A stretch of DNA of 64,000 nucleotides from a virus. The translations under genes and the position numbers were made by a program. Positions 1 to 64,000 of this stretch are shown here, piece by piece; positions within the stretch are counted from its first letter, which is position 1, and every line of letters begins with the position of its first letter. The stretch lies in IMG/VR virus record IMGVR_UViG_3300047388_000220, positions 1-64,000 of that record. One strand, written 5' to 3'. Below the pieces are notes generated by a model. That model saw only the letters and a list, made by a program, of their open reading frames with translations, was not told the origin of the DNA and did no database searches.

Positions 1-779
1 AGCGGTTCAGGCTTCGGTCCGGCATGGATGGTCACGCCGGGCTGCGCGGGCGGTTCCTGCAGGCCCTGGGCGATGGCCTCGGCGGTTGGAAGCTTCGGTA
101 TAGCGTCTGGCGTGGGCTGGATTGTGCTGGGAACTGGCGGGGGCGCGGCTGGTGGTGCTGGCGGCGGAGTGGGAGTGCCAGGCGCGGCGGCTTCTGGGGT
201 TGGCGGAGGCGCGGGCGTACTCCGCAGCCGTGCCTCCGTGACTGCGCGAAGTCCTTTCCAGCCCCCGGCGTAGGCCGGTGCAGCGGTCGCGGCTGTCCCA
301 GTTACGGTCCCGAGCACGCCGGGAGTGAACGGATTCTGAATCCCTTGCTGCGCCGGCAACTGCTCGGCACCGCGCTCGATCCCGGCGCCGATGAACGGGA
401 CCGCTTGAATTGCGTGTGCCGCGCGCGCGGGGCCACTTTGCCCCTGGGTATCCATCGCCTGCGCCAGTTCTCCGGCGACCCGCTTGCCCTCACCAAAGAT
501 GGCCTTGCCAGCCTGCACGGCCGGGCCGCCCGCTGCTTCGACAAGGTTCCGGATGGGATGCTGCTCAAGATCCTGCTTGCGCGCCTCCGCTTCCTCTTTT
601 CCAACGCCGAACGTGTGGCCCAGGGATTCCCAGAACCCGCCTGCAGGCGCAGCCGCTATCGGCTCCGCCGTCAGGCCAGCGGGAACGCCAGCAATTTGGG
701 GTTGCGCGCTCTGAATCGGCTCGGCGGTAACGCCGTCCGGCACTCCCTCTACCGGAGGTTCTTCTACGGCCGTGGCCAT
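1..779 (-). CDS. N-terminal part of a large, probably polyvalent virion protein (runs off left edge)
   Basis: An open frame with no stop starts at the ATG at 777-779 and leaves the window after about 259 codons. It begins exactly after the stop of the upstream gene (TAG then ATG), so the two are probably translationally coupled. The product is rich in Ala, Pro and Gly, with a long proline-rich linker around residues 190-230 and no recognisable catalytic motif. Its position at the end of the internal-protein block fits the start of a very large ejected 'polyvalent' protein. The frame open at the right edge (62499-64000, same strand) may be its C-terminal part if the genome is circular. Partial; function inferred from context only. 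Confidence 0.65.
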   Translation of the reverse strand, partial: MATAVEEPPVEGVPDGVTAEPIQSAQPQIAGVPAGLTAEPIAAAPAGGFWESLGHTFGVGKEEAEARKQDLEQHPIRNLVEAAGGPAVQAGKAIFGEGKRVAGELAQAMDTQGQSGPARAAHAIQAVPFIGAGIERGAEQLPAQQGIQNPFTPGVLGTVTGTAATAAPAYAGGWKGLRAVTEARLRSTPAPPPTPEAAAPGTPTPPPAPPAAPPPVPSTIQPTPDAIPKLPTAEAIAQGLQEPPAQPGVTIHAGPKPEP

Positions 780-2351
780 CTACTTCGCTCCTGCCGCAAC
801 ATACTTTCCATTCACGGCGTAACCGACCACAGCACCTGACTTGTCGCGGTATTGATGCGTGGCCCCAGGGGGCGGTGTGGCTGCCGCTGCCGGAGTAGTG
901 GCCGCCGGCGTTGTCGCTGCCTGCCGCGCCGCTCTCCCGGTCGGCTTGCCAGCGCCAGCGTCGGCAGGATTGAACCTCACCCCCAGCGGCTGCATCTTCT
1001 TCTGTCCCAACTGCGCATCCAGTTTGGTCGCAATCTCGTTCTTCAAATCAGTGAATTCAGACGGAGATTTTACGTCATTCGGGTTTTCGTGGTTCACATA
1101 CTCATTCCGGCGCGGGTTGTAGTCGTATTTGTCCTGAAGCGCCTGGACCTGCGACGTTGCCGCGTCGATCATCGACTGGCGGAATACGCTCCTGGGCTCC
1201 CCGTCGGCCGCCGCCTTGTACTGGAACTTCTTGAGTTCCGTTGATGCCATCGTCTTTGCCGCAGCATTGAGCGCTGCTTTCCTGGTGGGATCCGGCTCAA
1301 GCGCAGCCGCCGCGACCGTCCCCTCATAAGTCGTCGGCGTCTTGCCGTTGCTTTGGTAATCAGCAACCTGCTGCTTGATGTCGGCCAACTGGCCGGCAAC
1401 ACGCGCCGTCTCCTCGCGTGCCTGGGCCGTATCCGCCCGAGCCTGCGAGGTCTGCCCCGCCGCCGCATTCTTCCCGATGTCGTTGATCGACGTGATGACA
1501 TCCTTCGACCGTCCGGTGTCCTCCTTGTAAGTGTCCGCAATATTCTTTTCCTGCTGATCGACTGATGCCAACTGGCCAGCACGCTTTTGCGCTTCGAGCG
1601 AGAACGCGCGATTCGGCGCGCCGTAGGCTGTAGCCCCAACCGCTTTCGGGTCCACTGCGCCCATCACCGCTCCGGCGATACCGTGCTCAGCCAGGCCCTC
1701 CAGCCCGCCAAGAACGCCCCTGCCGAAGCGCTGCCACCGGGTAGGCCGGTACTGCGGATCCATCGGATTGAGCGGCGTCGCGAGCTCCTTACGCTGCGCT
1801 TCGAGGGGTGCCTCTTTCTGCTCAAGTGTCGGCTGGGCAGCCAGATTCCTCGAATACTCCAGTCCCATCTGGCTAGACTGCTGCAAAGTCTTCTGGTTGG
1901 GATCGTCAGCGCCTGTGGTTGGCGCTCCGCCCGGCGCGATATTGCCGGGAACGGTTGCGGCGGCCGGCGCAGCAGGCGCGGCGCCCTGAGTCAACCTCTG
2001 GCCAAACCCGCTCACGGTCGCCTGCGGCTGGACCGCCGATGTGCCCATTGCCGGCCCTGGCCTGGCCGCTGGCGCTACGGTGTGCGGCGGGGTGCCGGCG
2101 GCCTCCGCCATCGGATTCACCACGCTCCGCACCGCGCCGCCATCAGGGGGCGCCGATACTCCAGACGCGAACGGTACGGGGACGCCAGCCCGCGGCGCCG
2201 TCCCGTTGGCGAGCGACTGATAGCTCACTCCCGCGCGCTTGGCCGCTAGATAGCCCTGCGGGTCTCCAGAGGCAAGAAGCTCGTCAGGATCTATGCCGAG
2301 CGCCGCAATCGGGGATGCCGATGGTACTATGCTCTGAAAATCTCCCGCCAT
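780..2351 (-). CDS. putative internal virion (ejection) protein, 523 aa
   Basis: Not recognised by a diagnostic motif. The N-terminal 150 residues and C-terminal 60 residues are low-complexity Ala/Pro/Thr/Gly. The middle (about 150-430) is highly charged and helical, with Gln/Glu/Lys-rich stretches and a short Gly/Ala-rich segment near 215-235 that could insert into membranes. It lies between another Ala/Gln-rich gene and the giant partial gene. That matches the position and composition of ejected internal proteins in podoviruses, an inference from context. It abuts the downstream gene without a gap. Confidence 0.55.
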   Translation of the reverse strand: MAGDFQSIVPSASPIAALGIDPDELLASGDPQGYLAAKRAGVSYQSLANGTAPRAGVPVPFASGVSAPPDGGAVRSVVNPMAEAAGTPPHTVAPAARPGPAMGTSAVQPQATVSGFGQRLTQGAAPAAPAAATVPGNIAPGGAPTTGADDPNQKTLQQSSQMGLEYSRNLAAQPTLEQKEAPLEAQRKELATPLNPMDPQYRPTRWQRFGRGVLGGLEGLAEHGIAGAVMGAVDPKAVGATAYGAPNRAFSLEAQKRAGQLASVDQQEKNIADTYKEDTGRSKDVITSINDIGKNAAAGQTSQARADTAQAREETARVAGQLADIKQQVADYQSNGKTPTTYEGTVAAAALEPDPTRKAALNAAAKTMASTELKKFQYKAAADGEPRSVFRQSMIDAATSQVQALQDKYDYNPRRNEYVNHENPNDVKSPSEFTDLKNEIATKLDAQLGQKKMQPLGVRFNPADAGAGKPTGRAARQAATTPAATTPAAAATPPPGATHQYRDKSGAVVGYAVNGKYVAAGAK

Positions 2352-2366
2352 GATTTACCCCTCTGC

Positions 2367-2942
2367 TTACTTCTTAGCCCAAGAGCTTCCGACGCCAACC
2401 GCCCCGGTTACGAGGCTATTCCCCAACTCGTCCATGAAACTCGGCGTCTGCGCGGCCTGCTCCTCGGTCCCGAGCGCCCCCTGCGCTGCACCGCTCTGGA
2501 GCGCTGCCAACCGGGCCTGCTGTGCGGTAATGTCGGATCCAGCCCCCAGCACATCCTTTCCATACCTCGCAGCCGCCGCCAGCCGGCTTTCCGTCGCGCC
2601 CGCCTCCTGTGTTCCAAGGGTTCGCTGCGCCGCCTGCTGCGTGGCCTCGCCCGCCGCAATCGCCGCCGCCGGATTCTGCCCGGTCCGCGTAGCTAACTGC
2701 TGCTCTCCAGCTCTCGCCCCCGCCGCCGTAGCATCGGCGGTTCCGGCCAACTGACGATTAGTCACCGTCTCCATCTGGCCGCCCTGGACATAGGGATTGT
2801 TGGCTGCAAATTTCGCGAGCTGCGATTGCTGGTTGCCGATGTCAGCCTGAGTCGCAGCCTCTGACTTCTGCGCCTCCGCCTCGTTCGTCTTGCTAACATC
2901 CCTGCTTTGGTCCAGGACTGCTGACTGTTCGCTTCGGGACAT
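2367..2942 (-). CDS. putative internal virion protein, 191 aa
   Basis: A short, Ala/Gln/Glu-rich, predicted all-helical protein with a long heptad-like middle (about residues 15-160) and a Gly-rich C-terminus. Ejection proteins that form trans-periplasmic channels often have this composition. It sits directly upstream of the larger Ala-rich gene and downstream of a GNAT-like gene, so it belongs to the same late cluster. No sequence motif proves the role. Confidence 0.5.
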   Translation of the reverse strand: MSRSEQSAVLDQSRDVSKTNEAEAQKSEAATQADIGNQQSQLAKFAANNPYVQGGQMETVTNRQLAGTADATAAGARAGEQQLATRTGQNPAAAIAAGEATQQAAQRTLGTQEAGATESRLAAAARYGKDVLGAGSDITAQQARLAALQSGAAQGALGTEEQAAQTPSFMDELGNSLVTGAVGVGSSWAKK

Positions 2943-2946
2943 TTTG

Positions 2947-3375
2947 TTACTCCTTCAAGTCCTTGTAGAAATGCGCCAGATCATCCTTCTGCTTGAATCC
3001 GGCCTTGCCGAGCGGTTTGGCGATGTGTGGCGTCAATTCAACCGGCACATCACAGTGGACGCCGCTATACCCCCACCACGAAAGCACCGCGGCCAGAGCG
3101 TCAATGTCCCGCCGTGCGAATGCCGTCGCTTTCGGGTCACAGCCGGCGAACATCAACTCCGCCCGCCGCTCGACCCAGATCGCCTGTACCGGCACGTCCG
3201 ATCCCTCTTCGACGCCAACCAGCGCCACCGGAACCGCTTGCGTCAGATTCCCGTTCGGATCGAAGAAGTGAGGCAGCGGATAACTGGTCCCGTCGCGCTT
3301 GTTCTGTTCCACGTGGAACTTGCGAATGAACGACATATCAGCAGGCCGCGCCGGGCGGAGAATGATCGGCTTCAC
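2947..3375 (-). CDS. GNAT-like acetyltransferase fold protein
   Basis: This 142 aa product starts with an I-L-R-P-A-R-P-A-D pattern, the usual first strand and helix of GNAT N-acetyltransferases. It continues through a compact alpha/beta sequence and ends with a 'LGKAGFKQKDDLAHFYKDL' segment like the last GNAT helix-strand unit. The canonical acetyl-CoA loop (R/Q-x-x-G-x-G/A) is not obvious, so it may be degenerate or non-catalytic. GNAT-like proteins often sit beside internal virion genes in podoviruses. The gene overlaps the upstream gene by 4 nt. Confidence 0.5.
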   Translation of the reverse strand: MKPIILRPARPADMSFIRKFHVEQNKRDGTSYPLPHFFDPNGNLTQAVPVALVGVEEGSDVPVQAIWVERRAELMFAGCDPKATAFARRDIDALAAVLSWWGYSGVHCDVPVELTPHIAKPLGKAGFKQKDDLAHFYKDLKE

Positions 3376-3737
3376 TTCTTTGCCTCCGGATGCAGGAACT
3401 TGTGAGCCCCAACCGAAAGCAACTTGTGCTCAGGAGGAACGATAGCCGCCAGAGGTCCAAGCAGAACCGGAACCCTATAAATCTGAACGTATTCCATGAT
3501 CGCCGCATGGTTGCCCTGGAGCGCTTCGAGCGCCGCCTCGATCTCAGCCGCCGGATTCAGATGCCCAAGCCCATCCTGCGCGAACGGCCGTTTACAGTTC
3601 GGACACATCGGAGTCCCTAAAAGCAGATCGATGTTGTGCTCGCCACCTGTGACCTGGTTGAACAGGTGAATGTGGTGGACGTGCGTGCGCCCGTCGACGT
3701 GGTTGTGTTCATGCCCTTGCCGAATCGCCCAACTCAT
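3372..3737 (-). CDS. hypothetical late protein with His-rich N-terminus and CxxC pair
   Basis: Unrecognised 121 aa protein. The first 30 residues contain many histidines (HEHNH, HVHHIH), followed by a single C-P-N-C pair near residue 45, suggesting a metal site. The C-terminal half looks helical. It lies between a tail-protein candidate and the GNAT-like gene, overlapping the latter by 4 nt, which suggests coupled translation within the late operon. Confidence 0.5.
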   Translation of the reverse strand: MSWAIRQGHEHNHVDGRTHVHHIHLFNQVTGGEHNIDLLLGTPMCPNCKRPFAQDGLGHLNPAAEIEAALEALQGNHAAIMEYVQIYRVPVLLGPLAAIVPPEHKLLSVGAHKFLHPEAKK

Positions 3738-3744
3738 GGAGTCC

Positions 3745-4806
3745 TCACAGTGTGCCGTCGTTAGAAATCAAGCGCCCGCCATTCCCGCCGATGCTCCGGC
3801 CCCCGCCTACCGTGCCTGAGAATATGCCCCCGCTCACCGTCACCGTATCGCCGCCGGCGTACCCCGTTCCCGGGTTTCCAGGAGAGATCGAGATCAGCTT
3901 TCCAGCCGTGATCACCTGCGCTCCGGGAGTTGCCCCTGTTCCGGTCGATGTATTGATAAAAAGCCCCACATCTGCCGTTAGCCCATTGCCCTGAGTCACC
4001 ACATTCCACGCGATAACCGCGCCGCCAGTTCCCAGCACCAGCGACACTGTAGGCAAAACAATCGCTCCCGGGCCGACTACGTTCACCGTCCCTGTCGGCA
4101 AGATGTGATCTGCCAGAAGTTGCGGAAGCGTACCCCGGGCATGATAGTTATCGCCGTCGTATCCAACAACCTGCTGCATTGCGTAGGGCACGCCGATGAT
4201 GGTCGCGGACGGCAGAATCCTTTCCTGCGCGCCGCGGACCTGCGGGTATTGCGTCAGCGGCCCAGACCTTCCAAACACGCGCACATTCGCCGTCCCTCCA
4301 GCGTCTACCGAGTCCACATTCGCGTAATTGGTCTGGTTGAGGACGACGGCCGCGTCAACCGCAACCGACCCCACAAACCCTGCCACAACAATCCCGGGCT
4401 GAATCTGGTAGTTATTCCAACTCGCCTGATCGTAACTCGAGCGCAGCCGCCAATAAACGCTCAGTCCGGGACCAGCGAGCCTCTGATTGGTAGCCGTCGA
4501 GACCGGCAACGTCGTCACCTTAGAACTGAAGTTCGAAGCCGTCGCGTAGCTCAACTCGTGGTAAATCGTCTTGTTGATCGCCTGTTTGGCATTGGTGATT
4601 TCGATCGCAAAGAATCCGTTGTCGCCAGACACCTTGAATGTGGCCAGCGGAGGCGGCTTGGTCGCTGGCTGCTGTGGCGAATTGGTCGGAGAAAGCAAGT
4701 TGATCCCGAGAGCCCCGCCGACTGCAAGATGCTGATCGTACATCGCGAGAAGGATCGTTCTGAGGTCAAAATCGGCAATCTTATTTATCTGCGCACGGCT
4801 GATCAT
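3745..4806 (-). CDS. putative tail protein, 353 aa
   Basis: A Gly/Ser/Thr/Val-rich beta-type sequence. A short helical start (about 1-30) and proline-rich linker lead into beta-strand-like sequence, ending in a Gly-rich tail with repeated G-T-G/T-V-S-G patterns (about 300-350), as in fibre-like proteins. Its ATG overlaps the stop of the 1027 aa tail gene by 4 nt, so the two are probably made together. No enzyme motif is visible. Role inferred from composition and position. Confidence 0.45.
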   Translation of the reverse strand: MISRAQINKIADFDLRTILLAMYDQHLAVGGALGINLLSPTNSPQQPATKPPPLATFKVSGDNGFFAIEITNAKQAINKTIYHELSYATASNFSSKVTTLPVSTATNQRLAGPGLSVYWRLRSSYDQASWNNYQIQPGIVVAGFVGSVAVDAAVVLNQTNYANVDSVDAGGTANVRVFGRSGPLTQYPQVRGAQERILPSATIIGVPYAMQQVVGYDGDNYHARGTLPQLLADHILPTGTVNVVGPGAIVLPTVSLVLGTGGAVIAWNVVTQGNGLTADVGLFINTSTGTGATPGAQVITAGKLISISPGNPGTGYAGGDTVTVSGGIFSGTVGGGRSIGGNGGRLISNDGTL

Positions 4807-7800
4807 TTATTCTCGAGCGCCTCGCGACCACCAAACATCGGTGAAATGAACAAGCAGGCGTACTTGATCGAAAACCAAGCATCCGGAATTGCCCCATTCG
4901 TGAAGCGTGTCCGCCAGCGCTCACTCAACCGCGACGGAGCACCTCTCGACAGCCCCACGGTCGGATTCAAGTCCAACTGGAACGGTCGGAGCTTGACCTC
5001 CCATGGTGGATCACCTTGACCCTGCCAGTCGGTTACGCGATTGGCGCCAGCAAGGAATGAGACAAACAGGCTACCATTGCCGCGCGCATTCAGGTTGATC
5101 CCCGCCAGTTTGCAGAGGGTCATGGCCTGCTGCGCGGCGACCGTCTCGTATTGGCAATCGATCCCGGCGCCGTTGTCGTTGTAAACACCTGGGGTGATGG
5201 CCTGCACCGTCCCATCCGGACCAGACGACGCAATCAGATATTGCGAGATGTACTGGCGCTCGACCTGCTCGGTTATATCGACGGGCCCCTCAACCGGGTC
5301 AGGCTGGCCCGGGATTGCGCGATAGTACCGGCCTCCGACAAAGCCTTGAATGTCGTCAACCGAGTATTTACGGCAGGCCTCGATGGTGATTTCCTTCTGT
5401 GAGTAGCGCGAAAAGAGAAGTGGCTGAGCCCAGCCCTCCTCGTAATTGAGCGTAAGCACGACGTTTGGAACCATGCTCGCCCCAACCGGAAACCCCATCC
5501 GGACCTCATGCTGCTCGACATCGATCGCACACCAGATGTACTGTGCCGCCTTCCAGTTGATCGTGTTCCACCAGCGGGGCAGTTCCTTCGAGACGAGCTC
5601 CGGATAGGCGTCGGCGTACTTGTAGATGCCGCTTGAGTGCACGAAAATGATGAAGTTTCCGCAGACGTCGACGGCGCGCGGCCCGCATGGGCCGACCTTC
5701 TGCCAGCGCTTGGTTGGCACCCATGTCGCCGGATCCGCAGTTGATGGCGTAACCTCGAACCCCGACCGCTCGCGCAGCGAATAGAGCGTCCCGCGGTACT
5801 CCCGCACGCACCAGGCGCGCTCCCCGTCATCGGCGCCCACTGTGAGAAGTGAAGTATCGCCGTAATAGCTCTCTGGGTCGGCCGCGAGCGAAACCCAGTG
5901 GCTTGTGTAGAAGCCCGGCACACATGATTGGAAAATACGATTAGTCGATTCCGAATAGTAGAGATCGACGCATTGTTGAGGCTGGATCACTCGAAGCCGG
6001 TCGGTGATGTTTGTCGCCGCGCTGGCAAGGATCCCGGCCATGTACTCATCGGTGAAGTTGACGACAGCCGTCTTCGTTCCGTTCGGGAAGATGGTTGCCG
6101 TGATCGGAATGCCATCAGAGACCATCGTCCTCGGGATGTATCCGAAGGGGCCGGCGCTCAGTCCATCGGCAACCGTGAAGCCGACAATCACATTCTTGAT
6201 GTAACTCGGACCAGTCGGCAGGTTGAAAATTCCAAGCTCCCATCCGTTTTCGTCGACATCGTAGCCGAAAGCGGCGGACTGCCTTATCCCGGAGATGGTG
6301 TCGAACATATCTTGATAAGCCACAATCGCCCAGCGCAAGCCCTGGGTGCCGTTAGGACCGCCAGTAGCCGTGTCTTGGGCGATGTTTCCACCCGGGCCTG
6401 TCGTATTCACCGTCGGCGGAGGATGCCCAGTTGCCGAGTTGAGAATGTTCACCGTCGCACCATTGGGGTAATTGCCAACCAGGGCGAAATTTGCGAAAGG
6501 CGGGAACATGGATCCGTCGAAGACGGTTCCGGTCGGGACATCGCATTCGTAGATATTGACACTCGTAACCGCGTAGCCTATAGGGAACTGGACCGTGACT
6601 GACATTGCATCGTTTAACTGCGTATCGATCACAGAATTTGCGGGCCCAGGCGTGGTTTCCCCGATCGCGTTGAGGTAGGTCATCAGGACATACACATCGC
6701 GAAAGGCCGGAAAGGCCCCGCCATTCGCATTCCGAACCGTAATCGGCTCAACGTCAGGCGTCGGTAGCTGACCGCCTGTAACCCTTGCTGAATTGGTCGT
6801 CGGCGGAGGAATCGCGGGGGGAGGGGTTGAGATGATGGTTGCTGTTCCCCCGAGAGGAAATGGCGATCCGGTCAGTTGCCCATATTTAGAAAGTTGCGGA
6901 GCCTGCGCGCCAGTCGCCACGGCGTAGTAATAGACATTGCATCCGGTCGGGATATATGAAGGCGACAGCCCCTGAATCCAGCCCGCCAGTGACCCCAGCG
7001 TCGGAATCGTCACCACAACCGCGGTGCTGCCTAGGACCGTGGTGATCATGCGCGCCACGCTTGAGAGGCTCTCCCCCTGGGCATTGACGAACGTCAGAAT
7101 CACATATACATCCCATGCGGCGAAGATGCCCGACGCAGCGGAAGAGAGCGCAATCGAAGCCTGGAGAGGAGCCGGCAGTCGGTTGGCCAGGACGGGCGTC
7201 TGCTCCTTCCATGTCACTGTGCCATCGATGACGGTGCCGCCCTCGGTCAGAGGCCACGCGGGCTGGACCTGTCCTGTCTTTCCTGCCACGGTGCAGATGT
7301 AGAGATGACCATTGCCGACAGCCACGGTCACACCTTCCTCAAGGATCGACGGTGTGGTGCATTCCCCCACCAGCACAAGGGCGCCCGCGTACCAGCCGAA
7401 TCCAACCGGCTTCATTCCATAGGGGTAGAGTGCCTTGGTCTGGAGATCGTAAGCAGCGGGGAACGCGGTCGGCGTCAGGAGGTCGGAGAACGACATCCAG
7501 GCCCGGTTATAGGCCTGAGATCCGATCATGTGCGACTGCGCAGGAAGCGGGACCAGCGGACTGCTGATAGGCGTCGTAGCGCCGCTCCCGGTCGGAGTCT
7601 CGATCTGGAGGGCGCCGGTATAGTCGTAGAGCAATATGCTCTGGAAATACGACTGCAACGCCGATTCCGGCGTAAAGGCGCTTCCCAGGAGACCAGTAAT
7701 CGGGCTTTGGTTGAGTCCCTGGATGGCTGTTTGCAGACCCCAGCGGGTCTCGATCTCTGTCAGCGTGAATCGGATATTCTTCGCCACCGCCGCACAGCCG

Positions 7801-7886
7801 GTGGGGAGATTGGTCGGATCTGACTGATCGACAAGGCCTAGCCATCGAGAATACTCAACTTTTGTAGCCGAGCCGTAATTCGCCAA
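4803..7886 (-). CDS. large tail/hub protein (P22 gp10-like by context)
   Basis: A 1027 aa, strongly beta-rich protein. Its start (about 30-55, 'AKNIRFTLTEIETRWGLQ') resembles the N-termini of podovirus tail-hub or DNA-stabilisation proteins, which describe a variable-rich entry followed by an R-x-G motif. Repeated Ig-like stretches lie around 200-500 (F-x-x-Y-V-x-x-T-Y-x-N-A-x-G-E appears twice, near 260 and 395). No coiled coil or transmembrane pattern typical of a tape measure is seen. It stands between small connector-type genes and another tail gene. Confidence 0.5.
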   Translation of the reverse strand: MANYGSATKVEYSRWLGLVDQSDPTNLPTGCAAVAKNIRFTLTEIETRWGLQTAIQGLNQSPITGLLGSAFTPESALQSYFQSILLYDYTGALQIETPTGSGATTPISSPLVPLPAQSHMIGSQAYNRAWMSFSDLLTPTAFPAAYDLQTKALYPYGMKPVGFGWYAGALVLVGECTTPSILEEGVTVAVGNGHLYICTVAGKTGQVQPAWPLTEGGTVIDGTVTWKEQTPVLANRLPAPLQASIALSSAASGIFAAWDVYVILTFVNAQGESLSSVARMITTVLGSTAVVVTIPTLGSLAGWIQGLSPSYIPTGCNVYYYAVATGAQAPQLSKYGQLTGSPFPLGGTATIISTPPPAIPPPTTNSARVTGGQLPTPDVEPITVRNANGGAFPAFRDVYVLMTYLNAIGETTPGPANSVIDTQLNDAMSVTVQFPIGYAVTSVNIYECDVPTGTVFDGSMFPPFANFALVGNYPNGATVNILNSATGHPPPTVNTTGPGGNIAQDTATGGPNGTQGLRWAIVAYQDMFDTISGIRQSAAFGYDVDENGWELGIFNLPTGPSYIKNVIVGFTVADGLSAGPFGYIPRTMVSDGIPITATIFPNGTKTAVVNFTDEYMAGILASAATNITDRLRVIQPQQCVDLYYSESTNRIFQSCVPGFYTSHWVSLAADPESYYGDTSLLTVGADDGERAWCVREYRGTLYSLRERSGFEVTPSTADPATWVPTKRWQKVGPCGPRAVDVCGNFIIFVHSSGIYKYADAYPELVSKELPRWWNTINWKAAQYIWCAIDVEQHEVRMGFPVGASMVPNVVLTLNYEEGWAQPLLFSRYSQKEITIEACRKYSVDDIQGFVGGRYYRAIPGQPDPVEGPVDITEQVERQYISQYLIASSGPDGTVQAITPGVYNDNGAGIDCQYETVAAQQAMTLCKLAGINLNARGNGSLFVSFLAGANRVTDWQGQGDPPWEVKLRPFQLDLNPTVGLSRGAPSRLSERWRTRFTNGAIPDAWFSIKYACLFISPMFGGREALENK

Positions 7887-7889
7887 GGG

Positions 7890-8258
7890 TTAGTACCCCT
7901 GCAAATTATGGTCAACTTCGACGAGAAACACGCCAGCCAGAACTGGAGCGGGATAGGCGATCGCCGTCAACTCCACGTTGCCATTCCAGAGCGAGACGTT
8001 AAACTCTCCAGCGTTCGCCGTCGGCTTCAACTCCATTCGCCAGCCGCCGCCTTGAGTGCTGAAAGCGCGCGGCGGGACGGCAAGGTTTACATTGCCCCCC
8101 GAGAGAGTGCGCGCGGCGGGATTGAGCAGGTTTTTGGCGAGAAGGCTGAGTACCTCGCCAGGTGTGCCTGGGTAGTTGCCAGTGAATACGATTTGAATCA
8201 GGTTGGTTTTGAAGTTCTCGCCGCTTTTCTGGTACAAGAGCGTTGCTGTTACTCCCAT
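7890..8258 (-). CDS. hypothetical small virion protein, 122 aa
   Basis: Unrecognised beta-rich protein with alternating hydrophobic and polar residues and few charges, the texture of a small head-decoration or connector protein. It sits directly upstream of the large tail gene (3 nt gap) and after the putative connector. A clear ribosome site (AAAAAAGGAGAACGC) precedes the ATG. Function unknown. Confidence 0.5.
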   Translation of the reverse strand: MGVTATLLYQKSGENFKTNLIQIVFTGNYPGTPGEVLSLLAKNLLNPAARTLSGGNVNLAVPPRAFSTQGGGWRMELKPTANAGEFNVSLWNGNVELTAIAYPAPVLAGVFLVEVDHNLQGY

Positions 8259-8274
8259 GTGCGTTCTCCTTTTT

Positions 8275-8994
8275 TTAGATGAGCTTGACGTACAGGTTAG
8301 ACTTCCGCCATTCGAACCCCATATTTCCTCTTAGATTGAACGTCCATCCCAGTCCCCGGCCGCGATTCGCTCTATTGGGAGAGCCAAGCCGGAACGACTG
8401 GTGCTGTTGCTGGCGCGTGAGATCAGCCGCGATCTCTTCCCATGCAGCCTGCGCCTGCTTGCCGTAGTTATCTACCCAGCCCTGGTTCGGCCGCTCCATC
8501 CCAATGAGAGTCACAATCGAGAACGCTAGAGCGCTGCTCGCATTGGGGTGAATCTCGATGATCGAGTCGTCCGAGATCAGTGGCTTCGGAAGAAATTCCC
8601 CTCGAACCCGAATGTCGAACAGTCCAGCCTGGACCTGCGAGGGGGTGTCTGGAAGAATAGTGCATTCCTGGACCGGCTTGTACTGATTGTTGGCTGTATT
8701 CACCGGCTTGAAGTCGACCGCCAGCGGAGTGATCAGATCATCGAGCGGATAAGTGTTCTCCTGCCCTTGCCCCACAGCGAACGGCGTTAAATTCATCTCG
8801 TCCGTGCCAACCGACACGGACGGAATGAGCACCACGCGCTCGATGTATGGACTGCACGAGCCTTTCAGCCACTGGATAGCGACTTCGTAAGCCTGCTCAC
8901 ATAGGGGCCCGAAGTACTCCGGGACCAAATAGTCGAGGAACGGATCTCCAATGAGTGCAGCCACTTTTCGGTAACAGTCACCCCGCGTCTTCAT
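8275..8994 (-). CDS. putative head-tail connector protein, 239 aa
   Basis: I chose the ATG at 8994 (M-K-T-R-G-D) because an earlier in-frame start would run into the preceding gene. The N-terminal half is helical (D-C-Y-R-K-V-A-A-L-I-G, then Q-A-Y-E-V-A), followed by beta-rich sequence and a conserved-looking helix with a W near 190. Its size and place between the capsid region and the tail hub fit an adaptor or head-completion protein. No diagnostic motif seen. Confidence 0.45.
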   Translation of the reverse strand: MKTRGDCYRKVAALIGDPFLDYLVPEYFGPLCEQAYEVAIQWLKGSCSPYIERVVLIPSVSVGTDEMNLTPFAVGQGQENTYPLDDLITPLAVDFKPVNTANNQYKPVQECTILPDTPSQVQAGLFDIRVRGEFLPKPLISDDSIIEIHPNASSALAFSIVTLIGMERPNQGWVDNYGKQAQAAWEEIAADLTRQQQHQSFRLGSPNRANRGRGLGWTFNLRGNMGFEWRKSNLYVKLI

Positions 8995-8999
8995 GTGCG

Positions 9000-9917
9000 T
9001 TACGCCATCGCCTTCTGACGCCGCTCGATCTCCGCCTTGACCTTCTTCCACTGCTCAGCATTCAGTGTCTGCAGGCGAACGTGGTCCTGCGTGATCTCGC
9101 CACTCATGAAGGCAACAAATGGGTCGTAGACGTAGGAGCACTTGCACATGCCCGTTTTCGACACGTACGGCACGTTGCACCGCGGGCAGCAATCCTCCGC
9201 CCGTACCTGCGTATTGCGCCAGGCGACCGGAGTCTGAATCCAGTTCATCTTCAGCGCGAAGTCTGCCCAGGTGTGCTCCGCCCGCTGGATGTTGGCCCTC
9301 TGCTTTGGATCGTCGGCCCAGTGTCCGGCCTGCTCAAGCACCGCCATGCAGCGCATTCTCATCTGCTCGTCGGCCTCGTCCAGCATGTCTTTGAGTACGC
9401 GGGTCGAGAACGTCATGTAGCGCCGCCCCTTCTTGAAGGTGAACTGCGGCACCCTGACCTCAGATTTCGGCGTCAGGCCCTCCATGTCGCCCTCGAAAAC
9501 CACCACGCCGCCCTGCTTGAATACCTTATCCTCGTCCGTCACGCCGATGTACCAGAACTTGAATTCCATCGCCTGGACGATCGGGAGCAGGATGTTTACA
9601 TCGTAGTTCGCGCGCAGGCTCTTGTCCGACATCTCCATGTTGCCCTTGTAGATCGGGTAGCTCACCGTCCCGGTAATGGTGTGGTGCGAGAACGGCTTGC
9701 CATCGGGCCGCGGAGGGACCACATAACTCCAAAGTCCCGTCTCGACCTTCAATTCGAACGGCGAGCGGTTCAGGATCGTGGCCGGCTTGATCTCCCCGCG
9801 TAGCTCAAGATCCGTCAACTTGGTTTCCCTGATCGCCACGCGCTGCTGCGCGGCATGGCCAAGACTCTGCTGAATCTCGGCTGGTAGTACGGGGTGATCG
9901 ATGATTGTGGTTCCCAT
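9000..9917 (-). CDS. hypothetical late protein with zinc-ribbon-like C-terminus
   Basis: A 305 aa protein that starts downstream of an AAGGAG site. The first 200 residues are mixed alpha/beta. Near residues 240-260 there is a C-C-P-R-C ... C-K-C cluster that could bind zinc, and the last 40 residues are a charged helix. The portal and several small proteins in this genome also carry cysteine clusters. Likely virion-associated by position, otherwise unknown. Confidence 0.5.
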   Translation of the reverse strand: MGTTIIDHPVLPAEIQQSLGHAAQQRVAIRETKLTDLELRGEIKPATILNRSPFELKVETGLWSYVVPPRPDGKPFSHHTITGTVSYPIYKGNMEMSDKSLRANYDVNILLPIVQAMEFKFWYIGVTDEDKVFKQGGVVVFEGDMEGLTPKSEVRVPQFTFKKGRRYMTFSTRVLKDMLDEADEQMRMRCMAVLEQAGHWADDPKQRANIQRAEHTWADFALKMNWIQTPVAWRNTQVRAEDCCPRCNVPYVSKTGMCKCSYVYDPFVAFMSGEITQDHVRLQTLNAEQWKKVKAEIERRQKAMA

Positions 9918-9980
9918 AAAGCAGTCTCCTTTGAGGAATTAGGGGAATGGCGCTGCCAGTTTTAGCCAGGGCCATTCTTG

Positions 9981-10127
9981 TTAGTCGAGTGTTGCGATCA
10001 GACCGCGACCGTAAATTTCAGCGGCTGAATGGGTGTATTTCTTCTTGGCGAATATGGCCGCTTCTTTGCCATCCAACCAAACAATCCAGTTTGTTTTGTT
10101 CTCGGTAATTTCGATTCTACTGTACAT
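9981..10127 (-). CDS. small hypothetical protein, 48 aa
   Basis: A short frame preceded by a strong ribosome site (TGGAGGGAAGA then ATG). The product begins M-Y-S-R-I-E-I-T-E-N and reads as a beta hairpin (W-I-V-W-L-D-G-K-E-A-A) followed by a helix (H-S-A-A-E-I-Y). It fills most of the space between two longer late genes on the same strand. Function unknown, but the start signal and position support a real gene. Confidence 0.55.
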   Translation of the reverse strand: MYSRIEITENKTNWIVWLDGKEAAIFAKKKYTHSAAEIYGRGLIATLD

Positions 10128-10141
10128 TCTTCCCTCCAGTT

Positions 10142-10837
10142 TCAAAGATGGCTCGTCAAGCCCTGCCGGGTGACAAGCCGGTTGCGGAACCCGCTCAGTG
10201 CCGGATTCCCTCTGATGTACTCAAGATGCGTCAGCCGCTGGTACGTGACTTCCTCTAAGAAAGCATCGTACTTCGCCTGCTCGCGCTCGTCGGCCTCTTC
10301 CATATCGTGCCGCATGGCGCGCGCGATAGCTTCCTCGTCGATCGTTCCATGAAGATGCGCAGAGTTCTCCCATGCCGCGATTGCCGCCCTCACGTCCTCA
10401 AGCAGCGGTATCTGCTCCCAGGGCCCGCCGCCCGACAGCATGAAGTAGCCACCAGTCTCCGGGTACGGTCCCATCATCGGCGTGACTCCATCTTGCGAGA
10501 GAGCCGACTCCCACTGATCACGCGAGCCGTAAGCCGATGGCGGGAACCAGCGCTCAAGCACCCAGCCCGTCACCTGGTAGAGCGGAACCTCGAAGACGCC
10601 AATCCGAATCGCGTCCGGAGCTATCTGGCGCGTCTGGTAGCGAACATCGTTGCCGACCGTCTCGAAGTGCACTTGCTCCGTATCTTCGGCAAACTCCGTC
10701 CACATCCCGGCACGCTGGACGAGATGATTCTCGGCCAGGATGATGCGCCAGTTCGGCAGTTTGTATTCGTTGACGCCGCCCCAGCGCGTGAGTTTCTCTG
10801 TAACTTCGAGCGGAGTGTCGCGAAGAGGATCTAACAT
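10142..10837 (-). CDS. hypothetical late protein, 231 aa
   Basis: Unrecognised. The first 150 residues look beta-rich, with a W-V-L-E-R-W-F-P-P-S-A-Y-G-S-R-D-Q-W segment. The rest is a charged helix with D-E-E-A-I-A-R-A-M-R patterns. Its ATG overlaps the end of the upstream HNH gene by 7 nt. That may mean the HNH gene inserted directly in front of it, since the neighbouring capsid gene would otherwise be its natural upstream partner. Confidence 0.5.
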   Translation of the reverse strand: MLDPLRDTPLEVTEKLTRWGGVNEYKLPNWRIILAENHLVQRAGMWTEFAEDTEQVHFETVGNDVRYQTRQIAPDAIRIGVFEVPLYQVTGWVLERWFPPSAYGSRDQWESALSQDGVTPMMGPYPETGGYFMLSGGGPWEQIPLLEDVRAAIAAWENSAHLHGTIDEEAIARAMRHDMEEADEREQAKYDAFLEEVTYQRLTHLEYIRGNPALSGFRNRLVTRQGLTSHL

Positions 10838-11499
10838 TCAGCCTCCGGAAAGTTCAGTTTCGCGAAAGCACCAAAAACGATGCGCGCCTCGCGGTCGTAA
10901 ACCTTCGCGCCTTCAACTGGGTCCGGGTACTGGCCAAGGTGTCTGCTCATTCCGTGGTCGTTGATCCTCACCTTGTACCAGCCTGGGCGCGTGGCTGGCG
11001 TCACTCCCTTGAATCCGGTTGAACTATCGCACCGTGTCCTTCTGTTGCCGCTGTTCTGTCGCGGATTGGCATCTCTCAAGTTTTTGCGCCGGTTATCGAT
11101 ACCGCAGCCATTTTCATGGTCCACGTGCTCGTCGTCATCGGTTCCCTTGATGATGCGATGCATCTTGATGTTGTAACCTCCGTCCCGAAGCCGGGCACGA
11201 GCGTAAAACCCCTTACCATCGTTCCTCGCTACGGCCTGCCACTTGAAAGTCATCAGCCAACGATAATCTGCGGCGTCGACGATGGCGTACAGGCCCTTGG
11301 TCAGCGGGATGAGACGGCAGTAAACGCCGTCAATCTTGAATGTCGGACCAACCTCGATTTCAAGATTAATCCGCTTGTCGTGGTTCATCAGGTACTTAAA
11401 TGGCTCACCGCGAACCCACCCGAGATGAGGCACCGTAGCCCTTGCAATGTTCGTTTTGTTACCACACTTGCAGTGGCAAAATCCGTAGGGAATTTCCAT
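10831..11499 (-). CDS. HNH endonuclease with AP2 DNA-binding domain (homing type)
   Basis: 222 aa. It starts with a cysteine cluster (I-P-Y-G-F-C-H-C-K-C-G). A middle HNH-like region contains M-H-R-I-I-K-G, then V-D-H-E-N-G and N-R-R-K-N-L-R-D-A. The AP2-like C-terminus (about 155-220) has S-T-G-F-K-G-V, then Y-D-x-E-A-R-I-V-F-G-x-F-A-K-L-N-F-P. Proteins of this build are free-standing homing endonucleases. It is clearly paralogous to the gene at 56575-57303. It lies next to the capsid gene and has its own promoter-like sequence just upstream. Confidence 0.85.
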   Translation of the reverse strand: MEIPYGFCHCKCGNKTNIARATVPHLGWVRGEPFKYLMNHDKRINLEIEVGPTFKIDGVYCRLIPLTKGLYAIVDAADYRWLMTFKWQAVARNDGKGFYARARLRDGGYNIKMHRIIKGTDDDEHVDHENGCGIDNRRKNLRDANPRQNSGNRRTRCDSSTGFKGVTPATRPGWYKVRINDHGMSRHLGQYPDPVEGAKVYDREARIVFGAFAKLNFPEAEC

Positions 11500-11519
11500 G
11501 TGCTCTCCTTAGTGTCAGG

Positions 11520-11548
11520 ACAATAACACACAGAAACGGTTGAGTCAA
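11520..11548 (-). promoter_or_regulatory. sigma70-type promoter candidate for the HNH gene
   Basis: On the minus strand, TTGACT is followed after 17 nt by TATTGT, ending 20 nt before the HNH start codon with AAGGAG in between. The -35 matches the consensus at five of six positions and the -10 at four. It lies in the gap after the capsid stop, so the mobile HNH gene may be transcribed independently of late control. Confidence 0.5.
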
Positions 11549-11597
11549 AGCCTTACGGCCAGCCGACGCCACGACTAGCCGCAAGTCTCTGAGCTTA

Positions 11598-12902
11598 CTA
11601 GTTATTGAAGCTGGATTGAATGCTCAATCCATAGACGACTCCGCTGGTCCAGTTATTTCGGCTCGCATAATTGACTGCATCATATAACCATGCGTCCTTA
11701 TAGGAACTGGTATTATTCCCAGAGGGTCTTTGGAACCAGATTCCGTCAATTTGCCCAGGCACAAATTCGGGTGCCGAATTGAACCGGCACCGGATCATGC
11801 TGCTCCGGTCCATGAAGTAGAGCTTATCGACGGCGGCGACGGTATCGAGCAGCCATTCGATGCCGGAGATGGTCTCCATGGTGAATGTGTCGGGAACGCC
11901 ATCAAACTTGGGCGCCTTGCCGGTTGGCATGGTGACTTGCTGGATGGCGAATCCAAGCTGATTCCATGAAGCGCGCTGCGCGTTGTGGCCGTACCAGAAG
12001 TTTTTGGGCCGGTCGCGGTTGTAGGTGGTATTGCCGAGAGCCTGCTGCATGCGGGTAAGGAAGGTCTCGACGATGCCCAGGGTCAGGAGTGAGTTGGCGT
12101 TGTAGGCCGGCGACTGGACGTAACTCAGAGAGCGATCCATGCCGAGGTACTCGCCGGTGGTCAACGGGCTGATGATGTACTGGATGCCGTTGAAGAACAG
12201 CGGCGACTGCGCAGCCACGTTGTTGACCATCACATAGTCGCCGGCGATGACGCCCGGGGGAACCGTATCGACCGTGACCTGGTTGCCGGCGCCGATGCCG
12301 TTCTTCGGAGCATCGATGACGACGGCGGAGCCGCGGAGGGTGTAGTTGCCGTCTCCAGACATGAACTGAATTGTGTCCTGGATGTCGATCAGGCGCGATC
12401 CGAATGGGGCTGTCGCGAGCGAGATGGGGTTTGCGCCGCCGCCGGCGTAGGTGGCTGCCACGGTCGCAATCTGGCCAGTATTGAAGCCCTGGAGCGACTG
12501 GTTGCGCTTCTTGGGCATCTTTGTGTGAGCATCGGCTACGAGCTTATCGACAGGGTTGACGGCGATGACCGTCTTGCCGCTTGAGCCGATGCGCTTCTGG
12601 AGGTCGGTCGCGGTGATGGCGAGCAGGATCTCAACGGGGGTCATAATCCCCTCGTTGTAGGCTCCGCCAGTGCCGGCTGGGTAGTTGCCGCCGTCGGTCG
12701 AACCGGCGCCGAAACTGCCACCGTACTCGTACTGCAGCATGACGCGGAATTCCTGGAGGGATGTGATGGTCTGCGGTCCCATGGTTGAGAAACGGCGGTC
12801 AAGTTCTGACTCCATGTTCTCAATGACTTCCTTGGGAGGCGTGTAGGTCTGCAGCATGATAACCGAATCGGCCGATGCTGTCGTAAAGTTGGGTGCGGGC
12901 AT
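11598..12902 (-). CDS. major capsid protein (HK97-like fold inferred)
   Basis: 434 aa. The gene follows the scaffold block and precedes connector and tail genes, the usual place for the major head protein. The sequence has a helical N-arm (T-P-P-K-E-V-I-E-N-M-E-S-E-L-D-R-R), a Gly/Tyr-rich flexible loop near residues 60-85, an acidic/aliphatic domain and a beta-rich C-terminus ending S-S-F-N-N. The HK97 fold is inferred, not shown by a motif. A strong ribosome site (AAGGAG) lies 9 nt before the ATG, and a structured leader of about 210 nt lies upstream. Confidence 0.7.
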   Translation of the reverse strand: MPAPNFTTASADSVIMLQTYTPPKEVIENMESELDRRFSTMGPQTITSLQEFRVMLQYEYGGSFGAGSTDGGNYPAGTGGAYNEGIMTPVEILLAITATDLQKRIGSSGKTVIAVNPVDKLVADAHTKMPKKRNQSLQGFNTGQIATVAATYAGGGANPISLATAPFGSRLIDIQDTIQFMSGDGNYTLRGSAVVIDAPKNGIGAGNQVTVDTVPPGVIAGDYVMVNNVAAQSPLFFNGIQYIISPLTTGEYLGMDRSLSYVQSPAYNANSLLTLGIVETFLTRMQQALGNTTYNRDRPKNFWYGHNAQRASWNQLGFAIQQVTMPTGKAPKFDGVPDTFTMETISGIEWLLDTVAAVDKLYFMDRSSMIRCRFNSAPEFVPGQIDGIWFQRPSGNNTSSYKDAWLYDAVNYASRNNWTSGVVYGLSIQSSFNN

Positions 12903-13115
12903 TTGTAGACACTCCTTCGCGTTACGCTCGGTAGGGGAGCGTGCAGCGTGTTACTCAGTTATGAGGAGTGAAGGACGCGCCCGACGAGACCGTCAGGCGG
13001 CTTGGTGCTGTGAGCTAGTCACGGTTTCTCTGTGAGTCGTCGTCCCTAACCGGGGGAGTAGCCCGGTACTCCTTTGGGAGTCAACTCTCGATACTTTGGC
13101 TTTCGCTCGATCTTT
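12903..13115 (-). promoter_or_regulatory. structured leader of the capsid gene with alternative hairpins
   Basis: This stretch has no gene. It holds a hairpin at 12924-12942 (ACGCTC / GAGCGT, 7-nt loop) just upstream of the capsid ribosome site. At 13050-13072 two mutually exclusive stems overlap: CCGGG (13050-13054) can pair with CCCGG (13062-13066), while GGAGTA (13055-13060) can pair with TACTCC (13067-13072). Switching between the two could regulate capsid expression. No convincing promoter was found. Function inferred from pairing only. Confidence 0.4.
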
Positions 13116-13468
13116 CTAAACCTTTGGCAGAAACGTGCGTGCGATGTGTTGCGCCAGTGGGAAGGGAATCTTGGCGATCATGGCGGATGCCCGCTTCCGT
13201 GCGCTAGACTTGCTGCCTTGGCCCGCTTCCAGGGCATTGCCCGGTAGCTGTACGCCCGGCAGGGAGGCGAAGCGACGATGACTGCGGCATATTTAAATTC
13301 GGAGCCGTGGAGGCTACGCACGTCCCGGAGGATCAGTGTGCCTGGGTAGCCGCCTGTGCCGTAGTCATGCGCCTCAATGTCGTAGCCGCAGCACTCGTAC
13401 CCTTCGGCTAGAAACCCTTCGCTCCATCCGCCGAGTCCGCAGAAGAGGTCGATACAAATAGGTTTCAT
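13116..13468 (-). pseudogene. decayed cytosine-C5 DNA methyltransferase (internal deletion and frame change)
   Basis: From the ATG at 13468 the frame reads I-D-L-F-C-G-L-G-G-W-S (SAM-binding motif I) and later A-S-P-P-C-R-A-Y-S (motif IV, catalytic Cys). It then stops after 96 aa at 13178, far short of an enzyme. In another frame, 13116-13198 encodes S-A-M-I-A-K-I-P-F-P-L-A-Q-H-I-A-R, which resembles the C-terminus of phage C5 methyltransferases. The middle, including target recognition, is missing. I read this as a remnant of a formerly intact gene. Its ATG overlaps the upstream small gene by 4 nt. Confidence 0.7.
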
Positions 13469-13647
13469 CCGCACACTGTAACCCAGTGGCCCATCGGGAT
13501 GCAGCCAAGCCAGTAATCGAATTGCCAGATTGTACTGCACGGACTCGGCGCTGGCCAGATCGGGCTACTGCTGGCCTGGGCCAGAATGGCGCTGAGTAGT
13601 ACGCAAACCACTACGCACAGAATGATGGTTATTTTATTCAGCTTCAT
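13465..13647 (-). CDS. small membrane or exported protein, 60 aa
   Basis: Residues 5-24 (K-I-T-I-I-L-C-V-V-V-C-V-L-L-S-A) form a transmembrane helix or uncleaved signal. It is followed by A-Q-A-S-S, a possible signal peptidase site, and a short Trp/Cys/Pro-rich tail. Both ends overlap neighbours by 4 nt (ATGA), which supports coupled translation and a real gene. Function unknown; a lysis-related or inner-membrane role is possible. Confidence 0.6.
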   Translation of the reverse strand: MKLNKITIILCVVVCVLLSAILAQASSSPIWPAPSPCSTIWQFDYWLGCIPMGHWVTVCG

Positions 13648-13931
13648 TTGCTCGCCTTTTCGCCGTCAGCACTTCTCGCTGCCGGACGCCCTGCAATCTT
13701 GGCAATCACGCGCCGCCGGGCTGCGCTCCGTTCAAATCTAAACTTACACCACCCTTGGTGGCCCCATGCATCTCCGCACGGGCATTTAGGCAGTTCTTTC
13801 GCCAATGGAGCATAGTTGCGGACCGTGTTCGTGCTGATGCTTAACTGCCGAGAGATCCGGCGAATGGTGTAGCCAGGCGTTCGCAGCATAGCCAAGAGCA
13901 ACCTGCGCTTCGATATTGGAAGAATATTCAT
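13644..13931 (-). CDS. helix-turn-helix DNA-binding protein, 95 aa
   Basis: Residues 20-42 (Y-T-I-R-R-I-S-R-Q-L-S-I-S-T-N-T-V-R-N-Y) match a helix-turn-helix of the type found in transposase- or ECF-like DNA-binding proteins. A C-P-C-G ... C cluster (about 50-63) may bind zinc, and the C-terminus is Arg/Lys-rich. The gene overlaps the scaffold stop by 4 nt and the next small gene by 4 nt. A regulator inside the head cluster is unusual. It could act on late genes or be a passenger. Confidence 0.6.
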   Translation of the reverse strand: MNILPISKRRLLLAMLRTPGYTIRRISRQLSISTNTVRNYAPLAKELPKCPCGDAWGHQGWCKFRFERSAARRRVIAKIAGRPAARSADGEKASK

Positions 13932-15637
13932 CTTTTAGCCGTCAAAAGCTCTCTCTGCCGGGCAAATACCATACTCAGCCGCTCCGACTGGCCGAGCGAG
14001 TTCCATTCTTTGTTTTCCTTAGCCAACTGGCCCTCCGCCGCCTTCCAGGCCTCATCGCTGGTCATAGCGTGCGGGCGCACAGGGCCGCCCTGGGCGGGCT
14101 CACGGCTGGCCGCTGGGGGTTCGGCTACCCGTCCCGCCTCCGCCGCGCCCTTGACGTCTGCGCCGTACTTCCGGACCAGTTTCGTCACCACGCGGTTGAG
14201 CAGGCTTTTCCCTGTCTCGTCCCGGGATTGCAGCATCTGGTCAAAGGCGGCCACGCGCGCCTGCAGATTCTCAGGCGTCGGGTTGGCGATGTACTGCAAC
14301 TCGAGCTGGAACTGCTTGTTCGACTCGAACGGGTCGCCTTTCAGGTAGTTCTCGATCTCCGAGCCAACTGCATTCTTGAAAGCGCTGATCTGCGAACCCG
14401 GCAGCGGCGTATTCAACTGCCAGTCAGGGATGACGGCGCCAGCCTTGCGCAGTCCCTCGATGATCTTGTCTACCTGGTCAAAGGTGCGTTTGCCGGCGTC
14501 CGCAAAGAACTTCTGGTTGCCGTCGGTGCGAATCTGCTCCCGGCTCTGCTTCTTGGCTCCGGCAGCCTTGGTTGCGTTCTCAGACTCGATCCGCTTGGCT
14601 TCCTTGAGCCTATCCTCGACCTGGGCACGCACGTCGGGAGAGAGGCTGGAGAGGTCCGGATCCGCCGCCGTCTCGCTCCTGGGGTGCAGATCGTCCTTGA
14701 TGATCGAGAGGGCCAGCTTCAGGTCGTTATCGCGCTCGCGCTCAGCCTCACTCGCGTATTTGTTCTCCTTGATGCGCGCCTCTACCTCGGCCAGCGTCCC
14801 ATCGGCGTAGCGGTCAACGATGTGCTCGTTGAAGGCGTAGTAGTCGTCGGCAAAGACGGGCGCGCCGGTTGCGTCGACCGCCTGCTTGCCGGTTGCGGGG
14901 TCGATGACGGCAAACTCCTGCGAGAACGAATCAAAGGCCTTACTCATTGCCTCCGGAGTTTCGGCCATCTGCACCTGAGTCCGGAGCGCTACCGTCCGGT
15001 TGGCCGTCTCGCGCGCGAACTTGGCGCCCTCGGCGTTCGGGAAGATGCCTTTGAACTGGCTCAATTCCGCATGCTCGCGCGCCATCTTGAATAGCGCGCC
15101 CTTGGCCGCCGGGTTGGCCTCGATCGCCGCCTTGAGCGCCGCATCGCCCTTGAGCAGATCATTCAGGGCCTGGGGTGTGAGCGCGGCTGCAGGTTCATCA
15201 AGAGAGTAATCTTCGCTACCAGCCACTTCCGCCTCGGCGGGCTTGGCTTCGACTTCGGCAGCTTCGCCTTCGGCGGGCTTGGCAGGTTCTTCTGCTGGCT
15301 TGGCTTCGGCTTCCGCGGGCTTTTCCATTGGCCAGGGCGATTCGTCGGTGATCTCGACATTGGGGTTCTCCGCCTTGAATGCTTCGAGCTCTTGCCGCCA
15401 GGTCACTTCCGCCTGGTAGGATTCGACCGCATCGCGAAACCTGCCTGGATCGAGCTTGGCTGGAGGTTGCGGGCCCTGCGGGGTAGAGGGCGGGGCGCCT
15501 GCCGCTGGTTGTGCCGCTGGGGACGGCGCAGCAGGCGCTGCTGGTGCTGGGGTTGGTATTGCGGCTGGTGCTTGCGGGGCTGGTGCCGCCGGCGCTGCTG
15601 CTGCCGGTGCGACGGGTACTACTGGCGTACTGCTCAT
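13928..15637 (-). CDS. head scaffold protein
   Basis: 569 aa. The first 65 residues are almost only Ala and Pro, followed by an acidic, Glu/Ala/Lys-rich section with A-K-P-A-E repeats (about 100-150). The rest is charged, helical and coiled-coil-like, with no catalytic motif. This composition, and the position between portal and capsid, are typical of phage scaffold proteins that guide procapsid assembly and are then lost. No Ser/His/Asp protease domain is visible. Confidence 0.65.
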   Translation of the reverse strand: MSSTPVVPVAPAAAAPAAPAPQAPAAIPTPAPAAPAAPSPAAQPAAGAPPSTPQGPQPPAKLDPGRFRDAVESYQAEVTWRQELEAFKAENPNVEITDESPWPMEKPAEAEAKPAEEPAKPAEGEAAEVEAKPAEAEVAGSEDYSLDEPAAALTPQALNDLLKGDAALKAAIEANPAAKGALFKMAREHAELSQFKGIFPNAEGAKFARETANRTVALRTQVQMAETPEAMSKAFDSFSQEFAVIDPATGKQAVDATGAPVFADDYYAFNEHIVDRYADGTLAEVEARIKENKYASEAERERDNDLKLALSIIKDDLHPRSETAADPDLSSLSPDVRAQVEDRLKEAKRIESENATKAAGAKKQSREQIRTDGNQKFFADAGKRTFDQVDKIIEGLRKAGAVIPDWQLNTPLPGSQISAFKNAVGSEIENYLKGDPFESNKQFQLELQYIANPTPENLQARVAAFDQMLQSRDETGKSLLNRVVTKLVRKYGADVKGAAEAGRVAEPPAASREPAQGGPVRPHAMTSDEAWKAAEGQLAKENKEWNSLGQSERLSMVFARQRELLTAKR

Positions 15638-15654
15638 TTAGTTTCCTCTTTGAA

Positions 15655-15716
15655 TTGCGCGGGGCCGGGAGCGCTCAGCCTTGCGGCCCGGTTGCCCAGT
15701 AATGCACCCCGCGCAA
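15655..15716 (-). promoter_or_regulatory. long nested hairpin between glycosyltransferase and scaffold
   Basis: A perfect 10-bp outer stem (TTGCGCGGGG at 15655-15664 with CCCCGCGCAA at 15707-15716) encloses a second stem (CCGGG at 15665-15669 with CCCGG at 15687-15691). On the minus strand it follows the glycosyltransferase stop by 7 nt and ends shortly before the scaffold ribosome site (AAAGAGG). There is no T-run, so it is not a classical terminator. mRNA processing or translational control is plausible. Confidence 0.5.
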
Positions 15717-15723
15717 ACTTTTG

Positions 15724-16833
15724 TTATACCTCCGGCGGCAGCAATGGCCCAACGCTCTCCTGGGCTCTGATGCGCAGGAACTTGACCCATGACCTGAACC
15801 CTGCGTGGTCATGCTTCAAAAGATACTTCGCGCCCTCTTGAGCCGCGCAAGGGTCATGTAAGAGCGAAATGCCGCGGTTAGCCACATCAGACGCAGAGTC
15901 GCTAAGAGCAATCCATTGCGGCGGAGCCCAGGTGATCGCGTCGGATACAACCGTCGCAACTCCCATAGCTACCCCATCCGCCGTAACCATGTTGAATCCT
16001 TCCGAATAAGACACTTGCAGCAATAAGTCTTGCGCTCCCACTGTCCTCAAAAACTCTGGCCACGACTGCCAGTTATTGACGACAAGGTGAGCTCGCGGTA
16101 CGCCTGAGTACATCTCTCGAATTGCGGCCAGGATCGTTCCCGTGCCGCCCTCTTCGCGCCCCCCTGACACGGAGAATTCGAGATCATCTACGCGCAGACG
16201 TACCGCGATTTCAAGCGCGGCCGCGGCAGCCGTAAGCACGTTCTTGTATGGCCGGATAGCCCCGAAACACCCGATACGCAGAACGCCAGCACTCCCGCTC
16301 CACATCTTGTGGGGAATCTTGCACGGATCGATAGGGTAGAGGTTTGGAAGCCAGTACATGATTGTCTGATACGTCCGTTCCCACCACTCAACGAACCGCG
16401 CGCTGATTCCAGCAACGTGGAAATTAGAAAACTGCTGCTCCAATTGAGAATCCTCGCGGAGCAGTCTGAGCGCATTTGGATCGGCCTGAAGAAATCCAAT
16501 GTTAGAGTGAGAATTCACCGCAAACTCGATGTCGAAGTTGACCGCGATGAGCTTCTGAATATCTAGAGTCGGGATCCACGGCGCCGAGATCACCACATGA
16601 CTGATCGGCACATGACGGTGGACCGCCTGAGTCTCCCGGTCGTTATCGAGCTTGGCTTGAAGGTCGCCCGCGCCGAGGATAGGCCAAACCTCGACAAGGT
16701 AACCGCGCTCCCTCAGATACCGGGCAGTCTGCATCGCGCTCACGCCGAGCCCGATATGAGACAGCCCCTTGTTCGCGCCGAAATTCTTGTATGCCAGGAT
16801 CAGGCGCGCCCGCTGTTTCTCTACGATGATCAT
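15724..16833 (-). CDS. GT-B type glycosyltransferase
   Basis: 369 aa. The C-terminal half has the signatures of GT4-like enzymes: G-C-F-G-A-I-R-P-Y-K-N at about 195 (start of the nucleotide-sugar domain) and S-Y-S-E-G-F-N-M-V-T-A-D with G-V-A-T-V-V-S near 285-305 (the E-x7-E/D region that binds the donor sugar). No signal peptide or membrane helix, so it should act in the cytoplasm on a virion protein, a nucleotide or an envelope precursor. It interrupts the portal-scaffold-capsid order and is flanked by structured spacers, like an inserted cassette. A clear AAAGGAG site precedes its ATG. Confidence 0.75.
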   Translation of the reverse strand: MIIVEKQRARLILAYKNFGANKGLSHIGLGVSAMQTARYLRERGYLVEVWPILGAGDLQAKLDNDRETQAVHRHVPISHVVISAPWIPTLDIQKLIAVNFDIEFAVNSHSNIGFLQADPNALRLLREDSQLEQQFSNFHVAGISARFVEWWERTYQTIMYWLPNLYPIDPCKIPHKMWSGSAGVLRIGCFGAIRPYKNVLTAAAAALEIAVRLRVDDLEFSVSGGREEGGTGTILAAIREMYSGVPRAHLVVNNWQSWPEFLRTVGAQDLLLQVSYSEGFNMVTADGVAMGVATVVSDAITWAPPQWIALSDSASDVANRGISLLHDPCAAQEGAKYLLKHDHAGFRSWVKFLRIRAQESVGPLLPPEV

Positions 16834-16869
16834 AGACCTACTCCTTTGCGCAACGAGCGCGTTGTTTCA

Positions 16870-16983
16870 GCTCCCGTGTGTGGGAGCGTGGATTTTACAG
16901 TAGGATGAATGAGGGGCGAGTCACCTGACCCACTTCAGGTTCATTGGGATGCGGCCCGACCCCGCATTTCAAGCTCGCCCTTT
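16870..16983. promoter_or_regulatory. branched RNA-like element and hairpin upstream of the glycosyltransferase
   Basis: Between 16914 and 16980 a 7-bp outer stem (GGGCGAG / CTCGCCC, extendable by wobble pairs to 16911-16983) closes over two inner hairpins: ACCTGA / TCAGGT (16923-16940) and ATGCGG / CCGCAT (16949-16967). The result is a three-way junction. A further hairpin, GCTCCC / GGGAGC, lies at 16870-16887. The stems are perfect and the region encodes no protein. It forms the leader of the glycosyltransferase on the minus strand. A cloverleaf tRNA was considered and rejected. Function unknown. Confidence 0.45.
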
Positions 16984-17017
16984 ATCTTATTCCAATTCTG
17001 CAACGTCAGAACAAACT

Positions 17018-17167
17018 TTATTTCTCTTTCTGTTTGGCAATTTCAGCCTTCAGGTAATCGTTCCCCTTCCGGAGTTCTGCGACTTTAGCTTCAAGTTTCG
17101 CGATTTCGGCTTTCTGCTCATCGATTTTAGCGAGGAGCGTAGGCCTCTCAATGAAGGCGCTGGGCAT
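17018..17167 (-). CDS. small coiled-coil protein, 49 aa
   Basis: A strong ribosome site (GGAGGAAACCCAC then ATG) precedes this short frame. The product is almost entirely a charged coiled coil with heptad spacing (L-L-A-K-I-D-E-Q-K-A-E-I-A-K-L, then V-A-E-L-R-K). It sits between the GIY-YIG gene and the glycosyltransferase leader. Small coiled-coil proteins near the portal can be head-assembly factors, but nothing specific shows this. Confidence 0.6.
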   Translation of the reverse strand: MPSAFIERPTLLAKIDEQKAEIAKLEAKVAELRKGNDYLKAEIAKQKEK

Positions 17168-17185
17168 GTGGGTTTCCTCCTTGGG

Positions 17186-17827
17186 TTATTGGGGTGCTAA
17201 TCTTCTGAGGTTTACGGCGGGCATCCGGCCCTTGAGCGTAGCCGACCGTTTCGCGTTGCTCTCTGGGGAGTTTCTGCATCCCAGGCGCGCTTGGCGGAGG
17301 CGCTCAATCGCTTCAGGCGTGGCAGGAATGCCTTTGTTCCATGGGATGTTGCCTTTCTTCCAAGGCGTCTCGACGTGGACCCCGCGCCGCCTGTCCGCCG
17401 AATTTCGAATCGCACTCTCTGGCAACCGTCTACCTTGGGCCTTCGCAATTTCAGATTGCCTCCGCCGCGTCTCCGCTGAGACCACATGGCCCATCATCGA
17501 CTGCCTGCGTTTTTCGATGGTCTCTGGAGCTTGTTTGGAGTTGCAACCGCCAGGCTTGATGTTGTAGCCGACAGATCTACATCTGCTGTTTGTGATTGCA
17601 ATCCAGAGCGCCTCTAATCTGTTCAGATTGTCGATACTCTCATCCCGCGCAAGAATCTCCATCACGAAATTCTGTTTGCCGTACTTTTTGATCGCTCGCG
17701 AAAGCAGAGGGCATCCAGTAGACGTTTCACAAAAATGGCACCACATGCGCTCTCGTGGATCTTGAATCGTTTGCCCAACGTAGTACTTACCGTTGACCAA
17801 ATTAGTCAGAAGATAGATCGTTCCCAT
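17186..17827 (-). CDS. GIY-YIG homing endonuclease with NUMOD3 repeats
   Basis: 213 aa. The N-terminus reads G-T-I-Y-L-L-T-N ... K-Y-Y-V-G-Q-T, the GIY-YIG nuclease core, with R25/R27 and a later E-I-L-A-R-D-E segment supplying expected catalytic residues. The C-terminal half has NUMOD3-type DNA-binding repeats (S-A-E-T-R-R-R-Q-S, W-N-K-G-I-P-A-T-P-E-A-I). It lies 3 nt after the portal stop, a typical position for a free-standing homing endonuclease that targets a conserved structural gene. Confidence 0.9.
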   Translation of the reverse strand: MGTIYLLTNLVNGKYYVGQTIQDPRERMWCHFCETSTGCPLLSRAIKKYGKQNFVMEILARDESIDNLNRLEALWIAITNSRCRSVGYNIKPGGCNSKQAPETIEKRRQSMMGHVVSAETRRRQSEIAKAQGRRLPESAIRNSADRRRGVHVETPWKKGNIPWNKGIPATPEAIERLRQARLGCRNSPESNAKRSATLKGRMPAVNLRRLAPQ

Positions 17828-17830
17828 GAC

Positions 17831-20401
17831 TTATTGTCCCATCAACTTCATGGTTTTATCGACAATTTCTTTGTTAGCTTGTACCTGGGCCTGAATACTG
17901 GCGCTTGGGCCGAGCGGTGCCATGCTCCCTTGCTCCACAAGCCTCTTGATGGCTCCAATGCTATCCTGAAGCGCCATCGCTTCGATCTGTTGAACCTGCG
18001 GACTCGGCGGGTCGGGCTTAGGCACGCCCTGCTGTTGGCTTTCCATTTTCAACTTAGCCATCGTTCCAGAAACTTGCGACTGGTAGTCGAGCGCGAGTCT
18101 CTTGTACGCGATCACATTCGCCCAGCCGAGCGGATTGTCATCTTTCACGTCCGAATTCTCCCGGCAGAATTCGTCCACGGTCGGGAGGAGGATAGTGTAA
18201 TCCTCGACCCACTTATCGGGCGCCAGTGACGGCGAGAACATCGGACTCCCGTCGTCCGGATCGGTCATTTGCTGGCCATTCGGCCCAATCTTCGGAGTTG
18301 GCGGGGCCTGAAGCAGCTTTCGAATGTCTTGAAGCGTCTTCGATCGCTGCGCGGCACCGGGGGCAACCGATCCCGGCAGGCCCCAATAGTCATTCAGCAA
18401 CTGCTGGTTGGCGGTTTCGTCGAGCCAGGCGATCGCGGCCGGATTCTGCTTCTCGGCCATCTCCATGATGGTTTCGCACCACTGGCGCTTTTGCTCAGGC
18501 GACATCGGCAGGCCTTCATCCGTGTTCGCCTTGACCCGGACCCTGCCTTGCATCTCGTCCAGATGCACGTAGTTGTTTCGAAACTCGCTTCCGTTCTCCT
18601 CGATAACCTGCCAAAGAGAGCCGGTGTAAGAGATGTTCTGCTGGAGGCATTCGATAGCGTTCTGGCCGGCTGAAGCGTGCTCATCCTTGATGGCCTCGTA
18701 GATGTCTCCGAGCGGGCCCATGGCCTGGTCAAGCATCTGCTTCTGACCCTTGCCCGTCTCGACGCCCGGGGTTGTGCCGGTGCCAGAGACCTGCGGCGGG
18801 ATACCGGAGATGATCTGGCAGTAGTTCCAGAGCCGGTCGAGGTAATTCATCAACCCGGGGTCCATCTGGAACGAGAAGTGAAAAACGGCGTTCGCCAGGG
18901 GCTGCGTCACGCCCTCGCCAATCGACGGCGTGGGGTTGAGTACGCCTCCGGTGAGCGGCTTGCCGTTGAGCTGGCGCGTATCGAGGCGCCGCGGGTCAAC
19001 CATGGTGATGCCGGTCGAGCACCGCTCCATGTAGTCGTCGAGGATGTTGTTGATTGCGTTGAACCGCTCGTTGAACGGGACCACGTTGTCGGCCACACTC
19101 GGCGGATAGAGACCATAGCCGCGATGCAGTTTGCAGCAGGACCATTCTTTGATCAGGACCGCCTTGTCGACCGAGAGCACCAGCGGCCCCCACATCGAGA
19201 GCTTCATCCCATAGGGGTAAAGCGTCTGCAACTGCTTCACAAAAGCGTCATCGTTCTGGATCCGGTAGTAAGAATTGGGCTGAATCCAGTGAATCGAGAA
19301 TGTTCCGCGAGCGGTGAAGATGTCGGCCGTTACCGAGAAGGACGACGAATAGAGCATCGTCCGGACCAGCCTGTCATAGCTCGCGTTGGTGTCGGTCGCG
19401 CTCTCGACGCCCTCGGCAATCTCTGGGGCCATGTCGGGGAACGTCGCGCGAATGTCTGAGGCGTCGGCCTCCCACTCGAGCGTGAGCAGTGGAACGTCCT
19501 CGAGAAACTCTTTGGTCGGGTCCGTGTCGACGTTGAGCGGAGAATAGACGGACCACTTAGGCAGCCCGTTCGGCTTCTTTCGCGTTCCGGTCTGGCCGAT
19601 AACCGAGGATGCCTCGCCCTCCTGGAAGTCCTGCAGACCGAGCGGGGCGCCGCAACTTGGGCAGGACATCTTGCCCGATTGCGCTACCTGGTCCTCGGTC
19701 GAATCGGTCCCGCAGTTGAGGCAATGGAAGTGATCGGGAAGCGGTACGCTGACATCTCCGAAGACCGGCTCCTCCTTGTAGCCGACCCATGCGCCATCGA
19801 CGACGAAGCGTGTCCACTTGAAATAGACGCCGTAGAGGAAGAGGTATTGCGACTCAAGCCCGAGCAAGCCCTTTGTCTTGTTCGCCTCTTCGATGATCGA
19901 GATGGCCTGCTGCGCGGCCTTGGCTGTGGTCATGTCGGCCAGGTTCTCAGCGTTCTCGGGGCGAATCACGACGGGGGGAACAGCGCGCGCGACCGCCGCG
20001 GCGAAGTTCCGCCGGCAGGTCTGGGTGATGTTGTTGACGTACTTCTCGAGGTAACTGTAATCCGATTCCTGATTGTTTTGGCGATACCACGCAACGGCAT
20101 CGAAGTAGGTTCTTGTGATCGGATCCCAGCCAAGAATCTGCTTGCCCTTGTCGTATTCGGTTGATTTGAGCCAGTTAGGCATCTTCATGATGCGATCGGT
20201 AGCCCACTGGGTACGGAATGGCTGGATGATCTCAAAAACGATGCGCTGCTCTTGCTCGGAGGTCAGGCCCGACTTTCTTTCCTGCTCCTGTTTGTCGCCG
20301 CGAAGGGGATTTTGCGCATTGTGCTCAGCGATTTTGGGCGGAGCATCCGGTTGCTGTGGCATCTGCCCGGGTTGGGGAACCGCAGCCGGATTAGTTGCCA
20401 T
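17831..20401 (-). CDS. portal protein (podovirus-type, 856 aa)
   Basis: The largest head gene, placed upstream of scaffold and capsid. It starts with a Pro/Gln-rich tail. A helical clip/wing region follows, and the conserved-looking core includes F-N-E-R-F-N-A-I-N-N-I-L-D-D-Y (about 430) and a G-T-T-P-G-V-E-T-G-K-G-Q-K-Q-M-L stem-like stretch (about 545). A Pro-rich tail and C-terminal helix (residues 800-856) may form a barrel. Residues 227-250 contain C-L-N-C ... C-P-S-C, a zinc ribbon not usual in portals. Length and context support a P22-like portal rather than a siphovirus one. Confidence 0.7.
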   Translation of the reverse strand: MATNPAAVPQPGQMPQQPDAPPKIAEHNAQNPLRGDKQEQERKSGLTSEQEQRIVFEIIQPFRTQWATDRIMKMPNWLKSTEYDKGKQILGWDPITRTYFDAVAWYRQNNQESDYSYLEKYVNNITQTCRRNFAAAVARAVPPVVIRPENAENLADMTTAKAAQQAISIIEEANKTKGLLGLESQYLFLYGVYFKWTRFVVDGAWVGYKEEPVFGDVSVPLPDHFHCLNCGTDSTEDQVAQSGKMSCPSCGAPLGLQDFQEGEASSVIGQTGTRKKPNGLPKWSVYSPLNVDTDPTKEFLEDVPLLTLEWEADASDIRATFPDMAPEIAEGVESATDTNASYDRLVRTMLYSSSFSVTADIFTARGTFSIHWIQPNSYYRIQNDDAFVKQLQTLYPYGMKLSMWGPLVLSVDKAVLIKEWSCCKLHRGYGLYPPSVADNVVPFNERFNAINNILDDYMERCSTGITMVDPRRLDTRQLNGKPLTGGVLNPTPSIGEGVTQPLANAVFHFSFQMDPGLMNYLDRLWNYCQIISGIPPQVSGTGTTPGVETGKGQKQMLDQAMGPLGDIYEAIKDEHASAGQNAIECLQQNISYTGSLWQVIEENGSEFRNNYVHLDEMQGRVRVKANTDEGLPMSPEQKRQWCETIMEMAEKQNPAAIAWLDETANQQLLNDYWGLPGSVAPGAAQRSKTLQDIRKLLQAPPTPKIGPNGQQMTDPDDGSPMFSPSLAPDKWVEDYTILLPTVDEFCRENSDVKDDNPLGWANVIAYKRLALDYQSQVSGTMAKLKMESQQQGVPKPDPPSPQVQQIEAMALQDSIGAIKRLVEQGSMAPLGPSASIQAQVQANKEIVDKTMKLMGQ

Positions 20402-20714
20402 TCACTTCCCGCTTGATCCTTGTCATTCTCTCCCTGGCTTCCGCAAGGTCCTCGGTAATGCTTCGCGCGCCCGGGGTTCTGGCGCGTTCAAAAGCTGCCT
20501 TGTTAGCTTCGCCCATGACGACCGCCAGCGTCGGCTTGCCTGGAATCGGCTGGACTTTCGAAAAGTCTGTATTCTCAGTCAGTGCCAGTGGAACCGGCGC
20601 CTCGCGCAACTGCGGAATCAGGATCTCGCGCAGTTCCTTGTTCTCGGCCTGGAGGCGCGCGATCGCCTCCTTGGCGTCCTCAAATCTCTCGCGGCTGACC
20701 CAGGGCCATTTCAT
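20391..20714 (-). CDS. hypothetical small coiled-coil late protein, 107 aa
   Basis: The first 40 residues form a coiled coil (R-F-E-D-A-K-E-A-I-A-R-L-Q-A-E-N-K-E-L-R-E), followed by a Pro-rich linker and a second charged helix. It overlaps the portal start by 11 nt and the upstream gene by 4 nt, so the three are translated together. It could help portal assembly, but no homology is recognised. Confidence 0.55.
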   Translation of the reverse strand: MKWPWVSRERFEDAKEAIARLQAENKELREILIPQLREAPVPLALTENTDFSKVQPIPGKPTLAVVMGEANKAAFERARTPGARSITEDLAEARERMTRIKREVNGN

Positions 20715-20902
20715 GCGAGCCGTCCTGGATGCGCTACGCGAATGTGCTGATTAAAGAAGCCTCCGAGGCTGCTGGCTTTCTGCATCGCCTCAAACTTCTC
20801 TTTCGAGACGCCCGAGTGCACGTAATGCTTGCCCGTCTTCGTGTAGACATGAAGCGCCTTGCCGTCGTGCTCGATTCTCGCGATCCAACTGGATTCAGAC
20901 AT
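20711..20902 (-). CDS. KTSC-domain-like protein, 63 aa
   Basis: The sequence follows the KTSC-domain layout: I-E-H-D-G-K-A-L-H-V-Y-T-K-T-G-K-H-Y-V-H-S-G-V-S (strand-turn-strand), then a helix (K-E-K-F-E-A-M-Q-K-A) and S-L-G-G-F-F-N-Q-H-I-R. KTSC proteins are small and common in phages and bacteria, and their role is unsettled. It directly follows the preceding gene in the late operon. Confidence 0.6.
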   Translation of the reverse strand: MSESSWIARIEHDGKALHVYTKTGKHYVHSGVSKEKFEAMQKASSLGGFFNQHIRVAHPGRLA

Positions 20903-21331
20903 TTAGTTGTACTCCGTGACCACGAGGCTGGTTGCTGTAGCCGACGCCGACCGCACCTGAATCATCGTCGTGGCCGGCAGGGTGCCGACGATTCCAAGCA
21001 ACGGCTGCCCGAGCTGGCCGATGATTACGCCATCCTTTCCATCGGTGCCGAGCGGACTGCCGAGCACAATCGGCAGATGTGCGTCTCCAATGATCCCCTC
21101 AAAACTGGCCACCGCGCGGAAGACGGTCGTAAAGCCGTTTGGCGTGTCGTCGTTGGGGAGTCTATAGTCAATCGCCCCCTGGGGAACGTTGGCCACCCCG
21201 GCCGCTGTGACCTGGCTCTCGTCGATCACAAGGCGACGCACCGAGCTCTTGGCCAGGATGTTGACCCACGCGCCCGCGGTTGCATTTATGTCCAGGATGT
21301 AGCGATTACCCTGAAAGCCTGGCTGGCTCAT
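20903..21331 (-). CDS. hypothetical beta-rich virion protein, 142 aa
   Basis: Alternating hydrophobic residues with many Gly, Val and Thr suggest an all-beta protein. No known motif is visible. It overlaps the upstream cysteine-rich gene by 4 nt and abuts the KTSC gene. Position upstream of the portal and texture suggest a small structural or decoration protein. Function unknown. Confidence 0.5.
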   Translation of the reverse strand: MSQPGFQGNRYILDINATAGAWVNILAKSSVRRLVIDESQVTAAGVANVPQGAIDYRLPNDDTPNGFTTVFRAVASFEGIIGDAHLPIVLGSPLGTDGKDGVIIGQLGQPLLGIVGTLPATTMIQVRSASATATSLVVTEYN

Positions 21332-21573
21332 TGGCTTATCCCTCCCTTGACGATCCGCTTGCCCGCCTTGTGCTGTTTCTTGGCCTTATGGAAAAAGGTA
21401 CAGCACCCGTCCGGCGAGACGATCACACGTCCGTTTTCCGTCTTTTTTCGCTTACTCTCGACCATCATAGTTGCCTGTCCGCAAGATCCAGCGCGAAGGT
21501 ACTCACACGTCCGGCACGTAAAGGGCCCGTCCTCCGAGTATCCGGTTTTCGCTTCGCCCTGAATGTCTGGCAT
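21328..21573 (-). CDS. small cysteine-rich protein, 81 aa
   Basis: A C-R-T-C-E-Y-L-R-A-G-S-C cluster near residue 20 and a G-C-C-T-F-F motif near 57 provide five cysteines in a C-x2-C-x7-C...CC layout often seen in short phage proteins of unknown role. It could bind zinc or an iron-sulphur cluster. The C-terminus is Lys-rich. It overlaps the next gene by 4 nt. Confidence 0.55.
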   Translation of the reverse strand: MPDIQGEAKTGYSEDGPFTCRTCEYLRAGSCGQATMMVESKRKKTENGRVIVSPDGCCTFFHKAKKQHKAGKRIVKGGISQ

Positions 21574-22110
21574 TTAGTTCTCGTGCATCGTCTGCGGGAA
21601 CCCGCCGATGGTGAGTTGATCATTCCACGTCTTTTTGTACTGGTAGGATGCGGAATGCCAAAAGCTGCGCTGGAACGTGGGCACCAACGTCTTAACTTTG
21701 GCCGTCGTCTCTGCAATGACGTGCACTTGGTAGAGCGCCGTCCTTTCCTCTGGCGATGCAGCGTCTGACTTGGCCACTCCCACCGTCGGACCCGGGGCTG
21801 GAGAATTGGCCGTCAATACTCCGATGACCGTCTCGATGCCAGCCAGGATGATGTTGACGAGGGTCTCCACGTTGGCCGGAATAGGCAGGGTGGCAAATAC
21901 GGTCTGGAAGTCTCCGATTAGGGTGAGCACGTTTTGGGCTGGAGTGCCGCTCTTCCAGCCCTGGACGGCCACCAGCGCGGCGTCATAGGCGGCGATTGCC
22001 GCCTGGCCCTCCGGAGTGTCCAGAAGCTTGGCATAGGTCAGCAGTGACTTCAGGGTGGGTTCGATGGCTGCCATCAGGCTAGCGGCCGTCTTTGTCGCAT
22101 TTACACACAT
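21574..22110 (-). CDS. hypothetical late protein, 178 aa
   Basis: Mainly helical, with aliphatic stretches (L-V-N-I-I-L-A-G-I-E-T-V-I-G-V-L at about 85-100) that could be membrane-associated or a hydrophobic core. It ends in a basic, Trp-containing tail. No family recognised. A ribosome site (AAAAGGAGTAATCAC) precedes the ATG. Late operon member between two unrecognised genes. Confidence 0.5.
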   Translation of the reverse strand: MCVNATKTAASLMAAIEPTLKSLLTYAKLLDTPEGQAAIAAYDAALVAVQGWKSGTPAQNVLTLIGDFQTVFATLPIPANVETLVNIILAGIETVIGVLTANSPAPGPTVGVAKSDAASPEERTALYQVHVIAETTAKVKTLVPTFQRSFWHSASYQYKKTWNDQLTIGGFPQTMHEN

Positions 22111-22138
22111 TGTGATTACTCCTTTTCTATTGAGGTGA

Positions 22139-22879
22139 CTAGAAAACGTTGGGGTCGAGCATTGGAATGGGTGCCTCGCTGATCTGAATCTGCACCCGGT
22201 AGTAGTAGACGGAGGCCGCGAATGGAGCGAGAGCGCCTTCCCATTGGAGTTGAGGATGAAGGCCGGCGGTCCATGTGGTAGCGATCAGGGGCAGGTTCTG
22301 AAAGTTGGGCCCTGGTACGAAGGCTGTCTCGGCATTGCATTGCAACCCAGTGACGCTCCATTTGGTGTCTGCCCACGCGCGAATCTGGAAGACGTTTATT
22401 TTTCCTTCCTGTGCGGTCTTTGGAACGTAACCGGAATTAACCCATCCCTTCCCGTCCGGATCCAGTTGCCATGCTCCAGTGTCGGGGCGTTGCTGAGTAG
22501 ATACGTTGGCCTGATTGCCGATTGTCGGCTTACCATTGGCGTCGAGCGATCCTAGCGGCGGTGCGAAGAGAGTCTCCTTCAAGTCAAGCTCGTTGCGCTG
22601 TACAGGCTGCTTGGGCGCGGCGGGGATGAATTGCTTGACATTGAAGGCGCTGTAGGCGAACTTGCGCGTTGGGTTTGCATACTGGCTTGCGGGGATGTCC
22701 ACCGAGAGCAGTCCGCCTGCCATCTCCTGAGAATAGCGGCCGGTGAAGACGAGGGCTCCGCTAGTCGGATCGTAAATGCCGGTCATGGAATCGAAGGGTC
22801 TCGGGTTAACACTCAAGTCAGAGCGCGGATGCCAGAGGTCTAATTCCAGATGATCGAAGGTGATGGTTTCGATACTCAT
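22139..22879 (-). CDS. hypothetical virion protein, 246 aa
   Basis: A beta-rich sequence with many aromatic residues and few charges (for example Y-Y-Y-R-V-Q-I-Q-I at about 225). It has no signal peptide, unlike the spike-like genes upstream of it. It may be a tail or adaptor component by position. No motif recognised. Confidence 0.5.
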   Translation of the reverse strand: MSIETITFDHLELDLWHPRSDLSVNPRPFDSMTGIYDPTSGALVFTGRYSQEMAGGLLSVDIPASQYANPTRKFAYSAFNVKQFIPAAPKQPVQRNELDLKETLFAPPLGSLDANGKPTIGNQANVSTQQRPDTGAWQLDPDGKGWVNSGYVPKTAQEGKINVFQIRAWADTKWSVTGLQCNAETAFVPGPNFQNLPLIATTWTAGLHPQLQWEGALAPFAASVYYYRVQIQISEAPIPMLDPNVF

Positions 22880-22915
22880 GGCAGAACGCCTCTCGAATTC
22901 ATTGATTATTTCCTT

Positions 22916-23167
22916 TCATGAAAGCTTATCCTTCTCTTCCTTCACTCCCGCGGCATGAGCGGCAGCTTTGGTGAGTTCAAGCAACTGATCCATGCGGCTG
23001 TTGATCTGGTGGTGAACATCATTCAGTTTGACGTTGGTATCGTCCGTCTTCTTGGTGTTTGTCCGAAGGTCTTCCTTGGCGGCCTTGAGGTCTAAATGAT
23101 TTAGAATGCCGATCACCGCCGCGCTCAGTGCTGCGATAGTCGGCCCAATCCACGTTAGATCGGACAT
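22916..23167 (-). CDS. holin-like small membrane protein, 83 aa
   Basis: Residues 5-25 (T-W-I-G-P-T-I-A-A-L-S-A-A-V-I-G-I-L) form one transmembrane helix. The rest is a soluble coiled coil (K-A-A-K-E-D-L-R-T-N ... M-D-Q-L-L-E-L-T-K-A). This one-helix plus coil layout fits class III-like holins or XhlA-type lysis accessory proteins, but the assignment is inference. It overlaps the 39 aa gene upstream (TGATG). Confidence 0.45.
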   Translation of the reverse strand: MSDLTWIGPTIAALSAAVIGILNHLDLKAAKEDLRTNTKKTDDTNVKLNDVHHQINSRMDQLLELTKAAAHAAGVKEEKDKLS

Positions 23168-23286
23168 CAGATTCGTCCTCCCTTTCGGATATATTCCTGC
23201 AGCATCTTTTCCTGTTCGGGCGTTAATGGTTTAGGCTCGACATTCTTCCGCGCCGGCTTCTTCGACTTAGGCTTCTTCTTCCCCAT
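23167..23286 (-). CDS. small lysine-rich protein, 39 aa
   Basis: ATG at 23286. The product starts M-G-K-K-K-P-K-S-K-K-P-A-R-K and ends with a short helix (L-T-P-E-Q-E-K-M-L-Q-E-Y-I-R). Its TGA shares bases with the ATG of the holin-like gene, which supports translation. The strong positive charge suggests nucleic-acid or membrane contact. Function unknown. Confidence 0.5.
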   Translation of the reverse strand: MGKKKPKSKKPARKNVEPKPLTPEQEKMLQEYIRKGGRI

Positions 23287-23307
23287 GATCAGCGCAAGTT
23301 CCTTTTT

Positions 23308-26300
23308 TCATTGAATCTTAACTCCTCCACCGGTGATTGTTACTGGCCCTGTGATGGTGACACCATCCCCAACCGGCGGCGGAGGAGTTATCGGGATAAA
23401 GGTCGCCGTCACGGTGCAGTCGTTCGCAGGCATCGTGCCGTTGTAGGTTGCGCCCACCAGCGTGCCGCCGCATCCGGTGGCGGTCGAAACGGCATACCCG
23501 ATTCCAGGCGTCAACGTGCAGGCATAGGCGGTGCCACCGACGTGACTGCCGACGCACCCCGCAACGGATCCTGCTCCGGTGATGCTAGCCGAGATATTGA
23601 AACTGGGCGGCGGGGTTACTGCGAAAGTCGCTGCCACGGTGCAGTTCGAGGCCGGCATGATTCCGCTGTAGTTGCCACCTGAAAGCGCTCCACTGCAGCC
23701 CGTAACGCTTGTGGTGAAATATCCTGGGGCCGGAGTCACTGTGCAGCCATAAGCGGACCCAGAAGACAGCGTGCCTGCGCACCCGGTAACCGTTCCGCTG
23801 CCGGTAACGGAATTCGAGAGGGTAAAAGTCGCTCCCACGGACAGAAGAACAGGCTGATTCGACAGGGTAGCCGTGCCCGAGACGGTAGTAATCGTACCTG
23901 CCAGGCTCTGCTGCTGCGTGAACGTGGTCGCATACGGGGCATTGCCCAGCCAGCCGGTAAACCACGCAAGCCGCTGCGGAGATCCCGAGGCGACAAGGTC
24001 GACCGTATAGATATTTCCTCCAGTTACGGCAGTGCTTACCATGGGGCCTATAAAAGAAGCCGCGGACAGCCACGCCTTGGTTTGAATGAATGCAGCATTT
24101 ACCGATGTTGGTCCGGATGGAATCGTCGAGGTTGGTGGAGTGCAGCCGCCGTTTATCCCGTCTCCAAACTGAGTCCCCCAGCACCGATCCTGCCACGAAT
24201 ACCAGAGCGAGTGCACCGGCTTAGAGCCACTGGCCGGTGTGGCCGCGAGAGCGATCATGTGCCGCGATGTGTAGGCTGCCCTGAGGAACTTAGTGTTGGC
24301 GGAAGTGTCAGAGACGCCGTCAGTCATCGCTGAGTTGATTCCGAACCCGCCCTCGGTCTGCCAGACGGGGAGCGCTGAAGCCCATGAAGCGATCGCGGGG
24401 TTCCCAAGAATGGCTGGCGAGTAGAGCGTTGCAACCTGGTCCTTGATGGCCGTACGGCAAGAGCTATTTGGAGCTCCGGTACATGTTCCGCTTCCGTGGG
24501 CTACGAGATCCTCGGGAAAGGGAGCGGTGGCCGGAAATGTGATGGTCGTTCTCGCGGGGTAAGCGTGCCACGAAACCGCATCCGGCAGATGAGGCAGAGA
24601 GTAAAACACGGTCGTATCTGATTCGATGTGGGCCGTGCCGCTGGTCGGCGCTGTGGTCTCGTCAATCTGGACCTGTATGTCAGGGCCCGCAGCGTAAGTG
24701 TGGTTGTCAACAGGGATAAATCCTGCTGCTAGCCCAGTCACCGCATCCACGAGGCGATAAGTGATCGGCGTCGCCCCTGCGGTCACATCATTCAGGCTCA
24801 AAGCATCGTAAAATGCGCAGTTAGTTGGGCTGGTGAACGTGCAGCCGGGGTTGCGATGGCCATACTGCCGAATGTGGTACCAGTGCCCTGAGATTGCTGT
24901 AAAGGTGGTTAGATCGGGATGGGTGGCGGTCACGTCGATGCCGCGAAAATCCTGCCATGATAGGCAATTCTGGCCACAATACTGAAGTGTGTGCGAAGCG
25001 CCGTTGTACTGGAAACCCCAGCCCGTATAGGCGCACTCCCCAGCAGCATAAGCAGCAGCACTGCAGTTGTAGTTCACGTCCGCCTCAAGGTTGTGGATCG
25101 TGGCGACGTTGGGAATCATGAAGTAGAAGTCGCGGTAGTAGAATCTGGCGTTATCGAGGTCAGCGGAAACCGTCGGATAATCTCGTGGCCAGAGCACGTC
25201 CGCATTTGGGAACCCTGCCGCCGTCGACACGCCGAACACTGCACTACTCGAAGGTTTACATGGCGATGGCGCGAGTCCGGGCACAATGGTGGGCAGATTC
25301 CGGTTCGGGTCTCCGGTGCAGATGCCGTCATCAGCCGTGCCGCCGTAGGTATCGCTCAACGTGGCCGGTGAGTCTGTTCCCCCTGCTCCCAGCCCATTAT
25401 TCACAGGCGCTATGCCGACTCCCGAGTTGGTTGCCACCACCACGCCCAGATTAGGGCCAGGGGGAGTACGGCTCATTGCCAGCGTCTTGGCGGCGGTGGT
25501 GCAGTAAAGCTGCCCTACGGGCACCCCCGCGGGCTGGGGCACCCCTCCTGAGTAGTCAGTTATGCAGTTCGTGAGTTGCTTGCCGACCGGAGTAACAACT
25601 ATGCCGGTGGAGTTGGCATTGCTCGAAAACGTGGTGCTGATAACCGGTACGATCGCGCCCCAATCAGCGAGACCGGTTTCGAGCGCCGTAATCCACGAGC
25701 CGCCCGAGCCGTCTCCGCCAGCCGAAACCGATCCTCCGATGATGGTGCAGTCTCCGCAATAGAGCCGAATGATTGCTGCCTTGTCCTCGAGCATCTTCGC
25801 CAACTGCACGTAGGTCCCGCCCCAGTAATTTCCTACATTCCATTCGTTCCAGCCCTCGAATACTTTCAGAGTACAGGCACCTATAAGCGGACTCGATGGC
25901 GCAGCCGACACACCGCACACATGGCGCATGATAGCGGTCACGGCTTCCTTGTACTGGCAGTTGGTGGTATTCACTCCAGAGAGAACGTTCTGGCAGTTTG
26001 CGTAGGTGTTAATATCCGTCGGCGGCGTGAATAGGTTGCCCGTTCCGTTGGCCCAGATGGGAACATAGCGATCGGTGTAGATCGGGAACGAGCCGGGGTG
26101 CGCCACGTCCGAGGCCACGAAGGCATCGATCACCGCGTAATTGAAGGTTCCGCGCACTGGCTCGATACTTCTCCAGTCTGCCGGGCAACAGATACGATCC
26201 GCAGTTGGAAAGGGATTCGTGGTTTGCGTAGACGCAGTACGAGAGATCGATTGAACAGTTTGACCCCATGCCGACGAACCTAGTAAAACGATGATCATAA

Positions 26301-26310
26301 AGAAACGCAT
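23308..26310 (-). CDS. exported clan GH-A glycoside hydrolase with C-terminal InlB-type repeats
   Basis: 1000 aa. Residues 1-16 are a signal peptide (M-R-F-F-M-I-I-V-L-L-G-S-S-A-W-G then Q). W-R-S-I-E-P-V-R-G-T-F-N-Y (46-58) is the start of a TIM-barrel hydrolase. E156 in G-W-N-E-W-N and E653 in V-W-Q-T-E-G-G are placed like acid/base and nucleophile, with D-A-V-S-W-H-A-Y between them. About 350 residues (240-570) seem to be an insertion into the barrel. Two C-terminal repeats of about 75 residues (S-G-x-x-Y-x-C-T-V-x-P and M-P-A-x-x-C-T-V-x-A-T-F) resemble divergent InlB B-repeats. It likely degrades host surface polysaccharide. Whether it is virion-bound or free is unknown. Confidence 0.7.
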   Translation of the reverse strand: MRFFMIIVLLGSSAWGQTVQSISRTASTQTTNPFPTADRICCPADWRSIEPVRGTFNYAVIDAFVASDVAHPGSFPIYTDRYVPIWANGTGNLFTPPTDINTYANCQNVLSGVNTTNCQYKEAVTAIMRHVCGVSAAPSSPLIGACTLKVFEGWNEWNVGNYWGGTYVQLAKMLEDKAAIIRLYCGDCTIIGGSVSAGGDGSGGSWITALETGLADWGAIVPVISTTFSSNANSTGIVVTPVGKQLTNCITDYSGGVPQPAGVPVGQLYCTTAAKTLAMSRTPPGPNLGVVVATNSGVGIAPVNNGLGAGGTDSPATLSDTYGGTADDGICTGDPNRNLPTIVPGLAPSPCKPSSSAVFGVSTAAGFPNADVLWPRDYPTVSADLDNARFYYRDFYFMIPNVATIHNLEADVNYNCSAAAYAAGECAYTGWGFQYNGASHTLQYCGQNCLSWQDFRGIDVTATHPDLTTFTAISGHWYHIRQYGHRNPGCTFTSPTNCAFYDALSLNDVTAGATPITYRLVDAVTGLAAGFIPVDNHTYAAGPDIQVQIDETTAPTSGTAHIESDTTVFYSLPHLPDAVSWHAYPARTTITFPATAPFPEDLVAHGSGTCTGAPNSSCRTAIKDQVATLYSPAILGNPAIASWASALPVWQTEGGFGINSAMTDGVSDTSANTKFLRAAYTSRHMIALAATPASGSKPVHSLWYSWQDRCWGTQFGDGINGGCTPPTSTIPSGPTSVNAAFIQTKAWLSAASFIGPMVSTAVTGGNIYTVDLVASGSPQRLAWFTGWLGNAPYATTFTQQQSLAGTITTVSGTATLSNQPVLLSVGATFTLSNSVTGSGTVTGCAGTLSSGSAYGCTVTPAPGYFTTSVTGCSGALSGGNYSGIMPASNCTVAATFAVTPPPSFNISASITGAGSVAGCVGSHVGGTAYACTLTPGIGYAVSTATGCGGTLVGATYNGTMPANDCTVTATFIPITPPPPVGDGVTITGPVTITGGGVKIQ

Positions 26311-26318
26311 TTAACCCT

Positions 26319-27644
26319 TTAGAACGCCGTGCAAGCAAAGTCAATCACGTCACTGGCTACCGCGGTTGCTGGCACCGTCAGAGTGGCCGTAGTCGTGTTA
26401 TTTGTCGAGAAGTAAAGGCCAGTATTGCCTGCGGCCGTCGTCTCATCATTGGCGCGACACGACCAGCCATTCGCTGCCGTGAACCCGCTGGCGCCGTTCA
26501 TCGTGATTACCACCGTGCAAGCGCTCGCACCGATGGTGAACTTGCCGGCCGACGCGCCGCCCACGGTCGCGGTGATGGATGTGCAGCCGGTTGCTGTGAA
26601 CTTGGTGCCCAGGGACTCAAAAGCCACACCAGCCACTGTTCCAAGCGAATTGCATGTCTGACTGGTGGATGCTGCCCATACTCCGGCGGTGCTGCGGCAC
26701 CAGGCCGTGTCGCTAGATGAGCCGATGGCATAGCTTCCAGCGTTTTGGGTGTTCCTATACGTGGACGTAGTGATAATCGTCCCAGCAGAAACCACCGACC
26801 CGGCGTTTGACACTGCGAATACACTGTTGGCGGCTGAGCCGTTTAGCCGAAAATCGATGTAGTTGCCGGTGAACCCGGATGGCGCATTAACGCCAAGGTA
26901 AGTGCCGTTCGCACTCCAGGTGGTAGCCGCCGCCGCACCGCTCGCGGGTTGAATGAACAAGTAGGGGAAAGTCGTAGTCCCGGTGCCGCCCGTGAATAGC
27001 GTGGCGTTAGAGAATATAGCCGAAGTCGAAGCCGCTGGCGTGTTGGTTACTGTCGAGCCTCCGCTCAGGTTGGCCGCCGTGGTTGCTGACGTCGCCGTGG
27101 TCGCCGTGGTCGCGGATGTGGCCGTAACAGCCGCATTCGCCGTGCAGGCGGTGCACGTTCCGGTGAGGTTGGTTATCACGCCGGATGCGGGAGTACCGAG
27201 CGCCGGAGTGACGAAGATCGGAGAAGTGAATGTAAGCCCGCTGGCGAAATCGGCATTGACGAGCGCGCGGTAGGTGGGCGCCGCCGCCGCGCCGGTTGTA
27301 GGGCCAGCGAGGACAAGATTCGCCGCCGCTGTAGATAGCGCGAAGGTCAGCGCCGGGGTAGTGGTAGCGGTCGCCACGGAAGTCGTGAACAAGGGTGAGA
27401 GATTGCCTGCCGAGAACGATGTAACGGTCCCGACTCCGCCTCCTCCACTGAAAGTGCAGGGAACAACTGCATTCGAGACGATCGTATAACAGGTAAAGGC
27501 GGGAGGCCTGAACGCCAAGGCTGCACCGCTGCCAGTCGGAAACGGATTTCCGGACGAGTCGTAGAGTAGCATCGGAGGCGGCGTGAACTGCGCTCTTGCG
27601 GTCTCCGCCAGAGCCAGAACGACGAGCAGGATCCACTTGTTCAT
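26319..27644 (-). CDS. exported tail-fibre-like protein, 441 aa
   Basis: I chose the ATG at 27644, with GAGGT upstream, rather than an earlier in-frame start inside the preceding gene. It opens with a signal peptide (M-N-K-W-I-L-L-V-V-L-A-L-A-E-T-A-R-A then Q). The body is Ser/Thr/Ala-rich with G-T-V-T-S-F and L-A-G-P-T-T-G-A-A-A-A-P-T-Y-R-A-L-V, a pattern common in phage tail fibres. An A-T-x repeat follows near 180-200, and the last 100 residues include S-A-C-T-V-V-I-T-M and N-G-W-S-C-R-A-N-D. Likely adhesin; exported form inferred. Confidence 0.6.
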   Translation of the reverse strand: MNKWILLVVLALAETARAQFTPPPMLLYDSSGNPFPTGSGAALAFRPPAFTCYTIVSNAVVPCTFSGGGGVGTVTSFSAGNLSPLFTTSVATATTTPALTFALSTAAANLVLAGPTTGAAAAPTYRALVNADFASGLTFTSPIFVTPALGTPASGVITNLTGTCTACTANAAVTATSATTATTATSATTAANLSGGSTVTNTPAASTSAIFSNATLFTGGTGTTTFPYLFIQPASGAAAATTWSANGTYLGVNAPSGFTGNYIDFRLNGSAANSVFAVSNAGSVVSAGTIITTSTYRNTQNAGSYAIGSSSDTAWCRSTAGVWAASTSQTCNSLGTVAGVAFESLGTKFTATGCTSITATVGGASAGKFTIGASACTVVITMNGASGFTAANGWSCRANDETTAAGNTGLYFSTNNTTTATLTVPATAVASDVIDFACTAF

Positions 27645-27654
27645 GTATTTACCT

Positions 27655-30600
27655 CTAGTTCGCGTTGTCGATGACGCACTGATACGTTCCGGCGAGCGTT
27701 CCACTTGTGGGCACATTGACGGTAAAGCCTGTCGTCCCGAGAGCGGTTGCAAACGGCGTTCCGGTTGTCGCCGCGCTTGCCGATGGCGTCACGGAGCAGC
27801 TTGTCGGCGTGGATCCCATAGCAGACGAGAACGTCACAGCAACCGATGTGGCCGACGAGATTGACCATGTTCCGGAGCGGATCGGCGTAAGTTGCGACGT
27901 AAATGCGAAGGTCCCGGTGGCATCTTGTAACGTGAATACGCGGGCTGCCGTGAAGGTTCCCGTTATCCTCCCAGTGCCGCTGCCCTGCGTTCCGATGTAG
28001 ATACCCGGGATGGGCTTGGCTGTTGTTCCCAGGGTTCCGGTGGTGTTGGCCGTATTGGGAAGGAAGTCGCCGGAGGAATCCCAGTTCCACTGCACCGTTC
28101 CGCCGACCTCGATCTGTACACCGTTTGTTCCATCGCCAGTACCGAGGGTCATGCTTTGCGCTGCCAAAGCCCCCGCCCCATGATTCAAGAGCGTGTCCCC
28201 GGTCCCCGTAGTGTTGATTTCAAAGTATTGTTTATTGGTGCCGTCATCGCTCTTGTAGACCCTGGTCGTGCAGGCGGCAGTGGGCAATCCATTCACCAGC
28301 ACGCCGCAATAGGTAGCCAAGAGCCCGCTTACCCGCAGGAGATTAAGGTCTTTGTGAACTGTGTCAAGCGTAAGCTGATCAGCGAATGTGGGTCCGGAAG
28401 GCTGAGTGATGATGTCGCCCTGATCGCGGATGTAGTCTCCTCCCGGGGTGGTAGCCGGTATTTGAGGATTGGTCGCCACGGCCCAGACCTGCGTATTGGC
28501 ATCACAGGAGCCAGCATTCGAGACCGTCAGGGTGGGAGCCAGCATGCCATCGACTTGCGCGGTTCCGGTCGCTGGCGTGACGCAACCTCCAACACAGTTG
28601 TACGTCATGGTAGGGCTGAAAGAGTAATTGCTGCCATGCTCATTGTCTCTAATCGTGCACCGCATCACTCCCCACACCACATTTGGAACCGAGATCGAGC
28701 CGATGTTTGTCGGGGTCAAGACTGGAGTGCAAGCGGCCCCCGATCCGGTTGAATCGACAAAGGTCGCTGTGACTCCACCGGGAGGTGTGCTCCCAGGCGT
28801 CCATGCGCCATAGTTCCCTGCTGTAGTTATTCTGGTATTGCGGATGCCTAACGTTGCTGTGGCTGTGGCGACAGGGTGGGTGAGGCAAGTTGGTGCAACT
28901 CCGCCAATAACCTTCGTGCTGTATCCTGATCCGCCCGACGTGACTGTGCACGAGTCCGGCACGCCGGCTGTCAAGTGTACGGTAAACGCTCCGCCGCTGC
29001 CCGTCCCTCCCTGCGTATCCTGCACTGAGGTCAGAGGGGGATATGTATACGGTCCACCCGCCTGCGTTATGGTACAACCTGAAGGAACATTCAGCACTCC
29101 ATTGGTCTGCGTCAGGGTCACGAGCGTGGGCTTGAGCCATGCTGCATCGCCCCCAACAATGGTGATTCCCGGCGCGGCCAAATACCCATAGCCCTGATGA
29201 CTCAATGGAAATGAGGCGATCGCTACCTGCCCGCCGCCGAGAGAAGAGAATGTGGGCGCACCAAAGATCGCACCGGCTCCCTGCGCATAGGCTGTGTAAT
29301 TTCCGAATGAAGAAACATGCAGCGCTTCATTCTGCATAGCCTGAACTGCGGTGTGGTTGGGGTAGCTCAGGTCGACAAATGAGTTCGTCGGGTCGAGGCT
29401 CGCATTGGGAAGATCGTCGCTTGAAGCGGTTGGATAAGCAGCGTCCGCAAAGAAGTCTCCGCGGAAATAATCGTTGGTGTGAGTGATGTTGATGCCCGCT
29501 GTAGTACCGTCCACATACTGCACATGGGGGGCGTAAGGGGTTGGCCCCGGCCATGAAGTATTGAAGGTATATCCACCTGACGTGTGAACGAAATTGGTGT
29601 TGCTCCACGTGTTTACGTTGGTGACGTTGCTCATGATGATGCTGGCTGCCGCGTTAGAGTCAAAGGCGGTTTTGGCAATAATATAGTTGTAAGGCCCAGC
29701 CGCTCCGGGTCCGTCGCCGCGTCCAATCCAGACGCCCGGACCAAGAGGGTTCGAGCTGCATGTAGCTTGGCTGGCAAACGACGTTCCATTCAGTTCGGAT
29801 ACCGCGTTGGCGAGGGATACCGGCTGTCCGCATCCATTGAGAGCAATCGAATTGTTGTACATCGTGTTGGTTGGTGCTCCAGTCCATCGCACCCCGCCGA
29901 GCGAATTGTAGGTGACGATGTTCGATAGATCGCCGCCGAAAGTTGTCTGCGAACCGTGCAGGTTCGCTCCCCATCCTTTGTTGAATTGAATGTAATCTCC
30001 GTCGATCCTGATACCGTCTCCGCCAGTCAAATCTCCATTGGAACTGAGGTCCAGCCGTGACGGCATGATGATTCCATCGCCCGACATGTACTTGATGGTG
30101 TTGGACAAGATTGCGACTTTCCAGCTTCCCTCGACCGAAATCGCTGAAATGCCGTTATAGATGTTCCATGTCCATGCCGGAGCAGCGACGTAAGCGCAGC
30201 CAGGCTCGCTAGCTGTCGGATTGGTCTCACATCCATAAGGCGTCATCTCGAAGCCTTCAATCCTGCCATCCATCTGGAAATGCGGCGCATCCGCAGCGGT
30301 AATTACGCCTTGCACGTCGATCATGGACGGCGCCGGATAAGCCGTAGCGCCTTGGAATGTGACGCTGGTTGGAACAGTGAAGCTCGACAGCATCAGAAGC
30401 TGGGTCTTGCCGTGACCCGCGCCTTGAAATATAGGCCCTCTGGAGTAGGTGCCATTTGTCGGCGGACGGGTGTAGTACATCAGCGGAGCGGAGATGCACC
30501 ACTTGCCTGCTGGAAAGATGACCGGAGAGCCACCTGAAGCATCTATGGCTGCTTGAATCGCAGCGGTCGAATCGAAGGGAGTTGCCCCCGAGCAAGATTG

Positions 30601-31449
30601 CGCACCATACGCCTGAATGTTGTATACCTGCCCACCTTTGTCGTAAACGGCTGCGACGGCATAGGAAGCGCCAACGCATCCGGTCAGCGAACCGCAATTG
30701 GTGTTACCAGCTCCCGCTGTGTAACTGTTCGCCGTAAGGTCGCCTGCCAGGTCTGTAGTTACGTCGGGATGGCCTTGGATCGTCGGCTGCGTGCCCCCTA
30801 AAGGATAAAAGCCAAGATCGTACTGAGTAGAAGGAATAACGTTTCCGTTCCCTCCTGGAGTCGTCAAGAGCACATATTCAGATGTGGGTCCATCCCATTT
30901 GTAACTGTCGATCGGAACAGTTCGCTGATCGACAATCGTCACATTTGGGCTGCCATGTGCCGCCAGGATCATCGCCGTCGTTCCGCCAAGCCGGCCCCAG
31001 TCCGGTGTCAGGATGACTTGATAAGCCATGCCCTGGGCGAAGTTGATCGCCTCCTGGAGTCCCGCGGTCGCAGACTGGATCGTGAAGTTTGAATGCGGGT
31101 TGACTGTGGTCACGGTGATCGAACAGCCCGATCCGCTCACTCGTACCGCCGTGGGTGTCACGATCTCGGTATTCGATGGCGTATTGTCCTTGATCGTGAT
31201 CGGTGTGCCGACGGCGAAAACTGGCGACAGGACGAGGCCAGACGCAGATACCGTGCAGAATGACGGTACCGACCATGAAAACTGCCCTGTATTGCCTTGG
31301 GGGACCTGCCACTGACCAAAATTCGAGGCGTACAGCAGGCCCGAGAAATTAGCCGGCCCGAGTTGAGGCTGCCCGGGTGGTCCTCCCTGGGCAAAGCTCG
31401 AGTGAGCCAAGCTCAGACCTAACCAGATGATGAGAAAGAGTCGTTTCAT
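27655..31449 (-). CDS. exported pectate-lyase-like beta-helix spike protein, 1264 aa
   Basis: Signal peptide at 1-20 (M-K-R-L-F-L-I-I-W-L-G-L-S-L-A then S-F-A-Q). Residues about 33-185 are a module shared with the two genes upstream (Y-A-S-N-F-G-Q-W, E-I-V-T-P-T, G-L-Q-E-A-I-N, V-I-L-T-P-D-W). From about 275, Y-G-A ... D-S-T-A-A-I-Q-A-A-I-D-A-S-G-G ... V-I-F-P-A-G-K-W is the classic start of a pectate-lyase-type right-handed beta-helix. A C-terminal fibre-like region closes it. This build suits a tailspike or depolymerase. The HNH gene next to it lies on the opposite strand. Confidence 0.65.
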   Translation of the reverse strand: MKRLFLIIWLGLSLAHSSFAQGGPPGQPQLGPANFSGLLYASNFGQWQVPQGNTGQFSWSVPSFCTVSASGLVLSPVFAVGTPITIKDNTPSNTEIVTPTAVRVSGSGCSITVTTVNPHSNFTIQSATAGLQEAINFAQGMAYQVILTPDWGRLGGTTAMILAAHGSPNVTIVDQRTVPIDSYKWDGPTSEYVLLTTPGGNGNVIPSTQYDLGFYPLGGTQPTIQGHPDVTTDLAGDLTANSYTAGAGNTNCGSLTGCVGASYAVAAVYDKGGQVYNIQAYGAQSCSGATPFDSTAAIQAAIDASGGSPVIFPAGKWCISAPLMYYTRPPTNGTYSRGPIFQGAGHGKTQLLMLSSFTVPTSVTFQGATAYPAPSMIDVQGVITAADAPHFQMDGRIEGFEMTPYGCETNPTASEPGCAYVAAPAWTWNIYNGISAISVEGSWKVAILSNTIKYMSGDGIIMPSRLDLSSNGDLTGGDGIRIDGDYIQFNKGWGANLHGSQTTFGGDLSNIVTYNSLGGVRWTGAPTNTMYNNSIALNGCGQPVSLANAVSELNGTSFASQATCSSNPLGPGVWIGRGDGPGAAGPYNYIIAKTAFDSNAAASIIMSNVTNVNTWSNTNFVHTSGGYTFNTSWPGPTPYAPHVQYVDGTTAGINITHTNDYFRGDFFADAAYPTASSDDLPNASLDPTNSFVDLSYPNHTAVQAMQNEALHVSSFGNYTAYAQGAGAIFGAPTFSSLGGGQVAIASFPLSHQGYGYLAAPGITIVGGDAAWLKPTLVTLTQTNGVLNVPSGCTITQAGGPYTYPPLTSVQDTQGGTGSGGAFTVHLTAGVPDSCTVTSGGSGYSTKVIGGVAPTCLTHPVATATATLGIRNTRITTAGNYGAWTPGSTPPGGVTATFVDSTGSGAACTPVLTPTNIGSISVPNVVWGVMRCTIRDNEHGSNYSFSPTMTYNCVGGCVTPATGTAQVDGMLAPTLTVSNAGSCDANTQVWAVATNPQIPATTPGGDYIRDQGDIITQPSGPTFADQLTLDTVHKDLNLLRVSGLLATYCGVLVNGLPTAACTTRVYKSDDGTNKQYFEINTTGTGDTLLNHGAGALAAQSMTLGTGDGTNGVQIEVGGTVQWNWDSSGDFLPNTANTTGTLGTTAKPIPGIYIGTQGSGTGRITGTFTAARVFTLQDATGTFAFTSQLTPIRSGTWSISSATSVAVTFSSAMGSTPTSCSVTPSASAATTGTPFATALGTTGFTVNVPTSGTLAGTYQCVIDNAN

Positions 31450-31463
31450 GCTATGCTTAGCCC

Positions 31464-32021
31464 ATGCCTAAACAACCAAAGTATAGTTTGGTTCCATCGT
31501 GCGACGGAGCGTGCTACATCATCGGGTCCGACGCGAGCATCCATAGGATCAGAGAAATCAAAACTTGCCCTTCTAGCAACAAAAGATACAACGTGTTCAA
31601 TTTCTTTGGTCCGGACGGAAGGAAAACCCCGCGCTTTGTTCACCATCTTGTCGCTGAGTGCTTTCTTGGGCCTAAGCCTGAAGGACTCCAAATCAACCAC
31701 AAGGACGGCAACCGTTTCAACAATGCCGCAGATAACTTGGAATACGTGACTCCAAAGGAAAACACGCAGCATGCGATCCGTCTTGGATTGCGTGAACCTA
31801 AAACCGCAGAGCACATGAAGAAGATGCATAAAGCATGGAAAGGCAAGCGGCATTTCGCTCCTATCCGCAAGTTTACGGACGAACAGGCCTTGAACATCAT
31901 CGCGGCGTTTCGATCTGGAAGAACAATGACGGCAATTGGTCAAGAGTTTGGGTGCTCCCATAGCTCTGTTAATCGCATCGTGAACGGAAAGATCGTCTAC
32001 CAGTATCTTGATCGAAGCTAA
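31464..32021 (+). CDS. HNH homing endonuclease inserted against the late operon
   Basis: 185 aa on the plus strand, flanked by minus-strand late genes and overlapping the stop of the following one by 4 nt. The sequence has a NUMOD4-like start, then F-V-H-H-L-V-A-E-C-F-L ... I-N-H-K-D-G-N-R-F-N-N-A-A-D-N-L-E-Y, the HNH core with catalytic H and N residues. It ends with a helix-turn-helix (T-A-I-G-Q-E-F-G-C-S-H-S-S-V-N-R-I). The opposite orientation marks it as a mobile invader. Confidence 0.9.
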   Translation: MPKQPKYSLVPSCDGACYIIGSDASIHRIREIKTCPSSNKRYNVFNFFGPDGRKTPRFVHHLVAECFLGPKPEGLQINHKDGNRFNNAADNLEYVTPKENTQHAIRLGLREPKTAEHMKKMHKAWKGKRHFAPIRKFTDEQALNIIAAFRSGRTMTAIGQEFGCSHSSVNRIVNGKIVYQYLDRS

Positions 32022-32761
32022 GGCACAGTCACTGCGCTCCAGACGTTGGTGCTTCCGCATACGTAGAGCACGGTGCTCGCGCTCACCGCCGACGTATTCA
32101 CGTCGAGAGATCCGACCGTGCAGTTAGCCGATGGCACGCCCGCGGTTGCGGTGATGGTGACGCCGGCCCCGACACTGCCAGATGCGAGCGCCGGCGTTGT
32201 CCCGGTATAAGTTGCAAGCGTGGCCGTGCGCGCATCGAGAATCGACGTATTCGCGCCCGCGATGGCCGCCGTGACCATCGCTGTCGTGCCTCCCATCGTC
32301 TGCCAGTCGGGAGTCAGAACCACCACAGCCCTCGAAACGCCAGCCCAATTCAGCGCCTCCTGGAGTCCAAGAGTGCCGGATTGCAGGTAGTACGTCACGT
32401 GCGTGTGGGTTGCAGGCAGGCCCACCGAGCAGCCGGCGCCGACATAGCTTGCGATGCTGGGCGTCACCGTCTCCGTGTTGGCCGGCGTCCCGATGTCGAC
32501 AATCGTGATCGGCGCGCGTGTCGAGAATAGCGGAAAGACAACCCCGCCCGAGGTTCCATAGCACTGCCCGGGATTGTCCCACCTGGTTCCCGACGGCGTG
32601 GGCGCAATCGTCCAGTGCGCAAAGTTCGATGCATACAAAAGCCCGGCCACATCTGCATCACCGTTGGCCTGGCTGGTAACAGATGCGGTCGGGCTCGTGG
32701 TTTGGCCTGCAATTGCAAGTGGCAGAGCCAGAAATACAGCGAGTAACGCGAGTTTTTTCAT
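32018..32761 (-). CDS. exported protein sharing a module with the spike gene, 247 aa
   Basis: Signal peptide (M-K-K-L-A-L-L-A-V-F-L-A-L-P-L-A-I-A-G then Q) with CAGGAG upstream of the ATG. Residues about 35-190 parallel the N-terminal module of the 27655-31449 protein: L-L-Y-A-S-N-F-A-H-W, E-T-V-T-P-S, L-Q-S-G-T-L-G-L-Q-E-A-L-N, V-V-L-T-P-D-W, G-G-T-T-A-M-V. A short C-terminal beta region follows. It looks like the module on its own, without the beta-helix. Partner or competitor of the larger spike is possible; function unknown. Confidence 0.6.
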   Translation of the reverse strand: MKKLALLAVFLALPLAIAGQTTSPTASVTSQANGDADVAGLLYASNFAHWTIAPTPSGTRWDNPGQCYGTSGGVVFPLFSTRAPITIVDIGTPANTETVTPSIASYVGAGCSVGLPATHTHVTYYLQSGTLGLQEALNWAGVSRAVVVLTPDWQTMGGTTAMVTAAIAGANTSILDARTATLATYTGTTPALASGSVGAGVTITATAGVPSANCTVGSLDVNTSAVSASTVLYVCGSTNVWSAVTVP

Positions 32762-32776
32762 GGCTGGCTCCTGTTT

Positions 32777-33727
32777 TTACTTGCAGTTGTAGGTGAAGAA
32801 ATACTGTGTTGACGCAACCGGCGCCGTGGTGGCCACGGTCACGGTCAGGATGCGCTGAAACGTGGTCGTCGATCCAGACGAGCTCATCGCGCTCGTGAAT
32901 GTGGTGTAGGCATTCGCACCGCTCGAGGTCACAACGCACGTTCCAGCATATTGCGGTCCGCCAGCCGACACCGCCGGCCAGGTCTCCGTAAAGAGTGTGC
33001 CTGTCGTGGTCGCCGTTCCGGTCAGCACGCTGGCAGTGCCGGCGATCGCCGTCGAGGATCCAGTATTCGAAACCGTCGGAGCTGAGCCAGCACCGGCCCC
33101 AGCAGCAATCGTCGGCGCCGTATTCTTCGAAAGCGCGTTAGTTGAGGTAAACGCCGTGCCGCTCCACACGTAGAAAGTGACCGGCGCAGTCGTAATATCC
33201 TCAACCAGCGTCGTCATATCCCCAACGGCCGCGGCCAGAATCGTTGCCCCATTCGTGCCCGGAATGTTGTTGGCCTGCGCCCACCAGTTGCGATCGAGCA
33301 AGATCAGCGACGGTATCGCCTGGCCCTTGAGGACATTCAGCGCCTCCTGTAAGCCAGCCGTACCTGACCTGAGCTGATAAGTGAAGTGATTGTGTGTCGG
33401 CGCGATCGCGACTCCGCAACTGCCGGCCGTGTTGACGATCGAGGTTGGGGTCACAACCTCCGAATTCGCCGTATTCGAATCGGCAATCAACACTGGAGCA
33501 TTGGTCGCAAAGTCAAAGAATGTAACATTCTGCCCCTGGCTGTTGCAGAGGCTCCGCCCCTGGTAGATGTAGGTGTTTGGGCTCTGCTGATTGATCGACC
33601 AGAGCCCGAAACTGGTCGCAAAGTACCATGGCGCCGTGAATGGCGTGGTTGCGGTTTGCGCGTCGGCCATAGGAGCAACGCTCCCCATGGCGGCCAGCAA
33701 CAGGAAGATGCTGAGAATCCTTTTCAT
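32777..33727 (-). CDS. second exported protein with the shared module, 316 aa
   Basis: The start at 33727 has AAAGGAG upstream, while an earlier in-frame start overlaps the preceding gene. Signal peptide M-K-R-I-L-S-I-F-L-L-L-A-A-M ... M-A-D-A then Q. The body matches the paralogous module (Y-F-A-T-S-F-G-L-W, E-V-V-T-P-T, T-H-N-H-F-T-Y-Q-L, S-G-T-A-G-L-Q-E-A-L-N) and adds a Thr/Ser-rich C-terminal domain ending in Y-F-F-T-Y-N-C-K. Third member of a local family; role unknown. Confidence 0.6.
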   Translation of the reverse strand: MKRILSIFLLLAAMGSVAPMADAQTATTPFTAPWYFATSFGLWSINQQSPNTYIYQGRSLCNSQGQNVTFFDFATNAPVLIADSNTANSEVVTPTSIVNTAGSCGVAIAPTHNHFTYQLRSGTAGLQEALNVLKGQAIPSLILLDRNWWAQANNIPGTNGATILAAAVGDMTTLVEDITTAPVTFYVWSGTAFTSTNALSKNTAPTIAAGAGAGSAPTVSNTGSSTAIAGTASVLTGTATTTGTLFTETWPAVSAGGPQYAGTCVVTSSGANAYTTFTSAMSSSGSTTTFQRILTVTVATTAPVASTQYFFTYNCK

Positions 33728-33770
33728 GACTCGTTTGCTCCTTTGGATTATGTGTTTGTGGTGGTGGTTT

Positions 33771-36104
33771 TTAGTGGACCCGAATGCCCGTATCTGTGGT
33801 GGTTCCGCAGTTTGCTGCATTGACAGTCAGAGCTCCGACCGGCAGAGCGCCGGCCGTAGCGCAGCGATACATGGTTTGCCCGCCTCCGGCGACGGTCGTG
33901 TTTCCGAGGATGGTTGTGTTCCCGGTGCAGTCTACCCGCAATAAGTTCAGGCTGCCTGCGGTGTCTTGCACATCAAGCGCCGTGCTGGCCGTTGATCCGC
34001 AATGTGTTGTCAGGAACCCAGCGTCTGGAAAGCCGAGCTGGCCAGCGTCTACTCCCGCGAAGTTCCCCCCGACGCCCTGAAAAACCGTTCCAACGACGCT
34101 TGTATAGGTGTTATTGGCTGCGGTGAGGGTAGAAGCCTCGTTATAAAAGACGTGATCGCCAATGTTCGTGAAGGCTGTTCCTGTCACCGTCCAGCGACCC
34201 TGGGTAACAAGCGCCTCGTGCGCGATGTTGGTAAATACTGAATTGGTCAAGACAACATCATTGCCGCTGGCGCTCGATGCTCCGAACCCTTGGTAGTAGT
34301 TATTGCAGATCAGATTGCCGACCGTGATCCTGCTGGTTTGGTTTTGAAGGCTCATACAGGACCCTGAAGACCCAGTCGTTTTATAGTCGATAGTCCCATT
34401 GACAATGGTCACATTATTCAGGCTGGTCGACCCGCCATCGAGCAGAATTCCAAAATTCGCCATCGCACCGATGGTGAAATCAGACAAAGTGAGATACTGG
34501 TTAATCTGATCCTGCGCGGAGATGATCATTCCATTAGAATCTCCCGGTGCCGCCAGCGAATCGAGAGTGATGTGCGAGAGTATGTTTGAACTGGATGGCG
34601 CATAAGGGTCAGATTTGACAATAAACGAGTCGACCGAGTGTCCTCGCTCGTAATCTCCATCCCACACCGAGTTGGTTCCTTTGAGAATCGAGCCATGCAG
34701 GTTATAAACTCCGGACGTGTTGTGCACGTAGGCGTGATCCACATTCTCCACAAGGAACACATGATAAGGGGCAGAGAGGTTATAGCCGAGACCTACAACA
34801 TTTTCAATTATCGGTGACTCAATCTGCGGAGCACCTATAACTTGACCGCTATTTGAAAGGCTCAACACATCAGCCGGCACGCCTCCGTAGGTCGCATTCA
34901 CGAATGCAGGTCCAACATCGATGCCTAGATTTCGAATGGTGAGGAAATTGGCGCCCTGGATTGCCGCCACGGTGCCTTGAATGATGGTTCCGCCGACCAG
35001 CGCCGTCGGAGCGGTCGGAGAATTGAACCACGGCATGCCTGATCCCTCAATATCGACATGCGCGGTAGAGATGGCCGGATTCGATTGGTCAAGGCCGCTC
35101 CGATAGGTGCCGATTCCGAGCATCACCGTTCCGCCCCCTGTTGGCAGGAGCGCTATGCACGCAGCTACCGTGCTTATCGTCGGACAATTCACTGCCGGCG
35201 CAGCAGATCCGGTCACCGTAATGCTGCCCACTTCCAAATTCCCGGTGATGTGGCCTGACCCGGCAAACAACTCATACGCCCCCAGGCTCAGCGGGCCCGA
35301 GATCGATTGCAGCCCATGGCTGGCAGGCTGAGCGAGAATCGGAACCGGATACGTCACCACGCCGTGGTAGTAGGGCAGGCCGTTGGCTAAATTGATCGTC
35401 GATCCCGGGCCCAGCAACTGCCACTGCATCGGGAAGCCAGGAACAGCATTGCCGCTTGAATCGGTCATCGATGCCTTGTAACCGGTCCCAGTCGGCCAGA
35501 TCGCATCATTGGCCACCACCTGGCAGAGTGTCGTATTCGTCGAGGATGGCGCCGCTCCGGTTACCAGGGCCGCGGACTGGACGTAGGACGCTGATCCGCT
35601 AGTTTGGCCCTGCAGCGTTTCTCCGCCGGAGGCAGTACCGATGAAGACGTCCATGCCCACCGCATTTGTTGGCACACCGCTTGCGGGGGGATTCACAACC
35701 AGCGCCGAGGTCGCGCTAATGCGCGTCTCCGGGCTGGCCAGCGTGACATGGCCGGCGGCGTCGTACCACTCGTAGACGGTGTAGTAGGTTCCGGCAGGCA
35801 GAGAGCCTGACCCGCCCGATGTGTCGATGGTCGCGGTCAGAGGATTCGGAATTCCCACCACAGACCCATCCGTCGAGGTCGCACACGTTACCGGCGTAGC
35901 GATATCGATCGCGCAGCCCTGGATAAAGCCGGCCTGCGATGGGGTAAGGGTCAGGATGGAGTTCGATGATGGGGTGCCGTTGGCGCCGCGGAGGCTGCCG
36001 GTCAGCGTCACCTGTGAATTGGTGAAGCAAGTCTGACCCGTGGCGATGGTGACAACGGCACACCAGAAGACTATCAGGCCGAGCAACCGCAAGAGGCGGG
36101 TCAC
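33771..36104 (-). CDS. exported beta-helix (pectin-lyase-fold) spike-like protein, 777 aa
   Basis: Signal peptide M-T-R-L-L-R-L-L-G-L-I-V-F-W-C-A ... A-T-G then Q. An N-terminal beta-sandwich-like region (about 20-300) is followed by repeated N-x-x-I and G-x-I stretches from about 350 to 700 (I-R-N-L-G-I-D, I-I-E-N-V-V-G-L, L-N-N-V-T-I-V-N-G-T-I) typical of right-handed beta-helices. I-S-T-V-A-A-C-I-A-L-L-P-T-G-G-G-T-V-M marks its entry. Likely a polysaccharide-binding or cleaving spike. Its start overlaps the upstream small gene by 4 nt. Confidence 0.6.
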   Translation of the reverse strand: MTRLLRLLGLIVFWCAVVTIATGQTCFTNSQVTLTGSLRGANGTPSSNSILTLTPSQAGFIQGCAIDIATPVTCATSTDGSVVGIPNPLTATIDTSGGSGSLPAGTYYTVYEWYDAAGHVTLASPETRISATSALVVNPPASGVPTNAVGMDVFIGTASGGETLQGQTSGSASYVQSAALVTGAAPSSTNTTLCQVVANDAIWPTGTGYKASMTDSSGNAVPGFPMQWQLLGPGSTINLANGLPYYHGVVTYPVPILAQPASHGLQSISGPLSLGAYELFAGSGHITGNLEVGSITVTGSAAPAVNCPTISTVAACIALLPTGGGTVMLGIGTYRSGLDQSNPAISTAHVDIEGSGMPWFNSPTAPTALVGGTIIQGTVAAIQGANFLTIRNLGIDVGPAFVNATYGGVPADVLSLSNSGQVIGAPQIESPIIENVVGLGYNLSAPYHVFLVENVDHAYVHNTSGVYNLHGSILKGTNSVWDGDYERGHSVDSFIVKSDPYAPSSSNILSHITLDSLAAPGDSNGMIISAQDQINQYLTLSDFTIGAMANFGILLDGGSTSLNNVTIVNGTIDYKTTGSSGSCMSLQNQTSRITVGNLICNNYYQGFGASSASGNDVVLTNSVFTNIAHEALVTQGRWTVTGTAFTNIGDHVFYNEASTLTAANNTYTSVVGTVFQGVGGNFAGVDAGQLGFPDAGFLTTHCGSTASTALDVQDTAGSLNLLRVDCTGNTTILGNTTVAGGGQTMYRCATAGALPVGALTVNAANCGTTTDTGIRVH

Positions 36105-36259
36105 TGAGCCTCTTGTTTGGTCTGCTTCAGTTTTTGCACTGTATAGGGTTCGTGCTGGTCGGTTGCTACCCCGCCAAGCGTCACGACATCCTTGGCGATC
36201 GCCACAGGCAATGTTGCCACGTTGATCACTGTCGCCACTAACTTCCCAAATAGCCCCAT
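36101..36259 (-). CDS. small amphipathic protein, 52 aa
   Basis: Three tandem ATGs follow AAAGGGGA. The last (36259) gives normal spacing. The sequence M-G-L-F-G-K-L-V-A-T-V-I-N-V-A-T-L-P-V-A has a hydrophobic stretch, then a D-V-V-T-L-G-G turn and a charged helix. Short proteins of this pattern (V-x-D-V-V-T-L-P-x) are common beside phage structural genes and have no settled role. A membrane or virion-linked function is possible. Confidence 0.55.
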   Translation of the reverse strand: MGLFGKLVATVINVATLPVAIAKDVVTLGGVATDQHEPYTVQKLKQTKQEAQ

Positions 36260-36272
36260 CATCATTCCCCTT

Positions 36273-36623
36273 TCACTGAGGTCTCGGCGCCCCTGCGGCC
36301 ACCAGATGTGGCGTATTTGCCTTGGCAATCGCCTCCTGCTCGGCTTCAAGCCGCTTCTGCGCCTCGGCCGCTTCCATCTCACGCTGATGGTTTGTCACTG
36401 CCTGATGGTCCTGAATCGCGCCCTGCATGACCTGGTTGCGCATCTGCTGGGTCGCCTGCAGCATCTGGAACACCGCATTCGACTGTGGCAACTCGAGGCC
36501 GGCGAGCTCCTTCTCGCAGACCCTGAATGCTCGGTCCGCATTTGCCCGAGCGGTTGCCACCGGTTGGTTGGTGATGTCGTTGATGGTCTCGCCGGGAGTT
36601 CGAAAGTCCTGCTTGTTGCTCAT
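36273..36623 (-). CDS. hypothetical helical protein, 116 aa
   Basis: I use the ATG at 36623, which overlaps the upstream stop in an ATGA, rather than the earlier in-frame start. The product is charged and helical with Gln/Glu/Ala heptads (M-L-Q-A-T-Q-Q-M-R-N-Q ... R-E-M-E-A-A-E-A-Q-K-R-L) and a disordered C-terminus. It resembles small structural or chaperone-like phage proteins; no family assigned. Confidence 0.5.
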   Translation of the reverse strand: MSNKQDFRTPGETINDITNQPVATARANADRAFRVCEKELAGLELPQSNAVFQMLQATQQMRNQVMQGAIQDHQAVTNHQREMEAAEAQKRLEAEQEAIAKANTPHLVAAGAPRPQ

Positions 36624-37090
36624 GCCTTCGCCTTTTCCTTTCGCTGTTGCCATGGTGGTTTGCAACTTAAGTTACACATTGGCCCTTGCGGATACTGCCA
36701 GAACCGCCGCGGCTTCTCCTGCTTCAGCCGATAATCTTGCGCCTGCGGTCCAAGCAACGGCTGTTCGCACACCGCACAGCGCCGAAACTCAACCGGGTAC
36801 ATCGTGCCGGCGCCGCCGGCTCTCTGGTCAGCCTCAACCAGCGCTTTCGCCTTCCGCCGGCTGTTGCACCAAAACTCAGTCGGCGTGAACGTCAACCCTC
36901 GTGGCAATTCGCAATCGCTGAACTGCTCGCGGTCCGCCCAGGTCGCCGTCAGTGTTACCCACCAGACCCGATGCGCTACCGGAACCGCGCGATACTGCCT
37001 CATTCGCCGGCGCCGGATCTTCGTATTGCGCCGGTCGAGCTTCGTCTCGCGCAGTGGATCGTCCATCCGGGGGTAATCTTTGAGGTTCAT
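36620..37090 (-). CDS. hypothetical basic protein with cysteine pairs, 156 aa
   Basis: Arg/Lys-rich N-terminus (T-K-I-R-R-R-R-M-R-Q-Y), two tryptophan-rich strands, then C-A-V-C-E-Q-P-L-L-G and a later C-N-L-S-C, which together could form a zinc site. It overlaps both neighbours by 4 nt, so it is part of a tightly coupled set with the nuclease upstream. Function unknown; a DNA-binding role is plausible. Confidence 0.5.
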   Translation of the reverse strand: MNLKDYPRMDDPLRETKLDRRNTKIRRRRMRQYRAVPVAHRVWWVTLTATWADREQFSDCELPRGLTFTPTEFWCNSRRKAKALVEADQRAGGAGTMYPVEFRRCAVCEQPLLGPQAQDYRLKQEKPRRFWQYPQGPMCNLSCKPPWQQRKEKAKA

Positions 37091-37638
37091 TTTTCCGGGT
37101 ATCCCAGTGTCACCGAGGTCTCAGCGATCGCTCCTAGAGGCAAAGAATGCGGAGTTTTGTCTGGATTTAGGTAAGAAACACCCTCCGCAGTGTAAATGGC
37201 TAAAATGTCCTGCCTGCCAGCCCCACGGTTATTTACGTAGACTCTTCCGCTATCCGTGTTCATCCACGCACTACGAACCTCGACTCGGTAAACCAGTTCG
37301 CCTTGGATGGCTATCAGGTCGCAAGAGGCATGAGCTGAAACACTCCTGAATACCTCAAACCCACGTTGCAGTAGGTCAACGCAAACCGATAACTCGCCAA
37401 CCGCGCCCCGATTGCCGAACGGTATGGTATCAACATGAGCAGAGTGCCGCGAACTTTGCGAGTAAGCCTTCCGTTGGCACCCTGACGAACAGTAGCGCTT
37501 CTTCGCGCTCCAAGCTATTGTCACGTTCCCGCATAATTCACAGGTAACTTGGTGCCTCGGACGGCCACTGTTTTGTTTGGCCCTTTTATCGCCGGTCAGC
37601 GATATCGGTGTGTATCCTCGTTTACGTGGGGTTGTCAT
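37087..37638 (-). CDS. PD-(D/E)xK endonuclease with zinc-ribbon N-terminus (homing type)
   Basis: 183 aa. A zinc-binding start (C-E-L-C-G ... Y-C-S-S-G-C-Q-R-K-A) precedes G-A-V-G-E-L-S-V-C-V-D-L-L-Q-R-G-F-E-V-F, then C-D-L-I-A-I and Y-R-V-E-V-R-S. The E, D and E-x-R layout is that of the PD-(D/E)xK fold as in I-Ssp6803I-type homing nucleases (the usual K is R here). It could be a mobile nuclease or a resolvase-like enzyme. The replaced lysine leaves activity uncertain. Confidence 0.65.
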   Translation of the reverse strand: MTTPRKRGYTPISLTGDKRAKQNSGRPRHQVTCELCGNVTIAWSAKKRYCSSGCQRKAYSQSSRHSAHVDTIPFGNRGAVGELSVCVDLLQRGFEVFRSVSAHASCDLIAIQGELVYRVEVRSAWMNTDSGRVYVNNRGAGRQDILAIYTAEGVSYLNPDKTPHSLPLGAIAETSVTLGYPEK

Positions 37639-37703
37639 GGTGGTCGGCCCTCCGATGGCCTACTGCCGGGCCTCGAAGCCCGACAACCCCATTCTACCCC
37701 CAG

Positions 37704-37928
37704 TCAGTTTAGCGTGCTGTGCGTCAATAACTCCGAAAGCGGCACATTTAGATCAAGACAGATTTTCAGCTCCTGGAGCAACTTCACGTCCTCGTAGTAG
37801 AACGCCAACCGCGGCCGATCGAGCACCACAAGCACATCGCGGTAGCAGCCTAACTTCGTCTGCGTGCATGAGAGTCCCTGCGCGTACGGGTTGTCGTTCG
37901 CGACCACTGACTCTTGCTCGAGATGCAT
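37704..37928 (-). CDS. hypothetical protein, 74 aa
   Basis: The start at 37928 avoids overlap with the preceding gene and has a GGGG run upstream. The sequence is mixed alpha/beta (D-V-L-V-V-L-D-R-P-R-L-A-F-Y-Y-E-D-V-K-L-L-Q-E-L), about the size of a small regulatory or structural subunit. Nothing recognised. Confidence 0.45.
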   Translation of the reverse strand: MHLEQESVVANDNPYAQGLSCTQTKLGCYRDVLVVLDRPRLAFYYEDVKLLQELKICLDLNVPLSELLTHSTLN

Positions 37929-37932
37929 AATA

Positions 37933-38289
37933 CTACCCCACTGTAAGCTGCCATACACGCGGACCCGATGGTCCACCGCTCTCCTTTGGCTTCCACGTTT
38001 TCCCATAGCTAAACGCCGCTACGTTCCGCTCCTTGCCCACCCACCTGAGCACCCCATCCCTCACTAGGACCTCGACAGCCTCGCGCGTCTGGTGGTCGTG
38101 GCACCCAGGCCCAAAGCACGGATGCCACTGGCCCCACTCCTGCAGCATCCGGCCACTGTGATTCGACAGCACACACACCCGCCGCTTCTCAAGAACCCTG
38201 CTGAATTGCGGCTGAGGACTCGCGAAGACGCGCCCCTTGATGTGCGTCTCGATACGCTTGCCGGTCTGAATCGTATGGCTTTCGGCCAT
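37933..38289 (-). CDS. hypothetical protein, 118 aa
   Basis: I take the ATG at 38289, preceded by GGAG, because the longer frame contains low-quality sequence upstream. The product is basic, with W-G-Q-W-H-P-C-F-G-P-G-C-H-D-H (possible metal site) followed by a helix (E-A-V-E-V-L-V-R-D-G-V-L-R-W-V-G). This could be a small winged-helix-like or structural protein. Unrecognised. Confidence 0.45.
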   Translation of the reverse strand: MAESHTIQTGKRIETHIKGRVFASPQPQFSRVLEKRRVCVLSNHSGRMLQEWGQWHPCFGPGCHDHQTREAVEVLVRDGVLRWVGKERNVAAFSYGKTWKPKESGGPSGPRVWQLTVG

Positions 38290-38479
38290 GCTCAAGACTC
38301 CATCGCGCGTATACCACTTATATTGAAAGGGTTGTCTGTCTTTTGAGGGGTAATGCCGGCTGCGATACGCGCCTCGCAGTCTGGGCGAGTCCGAGCGACG
38401 AGGGATTGTGGACCCTGTTTGGGGCTGCCCCCCAAAATCCCCCATCATGCTGGACGTTACGCCCTCTGTCCGGCATTGG

Positions 38480-39022
38480 TCAATGCGAATCTGGAGTTTT
38501 TGCTATTCCGCTTGCCCTCGTGCTAGGCTGGACGGCAGAGATCACGATACGTAGGACATCTGGCAAGTGATCGCGCACTTGGTTGTTCGAGAAGCGCTTC
38601 ACGACCCATCCATTACGGCGGAAGATGTTGTCTCGTCTTGCGTCTGCCCTCTTGGCGTGCGTCGTTGTGTGCACGGATCCGTCAACCTCGATGATCAGCC
38701 GATCCTGAACTGAGGCGAAGTCAGGAATGAACCCCAACACGATTGGCTGAAACTCAAACCGGCCGACGGTCCGCAGGTCTGAGGCGAGGGCTACACGGAG
38801 AGTTCGCTCTGCTTCTGTGGGGTTCTGTCTCAGTTTGTCTCGAAAATCCTTCTTCCATTGCTCATGAGCGAGCGAGCCTGGGTAGTATCCCGACTTCGGA
38901 TCCCTGACCCTATACGAATACGGGGAACTGGAGTCAGGGGTTGGAATCGCACATTTTGGACAGACTGAAAGCGCATTTCCACAGACACAGAGCGAAGCGT
39001 TGACTAAGACTCTTGGCGCCAT
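38480..39022 (-). CDS. DUF559 / Vsr-like endonuclease
   Basis: A cysteine-rich N-terminus (C-V-C-G ... C-P-K-C) leads into a classic DUF559 region: N-P-T-E-A-E-R-T-L-R-V-A-L, then F-E-F-Q-P-I-V-L-G-F-I-P-D-F and L-I-I-E-V-D-G-S-V-H, with R-R-D-N-I-F-R-R-N-G-W-V-V-K-R-F near the end. This is the PD-(D/E)xK fold of very-short-patch-repair-like nucleases, and such genes also spread as homing elements. Start chosen at 39022 because the upstream in-frame extension overlaps the first late gene. Confidence 0.7.
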   Translation of the reverse strand: MAPRVLVNASLCVCGNALSVCPKCAIPTPDSSSPYSYRVRDPKSGYYPGSLAHEQWKKDFRDKLRQNPTEAERTLRVALASDLRTVGRFEFQPIVLGFIPDFASVQDRLIIEVDGSVHTTTHAKRADARRDNIFRRNGWVVKRFSNNQVRDHLPDVLRIVISAVQPSTRASGIAKTPDSH

Positions 39023-39051
39023 GAATGTCAGTCTAGCACGCGGCGGTTGCG

Positions 39052-39555
39052 TCAGTGCATTACAAACGCCCCGCCTGTCACGCCGCGGCGCCAGCCCGCT
39101 CCACCGCCCCAAGCTCCGCCTCCGCCATCGTTGTAGTGGTAAGCGAGGTTGATGGTTCCGGGGCCGTAGTACTGCGACCCGTCCGACACCCTATTTCCCA
39201 CCACCCAGACGTACAGGCGCGTGCATGCCTGGAGCAGCGTATGGCCGTTGGATGTCACGTCTTCCTTGACCTGGCAAGCAGACGCCGAGCTTAGGGAGCC
39301 ATCACCGAGATCGGTGCCCGTCCAATTTGCATAGTTTGGCCCGCTCCCGACCAGATAGAAGTGTACCCACACGGAAGCTAAAGTGTTGTTGTCGGTATTC
39401 TTGAGCGGGATGCCGAGGCAGCTAAAGAGTGTAGTGTTGTTCGCGCCACAGACATAGGGCGTGGTGGTTGATGCCTGAATGCTGTAGGTTTGGGCGCTGG
39501 CAGCGATCGCGGCCAGCATAACGAGCGTAAGACTGATCACTCTTGCTAAACGCAT
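39052..39555 (-). CDS. first late gene: small exported protein, 167 aa
   Basis: ATG at 39555 with a strong GGGAGGAAC site. Residues 1-21 (M-R-L-A-R-V-I-S-L-T-L-V-M-L-A-A-I-A-A-S-A then Q) are a clear signal peptide. The mature part is beta-rich with several cysteines, Y-L-V-G-S-G-P-N-Y-A-N-W, and a Gly/Trp-rich tail (G-G-G-G-A-W-G-G-G). It shares the A-Q cleavage style of the spike genes further down the arm. Function unknown; it could be an envelope-side accessory. Confidence 0.6.
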   Translation of the reverse strand: MRLARVISLTLVMLAAIAASAQTYSIQASTTTPYVCGANNTTLFSCLGIPLKNTDNNTLASVWVHFYLVGSGPNYANWTGTDLGDGSLSSASACQVKEDVTSNGHTLLQACTRLYVWVVGNRVSDGSQYYGPGTINLAYHYNDGGGGAWGGGAGWRRGVTGGAFVMH

Positions 39556-39639
39556 AGTTCCTCCCTTGATTGAAAAGGTTGGAGACATCAGCAGTTAGCA
39601 ACTACGGCGCCAAGGGGAATTGGCTTACTGCTCGGGGCT

Positions 39640-39673
39640 AAAAAACAGGCCTGCCTTTTACAGAGACAGGCCT
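39640..39673 (-). terminator. intrinsic-terminator-like hairpin upstream of the first late gene
   Basis: On the minus strand AGGCCTG (39667-39673) pairs with CAGGCCT (39647-39653) across a 13-nt loop and is followed by GTTTTTTAGC. A perfect 7-bp GC-rich stem with a T-run is a standard rho-independent terminator reading leftward. It lies about 85 nt before the first late start codon, so a leftward transcript would have to pass it. That suggests attenuation or antitermination control of the late arm. Confidence 0.55.
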
Positions 39674-39935
39674 AAAGGCCCTTTCAATGTTTACTGCGAA
39701 TGATGCTAGCGCGATTCGGTTCCTAAAGTCCAGCAGAAAGTTTTTGATTGCGTTTCATCCTTATTATGTAGTAGCATTGCGTTACACAAATCCGAGGTAC
39801 CAGAAAGGCAGGGTAAGCGGACTCGCAAGCTAGACAAGGCAATCCGCATCTTTGAGCGCGTTGAGATGTTTGGCTTCTGCGCTCTCGACGCCTAACCCGG
39901 AATGCAGCCACATTCCAGAGAGAAGAGACAAAACT
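39674..39935. other. divergent control region between late and early arms
   Basis: No gene is supported here. Minus-strand sequence near 39764-39790 has a weak promoter resemblance (TTTGTG, 16 nt, CATAAT). On the plus strand GCGTTGAGA and TCTCGACGC (39858-39893) form a stem with a G-T pair just upstream of the first early gene. Neither is strong enough to call. As the junction of two opposed gene arms it is the natural place for the main early and late promoters. Confidence 0.35.
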
Positions 39936-40139
39936 ATGAAAACTAAGCCAATTAAGATGCGCGACGGACAGCACTCTGAGTATTGCGAGTGCGAGCAATG
40001 CGCCGGCAATGCTCCACGTGGAGAGATTCGTTGTGCCTGCTTTTGCCCGGGAAGCCAGTGCATTAAGCCTATGTACCACGGAGGAGAGCACGTCTACGAA
40101 CCAACAACACCCTTTAGTACTCACTTGTTAGAGGAGTAG
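39936..40139 (+). CDS. first early gene: cysteine-rich protein, 67 aa
   Basis: ATG at 39936 after a purine-rich GAGAAGAGAC stretch. The product holds C-E-C-E-Q-C ... C-A-C-F-C-P-G-S-Q-C, a dense cluster that likely binds zinc, then a H-G-G-E-H segment resembling short phage metal-binding proteins. It starts the rightward arm and is followed 4 nt later by the next gene. Function unknown. Confidence 0.55.
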   Translation: MKTKPIKMRDGQHSEYCECEQCAGNAPRGEIRCACFCPGSQCIKPMYHGGEHVYEPTTPFSTHLLEE

Positions 40140-40143
40140 CCTA

Positions 40144-40488
40144 ATGAAATTTACACCCGGTACGTGGAGTTTTGACCGTGGAATGTATGGCAATGGAAGG
40201 CGATATGCGTCAATATTTTCTGAAGAGGAAGATATTGTTATTGCCGAATTTAACGAGCTTTCAGAATTCAATCCAGGGCAGGGAACTGCCAACGCCCACC
40301 TCCTTTCCGCATCCCCAGAGATGTATAAAGCGCTTCTCAAGGCGGTCCAATTGACTTCCATATTAACCGATTGGAATGTTCATGAAGTTGAGATCGACGG
40401 GATTATGGTTGACACTTCCGAGCTTGGCGAAATATTCGGTGCCGCCATCGCTAAAGCTGACGGAAAGAATCACACGGAGAAGACGTGA
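40144..40488 (+). CDS. early protein with phage 'A-N-A-H-L-L-S-A-S-P-E-M' motif, 114 aa
   Basis: A GAGGAGTAG site lies just before the ATG. Mid-sequence A-N-A-H-L-L-S-A-S-P-E-M-Y-K-A-L-L-K-A-V is a motif shared by many short early proteins of phages and prophages (usually A-N-A-x-L-I-A-A-A-P-E-L). Its role is unknown. The rest is beta-rich at the start and acidic-helical at the end. More AT-rich than neighbouring genes. Confidence 0.6.
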   Translation: MKFTPGTWSFDRGMYGNGRRYASIFSEEEDIVIAEFNELSEFNPGQGTANAHLLSASPEMYKALLKAVQLTSILTDWNVHEVEIDGIMVDTSELGEIFGAAIAKADGKNHTEKT

Positions 40489-40616
40489 ACCCTTGCTCCC
40501 TTGTTCTCTCTACTCCGAGGGAGCGGGCGTCAACCGTGGCAGGTTGCGGGCGGAGGCGATAAGATCCGCACAAGTTTAGACTCGATGAAAACAGCAGGCT
40601 ATTGCAGGAGGTGGTT
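40489..40616. other. spacer with a hairpin after the early gene
   Basis: No coding frame is convincing here. GCTCCCT (40495-40501) pairs with AGGGAGC (40518-40524) over a 16-nt loop, with no T-run after it. It may slow transcription or stabilise the upstream mRNA. It precedes a micro-gene with a strong ribosome site. Confidence 0.3.
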
Positions 40617-40682
40617 ATGAGAACAGGGCAGGGAAAGCCTGCCCATGGTCGCAACAGGCAAGCCTTCACGCGGCGCGACTGA
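40617..40682 (+). CDS. putative 21 aa micro-gene overlapping a perfect hairpin
   Basis: GCAGGAGGTGGTT leads into an ATG, one of the best ribosome sites in the window. The frame encodes a short basic peptide (M-R-T-G-Q-G-K-P-A-H-G-R-N-R). Inside it GGGCAGG (40626-40632) and CCTGCCC (40638-40644) form a perfect 7-bp stem with a 5-nt loop. It may be a real micro-protein, a leader peptide or an RNA element. Evidence is limited to these signals. Confidence 0.35.
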   Translation: MRTGQGKPAHGRNRQAFTRRD

Positions 40683-40720
40683 GCGGTTACCGATTGCCTG
40701 AGAGAGAGGATTAGAGGATT

Positions 40721-40882
40721 ATGACAAACGAAACGATTCGGATGATGGCGATAGCGGCGATGGCCCTCAACATCGCGCTCACGCCGGCATGGTTGCAGAG
40801 ACAGGGGCTCAAGCAGTGGCAGCTGGTCACGATGCGCGTTGTGGCGGTCGCGGCGGGGCTGGGATTGGGGTGGATGGTATGA
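40721..40882 (+). CDS. small two-helix membrane protein, 53 aa
   Basis: AGAGGATT precedes the ATG. Residues 7-22 (M-M-A-I-A-A-M-A-L-N-I-A-L-T) and 37-52 (V-V-A-V-A-A-G-L-G-L-G-W-M) are hydrophobic helices with a polar linker (Q-R-Q-G-L-K-Q-W). The layout suits an inner-membrane hairpin. The next gene overlaps by 4 nt. Function unknown; early membrane proteins of phages often change host transport or exclude other phages. Confidence 0.55.
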   Translation: MTNETIRMMAIAAMALNIALTPAWLQRQGLKQWQLVTMRVVAVAAGLGLGWMV

Positions 40883-41097
40883 AGAATCGCTATCGCATCT
40901 TTGACACGGTTTCGCTGGAGGTCATCAGCGAGACTAATCGGTACGCCGAGGCAAGGCAGTTGCAGAAAGTTTATAACTCCTCTCCCTGCGCCGCTCACGG
41001 TGGGAACGGTTACGTCGTAAGGTTCGCGTTGCAGGATGCGCGGTATCCACGACGGAATGCGTTGCCTGAGCCTGAATTAGTGGAGGTGTCGAAATGA
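40879..41097 (+). CDS. hypothetical early protein, 72 aa
   Basis: Starts at the ATG overlapping the upstream stop. The product opens M-K-N-R-Y-R-I-F-D-T and is alpha/beta with a C-A-A-H pair and many charged residues. Overlaps on both sides (ATGA) show it is part of a coupled set. Not recognised. Confidence 0.5.
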   Translation: MKNRYRIFDTVSLEVISETNRYAEARQLQKVYNSSPCAAHGGNGYVVRFALQDARYPRRNALPEPELVEVSK

Positions 41098-41327
41098 CAA
41101 AGAAAGCACTTTACATCGTCGCAGCTTGCTTGCTTGCGTTCGCATCGGCGGGCGCCGGAAGCCGCACGAAGTCAACCATCAAAGTTCTCTACATGCCGCA
41201 ATCAAACGGCGATTACCGGCTGTTTATTTTCGGCTCTGACAGGACGCTTGTCTGCGAAGAGAAAGACATCAAGATCGTTCAGCAGGGCGATGCCGTTAAC
41301 CCGGTTGTTATCGAGTGCAGGCACTGA
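41094..41327 (+). CDS. small exported early protein, 77 aa
   Basis: Residues 1-20 (M-T-K-K-A-L-Y-I-V-A-A-C-L-L-A-F-A-S-A-G-A) look like a signal peptide. The remainder is beta-rich with two cysteines that could form a disulphide in the periplasm. It overlaps the upstream gene by 4 nt. One of several early genes that send products to the envelope. Function unknown. Confidence 0.55.
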   Translation: MTKKALYIVAACLLAFASAGAGSRTKSTIKVLYMPQSNGDYRLFIFGSDRTLVCEEKDIKIVQQGDAVNPVVIECRH

Positions 41328-41328
41328 T

Positions 41329-41574
41329 ATGAGAACCCCAAGTATCAGTGAAGTGCTGGCGTCGCCGACGACCTCGTACTGGCTCAAGGACGCGCTTAGG
41401 ACGGCGCTCAACCGTGACTGCGTGGATGCGGCGAATGACGCTGAGGTGCTGGCTGTGATCCTGCGCACGTACGCAAATCAGACTCTCGGCCATGATGACG
41501 AAGAACTGGAACGCCAGCATGATCCCCATAATTGCAGCGTGTGTGAGCGCATGGGCGTTCCGCAGGAGGGGTAA
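41329..41574 (+). CDS. hypothetical early protein, 81 aa
   Basis: Start at 41329, one base after the preceding stop. The product opens M-R-T-P-S-I-S-E-V-L. It is helical (S-Y-W-L-K-D-A-L-R-T-A-L-N-R) and ends with a small Cys/His cluster (H-D-P-H-N-C-S-V-C-E-R). Such clusters occur in many short genes of this arm. Not recognised. Confidence 0.5.
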   Translation: MRTPSISEVLASPTTSYWLKDALRTALNRDCVDAANDAEVLAVILRTYANQTLGHDDEELERQHDPHNCSVCERMGVPQEG

Positions 41575-41575
41575 C

Positions 41576-41689
41576 ATGAAAAGGCTATTGCGTTTTTTCC
41601 AAATCAAGTTATCATTCCATCGACCCCAACCAATGGGCAGAAATCAGATCGTCCGCCTGCTGATTGAGAAAGCGAGTAAGTCTAAATGA
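41576..41689 (+). CDS. hypothetical basic peptide, 37 aa
   Basis: Starts after GGAGGGGTAAC. The sequence M-K-R-L-L-R-F-F-Q-I-K-L-S-F-H-R is amphipathic and basic. Its stop overlaps the next ATG in an ATGA. It is short, but the signals on both sides support translation. Function unknown. Confidence 0.45.
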   Translation: MKRLLRFFQIKLSFHRPQPMGRNQIVRLLIEKASKSK

Positions 41690-41814
41690 ATCTTTTGCTA
41701 CTGCTCTCCGCCCCCACCCTCGTCGCCTACGCAGCATGGTTTATCGGCTACCAGATACAGGTTTTGTATCCGCGCCTGAAAGGACCGAAACAACCATTGA
41801 AAGGGACCAAATGA
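41686..41814 (+). CDS. small membrane peptide, 42 aa
   Basis: M-N-L-L-L-L-L-S-A-P-T-L-V-A-Y-A-A-W-F-I-G is a transmembrane helix, followed by a basic tail (K-G-P-K-Q-P-L-K-G-T-K). It overlaps both neighbours by 4 nt, which is strong support for a real gene. Function unknown. Confidence 0.5.
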   Translation: MNLLLLLSAPTLVAYAAWFIGYQIQVLYPRLKGPKQPLKGTK

Positions 41815-41993
41815 CCACACTTGTTCGCAACTCTTCAGTTCGCCTCCTGACCTCTCCTGAAGGCATGTCTAAGGGCGAGATCGGCGCTTTCATCCTTGCC
41901 CGCGTTCGTCTTCACATCTCCGCTATTCAGGAACCGGAGGCAGTTACCATAATTCGCAACGCTATAACTGAGTGTGAACTGGACTGGCGCTAA
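41811..41993 (+). CDS. hypothetical early protein, 60 aa
   Basis: Opens M-T-T-L-V-R-N-S-S-V. Contains a helix typical of short DNA- or protein-binding peptides (G-E-I-G-A-F-I-L-A-R-V-R-L-H-I-S-A-I) and an acidic C-terminus. The ATG overlaps the upstream gene, and the TAA shares a base with the next ATG. Not recognised. Confidence 0.5.
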   Translation: MTTLVRNSSVRLLTSPEGMSKGEIGAFILARVRLHISAIQEPEAVTIIRNAITECELDWR

Positions 41994-42190
41994 TGACAAT
42001 CAAAGTCCCTGATCCCAATTGCCTACGCCACCGCAAACGGCTCACTGGAGTGGAGTGCAGTTGCCTCCGCATCTGCAATCTGTGTGGCGGCGAGTTCCGT
42101 GGCCGGGCGCATGATACGTGGGCCTGTGTTGACGTTCTTAGGCAAAAGTTTGGCCCGCCGCAAGGCTTGCGGGCACGGAGGTTTAACTAA
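41993..42190 (+). CDS. cysteine-rich early protein, 65 aa
   Basis: Six cysteines in C-L-R-H ... C-S-C-L-R-I-C-N-L-C-G-G form a zinc-ribbon-like cluster around residues 10-32, and W-A-C follows. The C-terminus is Arg-rich. Probably a nucleic-acid-binding or adaptor protein by composition. No family assigned. Confidence 0.5.
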   Translation: MTIKVPDPNCLRHRKRLTGVECSCLRICNLCGGEFRGRAHDTWACVDVLRQKFGPPQGLRARRFN

Positions 42191-42191
42191 A

Positions 42192-42323
42192 ATGAGCTAC
42201 GACGAGGACCCTGCGTCCGATAGGTCGCCGAGCGGCACCGGCGTCGTTTACGCCATCATCCTCGAGTTAGCCATCTATGTTGTTTTGTTTGCCCTGTACT
42301 TTGTTTTTCGAACGCACCACTAA
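42192..42323 (+). CDS. small membrane protein, 43 aa
   Basis: GGAGGTTTAACTAAA precedes the ATG. The N-terminus is acidic (M-S-Y-D-E-D-P-A-S-D-R). Residues 19-38 are one transmembrane helix (V-V-Y-A-I-I-L-E-L-A-I-Y-V-V-L-F-A). Likely an inner-membrane peptide with its N-terminus in the cytoplasm. Function unknown. Confidence 0.55.
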   Translation: MSYDEDPASDRSPSGTGVVYAIILELAIYVVLFALYFVFRTHH

Positions 42324-42345
42324 CCCGCAACCTTGAGAGGCTCTA

Positions 42346-42474
42346 ATGTTTCTGTTCTTGTTCGTAGTTTTGTTCTCGACACCATCAACCCAAGCCACCG
42401 TCAAACCCGCTCCGGCGCCAGGGATCACCATCAAAATCTGCCCGCCATCGGATCCGAAGTGCACTGTCAGCTAA
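42346..42474 (+). CDS. small exported peptide, 42 aa
   Basis: GAGAGGCTCTA before the ATG serves as ribosome site. M-F-L-F-L-F-V-V-L-F-S-T-P-S-T-Q-A is a signal peptide. The mature part is only about 25 residues, Pro-rich with two cysteines (I-C-P-P-S-D-P-K-C). It closes the cluster of tiny membrane and export genes just before the promoter at 42484. Function unknown. Confidence 0.5.
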   Translation: MFLFLFVVLFSTPSTQATVKPAPAPGITIKICPPSDPKCTVS

Positions 42475-42483
42475 AAAACTAAA

Positions 42484-42511
42484 TTGACATCGTGAGTTCC
42501 CGTATTATAGT
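42484..42511 (+). promoter_or_regulatory. strong sigma70-type promoter of the replication module
   Basis: A perfect TTGACA is followed after 16 nt by TATAGT. Transcription would start near 42518, leaving a leader of about 120 nt before the initiator gene. It is one of the two best promoter matches on the plus strand and separates the tiny-gene block from the replication and recombination genes. Confidence 0.65.
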
Positions 42512-42590
42512 GTGGTTCGAATCTCTGAAGCCATCGGCGGCGAGGGGATTTAGCAAGGGCAAACGCTGGGTCGCTCCTGGCGCAGTGGAA

Positions 42591-42631
42591 GGGTTGGTCC
42601 CGAAGCCAACCCTCCCGCCTTTACTTCGGGA
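42591..42631 (+). promoter_or_regulatory. candidate H-type pseudoknot covering the initiator ribosome site
   Basis: GGGTTGG (42591-42597) pairs perfectly with CCAACCC (42606-42612). The 8-nt loop TCCCGAAG between them is perfectly complementary to CTTCGGGA (42624-42631), which lies directly in the ribosome-binding stretch GGGAAGGG before the ATG at 42641. Both pairings can form together as an H-type pseudoknot and would hide part of the ribosome site. This would suit autoregulation or ligand control of the replication protein. Confidence 0.5.
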
Positions 42632-42640
42632 AGGGTGTGT

Positions 42641-43519
42641 ATGGCCCTGCGAGCAGTTCCGGACCATCCAAAATTCGCCAATTTCAAAGCCACACTAGGC
42701 CTGCCGAAATGGTCTGCACTCGGGTGCCTTGAGGCGTTATGGCATTTTACCGGCCGATTCACCCCGCAAGGCAACATCGGGAAGTACCCTGATCGGGCAA
42801 TCGAGGCCTGGGTTGAGTGGGACGGAGTAGCAGGCAAACTCATCGCTGCTCTGATCGAAACCGGCTGGCTAGATCGAGATGACACCCACCGACTACTAGT
42901 TCATGACTGGGCAGAGCATGCCGACAAAGCAACTAAAAATGCGTTAAGTCGTGCAAAATTAGATTTCTGTACACCCTCTGTACGTACAGCGTACGTAGAC
43001 AGTACAGATGAAAAGCTAGAATCGGGTAACATGTACCGCCTACCGGTACCAGAGCCAGTACCAGAGCCAGAGCCGGTACCAGAGCCAGAGCCGGTACCAG
43101 AGCCAGAGCCAGAGGCGCGGTCGCGCAAAAGCGCTCCCAAGATTACTCTCCCCGACTGGGTTCCTAAAGTTCCCTGGGAGGCCTTCGTCGAAATGCGAAA
43201 AGACAGCAAGCATCCCATGACGGCGAAAGCTATGAACCTGGCAATAGCCGACCTCGATTCTCTTCGTGGGCATGGGCAGGATCCAGGCGCAGTTCTAAAC
43301 CAATCGACCATGCGTGGTTGGCGTGGTCTCTTCGAAGTGAAAGGAACCAGCAATGGACGAGCAAGTGCAAAATCCGTTCTCGATGGTGTTTACGAGCAGC
43401 ATGCCAAAGACCGAGCAAATTCAAACCGCGGTAGCTCTTCTGCTGGAAATATTGGAGAAACCGGAGAGCCCGCGCCTGATGAAAACATGGCCAAGCCTGA
43501 TGAGTCCTTTCAGTGGTGA
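42641..43519 (+). CDS. putative replication initiator / replisome organiser, 292 aa
   Basis: The ATG at 42641 is taken over an upstream GTG because GGGAAGGG lies at the right distance. The N-terminal 100 residues form helix-rich, winged-helix-like sequence (S-A-L-G-C-L-E-A-L-W-H-F, W-D-G-V-A-G-K-L-I-A-A-L-I-E, L-L-V-H-D-W-A-E) as in phage replisome organisers. A Pro-Glu repeat linker (about 135-158) connects to a second helical domain. First gene after a good promoter and upstream of the helicase/recombination set. DNA binding is inferred. Confidence 0.55.
   Translation: MALRAVPDHPKFANFKATLGLPKWSALGCLEALWHFTGRFTPQGNIGKYPDRAIEAWVEWDGVAGKLIAALIETGWLDRDDTHRLLVHDWAEHADKATKNALSRAKLDFCTPSVRTAYVDSTDEKLESGNMYRLPVPEPVPEPEPVPEPEPVPEPEPEARSRKSAPKITLPDWVPKVPWEAFVEMRKDSKHPMTAKAMNLAIADLDSLRGHGQDPGAVLNQSTMRGWRGLFEVKGTSNGRASAKSVLDGVYEQHAKDRANSNRGSSSAGNIGETGEPAPDENMAKPDESFQW
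43046..43111 (+). repeat. tandem repeat encoding a Pro-Glu linker
   Basis: The motif GTACCAGAGCCAGAGCCG recurs at 43058, 43076 and 43094 with 18-nt spacing, after a shorter 12-nt unit at 43046. It encodes the V-P-E-P-E-P repeat that joins the two domains of the initiator-like protein. Copy number may vary between relatives. Confidence 0.8.
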
Positions 43520-44009
43520 GCAGCTCGCTATCGGCTTTCAGGCCGCGGCATTGTCGAGTGATGGATTCCCAAAGCCACGCGACATCGTGGGCGCAATCGC
43601 GGACCGCCAGTTCCCCGAGGATTACGCCTATGTGCTCTTGTGCTGCAAGCGGCATTACAAGCCGCCGAGCGAGTACGACCGGAACGATACGGCCTGGTGG
43701 AAAGACGTGGGGCCCACGTACGGCGAGGAGAAGCGGCGCCCAGGGGCCACGCCGCAGGATCCGCGGGAGACCTGGTTCCTGCCGGCTGAGATTATCAAGC
43801 CCGGGATACCGGCGCCGGTGTTTGAGGGCCACCTGAAACGGGCGTTAGAGATTTTCGGGAATGGGACACTGCGCCAGGGGTGGGCAAAGTTGAAACTGCA
43901 TCCCTGCGCGGGGAATTGGAATTACGAGCCGGCGGAGGAGATGCGGATCCGCGGGGGGATCGATCGAGAGTTTCGGGCGGCGTGGGATGCGGCGTGGGGG
44001 GTGCGGTGA
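43353..44009 (+). CDS. hypothetical replication-associated protein, 218 aa
   Basis: Overlaps the initiator-like gene out of frame by 167 nt. AAAGGAACCAGCA precedes its ATG. The first part is a helical bundle (A-V-A-L-L-L-E-I-L-E-K-P-E-S-P-R), and a conserved-looking F-P-K-P-R-D-I-V-G-A-I-A-D stretch follows. No Walker motif, so it is not a DnaC-type loader. Position suggests partnership with the initiator. A later start near residue 30-50 cannot be excluded. Confidence 0.5.
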   Translation: MDEQVQNPFSMVFTSSMPKTEQIQTAVALLLEILEKPESPRLMKTWPSLMSPFSGEQLAIGFQAAALSSDGFPKPRDIVGAIADRQFPEDYAYVLLCCKRHYKPPSEYDRNDTAWWKDVGPTYGEEKRRPGATPQDPRETWFLPAEIIKPGIPAPVFEGHLKRALEIFGNGTLRQGWAKLKLHPCAGNWNYEPAEEMRIRGGIDREFRAAWDAAWGVR

Positions 44010-44920
44010 TGGGAAAGACGACTGAAATCGCCTGGACCGATCACACATTCAATCCCTGGATTGGCTGCACCAAGGTCAGCGAGGGCTGCAAGAATTGCTA
44101 TGCCAAGACGCGAGATGACCGTCACATGCTTGAGCCAGTAAGTCACTGGGGGCCAGGGGCGCCGCGGCATGTAACTAGCGCGAGTAACTGGAAAGAACCC
44201 GCGAAGTGGGCGAAGGCTGCACGGCACGCCGGCATCCGTGAGCGCGTCTTCTGCGCGAGTTTGGCCGACGTGTTCGACAAGGAAGCACCCGTCAGTGCGC
44301 GGCAGGATCTGTGGAAACTTATTGGCGATACCTACGATGCGCTTGACTGGCAGTTACTCACTAAGCGGCCGGAGAATATTCTGCCGGTGATGTGTGATGA
44401 CCTATTGAATCTTGGATTCTTTGAACTGGCGCACTGCTGGTTGGGAACGTCGACGGAGAACCAGGCCGCGGCCGACGAGCGCATTCCGCTGTTGTTGCAG
44501 ACGCCGGCGGCGGTGCATTTCATCTCGGCGGAGCCATTGCTCGGGTCTGTGACGCTGCCCTATGGTTCGTTGAATAGCGGACCTGGTTCATCGCTTCACC
44601 GCGACCAGCAAGGGTGGTGTGATGGTGGCCTTGAATGGGTGATCTGCGGCGGTGAGAGCGGACCAGGCGCGCGGCCCATGTATCCGGATTGGGCGCGATC
44701 GCTGCGGGATCAGTGCCAGGCCGCCGGCGTGCCGTTCTTCTTCAAGCAGTGGGGTGAGTATTGGCCCAACGAACAAGGCAACTATGCGGGAGATGAGTCG
44801 CTACGCCAACTGGCCTACGACGAGCCCGGAGAAGACTTCTCCCGTGTAGGCAAGAAAGCCGCCGGCGCGTTGCTCGACGGCCGCGAGTGGAAGCAGTTTC
44901 CGGAGGTCCGCCATGGGTGA
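44009..44920 (+). CDS. DUF5131 (phage Gp37/Gp68) family protein, 303 aa
   Basis: ATG at 44009 shares a base with the upstream TGA. The start I-A-W-T-D-H-T-F-N-P-W-I-G-C-T-K-V-S-E-G-C-K-N-C-Y-A (8-33) is the hallmark of DUF5131, with cysteines 20, 27 and 30 that may hold a metal or iron-sulphur cluster. L-L-T-K-R-P-E and G-G-E-S-G-P are other conserved family pieces. The family is common in phages and plasmids; its reaction is unknown. Confidence 0.9.
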   Translation: MGKTTEIAWTDHTFNPWIGCTKVSEGCKNCYAKTRDDRHMLEPVSHWGPGAPRHVTSASNWKEPAKWAKAARHAGIRERVFCASLADVFDKEAPVSARQDLWKLIGDTYDALDWQLLTKRPENILPVMCDDLLNLGFFELAHCWLGTSTENQAAADERIPLLLQTPAAVHFISAEPLLGSVTLPYGSLNSGPGSSLHRDQQGWCDGGLEWVICGGESGPGARPMYPDWARSLRDQCQAAGVPFFFKQWGEYWPNEQGNYAGDESLRQLAYDEPGEDFSRVGKKAAGALLDGREWKQFPEVRHG

Positions 44921-45125
44921 CCTCGAATCGATTCGCGACCTCGCCAAGCGGTTAGTGGCAGAGTATCGAGCCAAGCAACCAAGAATTACCGAGGTTGATC
45001 CAGTTGCGGCGCGCCGGGCTGAGGTTCTCGATGAGTTATTCCGCGATTATGTGGCGCTGTCGTTCGATGCGCAACTGACAGAGAAAGACCGCAAATGGCT
45101 GCGCTGTGGGAGGATTAAGCCATGA
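44913..45125 (+). CDS. hypothetical early protein, 70 aa
   Basis: Helical, with D-L-A-K-R-L-V-A-E-Y-R and E-V-L-D-E-L-F-R-D-Y-V-A-L heptads. Overlaps the DUF5131 gene by 8 nt and the next by 4 nt. Not recognised; probably a small adaptor. Confidence 0.5.
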   Translation: MGDLESIRDLAKRLVAEYRAKQPRITEVDPVAARRAEVLDELFRDYVALSFDAQLTEKDRKWLRCGRIKP

Positions 45126-45325
45126 CCGAGACACGTCGTTTACTGTGGGTCATTGAAGTCCAGTACAAGCGCCGCAAAGGGAAGCCGACCGAAGCAGTTG
45201 CGATCACGACAGGCGGAATGGTGCAGGCGCTTCTTCTCGCCAAGGAATGCGCCACGAGGCTGAAGGTGCCGCAATCGTGGGTTAATGCTGTTTTCTACCG
45301 CCGTTGCGAAAAGGCCCAGCTATGA
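45122..45325 (+). CDS. hypothetical early protein, 67 aa
   Basis: Beta-alpha protein (R-R-L-L-W-V-I-E-V-Q-Y-K-R-R then A-L-L-L-A-K-E-C-A-T-R-L). Both ends overlap neighbours by 4 nt, supporting a real gene. No family recognised. Confidence 0.5.
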   Translation: MTETRRLLWVIEVQYKRRKGKPTEAVAITTGGMVQALLLAKECATRLKVPQSWVNAVFYRRCEKAQL

Positions 45326-45837
45326 TCGAGACACGCGCCACGATGCACTGCGAGCGTTGCGGGCTAGTGCAGTTCCTGCATCACGACGAGCTCTGCGCGC
45401 GCTGCCACGAAAGCTTTTGGAGCGTGTACGCTAAGCCTGTGCCAGTACCGCCGGTCATCGCGGCGGTCATCGCGGCGCCGTTGACCAACCTGACCAAGCG
45501 CGAGCGGCATCGGGTAATCGCCAGATGGCTGGCGCCGCGCCTACTCGGGTTCCGCAAGGGCCTGCACTTATCGCAGACCCGTCTTGCTGTGCGCATGGGC
45601 ACAGTACGTACCTACCTCACGAAATGTGAGAGCGGCAAATGCGTCCCAGACATTGGCAGCCTGGAGCGATTCGCCAAGGCCTTCGGCGTAACCACCGCGC
45701 AATTGCTTGACCTGGACTTCGATCCTGACCCATTGATCCGCGAACTGGCGCCGCTGGCCGGCAGGCTGACGGCGAGGCAAAGGGAGCATGTCGTCGCCGC
45801 GGCTAGGGAGATTCACGAGCGGAGGTTGGCATCATGA
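45322..45837 (+). CDS. XRE-family transcription regulator with N-terminal zinc finger, 171 aa
   Basis: The start at 45322 overlaps the preceding stop. A C-E-R-C ... C-A-R-C zinc finger occupies residues 11-30. The helix-turn-helix (about 75-130) reads L-R... K-G-L-H-L-S-Q-T-R-L-A-V-R-M-G-T-V-R-T-Y-L-T-K-C-E-S-G-K-C-V-P-D-I-G-S-L-E-R-F-A, the standard Cro/CI-type fold. A promoter and a zinc-finger gene lie just downstream. No integrase is near, so this is a regulator of early genes rather than proof of lysogeny. Confidence 0.8.
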   Translation: MIETRATMHCERCGLVQFLHHDELCARCHESFWSVYAKPVPVPPVIAAVIAAPLTNLTKRERHRVIARWLAPRLLGFRKGLHLSQTRLAVRMGTVRTYLTKCESGKCVPDIGSLERFAKAFGVTTAQLLDLDFDPDPLIRELAPLAGRLTARQREHVVAAAREIHERRLAS

Positions 45838-45867
45838 AATTCGGCCAGAGGCGCGGATACTTTTAGG

Positions 45868-45897
45868 GTTGACACGCAATACACGACTAGAATAAGA
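45868..45897 (+). promoter_or_regulatory. sigma70-type promoter for the recombination genes
   Basis: A perfect TTGACA is followed after 18 nt by TAAGAT. It lies in the gap between the XRE gene and the small zinc-finger gene, and would give a leader of only a few nucleotides before the start at 45908. The upstream regulator may act here. Confidence 0.5.
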
Positions 45898-45907
45898 TCG
45901 GAGCGCA

Positions 45908-46039
45908 ATGAAAAACATCTGTAAACAATGCAAAAGAAAAATCGAGCGTCGGACCACCTGGCAGAAGTACTGCTCCCCCAGGTGTCGGACCAGAGCGGCC
46001 CGGGGCAACATTGGCCCAGGTAAGGCGAGGGCGAAATGA
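45908..46039 (+). CDS. small zinc-finger protein, 43 aa
   Basis: C-K-Q-C-K-R-K near the start and Y-C-S-P-R-C in the middle form a C-x2-C...C-x3-C zinc site, flanked by Arg/Lys residues. It overlaps the HNH gene by 4 nt. Probably DNA-binding. Too short for further assignment. Confidence 0.55.
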   Translation: MKNICKQCKRKIERRTTWQKYCSPRCRTRAARGNIGPGKARAK

Positions 46040-46527
46040 AACAGATTCCACTGACTAAAAACCAGTTCACTCGGGTCGATGATGGTGATTTCAACGATTT
46101 ATCTGCTCGCCAGTGGTGCGCTACATGGACGTCTGGCGGATTCTACGCCATGAGAATGACGGAGGGGAGTCACGCAACGAGGCAGCGAATATTCATGCAC
46201 CGTCATATTTTAGGGTTGCCAATAGTTTTCGATGGTCGCGTTGCTGACCACATCAACGGGGATACTCTCGACAATCAAAGAGGAAATCTCAGAATCGCGA
46301 CAGCACGAGAGAATCTACTCAATCAGCGCGCGAGAATGGGAACTATCACAGGCATTAAAGGCGTCGGCTATGACCGGCAACGTGATCGGCTGGAAGTAAA
46401 AATCACGCTACCGAACGGAAAACATCTGCGCATCGCTAGATTCCTGCCTTCCCAACTAGAAGAGGCGAAACAGTGCTACCGAGATGCCGCGATGCGGTAT
46501 TACGGCGAATTTGCGAGGTTCGAATAA
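46036..46527 (+). CDS. HNH-AP2 homing endonuclease, 163 aa
   Basis: H55/R56/H57 precede V-A-D-H-I-N-G-D-T-L-D-N-Q-R-G-N-L-R-I-A (69-88), the HNH core with D-H, N and N residues in place. The C-terminus (G-I-K-G-V-G-Y-D-R-Q-R-D, then Y-R-D-A-A-M-R-Y-Y-G-E-F-A) is AP2-like. It is inserted directly before the exonuclease gene, whose ATG shares a base with its stop. Likely a mobile element. Confidence 0.88.
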   Translation: MKQIPLTKNQFTRVDDGDFNDLSARQWCATWTSGGFYAMRMTEGSHATRQRIFMHRHILGLPIVFDGRVADHINGDTLDNQRGNLRIATARENLLNQRARMGTITGIKGVGYDRQRDRLEVKITLPNGKHLRIARFLPSQLEEAKQCYRDAAMRYYGEFARFE

Positions 46528-47537
46528 TGGCTATCTCGGAGGAACAGGAATCGTGGGCTGTGAGCAGGGTGGGTGGCCTGGGTGGCACGGACGTTTGCGC
46601 GATCCTCGGTCTCTCAAAATGGCGCACACCAATCGAGGTTTGGCAGGCGAAAGTTGATCCTCAGTCAGTGCCCGCCATTGACAGCGAGATACTCTGGTTC
46701 GGTCGCGCACTAGAGCCTGTGATTCGCGCCCGCTATGCGATGCGCTTTAACTGCCAGGTCGTTGACCCATGTGACATCGGCACATTCTTCCCCAATTCAA
46801 CACGGTGGGAAGATCAGACGCTCGTGAAGGGGCGCGAACCCTGGATGCTGGGCGCGGCGGACGGGTGGATACCTTCGGTGAGGAATGGCCTTGAGGTCAA
46901 GAATGTCGGATTCAAAAATGAAGAGTGGGGAGATGAAGGAACTGACGCCATTCCCGCGCAATACATCTGCCAGGTTAGCTGGTACAACCAGGTCTATGAC
47001 TCGCGGGGCTGGAATATTGCGCCACTGTTCTCTGGCCACAAGCTCTCGCAGTACCATGTCCAGCGCGACGGGCAGTTGGAGCAGGATATGTACCAAGCGG
47101 CGCGGGCGTTCTGGTTTGATTACGTTCTCCCAAGGGTTGAGCCACCAATCGACCAAACAGAGTCTTATGGGCGTTATCTCGCCAAAAAATTCAGCCTCAA
47201 CACCGGCCAGGTGATCACAAACCCATCGCCTGAATTGCTGGAGTGGGCGGCGAAGATGAAACTGGCGAGCGATGCAGAGAAAGAGGCGGCCGAGCGCAAG
47301 CAGGAGGCTAACAATCACCTAAGAGCGCTGGTCGGCAATGCGCAGAAGGCGCAGACGCCGCTCGGGACAATTGGGTGGGTGAGGCCCGAGAAGAAATCTG
47401 TCACAGACTGGGAGAAAGCCTTCCGACTATTGTCTGAACGATCTCACGCTCCGGAAGTTTTGCGCGGCATGACCATAGACGATGCTTCAGAGCCGCACCA
47501 GAACGAGGCCTATTTGCGCGCGTGGTGGAAGAAATGA
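46527..47537 (+). CDS. YqaJ-family phage exonuclease, 336 aa
   Basis: G-G-L-G-G-T-D (16-22) opens the nuclease. W-F-G-R-A-L-E-P-V-I (58-67) gives a catalytic Glu, and L-G-A-A-D-G-W ... N-G-L-E-V-K-N (108-126) supplies D112, E123 and K125. Y-I-C-Q-V-S-W-Y-N (146-154) is the usual following helix. This is the lambda-exonuclease-like PD-(D/E)xK fold that resects double-strand ends for a RecT-type protein, which is encoded just downstream. Confidence 0.9.
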   Translation: MAISEEQESWAVSRVGGLGGTDVCAILGLSKWRTPIEVWQAKVDPQSVPAIDSEILWFGRALEPVIRARYAMRFNCQVVDPCDIGTFFPNSTRWEDQTLVKGREPWMLGAADGWIPSVRNGLEVKNVGFKNEEWGDEGTDAIPAQYICQVSWYNQVYDSRGWNIAPLFSGHKLSQYHVQRDGQLEQDMYQAARAFWFDYVLPRVEPPIDQTESYGRYLAKKFSLNTGQVITNPSPELLEWAAKMKLASDAEKEAAERKQEANNHLRALVGNAQKAQTPLGTIGWVRPEKKSVTDWEKAFRLLSERSHAPEVLRGMTIDDASEPHQNEAYLRAWWKK

Positions 47538-47872
47538 AAGCTCCCTGCAAGTACTGCCTGAAGCGCATCGACACGCGGGGGATGCTGGCACACATTCATT
47601 TTCGCCATCGCTGCTATGTCGCGCGCGAATTCAGCCTCCAGCCAATCGTGCTTTGGTTTCAGTTGGCGGAGGATGGCCTTGAACCACGATTCACGCAGTT
47701 ACAATTGCCAGCGCCGTCCCCGCTAACCGTCTACTCGCGGCGCCCGCTCGGCTTCATGGCTGCGCCAATACCGGAGCATCGTAGGCCGAAGGGTTATCAA
47801 CTGCCTTACGGTTACGCGCGTCCGGCTGATCTACTGCGCACTCAGGTGCGCTACGGCTACATTTTCACGTAA
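47534..47872 (+). CDS. hypothetical zinc-finger protein, 112 aa
   Basis: The ATG at 47534 overlaps the upstream stop. The first 25 residues (C-K-Y-C-L-K-R-I-D-T-R-G-M-L-A-H-I-H-F-R-H-R-C) have a C2H2/C2HC-like finger. The rest is beta-rich and Pro-rich. It sits between the exonuclease and annealing protein, so may assist recombination. Not recognised. Confidence 0.5.
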   Translation: MKAPCKYCLKRIDTRGMLAHIHFRHRCYVAREFSLQPIVLWFQLAEDGLEPRFTQLQLPAPSPLTVYSRRPLGFMAAPIPEHRRPKGYQLPYGYARPADLLRTQVRYGYIFT

Positions 47873-47892
47873 TCCAGGAAAGGGAAAGCATC

Positions 47893-48807
47893 ATGGCAGA
47901 CCAGCAACTAGCAGTTAGCCCGCAGCGCCAGGGCATCATCGCCAAGTTTGGCGAGCAGTACGACATGGAACCAGGCAAGGTGATGAACATCGTCGCCAAC
48001 ACTGTATTCAAGGGCAGCGACAAGGAGCCCCCGCTCGTGCCCGAGGAAATTGCAGCGGCGCTGATTGTCTGCAATGCCTATAACCTCAACCCATTCACGA
48101 AAGAGATTTACGCCTTCCGGTCGAAAGGTAAACTGCTGATCGTCGTTGGCATCGACGGCTGGGCGACCATCGTCAACCGGCAGCCGCAGTTCAATGGCAT
48201 CGAGTTCGAAGAGCACTTCGACGATCGAGGGAACATCAGGGCTGTGACCTGCAGGATGCACCGCAAGGACCGCGCGCTGCCCACGGTCGTCACCGAGTAC
48301 ACGCATGAGTGCCGGCGCGACACGATTCCCTGGAACACGATGCCGATCCGCATGACACGCAACCGGGCATTCGTGCAGTGCGCCCGTATAGCGTTCTCGG
48401 TAAGCGGCATCATCGACAACGATGAGGCGCAAACGATTGAGGGCAGTCCGGAGTTTGTTACCGGCGAGACGAAGGCCATCATCGACCAGTCATCGAGCAA
48501 GATGGATGCGGTCAAGGCGGTGATCAAGAAGCGGGCGCAGGCTGGGAATGGGAAAGAGCAGGCGCAGCAGTCGGCGGAGCTGGCAGACCTCATGCAGACC
48601 GAAACCGTTGACCCCAAGAAAAGCGAATGTCCTGAGTGTAAGGCATCCTTCGGCATTCATCTTGTTACATGCTCACAGTTCTCCTGCAAAGAGTGCGGGG
48701 CCCGTGGGCCGGCGGAAGATCATCGCGGCGGGTGTCCTACCTTGAAAAAAGAAGCCGCCGCGCAGCCGCAGGGTGAGGCGCAACCGCAGACAGCGGAGCT
48801 TTGGTAA
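47893..48807 (+). CDS. RecT/Bet-type single-strand annealing protein, 304 aa
   Basis: P-E-E-I-A-A-A-L-I-V-C-N-A-Y-N-L-N-P-F-T-K-E-I-Y-A-F is the classic RecT/Bet segment, followed by I-V-V-G-I-D-G-W and C-R-M-H-R-K-D-R. It promotes annealing of the single strands made by the neighbouring YqaJ nuclease. The C-terminal 70 residues add C-P-E-C ... C-K-E-C-G zinc-binding pairs not seen in all RecT proteins. Confidence 0.9.
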   Translation: MADQQLAVSPQRQGIIAKFGEQYDMEPGKVMNIVANTVFKGSDKEPPLVPEEIAAALIVCNAYNLNPFTKEIYAFRSKGKLLIVVGIDGWATIVNRQPQFNGIEFEEHFDDRGNIRAVTCRMHRKDRALPTVVTEYTHECRRDTIPWNTMPIRMTRNRAFVQCARIAFSVSGIIDNDEAQTIEGSPEFVTGETKAIIDQSSSKMDAVKAVIKKRAQAGNGKEQAQQSAELADLMQTETVDPKKSECPECKASFGIHLVTCSQFSCKECGARGPAEDHRGGCPTLKKEAAAQPQGEAQPQTAELW

Positions 48808-48818
48808 AGGAATTCTCG

Positions 48819-49046
48819 ATGCAGTTCAGCGACTACGATCTCTGGAAGACTACAGAGCCAGAATATTACGACACCAGCGAAGAGTGCCCAGACTGCGGCA
48901 AACCTCCCGACCGCTGCCGGTGCGAGGAGAACGCGGATATTGCTGAGAGCGTCTCGCGGTCGAATGAGCGGCGCCCTGATCTAGCAGACCGGCAATTCGA
49001 CCCAGAGCCATTCCAACCGGCAGAGGATGAGAAATATCCATTCTGA
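48819..49046 (+). CDS. hypothetical acidic protein with C4 cluster, 75 aa
   Basis: Start at 48819, after AAAGGAATTCTCG; a nearby alternative start lies inside the previous gene. E-C-P-D-C-G-K-P-P-D-R-C-R-C-E is a tight cysteine cluster, and the C-terminus is acidic. Could be a small cofactor of the recombination genes. Not recognised. Confidence 0.45.
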   Translation: MQFSDYDLWKTTEPEYYDTSEECPDCGKPPDRCRCEENADIAESVSRSNERRPDLADRQFDPEPFQPAEDEKYPF

Positions 49047-49056
49047 AAGGTAAGTC

Positions 49057-50952
49057 ATGTTCATCAAGTCTTTACATCTCCACAACTGGCTGTCCCATCA
49101 AGACACGACGCTTGAGTTAGATAAGTTAGTTAGCGTCCGCGGCGCCAACGGCGGAGGCAAGTCTAGCGTCGAGCAGGCCATCCAGTATCTGCTCACCGGC
49201 CGCTGCGAAGGCACCAACGACAAGGGCGCAGGCTCCCGCGATCTGATCCGCCGCGGCGCGGACAAGTCGGCCATCACCGCCGAGATCCTCAACGGCTCGG
49301 CCGATGCGATCAAGATGCGGGCGAGCCTGACGGAGAAATCCGGCCGCACGGTCCAGGTCAAGAAAGAGGCGGACCCAAGCTGGACCGGCTCGGACTGGCT
49401 AGGGATGCTGGCCCTGCAGCGCGAGACGCTCGACTGTCTTTCGAATTCCCGCTACTTCGTCGGCATGGACGATGCCCGGCAAAAGGCATTGCTGGCCGCC
49501 ATTATCCTGCCAGCGCAGGTCAAGTTCGATCCCTGGGTCGAGTCTGCCGTCAACCAATGTGGGCTGGCTGTCGACTGGAGCATGAAAGCGTGGGATCTGA
49601 TCGCGCTCGCCTACGACAAAGCCTACAAAGAGCGCACTCTGATCAACCGGATCATCAAGGAATGGAAAGAGCCTGAGCCGGTTACAGCGCAAACCATGGA
49701 CCTCAAAGAGATTCAGGCGCGCATAGGCCAGCGCCAGAACGAGCGGACGCAGCTCGCCGTGGACCGTCAGAGAATCCTGGACAAGTGGGAGCGGGCCAAT
49801 ACTGGCGCCGCCAAGCTGGGCGAGAAGATCAAGGCGCTCGAGGATAAGCTCGTCACGGAGCAGACCCGGCGCGCCGCGGTCGCCAAGGATCAACTATCGA
49901 AGACAGCGCTCAAGGAGGCGGAGCGCTTGGCAGCCGGCGCCGAGAAGGCAAAGAAGATCGACGCGGACATTGCCAGAATCCAAGCCGACGTAGCGGCCTA
50001 TCGGAAACAAATGTCTAGAGTGAACGCGCTCTGCGATGCCGGTTTATGCCCAACCTGCACCCAACCTATCTCCGACGATTTCATACAGACGATTACCACC
50101 CCCATCATTGAGCAGATTTCTGTCCTAGATAACCAAGAGCGCGACCTGCAGGCCGCCCGCAAGGACCTGGGCGACTACGCCGGCGCGCAGCGGTGCCTGG
50201 AGGCCCACGCGCAGGCCGAGAAGAACCTCGTCCTGGTCGACAGCCACATCGCAGACGTCGAGAAGGAGATCAAGGAACTGACCAACGAGAGGGCGCAGGC
50301 GGTCGAGAACAGCCAGGCGAAGCCTGCCACGTCCGATCTCGACGCCAAGATCGCCGACCTCGACGCGCGCCTACAGAAAGGCAATGCCGCTTTGACCGCA
50401 GCCATTCAGGCGGAGACGAACAGGCGGCACTACGATGAGGCTATCGAGGCCAAAAAGAAACTCGACGCCAAGCAGGGGCTTCTGGAGCGGCTGCTGGACC
50501 ACTTTGGGCCGAAGGGGATTCAGGCGAAGTTGCTCGACGAGCACGTTGGCGGATTCCAAGCGTCCATGAATGCCATACTCTCGGTCTGGGGATACGAGGC
50601 GCATCTCCAGTTCGAGCCGTATGAGTTTGGTATTTCGTTCGCCGGCAAACCGGAAGTGTACACGTTGCGCACCATTTCGAAGTCGCAGAAACATTCCTTC
50701 GCGATCGCGTTCCAGGTAGCCCTGGCGAGGGTGACGGGTATCAACTTCGTGGTTGTCGACGAGGCCGATATGTTGCTCGACGCCAACCGCGGGATGCTCT
50801 ACAAGGCGCTGATCGGGGCCGGGCTGGATCAGTGCATCGTGCTCCAGTCTGATCTCCGGCGCGAAGTGCCCAAGGTGCCCAACGCGGCGTTCTACATGCT
50901 GTCGCTCGATAAGTCCGGCGACGTGCCAACGACGATGGCGGAGAGGCTATAA
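49057..50952 (+). CDS. Rad50/SbcC-like ATPase with zinc hook, 631 aa
   Basis: Walker A G-A-N-G-G-G-K-S-S at 29-37. Two coiled-coil arms meet at the zinc hook L-C-P-T-C-T-Q-P (C331, C334). The C-terminus carries a signature-like S-K-S-Q-K-H-S and Walker B F-V-V-V-D-E-A-D. This is the T4 gp46 / SbcC plan, about half the length of cellular SbcC. No Mre11/SbcD-type nuclease gene is present, so it may work with the YqaJ nuclease or host SbcD in DNA-end processing. Confidence 0.9.
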   Translation: MFIKSLHLHNWLSHQDTTLELDKLVSVRGANGGGKSSVEQAIQYLLTGRCEGTNDKGAGSRDLIRRGADKSAITAEILNGSADAIKMRASLTEKSGRTVQVKKEADPSWTGSDWLGMLALQRETLDCLSNSRYFVGMDDARQKALLAAIILPAQVKFDPWVESAVNQCGLAVDWSMKAWDLIALAYDKAYKERTLINRIIKEWKEPEPVTAQTMDLKEIQARIGQRQNERTQLAVDRQRILDKWERANTGAAKLGEKIKALEDKLVTEQTRRAAVAKDQLSKTALKEAERLAAGAEKAKKIDADIARIQADVAAYRKQMSRVNALCDAGLCPTCTQPISDDFIQTITTPIIEQISVLDNQERDLQAARKDLGDYAGAQRCLEAHAQAEKNLVLVDSHIADVEKEIKELTNERAQAVENSQAKPATSDLDAKIADLDARLQKGNAALTAAIQAETNRRHYDEAIEAKKKLDAKQGLLERLLDHFGPKGIQAKLLDEHVGGFQASMNAILSVWGYEAHLQFEPYEFGISFAGKPEVYTLRTISKSQKHSFAIAFQVALARVTGINFVVVDEADMLLDANRGMLYKALIGAGLDQCIVLQSDLRREVPKVPNAAFYMLSLDKSGDVPTTMAERL

Positions 50953-51087
50953 ATGGCGAAGCCTATTCTTTGCTTGGATTTTGATGGCGTGTGCCACCAG
51001 TACGACCGCTGCCTATTGTTCACCGGCGTGTGGCCATCGATTGAATTGCTGAAGAGTTTCAAGCCATGGAACAAGAAAGAGGTTTGA
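50953..51087 (+). pseudogene. fragment of a HAD-like phosphatase gene, 44 codons
   Basis: Starts right after the ATPase stop. I-L-C-L-D-F-D-G-V-C-H-Q-Y-D is motif I of haloacid-dehalogenase-like enzymes (D-x-D-G-V), a gene type frequent in phages. The frame stops after 44 residues, without the other three motifs, so no active enzyme can be made. Best read as a truncated remnant. Confidence 0.5.
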
Positions 51088-51090
51088 GCG

Positions 51091-51720
51091 ATGGCAGACC
51101 GCAAATTCAACCTTAGCAATTATCCCCTCTGCTGGCCGGACGGATGGGCGCGCACGTCAAGTTACCAGCGGAAGCGTGCCCATTTCAAGCGCTATGGGGA
51201 GCGCATCACAGTGTCGGCCGCCATGAACCGTGTCCTTGAACAACTGTCGATGATGTTCGTGAAGCGGGATGATATTCTTATCTCAACCAATATCCCAACA
51301 CGGCTCGACGGTCTGCCGCGTTCTGACCAGCGCGAACCTGGAGATCCCGGCGTAGCAGTCTACTGGCGCACCACGCAGACCGCCCCGATGAAGTGCATTG
51401 CCATCGACATCTATACCAAGGTCGCTGACAACCTGGCCGCACTTGCAGCCACACTCGAAGCGATGCGGGCGATCGAGCGCCACGGCGGCGCCCAGGTGCA
51501 AGAGCGTAGCTTCCGGGGGTTCACTGCGCTGACTGATGGAACACAGAAATCCTGGCGCGAGGTTCTCGGCATTATTGAGACGACGGTAACGCGAGCCCTC
51601 GTCGAGCAGGTATTTCGCAACCGCGCCCGGTCTGCGCACCCGGATATGGGTGGGAGCGATGCAGCCATGGCTGAATTGAATCGCGCCCGCGAACAGGCGC
51701 TGGCTGAGGTTGCTCAATGA
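51091..51720 (+). CDS. J-domain (DnaJ-like) protein, 209 aa
   Basis: The C-terminal 45 residues have the J-domain core: a helix (A-L-V-E-Q-V-F-R-N-R-A-R), the H-P-D motif at 183-185, then D-M-G-G-S-D-A-A-M-A-E-L-N-R-A-R. Such proteins stimulate the ATPase of host DnaK and bring it to a client. The N-terminal 150 residues (beta-rich, W-P-D-G-W-A-R) would give the target specificity. GroES and GroEL genes further on suggest a wider folding strategy. Confidence 0.75.
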   Translation: MADRKFNLSNYPLCWPDGWARTSSYQRKRAHFKRYGERITVSAAMNRVLEQLSMMFVKRDDILISTNIPTRLDGLPRSDQREPGDPGVAVYWRTTQTAPMKCIAIDIYTKVADNLAALAATLEAMRAIERHGGAQVQERSFRGFTALTDGTQKSWREVLGIIETTVTRALVEQVFRNRARSAHPDMGGSDAAMAELNRAREQALAEVAQ

Positions 51721-52241
51721 AGAAGGTCCCCGGCGCTGGCGCGTTATTCGGTAAAGACGTCAAGTCGGAATTCCTGCGCCTGACCGGAACCCGCTACGAT
51801 TCGATGGTCGCGCGCATGGTCAAGAAGAAGCTGCCGGCGCTCAATTTCACCAAAGATGAATTCCGCGCGTATGTGCTAGAGGCACTCGGCGGCAATTACG
51901 ACGGCGCCATCAGGTGCAGATATTGCCGCAAGGTCTGCACCCTGGCCGAAGTTACTCCGGATCACGAACAGCCCTTGAGTCGGGGCGGGTCGAGTAACTT
52001 ATTGAATCTTGGCTTTCCGTGCCAGGACTGTAATAGCCGCAAGGGCTCGCTGACTCCCGATGAGTACCTGAAACTGCTGGCGTTTCTGGAGACGATTCCC
52101 CTGGGCCGGATAGACGTGCTCAAGAGGTTGCAGCAAAGCGTGAAGCTCGCAGCGAGCGCCAGGCGTATGATTATGCAAGTCAAGGGGATTCCGAAGAAGC
52201 CTGCAGTTATCAAGCAGGAAGACAACTTACCACCGTTCTAA
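51717..52241 (+). CDS. HNH endonuclease, 174 aa
   Basis: C67-x2-C70, D82-H83 in T-P-D-H-E-Q-P-L-S-R-G-G, and C102-x2-C105 followed by N106-S-R-K-G form the HNH motif with its structural zinc site. It overlaps the J-domain gene by 4 nt. Unlike the AP2-type genes it has a long helical N-terminus, so it may be a phage nuclease rather than a homing element. Confidence 0.85.
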   Translation: MKKVPGAGALFGKDVKSEFLRLTGTRYDSMVARMVKKKLPALNFTKDEFRAYVLEALGGNYDGAIRCRYCRKVCTLAEVTPDHEQPLSRGGSSNLLNLGFPCQDCNSRKGSLTPDEYLKLLAFLETIPLGRIDVLKRLQQSVKLAASARRMIMQVKGIPKKPAVIKQEDNLPPF

Positions 52242-52253
52242 AGGAGGACCACA

Positions 52254-52676
52254 GTGGATCAAGAGCAAGCTAAATTTTCCGGCTGGGCGATGATTGAATT
52301 ATTCGGCCACGGCCACGAGGCGGGATTCGTCACCACGCAATACTTTGGCGACAAAGCTATGTTCCAAGTGGACATCCCCGAGATTCCAGCGGGGCAGGAG
52401 ACGTTCATCGTCCCTAGATGGCTCGGTAAAAAGCTAGCGCCGGTCGGGACCGTTATCGAGAAAGAGGCCATCCCTGGGCGCACGCGGCTTATCAATCCAG
52501 GCGCCGTCTACGCGATGAACCCCGCGACCGAGGAAGCGGTACGCGCCGTTATCGCGCGCAATGAGGCTCGCGAGATTAAGGTGATCTCCATGCCTGAAGT
52601 GGCAATGCAGAGGTTGAGTGCACCTGACAACGATGACGGCGACGACCACGAAGAAGAACTCGAAGACGCGTACTAA
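52254..52676 (+). CDS. conserved phage early protein with GTG start, 140 aa
   Basis: AAAGGAGGACCACA precedes a GTG start. F-S-G-W-A-M-I-E-L-F-G-H-G-H-E-A-G-F-V-T-T-Q-Y-F-G is a pattern I know from many phages (F-x-G-W-A-x-V-E-L-x-G-H), where the role is unknown. The C-terminus is very acidic. Early arm, upstream of the helicase. Confidence 0.6.
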   Translation: MDQEQAKFSGWAMIELFGHGHEAGFVTTQYFGDKAMFQVDIPEIPAGQETFIVPRWLGKKLAPVGTVIEKEAIPGRTRLINPGAVYAMNPATEEAVRAVIARNEAREIKVISMPEVAMQRLSAPDNDDGDDHEEELEDAY

Positions 52677-52708
52677 CATTTCCATACAACGACGAAGAGA
52701 AAGCCGGA

Positions 52709-52747
52709 GCGGTGCTCGCAAGGCCTTACTAGTGGGATGAGCACCGC
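52709..52747 (+). other. 9-bp hairpin between early genes
   Basis: GCGGTGCTC (52709-52717) pairs perfectly with GAGCACCGC (52739-52747) across a 21-nt loop. No T-run follows, so it is not a normal terminator. It ends 26 nt before the next start codon and may shape or protect the message. Confidence 0.4.
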
Positions 52748-52773
52748 AAAGGCGAATAACCGAAAGGAATGAC

Positions 52774-53553
52774 ATGGCAACGACCCGCTTGACGAAGGAA
52801 ACGCTTTACATCCGTCACGACTTTACGGATGCCGAGCGCTTGGAGATGGGCAGCGCGCTCGCTCAGGCGCACAACCGCATGGCTGACATCGAAGACGAAG
52901 AACAGGTGATGAAGTCGCAGATCAAGGAGCGCAAGAGCGGGGTTGAGTTGACAATCAATTCTCTGTCGCGCAACCTGGCCAACGGGTTCACGATGGAGAA
53001 CATCGTTTGCGACATCAAGTACGACCAGCCTAATGTGGGCGAAGTGACGTACTTAGACCCAGAGGGTCGCGTCGTTAAAACGAGACCGATGACCTTGGCC
53101 GAGCGCCAGATGGACCTGCCGCTGGACGAGCAGCCGATCCCGGCGGACAAGTCGGCGGAGAATATCGACGAGTTCTTCAAGCCTGGCAGGCCGACTGAGC
53201 AGCCGACCACTGAAACAGCGGCACCCGTACCCCTGCCATCGGCGGAGGACCTGGACGCGGTAGTCGAAGCGCCGGCGGGAATCGTCGCCGTAATCGGGCC
53301 AGAGCCATTCGAGGCGACCAATGACGACCTGCCCGCGGTGCTGGCCTATCCGCAGGACGCAAAGGCTGCTGAGGAGCGCGAGTTGAGAGAATTCGACGAG
53401 CAACTACAGCAGCAAGGGCAAAAAGAGAATAGGCCCGCCAAGTCTGGCCCGAGGGAACTGAAGGCCTACCACGAGGAGCAGTTAGCTAAAGAAGAGAAAC
53501 CCAAGCGCACGCCGAAGGGATTCTCGAAGCCCCTTCCGGATGCGGCGTGGTGA
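52774..53553 (+). CDS. hypothetical early protein, 259 aa
   Basis: The first 90 residues are helical with E-R-L-E-M-G-S-A-L-A-Q-A-H and E-D-E-E-Q-V-M-K heptads. The middle is Pro/Glu-rich and disordered, and the end is a basic helix (R-E-L-K-A-Y-H-E-E-Q-L-A-K-E-E-K-P-K-R). It could be a single-strand-binding or adaptor protein, but no motif shows it. AGGA precedes the ATG. Confidence 0.45.
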   Translation: MATTRLTKETLYIRHDFTDAERLEMGSALAQAHNRMADIEDEEQVMKSQIKERKSGVELTINSLSRNLANGFTMENIVCDIKYDQPNVGEVTYLDPEGRVVKTRPMTLAERQMDLPLDEQPIPADKSAENIDEFFKPGRPTEQPTTETAAPVPLPSAEDLDAVVEAPAGIVAVIGPEPFEATNDDLPAVLAYPQDAKAAEERELREFDEQLQQQGQKENRPAKSGPRELKAYHEEQLAKEEKPKRTPKGFSKPLPDAAW

Positions 53554-53595
53554 GAGACGAGCCCGCCCCAAATCTGAAGGAAAGGAGATTCTGAA

Positions 53596-53679
53596 ATGAT
53601 CGGACCAATTCTCATCGTCATCGCAATCGTTATCCTCTGGGTTATCATCGCCCACGCCGTTAACCACGTTTACAGCTAG
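53596..53679 (+). CDS. single-span membrane peptide, 27 aa
   Basis: AAGGAGATTCTGAA precedes the ATG. M-I-G-P-I-L-I-V-I-A-I-V-I-L-W-V-I-I-A-H is a membrane helix with a short polar tail. The strong ribosome site supports translation. Function unknown. Confidence 0.5.
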   Translation: MIGPILIVIAIVILWVIIAHAVNHVYS

Positions 53680-53735
53680 GCGCAACCAGCGCACGAAAGG
53701 GGAGAGTACATTGACAAACGTGGTATGATATTGAC

Positions 53736-54194
53736 ATGGCAACTTATCGTCGCAGGGTGCGAGGTTTGGCTGATGTCTTCCTTCCAGAGTATCGGATAGA
53801 GACGAAACGAGGGTGTTGGGAATGGACTGGAAAGAGAGACAGATGCGGCTATGGAGTGTTCATAAAGAACCAAAAACAGGTGCGCGTTTGCCGTACAGTT
53901 TTAGAGTCTGTCTATGGCCCTCTAGGAAAGTTGGAAGCTTGTCACACCTGCGATAATCCCCCATGTTTTAGGCCAGACCATCTTTTCGCTGGCACGCACA
54001 AAGACAACATGAACGATGCTAGAGAGAAGAACCGCTTAATTCCAAAGAAGGGAATATCGGGCGTTCGTGGGGTTTGTTGGGTAAGAGCCAGAAATAGGTG
54101 GAGGGTACTTCGCTATCACGCAGGAAGACAAGTCACCTATGGGGAATTTGAAAAGCTTTCAGATGCCCTGAAGAGAAATGCGGAACTTCCGTAA
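53736..54194 (+). CDS. HNH-AP2-type homing endonuclease, 152 aa
   Basis: C-W-E-W-T-G-K-R-D-R-C-G-Y-G (27-40) and C69-H70-T-C72 ... C77-F-R-P-D-H82-L-F-A-G-T-H-K-D-N91-M show the HNH core with a zinc site. The C-terminus (G-V-R-G-V-C-W-V-R-A-R-N-R-W-R) is the AP2-like DNA-binding part. A free-standing homing element, relatively AT-rich compared with its neighbours. Confidence 0.88.
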   Translation: MATYRRRVRGLADVFLPEYRIETKRGCWEWTGKRDRCGYGVFIKNQKQVRVCRTVLESVYGPLGKLEACHTCDNPPCFRPDHLFAGTHKDNMNDAREKNRLIPKKGISGVRGVCWVRARNRWRVLRYHAGRQVTYGEFEKLSDALKRNAELP

Positions 54195-54199
54195 AGAGT

Positions 54200-54547
54200 G
54201 TGGTGAGCGCCATTGACCAGCATATTCCGGGCATCACAATTGGTGATCCGCCGATTACGTCCATTAGGAGCATTTGCTATCCTGACGGGTCTAACGGCTA
54301 CTACACTCTTGTTTGCCCAGATCGACGCCGCTCCGTAAACCGCGTATCGGAGGGCGCAATCAACACGCGGTTAAATCTCTTGAAAGGGAGGAAACATGAA
54401 GACAGCAACAGCAGTGCACAATCTGCCCGGCGGCGGCACCATCAAGGTGAAGGTTACTGCCGAAAACCCAACGCCCGAACAGTTCCCAATCCTGCGCGAA
54501 CGGAACGCAATCGCAAGCGCGGGCGCACTGATGGGACTCGCAGATAA
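54200..54547 (+). CDS. doubtful early gene with GTG start
   Basis: The frame opens with GTG after the HNH stop. Residues 1-65 (for example I-P-G-I-T-I-G-D-P-P-I-T-S-I-R-S-I-C-Y-P-D-G-S) look like real protein. From about residue 66 it runs through the better-supported gene at 54396 in another frame and becomes Arg/Asn-rich. It may be a truncated or frameshifted gene whose true end was lost. No ribosome site is obvious. Confidence 0.3.
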   Translation: MVSAIDQHIPGITIGDPPITSIRSICYPDGSNGYYTLVCPDRRRSVNRVSEGAINTRLNLLKGRKHEDSNSSAQSARRRHHQGEGYCRKPNARTVPNPARTERNRKRGRTDGTRR

Positions 54548-54575
54548 TCTGAAAGCCAGTCGGCCAGTCAATTAA
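54396..54575 (+). CDS. hypothetical early protein, 59 aa
   Basis: GGGAGGAAAC precedes the ATG. The product (M-K-T-A-T-A-V-H-N-L-P-G-G-G-T-I-K-V-K-V-T) has a beta hairpin followed by a helix (R-E-R-N-A-I-A-S-A-G-A-L). Strong start signal; function unknown. Confidence 0.55.
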   Translation: MKTATAVHNLPGGGTIKVKVTAENPTPEQFPILRERNAIASAGALMGLADNLKASRPVN

Positions 54576-54587
54576 CGGGGCGGGGCT

Positions 54588-54604
54588 TAGGCTCCGTCCT
54601 CACC
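54588..54604 (+). repeat. 17-bp direct repeat, copy 1
   Basis: TAGGCTCCGTCCTCACC lies 12 nt after the stop of the 59 aa gene and recurs identically at 54876-54892, again just after a gene. Both copies precede the next ribosome site. Possibly a duplicated intergenic signal, such as an mRNA-processing or protein-binding site. Confidence 0.6.
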
Positions 54605-54622
54605 CAACAAGAAAGGAATAAA

Positions 54623-54874
54623 ATGAACAAGTATGTAAAGCCGAAAGGAACCGTTCAGTTCTTTCTTGATGAGTCCGCCCCTGGAGAGAAGTTTCGCGGT
54701 GAGCCGCCATTAACTTCGTCTGACGAAACAAGAGAGTTCTGCCCGAAATGTTTTAAGGAAATCACCAACGAAGAGAGCGGTTACGGTCTGGCGTTTGGCG
54801 GCATGGGGATGTACTGGACCTGCGGAAACGAAAATTGTGACTGGTTTTACAAAATAATGGACCAATTGGAGTAG
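54623..54874 (+). CDS. zinc-ribbon early protein, 83 aa
   Basis: C-P-K-C-F-K-E-I (41-48) and C-G-N-E-N-C-D-W form a C-x2-C...C-x4-C ribbon that likely binds zinc. AAAGGAATAAA precedes the ATG. Sits between the two 17-bp repeats and just upstream of the helicase. Role unknown. Confidence 0.5.
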   Translation: MNKYVKPKGTVQFFLDESAPGEKFRGEPPLTSSDETREFCPKCFKEITNEESGYGLAFGGMGMYWTCGNENCDWFYKIMDQLE

Positions 54875-54875
54875 C

Positions 54876-54892
54876 TAGGCTCCGTCCTCACC
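54876..54892 (+). repeat. 17-bp direct repeat, copy 2
   Basis: Identical to 54588-54604 and located immediately after the zinc-ribbon gene, upstream of the helicase ribosome site. The repeated placement, after a stop and before the next start, suggests function or duplication of a gene-plus-spacer unit. Confidence 0.6.
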
Positions 54893-54923
54893 GTCTGCCC
54901 CCATGAGTTTGAGAGGTAACAAA

Positions 54924-56204
54924 ATGAGCAGCCCCGCGAACATCGATGCGGAGAAGACGATACTCGGCGCCGTGCTTCTCGACAACCAGGCCCTGGCCGA
55001 AGCCGAGGAGAAGATCAACGCTGACGATTTTTCCCTCGACAGCCATCGCCGCATCTTCCTGCGCATGTCTGAACTCGCGCGGGCACGCCACCAGGTCGAC
55101 ATCGTTACGCTCGCCAATGACCTAACGCAGCACAAGGAAATCGAATCGGTTGGCGGAGTGGCCTACCTGGCGTCGCTAACTGAGGGCTTGCCACGGCGGC
55201 CGGTCATTGGCGAGTACCTGTCTATCTTGAAAGACAAGTGCTTACTCCGCCGCACCATGATGATCTGCTCCGGCGGCGTGGCTGAAGCTGCCGACCAGGG
55301 CCGCACCGGCATGGAAGTGATCTCCCGCGTCATTGCCGACCTCGAGGATGTCATCTTCCACAACGACCGAGGCAGCGACCTCGAATCGGTCGGCCAGTGG
55401 CTCAGCCAGAACGACGTATTTGCGGAGCGCGTGCCAGGGATCTTCACCGGGATCGATGACTACGACCAGATGACTTTCGGACTACACCCGGGGGAGTTGA
55501 CTGTAATTGCCGCTCGAACTAGCGTCGGCAAAACGTCCATGGCTGGCACATTGGCCCTGAATATTGGCAAGCGTGGCAAGCAGGTTGCCGTCTTTGCCAA
55601 TGAGCAGCGAAAGGCGTCATTCATCGGCCGCATGCTCTGCGGCAGCGCCAGCGTGTCCTACGACACCTATCGCCGCGGCAGGCTCGATTGGGTGGAGAAG
55701 CAGTACATCGAGGAAGCCATCACTGCGTTCAGGGTGCTTCCAATCTATATTGACCAGCGCTCCAGCATGAGTTGCCCAAGCATTCGCGCGAAAGCGTCGA
55801 GGATGAAGCGCTCCGGTGAACTTGATCTCGTGATCGTAGACCAGTTATCCCGGCTAACTGGCGAGGGTATCTATCAGAAGGGGATGCGTGGGGACGAGGT
55901 TATCGGCGCCAAAGTGTCGTATCTCAAGGGACTCGCTGAGGATCTGACCGTGCCGGTTGTTCTATTCCACCAGTTGAATCGCGGAACGCTGAAGAACGAG
56001 GGCCAGCGGCCCAGTCTTGAGAATCTGAAAAACTCAGGCGAGTGCGAAGAGCATGCTGACAATGTTATTTTGCTCCACCGGCCCGACCAGAGCGCCACCA
56101 AGCTAGAGGCGGAGGTTATCATCGCCAAGCAGCGCGACGGCGCTACGGGAACAATTCACTGCGAGTTTGTGCCGCAGACGTGTTTATGGAGGAATAAACG
56201 ATGA
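54924..56204 (+). CDS. dnaB: replicative DnaB-type helicase, 426 aa
   Basis: The ATG at 54924 follows GAGAGGTAAC and gives the usual start (S-S-P-A-N-I-D-A-E-K-T-I-L-G-A-V-L). An N-terminal helical domain is followed by RecA-like H-P-G-E-L-T-V-I-A-A-R-T-S-V-G-K-T-S (Walker A at 197-205) and V-I-V-D-Q-L-S-R-L (Walker B region). It unwinds DNA ahead of a polymerase. With no phage polymerase here, it probably feeds host DNA polymerase III, loaded by the initiator-like protein. Ends by overlapping groES. Confidence 0.9.
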   Translation: MSSPANIDAEKTILGAVLLDNQALAEAEEKINADDFSLDSHRRIFLRMSELARARHQVDIVTLANDLTQHKEIESVGGVAYLASLTEGLPRRPVIGEYLSILKDKCLLRRTMMICSGGVAEAADQGRTGMEVISRVIADLEDVIFHNDRGSDLESVGQWLSQNDVFAERVPGIFTGIDDYDQMTFGLHPGELTVIAARTSVGKTSMAGTLALNIGKRGKQVAVFANEQRKASFIGRMLCGSASVSYDTYRRGRLDWVEKQYIEEAITAFRVLPIYIDQRSSMSCPSIRAKASRMKRSGELDLVIVDQLSRLTGEGIYQKGMRGDEVIGAKVSYLKGLAEDLTVPVVLFHQLNRGTLKNEGQRPSLENLKNSGECEEHADNVILLHRPDQSATKLEAEVIIAKQRDGATGTIHCEFVPQTCLWRNKR

Positions 56205-56524
56205 GTAAGTTCCATCCCCTCTCCGATCGCATTCTCGTCCTCCCCGACGCCGCTCCGGTCAAGCAGGGCGGCCTGGCGCAGCCCGCCAGCCAGCAGGATG
56301 TGCCGACGCAGGGCGTCGTGGTGGCGGCCGGGCCGGAGGCGCTGAAGGTGAGGATTCCAACGACCGGGGGGCCGGTTATCTTCAAGCATGGCTCCAACCC
56401 GCAGGGCGTCGAAGTGGGACAGCGTATTCAGTGGGCGAGGTTTTCCGGACGCGACTTGCTTGTCGATGGGGTGCCGCACAAACTGTTGCGTCTTGAGGAA
56501 ATCGACGGCATCATCGAGGCCTAA
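56201..56524 (+). CDS. groES: GroES-type co-chaperonin, 107 aa
   Basis: H-P-L-S-D-R-I-L-V-L-P (5-15) is the standard Cpn10 start. G-V-V-V-A-A-G-P-E and I-F-K-H-G-S, and D-L-L-V-D-G with E-I-D-G-I-I-E-A at the end, follow the family. The mobile loop reads Q-G-G-L-A-Q (22-27), where most GroES proteins have G-G-I-V-L, so binding to GroEL may differ. It caps the folding chamber made by the nearby GroEL. The start overlaps the helicase stop by 4 nt. Confidence 0.85.
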   Translation: MSKFHPLSDRILVLPDAAPVKQGGLAQPASQQDVPTQGVVVAAGPEALKVRIPTTGGPVIFKHGSNPQGVEVGQRIQWARFSGRDLLVDGVPHKLLRLEEIDGIIEA

Positions 56525-56574
56525 GTGGTATGCTAAAGGGCATCAATCGAACGAGTCTTAGGAGGACTCGCCCA

Positions 56575-57303
56575 ATGGTCACTCTGAGTGGACAGAGCGT
56601 GATGCCCTCTCCTGAAAACATACCATACGGATTTTGTCACTGCGACTGTGGGCAGAAAACAACGGTGCCCACAGAAACCAATCGGTATAAAGGATGGACT
56701 AAAGGTGTTCCCCTTCTATTCCTGAACGGGCATTGTAATCGAATTACTCCTGTATTTGAGGCTGTTCAGCCGTTCAAGATTGACGGGGAACTGTGCAATT
56801 TCATCCCACTATCTAAGGGTCTCATCACCATCGTGGACGCCACTTTGTACCCATTCCTTATGCGATGGAAATGGTGCGCCAAGCAGTCAGCCACAGGCAA
56901 ACCTTTTTACGCAATTCGCAATCCTGACCGAAGAATCGGAGAAACAAAAGTAGTCCGCATGCACCGCGTTGTTGCCGGGATTGAGGACGATTCTATCTTT
57001 GTAGATCATCGCTTTCATAACACCCTTGACAATCGAGCTTCGCAATTGCGCACGTGCACCGTGCGCGAAAACAGCACGAATATGCTCAAGCACAACGACA
57101 ATTCAACAGGCTACAAGGGTGTGACTTTTGATAAAAGGCGCGGCAAATACGCGGCTCAGATTAGCTCGGCAGGCGTGTATTACTTCCTTGGCTATTTCGA
57201 TTCACCCCTAAAAGCCGCTCTCGCTTATGACGCAGCGGCCATTCGGCTGCATGGAGAGTTCGCGCATCTCAATTTCCCGAACAGAACGGAGCATGTGGCA
57301 TGA
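56575..57303 (+). CDS. HNH-AP2 homing endonuclease between groES and groEL, 242 aa
   Basis: Start at 56575 chosen because AGGAGG lies 9 nt before it; an upstream in-frame ATG lacks a ribosome site. I-P-Y-G-F-C-H-C-D-C-G-Q-K-T matches its paralogue at 10831-11499. It also has V-V-R-M-H-R-V-V and V-D-H-R-F-H-N-T-L-D-N (HNH) and an AP2-like end (S-T-G-Y-K-G-V, then F-A-H-L-N-F-P). It splits a gene pair that is normally adjacent, so it is an insertion. Confidence 0.9.
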   Translation: MVTLSGQSVMPSPENIPYGFCHCDCGQKTTVPTETNRYKGWTKGVPLLFLNGHCNRITPVFEAVQPFKIDGELCNFIPLSKGLITIVDATLYPFLMRWKWCAKQSATGKPFYAIRNPDRRIGETKVVRMHRVVAGIEDDSIFVDHRFHNTLDNRASQLRTCTVRENSTNMLKHNDNSTGYKGVTFDKRRGKYAAQISSAGVYYFLGYFDSPLKAALAYDAAAIRLHGEFAHLNFPNRTEHVA

Positions 57304-58901
57304 GCAGGCAAACGCTAAGCGGCAAAGAGTTACGATCCAAACTCCTCGAAGGTGTGAACATCCTTGCAAGCGCGGTAATTGCGACTTTGGGGCCGAAGGG
57401 GCGGACGGTGATCCTCGAACGTGACGCAAGGTGGCCGCCTGCGGTGACGAAGGATGGCGTGACGGTCAGTAAAGAGGTCCGCGACTTGGCCTGCCCCTAC
57501 GCCAACGCAGGCGCGCATCTGATCCGCGAAGCCGCATCGAAGACGTCAGATGATTCGGGGGATGGGACCACAACGTCTACCCTGTTGGCTCAAGTGATCT
57601 TCCAAAAGGGCATCGAGGCACTCGACGCCGGGGCCAACCCGGTCGCCTTGAATCGCGGCATCGCAGCGGCGGTCGCTGTCGTCGTGGAGCACATCAAGGC
57701 GATTGCGCAACCAGTTCAGGACGACGAGACTATCGCCCGCGTGGGAACTATCGCCTCAAACGGCGACCGCTCCATCGGTGAACTGATCGCCCTGGCCATG
57801 AAGCGGGTAGGCCGCGACGGAGTGATCACTATCGCTGAATCCTCCGACGCCGAGACCACGCTCCAGATCGTCGAGGGGATGCAGATCGACCGCGGCTGGC
57901 TGGCCTACCCATTCATCACGGATCCGGAGCGGCTCGAAGCGACCCTCCACGAGCCCTACATCCTACTCACCGAGCGCAAACTGTTTACCATGACTCCGGA
58001 GATTGACACCGTACTCGCCCAGGTGGGGCAGGCAGGCAAGCCGGTGCTGATCGTGGCCGGCGACTACGACCAGCCATTCGTTGTGAGCCTGATCCACAAC
58101 AAGCAGCTTGGCGTGCTGCACTCCCTGCCCGTCAAAGCGCCGGCATTCGGAGACCTGCGACGGGCCACGCTTGAGGATATGGCGACCGTTACCGGAGCCT
58201 ACGCCTTCACCGAGGACTGCGGGCGACCGCTGTCGAGCGTCACCATGGCCGACCTGGGGCGGGCGGTGCGCGTGACCTGCGGGCAGAATCATACCACCAT
58301 CGCCGGCGGATATGGCGACGAGCATGCCAAGGAATCGCGCATGACGCTGCTGCGGTCGCTGATTGAGGCGACAGAGAATGACCTCGATAAAGAGCGTCTA
58401 CGGCAGCGCCTGGCGCGGCTGGCGTCCGGTGTAGCTGTGATCCGGGTGGGAGCTGTGACCGAGGGAGAGATGCGGGAACGGCGGGACCGCGTTGAGGATG
58501 CGGTCTGCGCGACCAGGGCGGCTGTTGAGGAGGGAATAGTGCCGGGCGGGGGAAAGGCGCTGCTGTGCCAGCAAAGCGACCTCGATATATTCAAGGACAA
58601 GTTTAGCGGCGACGAGTTGGCCGGAGTTAGGATCATTCAACAGGCTCTTGAATACCCCGCACGGCAGATTGCGCTCAATGCTGGACTTGACGCGAACATG
58701 ATAATCACTAAATATGCGCGCGGAACAGGGCCTATCAACTGGGGATTCAACGCAGCCACGGAAACCTGGGAAGACTTGATTCAAACCGGCGTGATCGACC
58801 CCGCCAAGGTCGTCCGCTGCGCGCTGCAGAACGCCGCCAGCGTGGCAGCGCTGCTCCTGACGACAGAGTGCATGGTCGCGGAAATTCGGGAGAAGAAGTG
58901 A
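57300..58901 (+). CDS. groEL: GroEL-type chaperonin, 533 aa
   Basis: Full-length group I chaperonin. A-T-L-G-P-K-G-R-T-V and T-K-D-G-V-T-V-S-K-E-V (28-60) begin the ATP domain. S-G-D-G-T-T-T-S-T-L-L-A-Q at 86-98 binds ATP, and D400 in R-V-E-D-A-V-C-A-T-R-A-A-V-E-E-G (E. coli D398) is the hydrolysis residue. The apical region (R-G-W-L-A-Y-P-F) keeps hydrophobic positions. The usual Gly-Gly-Met tail is absent. It folds large proteins with the phage GroES, a probable service to the late virion proteins. Confidence 0.95.
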   Translation: MSRQTLSGKELRSKLLEGVNILASAVIATLGPKGRTVILERDARWPPAVTKDGVTVSKEVRDLACPYANAGAHLIREAASKTSDDSGDGTTTSTLLAQVIFQKGIEALDAGANPVALNRGIAAAVAVVVEHIKAIAQPVQDDETIARVGTIASNGDRSIGELIALAMKRVGRDGVITIAESSDAETTLQIVEGMQIDRGWLAYPFITDPERLEATLHEPYILLTERKLFTMTPEIDTVLAQVGQAGKPVLIVAGDYDQPFVVSLIHNKQLGVLHSLPVKAPAFGDLRRATLEDMATVTGAYAFTEDCGRPLSSVTMADLGRAVRVTCGQNHTTIAGGYGDEHAKESRMTLLRSLIEATENDLDKERLRQRLARLASGVAVIRVGAVTEGEMRERRDRVEDAVCATRAAVEEGIVPGGGKALLCQQSDLDIFKDKFSGDELAGVRIIQQALEYPARQIALNAGLDANMIITKYARGTGPINWGFNAATETWEDLIQTGVIDPAKVVRCALQNAASVAALLLTTECMVAEIREKK

Positions 58902-59377
58902 AACGATCAGAGATTACAACTCTAGGCAAACTACGCGCCAAAAGAGATGTGCTTGAAAAGAACATCAAGCGCATTGTAACTGCTGACCGACAGGCTAAAA
59001 GCCGCGCGTTCAGAACTCAGCAGAAAAAACAGATACTTACTACAATAAAGACCCTTGGAGGCGAAGAATCTTTCAAAGAGACGTACGGTCAAGGCGCGCG
59101 CATTGTTCGAAAACAGTATGTTGACGATGGATGCTCTCACACGCACGAGTGGCGGACCTATGAGAATGAATGTAAGTATTTAGGCGTTCATCCGAACATC
59201 GTCACGATCTTTTGCCAGCAACGTGGAAGATACCTATATAACGGTAAGAGGTACTGTGGTATCCATCTCAAGATGCTGTTTCGCATGCATCAATGTGGTA
59301 CATGCTCCAGTGAATCTCAACTAAGAGATCAGATAAAGCAATACGACACAAACGTTGAAGTGCGGGAGACGAGTTGA
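58898..59377 (+). CDS. hypothetical protein with GTG start, 159 aa
   Basis: GTG at 58898 overlaps the GroEL stop (GTGA). The first half is a Lys/Arg-rich helix (K-R-D-V-L-E-K-N-I-K-R-I-V). The second holds C-S-H-T-H-E-W-R-T-Y-E-N-E-C and C-G-I-H ... C-G-T-C pairs. The gene is noticeably more AT-rich than GroEL, hinting at separate origin. Not recognised. Confidence 0.5.
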   Translation: MKRSEITTLGKLRAKRDVLEKNIKRIVTADRQAKSRAFRTQQKKQILTTIKTLGGEESFKETYGQGARIVRKQYVDDGCSHTHEWRTYENECKYLGVHPNIVTIFCQQRGRYLYNGKRYCGIHLKMLFRMHQCGTCSSESQLRDQIKQYDTNVEVRETS

Positions 59378-59520
59378 ATATCTGCCGCCACTGCCGCCGC
59401 AAGATCATCTGGCGCGAACTAGCGCAAAGGTGGTTCCATGTTAAGAATATAAGTACCTTCTGCGATGGAACAGCCAAATCAACCGTAGCTGAACCGAAGG
59501 CCCTCGGAGGCCGATCATGA
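59374..59520 (+). CDS. small zinc-finger protein with TTG start, 48 aa
   Basis: TTG at 59374 overlaps the upstream TGA and the stop overlaps the next ATG, both by 4 nt. The product opens M-N-I-C-R-H-C-R-R-K-I-I-W-R and has a C-x2-C pair plus a later C. Rare start but strong coupling on both sides. Function unknown. Confidence 0.4.
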   Translation: MNICRHCRRKIIWRELAQRWFHVKNISTFCDGTAKSTVAEPKALGGRS

Positions 59521-60266
59521 CTAACTGCCCCACCTGCGGATCTCCCCAGCGCAACATACGTGACACGCTGCATACGGGATGGCAAACCCGTCTCTGTGGG
59601 GATAGATGGCATGAGGAGGAGAGGATGAGCGAGCTTTGTGACAATAGGGTCTACGTTGGGACTACGGGAGAGTCCTCTTGTGAATTACAGCGAGGGCACA
59701 AGGGAGACCATCGCCAAGGATCATTCGTATGGCCGCGCGACGTGATCGCGTCGGCGCACCAAAAGAAGCTTGCCGAGTTTGAAGCGGCAGGAATCAAGTT
59801 TCCCGAAGCACAGGGCGATAGTATCGAACGAGCAATGCGCGCATTCAACCGGGAGATGGACTTTGGCCCGATCTATCAAGACTGGCGTGCGGGCATGACC
59901 GCCGCCGCTAAAGAGATACGCGATGATGCGCCGTGCGGGAACGGATGGCATGAGGAGGAGAGGATGCAATTCGTAAGAAATCCAAGTGATTCGTTTGAGT
60001 GCGCCAAGTGTGGCGTTACCCAGTCTGCGCACTCATTAGCGTCGCCCGGCTGTGTCTGGGAGCCAAGATTGATAGGCAAGCCAGAACAGCAGGGCGACGT
60101 GATCGTGCGCGCCTGCAAAGTCTTCGGCGAAGTGTCTGATCACCAGAAGGGACTCGGAGCAGACCGCGACACTTGTGAACGCTTTGGCATGATCGCCGCC
60201 GCCAAGGTGCTGCTCGATGAGGTCCGGCGAAAGATGCTCAAGGTTATGGAGGACATCAATGTCTAG
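59517..60266 (+). CDS. hypothetical early protein with duplicated start-like segment, 249 aa
   Basis: C-P-T-C-G and C-G-D-R-W-H-E-E-E-R-M near the start recall short phage zinc proteins. The segment W-H-E-E-E-R-M recurs 113 residues later. Each copy sits on a repeat that includes a ribosome site and ATG (59605-59627 and 59944-59966), so shorter proteins beginning at 59625 or 59964 are possible. F-E-C-A-K-C-G-V-T-Q-S gives a second zinc ribbon. Role unknown. Confidence 0.5.
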   Translation: MTNCPTCGSPQRNIRDTLHTGWQTRLCGDRWHEEERMSELCDNRVYVGTTGESSCELQRGHKGDHRQGSFVWPRDVIASAHQKKLAEFEAAGIKFPEAQGDSIERAMRAFNREMDFGPIYQDWRAGMTAAAKEIRDDAPCGNGWHEEERMQFVRNPSDSFECAKCGVTQSAHSLASPGCVWEPRLIGKPEQQGDVIVRACKVFGEVSDHQKGLGADRDTCERFGMIAAAKVLLDEVRRKMLKVMEDINV

Positions 60267-60447
60267 AGAGATAGAGAGCAAGCCGGATTTCTATTGTGTT
60301 GATGCCGAAGCGGGGGCGAGATGTGAATGCACAATTCAATGCAGAGGATGCGCCAGAATCGTCGCCAGACGTGCTGTGGATCGGGAGCAGCCTCCAGACC
60401 TCAACGCCGAATGTTCGCCCGGTTCAGACTCGGACGCCCCAAAGTAA
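60259..60447 (+). CDS. last early gene: cysteine-rich protein, 62 aa
   Basis: ATG at 60259, overlapping the previous gene by 8 nt. C-V-D-A-E-A-G-A-R-C-E-C-T-I-Q-C-R-G-C-A-R is a dense cluster that may bind zinc. The gene runs 47 nt into the 3' end of the large terminase gene on the other strand, so the two arms collide here. No bidirectional terminator was seen. Confidence 0.45.
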   Translation: MSREIESKPDFYCVDAEAGARCECTIQCRGCARIVARRAVDREQPPDLNAECSPGSDSDAPK

Positions 60448-61942
60448 TCGGGCCTGAGTTGGCCGCGATCTCTTTCTCCATCCTCCAGCGCATCACCGCG
60501 ATCGAGCGCTGATCTACCCCGGCCTCGATTAGCTTCTGTATCTTCTCCTCGTTCACGATCTCCTCCGGCTTCTTGTCGCCGGTAAAGAACGTGTTTGTGT
60601 ATAGGTCGCAATCGAGGCAATCGTCTAACTCATCGCCCTTGACCTTGAGGATGGCGCCCGGCTTGTCTGGATCATGCTTTCGGCTGGTCAGCGATTCGAA
60701 GCTCCGCGGAACCATGTCGGTCAGAATGAATTCCCTCCGCGATAGTCTTCCGCTCAACGACTGCGCGTTGCCGATACTGTCCTTGGCTGCGCTCACGAGG
60801 GCCAGGTCGTATTGATCGAATACCGCCTGGATCAATTCGCGGTTACTCTTGCCGGTCCCGACGTGAGCATCCATCGCGGGGTCGCAATATCCGGTCACGA
60901 TCCTGGTCCGCCGGCCGTTGATCTCGCGAGAGAGGAACTTCCGGCCGATGTGGTGTGCGTACTCCTCTGAGGGCATCTTCCGTTCGATGTCCTCAGCTAT
61001 CTTAAACATGCGATTGCTTTCGTTCATGAAGTAGAGGCCGGTTGCGGCGGCCGAGTTTGAGAATCCGTAGTCCATGACGATCATGTGCTGATGCCACCAT
61101 TGCTCGCCGCACTCGGAGTACGGGAAGATGTAGCTCTCATTGAGGAACGGGAAGAAGGCGCCCTCGGTGTGGCACCAGCAGCCCTCGAGCAGTTTCTTCC
61201 GCACATCTGCGGTCTGCGAGAGTAGCATGCCCCGCTTGCGCTCGTCGTACATTGGATTCTCAGAGAGCTTCGCAGGAATGAAACAAGTGGTCAGCATGAC
61301 GGGGCCGTCGTCGCTGCTCCACCTTGCGCCGGCATAAACCGCGCACGGCTTGACCGATTTCTCAGGATGGCACACAGGACAATTCCCATTCAGGAAGAGG
61401 CGCATGAGCCAGGGCGTCGATGGGTTCGCGGTCAGGCGAATGCGGTCCCTGAGACCGTACTCCGGCGGCGTCGAGACCCATGGAAACAACTCGCGAACGC
61501 GCTTCTCTGTTTGGAATTGCGCTTCATCGATGCCGAGCCAGGAGATAGGCTTGCCGGTGTAGAGTTCAAGATCCTTGTCGGCCGCCATGTATCCCAGGCG
61601 CATGAGTGCGCCAGACGGGAAACGCCACAACTTGCCGCCGTCAGACTTGCGACCACCCAAAGGGAGATAGATTTTCTCCATCTCGTCCATGATGTTGGTC
61701 ATTTCGGTGTACGACTTCCGGAGCAGGATGCCGCGGAAATTGGGATTGTCGTACTCCTGGGCGGAGTCTGCGACAAGCACGTTGCTTTTGCCGCCGCCAG
61801 ACTGGCCGCCGAATAAGACTAACTGCGCGCGGCACTCGAGGAACGTCGCTTGCGCCTGGTTTACCGGCCTCCAGCCAGCGACCTCAGACAGATTCGCCGG
61901 GAGATCGACGAATCCGCGATCTTCTAAAAGGATTAGAGCCAC
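60401..61942 (-). CDS. terL: terminase large subunit, 513 aa
   Basis: ATPase domain: Walker A G-G-Q-S-G-G-G-K-S (45-53) and Walker B W-L-G-I-D-E (D139, E140), with L-T-A-N-P-S nearby. The C-terminal half is the RNase-H-like nuclease (M-I-V-M-D-Y-G-F-S-N, later T-G-Y-C-D-P-A-M-D-A-H-V-G), with acidic residues for metal binding. It packages DNA through the portal. Being the last gene of the late arm, far from capsid genes on this map, fits a circular genome. Confidence 0.9.
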   Translation of the reverse strand: MALILLEDRGFVDLPANLSEVAGWRPVNQAQATFLECRAQLVLFGGQSGGGKSNVLVADSAQEYDNPNFRGILLRKSYTEMTNIMDEMEKIYLPLGGRKSDGGKLWRFPSGALMRLGYMAADKDLELYTGKPISWLGIDEAQFQTEKRVRELFPWVSTPPEYGLRDRIRLTANPSTPWLMRLFLNGNCPVCHPEKSVKPCAVYAGARWSSDDGPVMLTTCFIPAKLSENPMYDERKRGMLLSQTADVRKKLLEGCWCHTEGAFFPFLNESYIFPYSECGEQWWHQHMIVMDYGFSNSAAATGLYFMNESNRMFKIAEDIERKMPSEEYAHHIGRKFLSREINGRRTRIVTGYCDPAMDAHVGTGKSNRELIQAVFDQYDLALVSAAKDSIGNAQSLSGRLSRREFILTDMVPRSFESLTSRKHDPDKPGAILKVKGDELDDCLDCDLYTNTFFTGDKKPEEIVNEEKIQKLIEAGVDQRSIAVMRWRMEKEIAANSGPITLGRPSLNRANIRR

Positions 61943-62497
61943 TTAGAAACTCTTCCAAGGGTCGTCCGGCTCTGCCTCGATTGTTGGCGAAGTATGCTGA
62001 ACGGGCCTTTGCGTGATAACTTGCCGAGTCTCGGTGATTTGGTGGGTCAGGATGATCTGCTCCGCCGGCCGGTAGATTCTCGGCGCCTCCTGCGGTGCAG
62101 GTCCGCTTGATGCGTCGGGGACGAAGTTGCCGTCCAGCAGCAGCCCAACCCGTTTGTACCCCATCTCGATTGCATTGACCTTCGGGGTGGCCAGGCTGGG
62201 GGTCGCCTCAAGTATCTTCCGCGGAATGGTGATGACCTGCTTCAAGTTGGAATCGAGCATTTCAACGTGGATAGTCCGCTTTTTGACGATCTGCTTGGCA
62301 AGCTCCGCCTCAATGGGCTGGCTGCGCCTGGTGATCTCATCGTGGACCGCCTTGCGTCGATAGAGCCAAGCACCATCTTTCGACGGATACCCAGCCTCGA
62401 TCGCTGCTTTGCCGATGTCGCGGCAGGAGATATAGGCGTCGACGAAGCGTAACTCCTGGGCTGAGAGGGGTAGAGCTATCTGCGGTTGTGTGTCCAT
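61943..62497 (-). CDS. putative terminase small subunit, 184 aa
   Basis: The ATG at 62497 directly follows the upstream stop. Residues 14-60 (L-R-F-V-D-A-Y-I-S-C-R-D-I-G-K-A-A-I-E-A-G-Y-P-S-K-D) form a helix-turn-helix like small terminases, followed by a helical oligomerisation region and a Pro/Gln-rich tail. It abuts terL without a gap. Such proteins select phage DNA for packaging. Assignment rests on context and this HTH. Confidence 0.7.
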   Translation of the reverse strand: MDTQPQIALPLSAQELRFVDAYISCRDIGKAAIEAGYPSKDGAWLYRRKAVHDEITRRSQPIEAELAKQIVKKRTIHVEMLDSNLKQVITIPRKILEATPSLATPKVNAIEMGYKRVGLLLDGNFVPDASSGPAPQEAPRIYRPAEQIILTHQITETRQVITQRPVQHTSPTIEAEPDDPWKSF

Positions 62498-62498
62498 T

Positions 62499-64000
62499 TT
62501 ACGCTCCGCCTCCGCCGGTTGCCGGTGCGGGCGCCTGGTCGGCCTGCCCCATGGCCTTGTCAAAGGCTGCCTGCATCTCGTCGCGCCTCCGGTCATCCAT
62601 GATTTTATCGATGTCTCGCTCGTGGCGGGCGAGAATTGGCTCAATCGCTTCCCGCTCGTCGGCGCTCGCCTTCTGCCATACGTTGAGCATCTGCTCGATA
62701 TGGCCATCCGCCGCCAAGCGGTTGAACGCGCGCGCGATCGGAACCTCGTCCGATTCCCGCTCCGCCCGGTTCACATCGCGGTCCGTGACCTTGCCCTCGT
62801 CGAGAAACCTGTCGATCAGTTTCTGGTCGATGTCATTGGTGCGGTACATGCGGACGATGGCGTCCATGGCTTTGTAGTGAGCATCCTGCTCCGCCGTCTT
62901 CGTCCCGGGCGGGCGGTTCTCCATGGAATACTCCCGCGCCGCATTCATGGCCGGCGAGTTCTGAATGTAGCTCGGGGCCCGCTGGAACCCCAGTTGGCCG
63001 AGAGCCATGTCGCCGGGGTGCTTCATCGCCTCCTGGAGCATCGAGCCGAGGCTATCCTCGGCACCGCGCTGCTCGAGTAGTTTGGCCGCACTTGAGAACG
63101 AGAACGGAATAAGTTGCTTGCCAGCCCACTCCGCCACTTCGCCAATCTGCTGGAACGCGGTATCGTCCTTGTGCCGGATCTCGGTCCCGTAGAAGTCCTT
63201 GTTCTGGAGCATCTCGGAGGTAGCCTCCCAGAGCGGGCCGAGCTTGTTGGCGACCGTGGTCAGTGGGCTGTGGCTGAAGGCGAACACATCTTTCATGTAC
63301 CCCGGGATGTTGAGATAGGTTCCGTCTGTATTCTTGAGATAGAAATAGTCTTTATACGTCTTGGGGCCCTCTCCGGTGCGCAGGTAGTTATAGCCTGCCC
63401 CGATGTATCCAACAGCCATCGGAAGCGCCAGAGCGAACGCCAGAGCCGGCGTAAGGCGTGGTTTCTTGCCCTGGAGGACACTGCCGGCGCCGCGGGCCAG
63501 TCCCTTCGATGCTTCGAACGCTTCCCGGTAACTGCCATAATTCCAGCCGACCGAGCGGGTTGCGACCTGGGCCAGATCGCGGACCGCCTTATTCCAGAAC
63601 AGATTCTCGTAAACCATCTGGCCGGCGCGGTTGTCTACCGAGTCCCATGCTTCATCGAGCCTTCCACGCAACTGCTCGTGCGTGATCCGGCCCTTGTCGG
63701 CCTCGTCGATGATGTCGTGCGCCATCCCGTAGAAGATGCCGAACTTCATCCGTGGCACATAGTATTCCATCACCGGTGAGATCAGCCCATGGAGCACGGC
63801 GCCGGGGGCCTGCGACAGCCCCTTGAGGATAGCGCCATTGCGGAACGAGTTTACAGCCTTACGGAATGGATGGATGGCGACCGTGTTCATCTTGGCCCGG
63901 CCGCCGGCGATGGCTACCGCTTCCGCCTCGCGCGCGAGTTTAGCGTACTTGCCTGGGTCAAGGTATTCCTGCATCAGTCGGTGGCCGTTGCGGACCGTGT
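62499..64000 (-). CDS. C-terminal part of a large, probably polyvalent (LPD38-like) protein (runs off right edge)
   Basis: The frame is open to the window edge and codons before the first ATG (63974) are also open, so the true start lies outside. It contains N-K-A-V-R-D-L-A-Q-V-A-T-R-S-V-G-W-N-Y-G-S-Y, then two hydrophobic segments (A-L-A-F-A-L-A-L-P-M-A-V-G-Y-I-G-A-G-Y) and charged helices at the end. This resembles the C-terminal region of giant phage proteins carrying the LPD38 domain. It may join the frame at 1-779. Confidence 0.6.
   Translation of the reverse strand, partial: TVRNGHRLMQEYLDPGKYAKLAREAEAVAIAGGRAKMNTVAIHPFRKAVNSFRNGAILKGLSQAPGAVLHGLISPVMEYYVPRMKFGIFYGMAHDIIDEADKGRITHEQLRGRLDEAWDSVDNRAGQMVYENLFWNKAVRDLAQVATRSVGWNYGSYREAFEASKGLARGAGSVLQGKKPRLTPALAFALALPMAVGYIGAGYNYLRTGEGPKTYKDYFYLKNTDGTYLNIPGYMKDVFAFSHSPLTTVANKLGPLWEATSEMLQNKDFYGTEIRHKDDTAFQQIGEVAEWAGKQLIPFSFSSAAKLLEQRGAEDSLGSMLQEAMKHPGDMALGQLGFQRAPSYIQNSPAMNAAREYSMENRPPGTKTAEQDAHYKAMDAIVRMYRTNDIDQKLIDRFLDEGKVTDRDVNRAERESDEVPIARAFNRLAADGHIEQMLNVWQKASADEREAIEPILARHERDIDKIMDDRRRDEMQAAFDKAMGQADQAPAPATGGGGA

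Follow-up and report, generated by a model that had tools for sequence, protein, structure and literature searches.

Spike- and fibre-like proteins with export signals and disulfides are apparently produced outside the cytoplasm in a soil virus family of Acidobacteria

The window analyzed here is the whole stretch of 64,000 nucleotides (positions 1 to 64,000 of the IMG/VR virus record IMGVR_UViG_3300047388_000220). Seven ORFs on the minus strand, all open at the coordinates given in an initial annotation, encode proteins beginning with a predicted signal peptide followed by Gln at position +1 (SP^Q). The genes, their signal peptides and the adjoining landmark are as follows.

17831..20401, minus strand: putative portal protein (landmark adjoining the cassette), called from size, conservation and gene order
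23308..26310, minus strand: SP^Q protein, 1000 aa, 30 Cys after cleavage
26263..26310, minus strand: its predicted signal peptide, 16 aa, AWG^Q; N-terminus MRFFMIIVLLGSSAWG^QTV
26319..27644, minus strand: SP^Q fibre-like protein, 441 aa, 10 Cys; tail-fibre-type repeats read by eye
27591..27644, minus strand: its predicted signal peptide, 18 aa, ARA^Q; N-terminus MNKWILLVVLALAETARA^QFT
27655..31449, minus strand: SP^Q "A" protein, 1264 aa, 22 Cys; N-module, beta-helix-like middle and fibre-like tip (by eye)
31390..31449, minus strand: its predicted signal peptide, 20 aa, SFA^Q; N-terminus MKRLFLIIWLGLSLAHSSFA^QGG
32018..32761, minus strand: SP^Q "B" protein, 247 aa, 4 Cys; N-module and short tail
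32705..32761, minus strand: its predicted signal peptide, 19 aa, IAG^Q; N-terminus MKKLALLAVFLALPLAIAG^QTT
32777..33727, minus strand: SP^Q "C" protein, 316 aa, 4 Cys; N-module and C-terminal domain
33659..33727, minus strand: its predicted signal peptide, 23 aa, ADA^Q; N-terminus MKRILSIFLLLAAMGSVAPMADA^QTA
33771..36104, minus strand: SP^Q beta-helix tailspike-like protein, 777 aa, 12 Cys
36036..36104, minus strand: its predicted signal peptide, 23 aa, ATG^Q; N-terminus (V)TRLLRLLGLIVFWCAVVTIATG^QTC
39052..39555, minus strand: SP^Q small protein, 167 aa, 4 Cys, outlier of the cassette
39493..39555, minus strand: its predicted signal peptide, 21 aa, ASA^Q; N-terminus MRLARVISLTLVMLAAIAASA^QTY

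The claim of the initial annotation that all seven products carry Sec signal peptides was borne out, as each is predicted to be of the Sec/signal-peptidase-I type with Gln at +1. The A/G-x-A/G pattern proposed to precede this Gln is exact in five of the seven, the residue at -3 being Ser or Ile in the remaining two. Signal peptides were called by our own residue rule, which demanded a basic n-region, an uncharged h-region, a small residue at -1, a small or aliphatic one at -3 and Q at +1. Seven of the 11 main minus-strand ORFs of the region passed this rule, whereas none of the 57 main ORFs elsewhere in the window did (Fisher P 3e-7). Random N-termini drawn from the mature part of each protein passed in 0.05-0.3% of trials, and shuffled versions of the first 40 residues of the same proteins in 0.2-4%. 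The signal-peptide pattern is neither a matter of chance nor a start-site artefact. The genes had also been described as consecutive and late. The former holds for six of them, in a run interrupted by an HNH-like ORF on the opposite strand (31464-32021), but not for the seventh, which lies ~3 kb off, past other genes; the latter is probable from the strand and the position adjoining the portal.

Residues 313-569 of the 33771-36104 product match the tailspikes of Escherichia/Salmonella podoviruses in phage records (E about 1e-7), and one relative (L197) bears this spike domain on a different N-terminus, again with SP^Q. By eye, the 23308-26310 product contains a glycosidase-like catalytic part (motifs FEGWNEWN ... 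WQTEGGFG), and its C-terminus comprises divergent InlB B-repeats (PF18998, 1e-12). No relative of this protein was found in viral contigs, and a search for relatives of the 39052-39555 product found none; both could be accessory secreted proteins. For the fibre-like protein of 26319-27644, a profile search gave nothing above the cut-off. The phage records contained no match for this protein, the A protein, the module protein of one relative (L084), the MCP candidate or the portal candidate, while distant terminases were matched by TerL. Relatives of the portal candidate were 64-85% identical in viral contigs, and none was detected in GTDB genomes. PDB sequence searches with the large proteins yielded nothing useful. 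Altogether, podovirus tailspike homology for 33771-36104, and reading and relatives for the rest, support the earlier description of beta-helix spikes, a fibre-like protein and a hydrolase. Separately, the window contains at least one candidate tail protein that by reading is signal-less and beta-rich (3745-4806), and this protein might serve as the fibre or adaptor of the virion itself; 4803-7886 is a further tail candidate.

A module of ~150 residues (N-module) lies right behind the signal peptide in three of the seven ORFs, namely A, B and C.

30880..31341, minus strand: N-module of the A protein (module profile)
32174..32647, minus strand: N-module of the B protein (module profile, AlphaFold model)
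33125..33634, minus strand: N-module of the C protein (module profile)

The AlphaFold model of the B protein had a pLDDT of 93-98 across mature residues 21-160. The fold search with the N-module returned no Foldseek hit at E < 0.001 and a best Z below 6; among its weak matches, a Klebsiella K1 capsule lyase and tail-tip chains of phage Chi were at noise level. With the module profile, 63 loci were detected in viral sequences and 6 in genomes, all of the latter in Acidobacteriota MAGs. One of these six, L090, is an integrated prophage carrying the cassette in an Acidobacteriaceae MAG. The assignment of the phage host to the phylum Acidobacteriota is strongly supported at the sequence level. A Bacteroidetes host was ruled out, as all genome matches of the N-module are Acidobacteriota, and so were host genes in a mis-binned contig, as many viral contigs have the cassette next to genes for phage structural proteins. 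In two host MAGs, Gln occupied +1 of 11/26 and 3/22 AxA-type signal peptides, and no glutaminyl cyclase of the PF05096 type was found in 6 host MAGs. Weak profile matches (E 1e-4 to 1e-6) were also seen in large chromosomal proteins of Acidobacteriaceae, probably reflecting chance or generic beta-repeat similarity.

In the relatives, between one and six SP^Q genes form a cassette close to the portal. The order of the trio C-B-A is constant; C is conserved over its full length (58-74%), and A is conserved in the N-terminal ~190 aa with the remainder swapped. Among the C-terminal parts of the relatives were a tail spike (phrog_4636) with a GDSL lipase, a tail fiber (phrog_11419), Ice_binding and beta-helix, although homology to spike or fibre domains covers the 33771-36104 product and the phrog_4636/phrog_11419 relatives, not every member of the cassette. 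The shared module and the swapped C-termini are strongly supported at the sequence level, and the trio looks like a receptor-binding cassette.

SP^Q was present in ~95 of the 98 scorable module proteins, which have diverged to ~25-45% identity. The three module proteins without a signal peptide also lacked any module cysteine, of which the others have 2-4; short signal-less versions sit between terminase-like and portal-like genes. Cysteine numbers point in the same direction. The mature proteins of the window contain, in coordinate order, 30, 10, 22, 4, 4, 12 and 4 cysteines, all even, and an even number was found in 106 of the 112 non-redundant signal-peptide proteins with cysteine (P ~1e-24). 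As controls, 47% of other ORFs had an even cysteine number and residues other than Cys were even in ~50% of cases. The excess persisted in the C-terminal parts alone (39/44) and in SP^Q proteins without the N-module (64/69). We regard this excess as a signature of periplasmic disulfide bonding.

The signal-peptide gene arrangement is not restricted to uncultured viruses. Tunturi 1 and 2 are podoviruses of Tunturiibacter, a member of Acidobacteriota (PMC11924767), with T. psychrotolerans X5P2 as a published laboratory host, and their gp12, gp13, gp14, gp16 and gp17 have predicted signal peptides, with 20, 10, 20, 1 and 32/34 mature cysteines, respectively. The predicted cut would expose Gln in gp12, gp13 and gp17. 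The authors named gp13 a tail fiber (Tunturi 2), gp14 a tail spike (Tunturi 1), and gp16 and gp17 virion structural proteins, and their paper mentions neither signal peptides nor mass spectrometry (PMC11924767). As in the window, signal-peptide genes form a block, here encoding proteins named fibre, spike and virion structural, with nearly all cysteine numbers even. The N-module was searched for in Tunturi 1 and not found, so that the cultured case is analogous, not homologous, in that part. The arrangement was absent from Tunturi 3 and 4.

The SP^Q conservation, the cysteine parity, the cysteine-free signal-less homologues, the start positions and the Tunturi 1/2 gene block all support the initial proposal that the products are built for export. 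We consider their export almost certain, and the signal peptides, the Gln at +1 and export with disulfide formation are strongly supported. It is highly improbable that the hydrophobic N-termini stem from wrongly placed starts, are left over from host genes or serve as anchors in the virion. Some alternative starts do exist upstream and downstream, and the annotated start of the tailspike of Escherichia phage Dewey also takes in a doubtful signal-like stretch. In three of the seven ORFs, translation could also begin further upstream; the starts adopted here and in the initial annotation are those that yield the signal peptide. Later start codons were ruled out, since the conserved residues of the N-module begin shortly past the cleavage site and would be lost, breaking the domain. 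Besides, the n-h-c pattern persists across widely diverged module proteins, cysteine parity and cysteine loss accompany the presence and absence of the signal, and the two cultured phages have similar sites.

What the exported proteins do is less certain. A receptor-binding or depolymerase role of the cassette is very probable. We propose, with a probability of roughly 0.5, that a tailed phage of Acidobacteriota here encodes its receptor-binding proteins and depolymerases as a cassette, the products of which are exported and attach to virions at lysis. The spike and fibre proteins would be made with a Sec signal peptide and cross the inner membrane, where signal peptidase I would cut before the Gln, which may then cyclise to pyroglutamate. 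The cysteines would form disulfides in the periplasm, where the spikes and fibres would fold, and we infer that they oligomerise. The N-module of C, B and A probably links them mutually or to a common partner, and the C-terminal parts would serve as exchangeable domains that bind or cut glycans. When the cell lyses, the exported proteins would encounter the particles built in the cytoplasm and bind to them, serving in adsorption. The literature that we searched contained no tailed phage in which periplasm-made proteins were observed to meet cytoplasmic particles. Both the modular architecture and the gene neighbourhood point to a part in the virion or in adsorption, and virion attachment after lysis appears to be the most likely use, although for this step taken by itself the odds are about even.

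The main rival, which we regard as possible, is that the products are free effectors that never enter the virion. Exported late in infection, they would be set free as enzymes and adhesins, either soluble or bound to surfaces, and would trim the exopolysaccharide of the host and its neighbours, easing release and spread. Every export feature fits this explanation, and so do many C-terminal parts, which are of kinds common among secreted enzymes and adhesins (GH39-like, GDSL lipase, Ice_binding, InlB B-repeats and CHB_HEX_C). There are precedents: the bacterial enzyme WceF, which has a tailspike fold and an export signal, acts on exopolysaccharide (PMC7949094), and an esterase of a Xanthomonas phage that bears a signal peptide has been proposed to aid lysis (PMC10975493). 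However, a trio in constant order that shares an N-module while its C-termini are swapped has the architecture of receptor-binding proteins, tail fibre and spike domains are present in a cassette adjoining the portal, and the names given to gp13, gp14 and gp17 of the Tunturi phages accord with virion parts.

The products might instead stay on the surface of the infected or lysogenic cell, where they would mask or destroy receptors and exclude other phages. This is an unlikely explanation, even though the integrated prophage L090 carries the cassette and a change of the host surface has been suggested as the role of the Q-rule signal-peptide genes of Porphyromonas phages (PMC10367356). An unsystematic look at the C-termini noticed no membrane-anchoring or surface-sorting domain, the cassette sits in the structural operon rather than in a moron position, and at least five large spike or fibre proteins per phage exceed what exclusion needs. 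Furthermore, integrase or recombinase genes are named for Tunturi 3-5 only, not for Tunturi 1 and 2 (PMC11924767).

By the accepted view, tailed phages assemble from proteins that remain in the cytoplasm, and their spikes would thus normally be without disulfides before release. Returning to virion attachment, we tentatively suggest, at somewhat short of even odds, that one branch of tailed phages finishes its virions outside the cytoplasm, with Sec-exported, disulfide-bonded and processed spikes docking at lysis. Such completion would break the rule of wholly cytosolic virion building. If true, spike export would alter the accepted view, account for spikes rich in cysteine among the phages that infect a phylum abundant in soil, and provide disulfide-stabilised glycan-cutting enzymes. 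If the proteins are free, the phages of this group would secrete varied polysaccharide-active enzymes into soil. On either reading, annotation pipelines may mistake the cassette genes for host or auxiliary genes, and the export question is directly testable, as Tunturi 1 and 2 are in culture.

We found no description of Sec-exported tail spikes in tailed phages in the literature that we searched. The beta-helix domain of the tailspikes of the Escherichia podophages Dewey and Huey is homologous to residues 313-569 of the 33771-36104 product, but the Dewey N-terminus, which we take to be P22-like and head-binding, is unlike the SP^Q N-terminus of the latter. The nearest published case is that of five Q-rule genes, of which the function is not known, in Porphyromonas gingivalis phages (proposed Nixviridae; PMC10367356). 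As in the window, these genes combine a Sec signal peptide with Gln at +1 and suit the export system of the host; in contrast, their host belongs to Bacteroidetes, the role suggested for them is surface modification, and they have not been described as spike or fibre genes (PMC10367356). Substrates of the Q rule likewise expose Gln upon cutting by signal peptidase I, but the rule was described for cellular proteins of Bacteroidetes (PMC5837995, PMC10653852), whereas the window encodes phage proteins in Acidobacteriota. Finally, WceF of Pantoea stewartii resembles the window proteins as a trimeric tailspike-fold enzyme with an export signal, and differs in being encoded by a bacterial gene with a Tat signal and no phage context (PMC7949094).

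All seven ORFs of the cassette (23308-26310, 26319-27644, 27655-31449, 32018-32761, 32777-33727, 33771-36104 and 39052-39555) were found open on the minus strand, and the Sec signal peptides proposed in the initial annotation were borne out, as each N-terminus is basic, then hydrophobic, and continues with a small-residue pattern followed by Gln. The IMG/VR contig comprises 68,974 bases, of which the window covers 64 kb. With a fixed sequence rule for signal peptides with Gln at +1 (SP^Q; cleavage sites are thus predicted), 7 of the 11 main minus-strand ORFs in the cassette region were positive versus 0 of 57 elsewhere in the window, and control N-termini taken from the mature part of the same protein satisfied the rule in 0.05-0.3% of trials. 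In the window and its relatives together, the rule was satisfied by 209 of 1395 main ORFs versus 30 of 2406 overlapped ORFs, the latter being mostly non-gene. Two small ORFs, 13465-13647 (-) and 41094-41327 (+), carry a signal peptide lacking the +1 Gln and possibly encode lysis proteins.

The mature parts of the seven proteins contain 30, 10, 22, 4, 4, 12 and 4 cysteines. Even cysteine numbers are preferred in exported proteins of Gram-negative bacteria (PMC7678975), and were found in 106 of the 112 Cys-containing members of a non-redundant set of 115 SP^Q proteins (P ~1e-24; the sequences are related and the cleavage sites predicted). The corresponding figure for 270 other ORFs, which include non-genes, was 114 of 244, and eleven other residues of the same SP^Q proteins gave 46-61%. 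The parity held when only the C-terminal parts were counted (39/44, P 1e-7) and in the SP^Q proteins that lack the ~150-residue module described below (64/69, P 4e-14). Some odd counts look like misplaced predicted cleavage sites. Judged from sequence, the cysteine pattern comes close to proving that the proteins fold in an oxidising compartment, and export of the cassette proteins is close to certain.

The +1 Gln, present in all seven proteins, was nearly universal among the module proteins. At AxA-type signal peptides of two acidobacterial MAGs it was partial (11/26 and 3/22), and the PF05096 cyclase was absent from a search of six host MAGs; on these grounds, pyroglutamate formation at this residue can only be suggested.

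In the direction of transcription, the cassette lies upstream of portal-like, scaffold-like (without Cys), candidate MCP and candidate tail genes, with terminase, RecE-like, Bet-like, DnaB-like and GroEL-like genes located on its other side. A giant protein of the tape-measure type was seen nowhere outside the cassette, suggesting that the phage has a short tail. The portal, and the likely homing endonucleases (by reading; two HNH-like, one GIY-YIG-like) that form insertions within the cassette and structural genes, are as follows.

17831-20401: portal-like protein, downstream of the cassette
31464-32021 (+): likely homing endonuclease, within the cassette on the opposite strand
10831-11499 (-): likely homing endonuclease
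17186-17827 (-): likely homing endonuclease

An ORF with weak glycosyltransferase matches (15724-16833, -; PF13692 E 1e-4, PF20706 E 7e-5) is inserted between the portal and scaffold-like genes. A PD-(D/E)XK/Hjc-like nuclease (PF11645) and a second protein, phrog_503 (37087-37638 and 38480-39112, both -), separate the sixth from the seventh signal-peptide gene, and a phage GroEL-like chaperonin (57300-58901, +; phrog_5725, E 4e-138) adjoins an HNH endonuclease and the DnaB-like helicase.

Portal searches recovered 15, then 19 loci in IMG/VR (identity 64-85%) and none in GTDB genomes. These and further loci possess 1-6 SP^Q genes each, at a place similar to that in the window. Three window proteins share the module directly after the signal peptide, and its profile matched 63 viral loci and 6 genome loci, all six in Acidobacteriota MAGs. 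One of the latter, L090, is an integrated prophage, in which the cassette and then portal-, MCP- and terminase-like genes are flanked on both sides by chromosome-like genes. Among 102 non-redundant module ORFs, 93 satisfied the SP^Q rule (including L088:10895, a doubtful module match), three more (in loci L053, L082 and L089) did so by eye, three were cut by contig ends, and three (L084, L087 and L088) had no signal peptide. The module contains 2, 3 or 4 cysteines in 79, 5 and 11 of the 95 signal-bearing copies, respectively, and none in the three signal-less copies. Two of the signal-less homologues, both short, represent a natural cytosolic form of this N-terminal module (N-module).

L084:2797-3609: short signal-less N-module homologue, no module cysteines
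L088:3565-4383: short signal-less N-module homologue, no module cysteines

Both sit between terminase-like and portal-like genes; in locus L086 this interval is taken by a protein that has SP^Q and related motifs. A single phage contig (IMGVR_UViG_3300048815_000026; loci L057, L058 and L061) encodes several module proteins, and in one case the gene follows the MCP-like gene instead of lying beside the portal.

Three module proteins occurred in direct succession in seven phages, ordered C (32777-like), B (32018-like) and A (27655-like). Protein C was conserved over its full length (58-74%) and B across ~207 residues, while in A ~190 conserved residues precede a replaced C-terminal part, with totals of up to 1876 aa. 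The C-terminal parts of relatives included a GDSL lipase with tail spike phrog_4636, tail fiber phrog_11419 and Ice_binding, and another SP^Q protein was GH39-like. AlphaFold modelling of B with 76 module sequences gave a pLDDT of 93-98 over mature residues 21-160, and a fold search with the module yielded no clear match. Residues 313-569 of 33771-36104 match podovirus tailspikes, and in locus L197 this spike domain (65%) follows a different N-terminus, also with SP^Q. Because of the modular swapping, the spike/fibre homology and the gene position, a receptor-binding and depolymerase role seems most likely. The proteins may end up on virions, the main rival being free secretion; in classical P22 work, tailspikes were reportedly able to attach in vitro to completed particles outside cells. 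In Escherichia phage Dewey, the tailspike as annotated (L163:1892-3886) has a Tat/Sec-like start (MKRRTLLKSLLGLTSLLPVKFAASQ) ahead of a P22-like head-binding domain; the start site may have been misplaced, or this spike too may be exported.

The podoviruses Tunturi 1 and 2 were isolated on the acidobacterium Tunturiibacter (PMC11924767), and in both SP^Q was predicted on gp12, gp13, gp16 and gp17, and a signal peptide without Gln on gp14. Their mature cysteine counts are 20 (gp12), 10 (gp13), 20 (gp14), 1 (gp16) and 32 or 34 (gp17). The depositors named gp13 tail fiber (Tunturi 2), gp14 tail spike (Tunturi 1) or pectin lyase (Tunturi 2), and gp17 virion structural; the main text of the paper makes no mention of signal peptides. 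Scans of 50-kb regions from Tunturi 3 and 4 turned up no SP^Q gene. Precedents are Porphyromonas phages with Q-rule genes of unknown function (PMC10367356), the exported enzyme WceF with a tailspike fold (PMC7949094) and the signal-peptide-bearing esterase of Xanthomonas phage PBR31 (PMC10975493).
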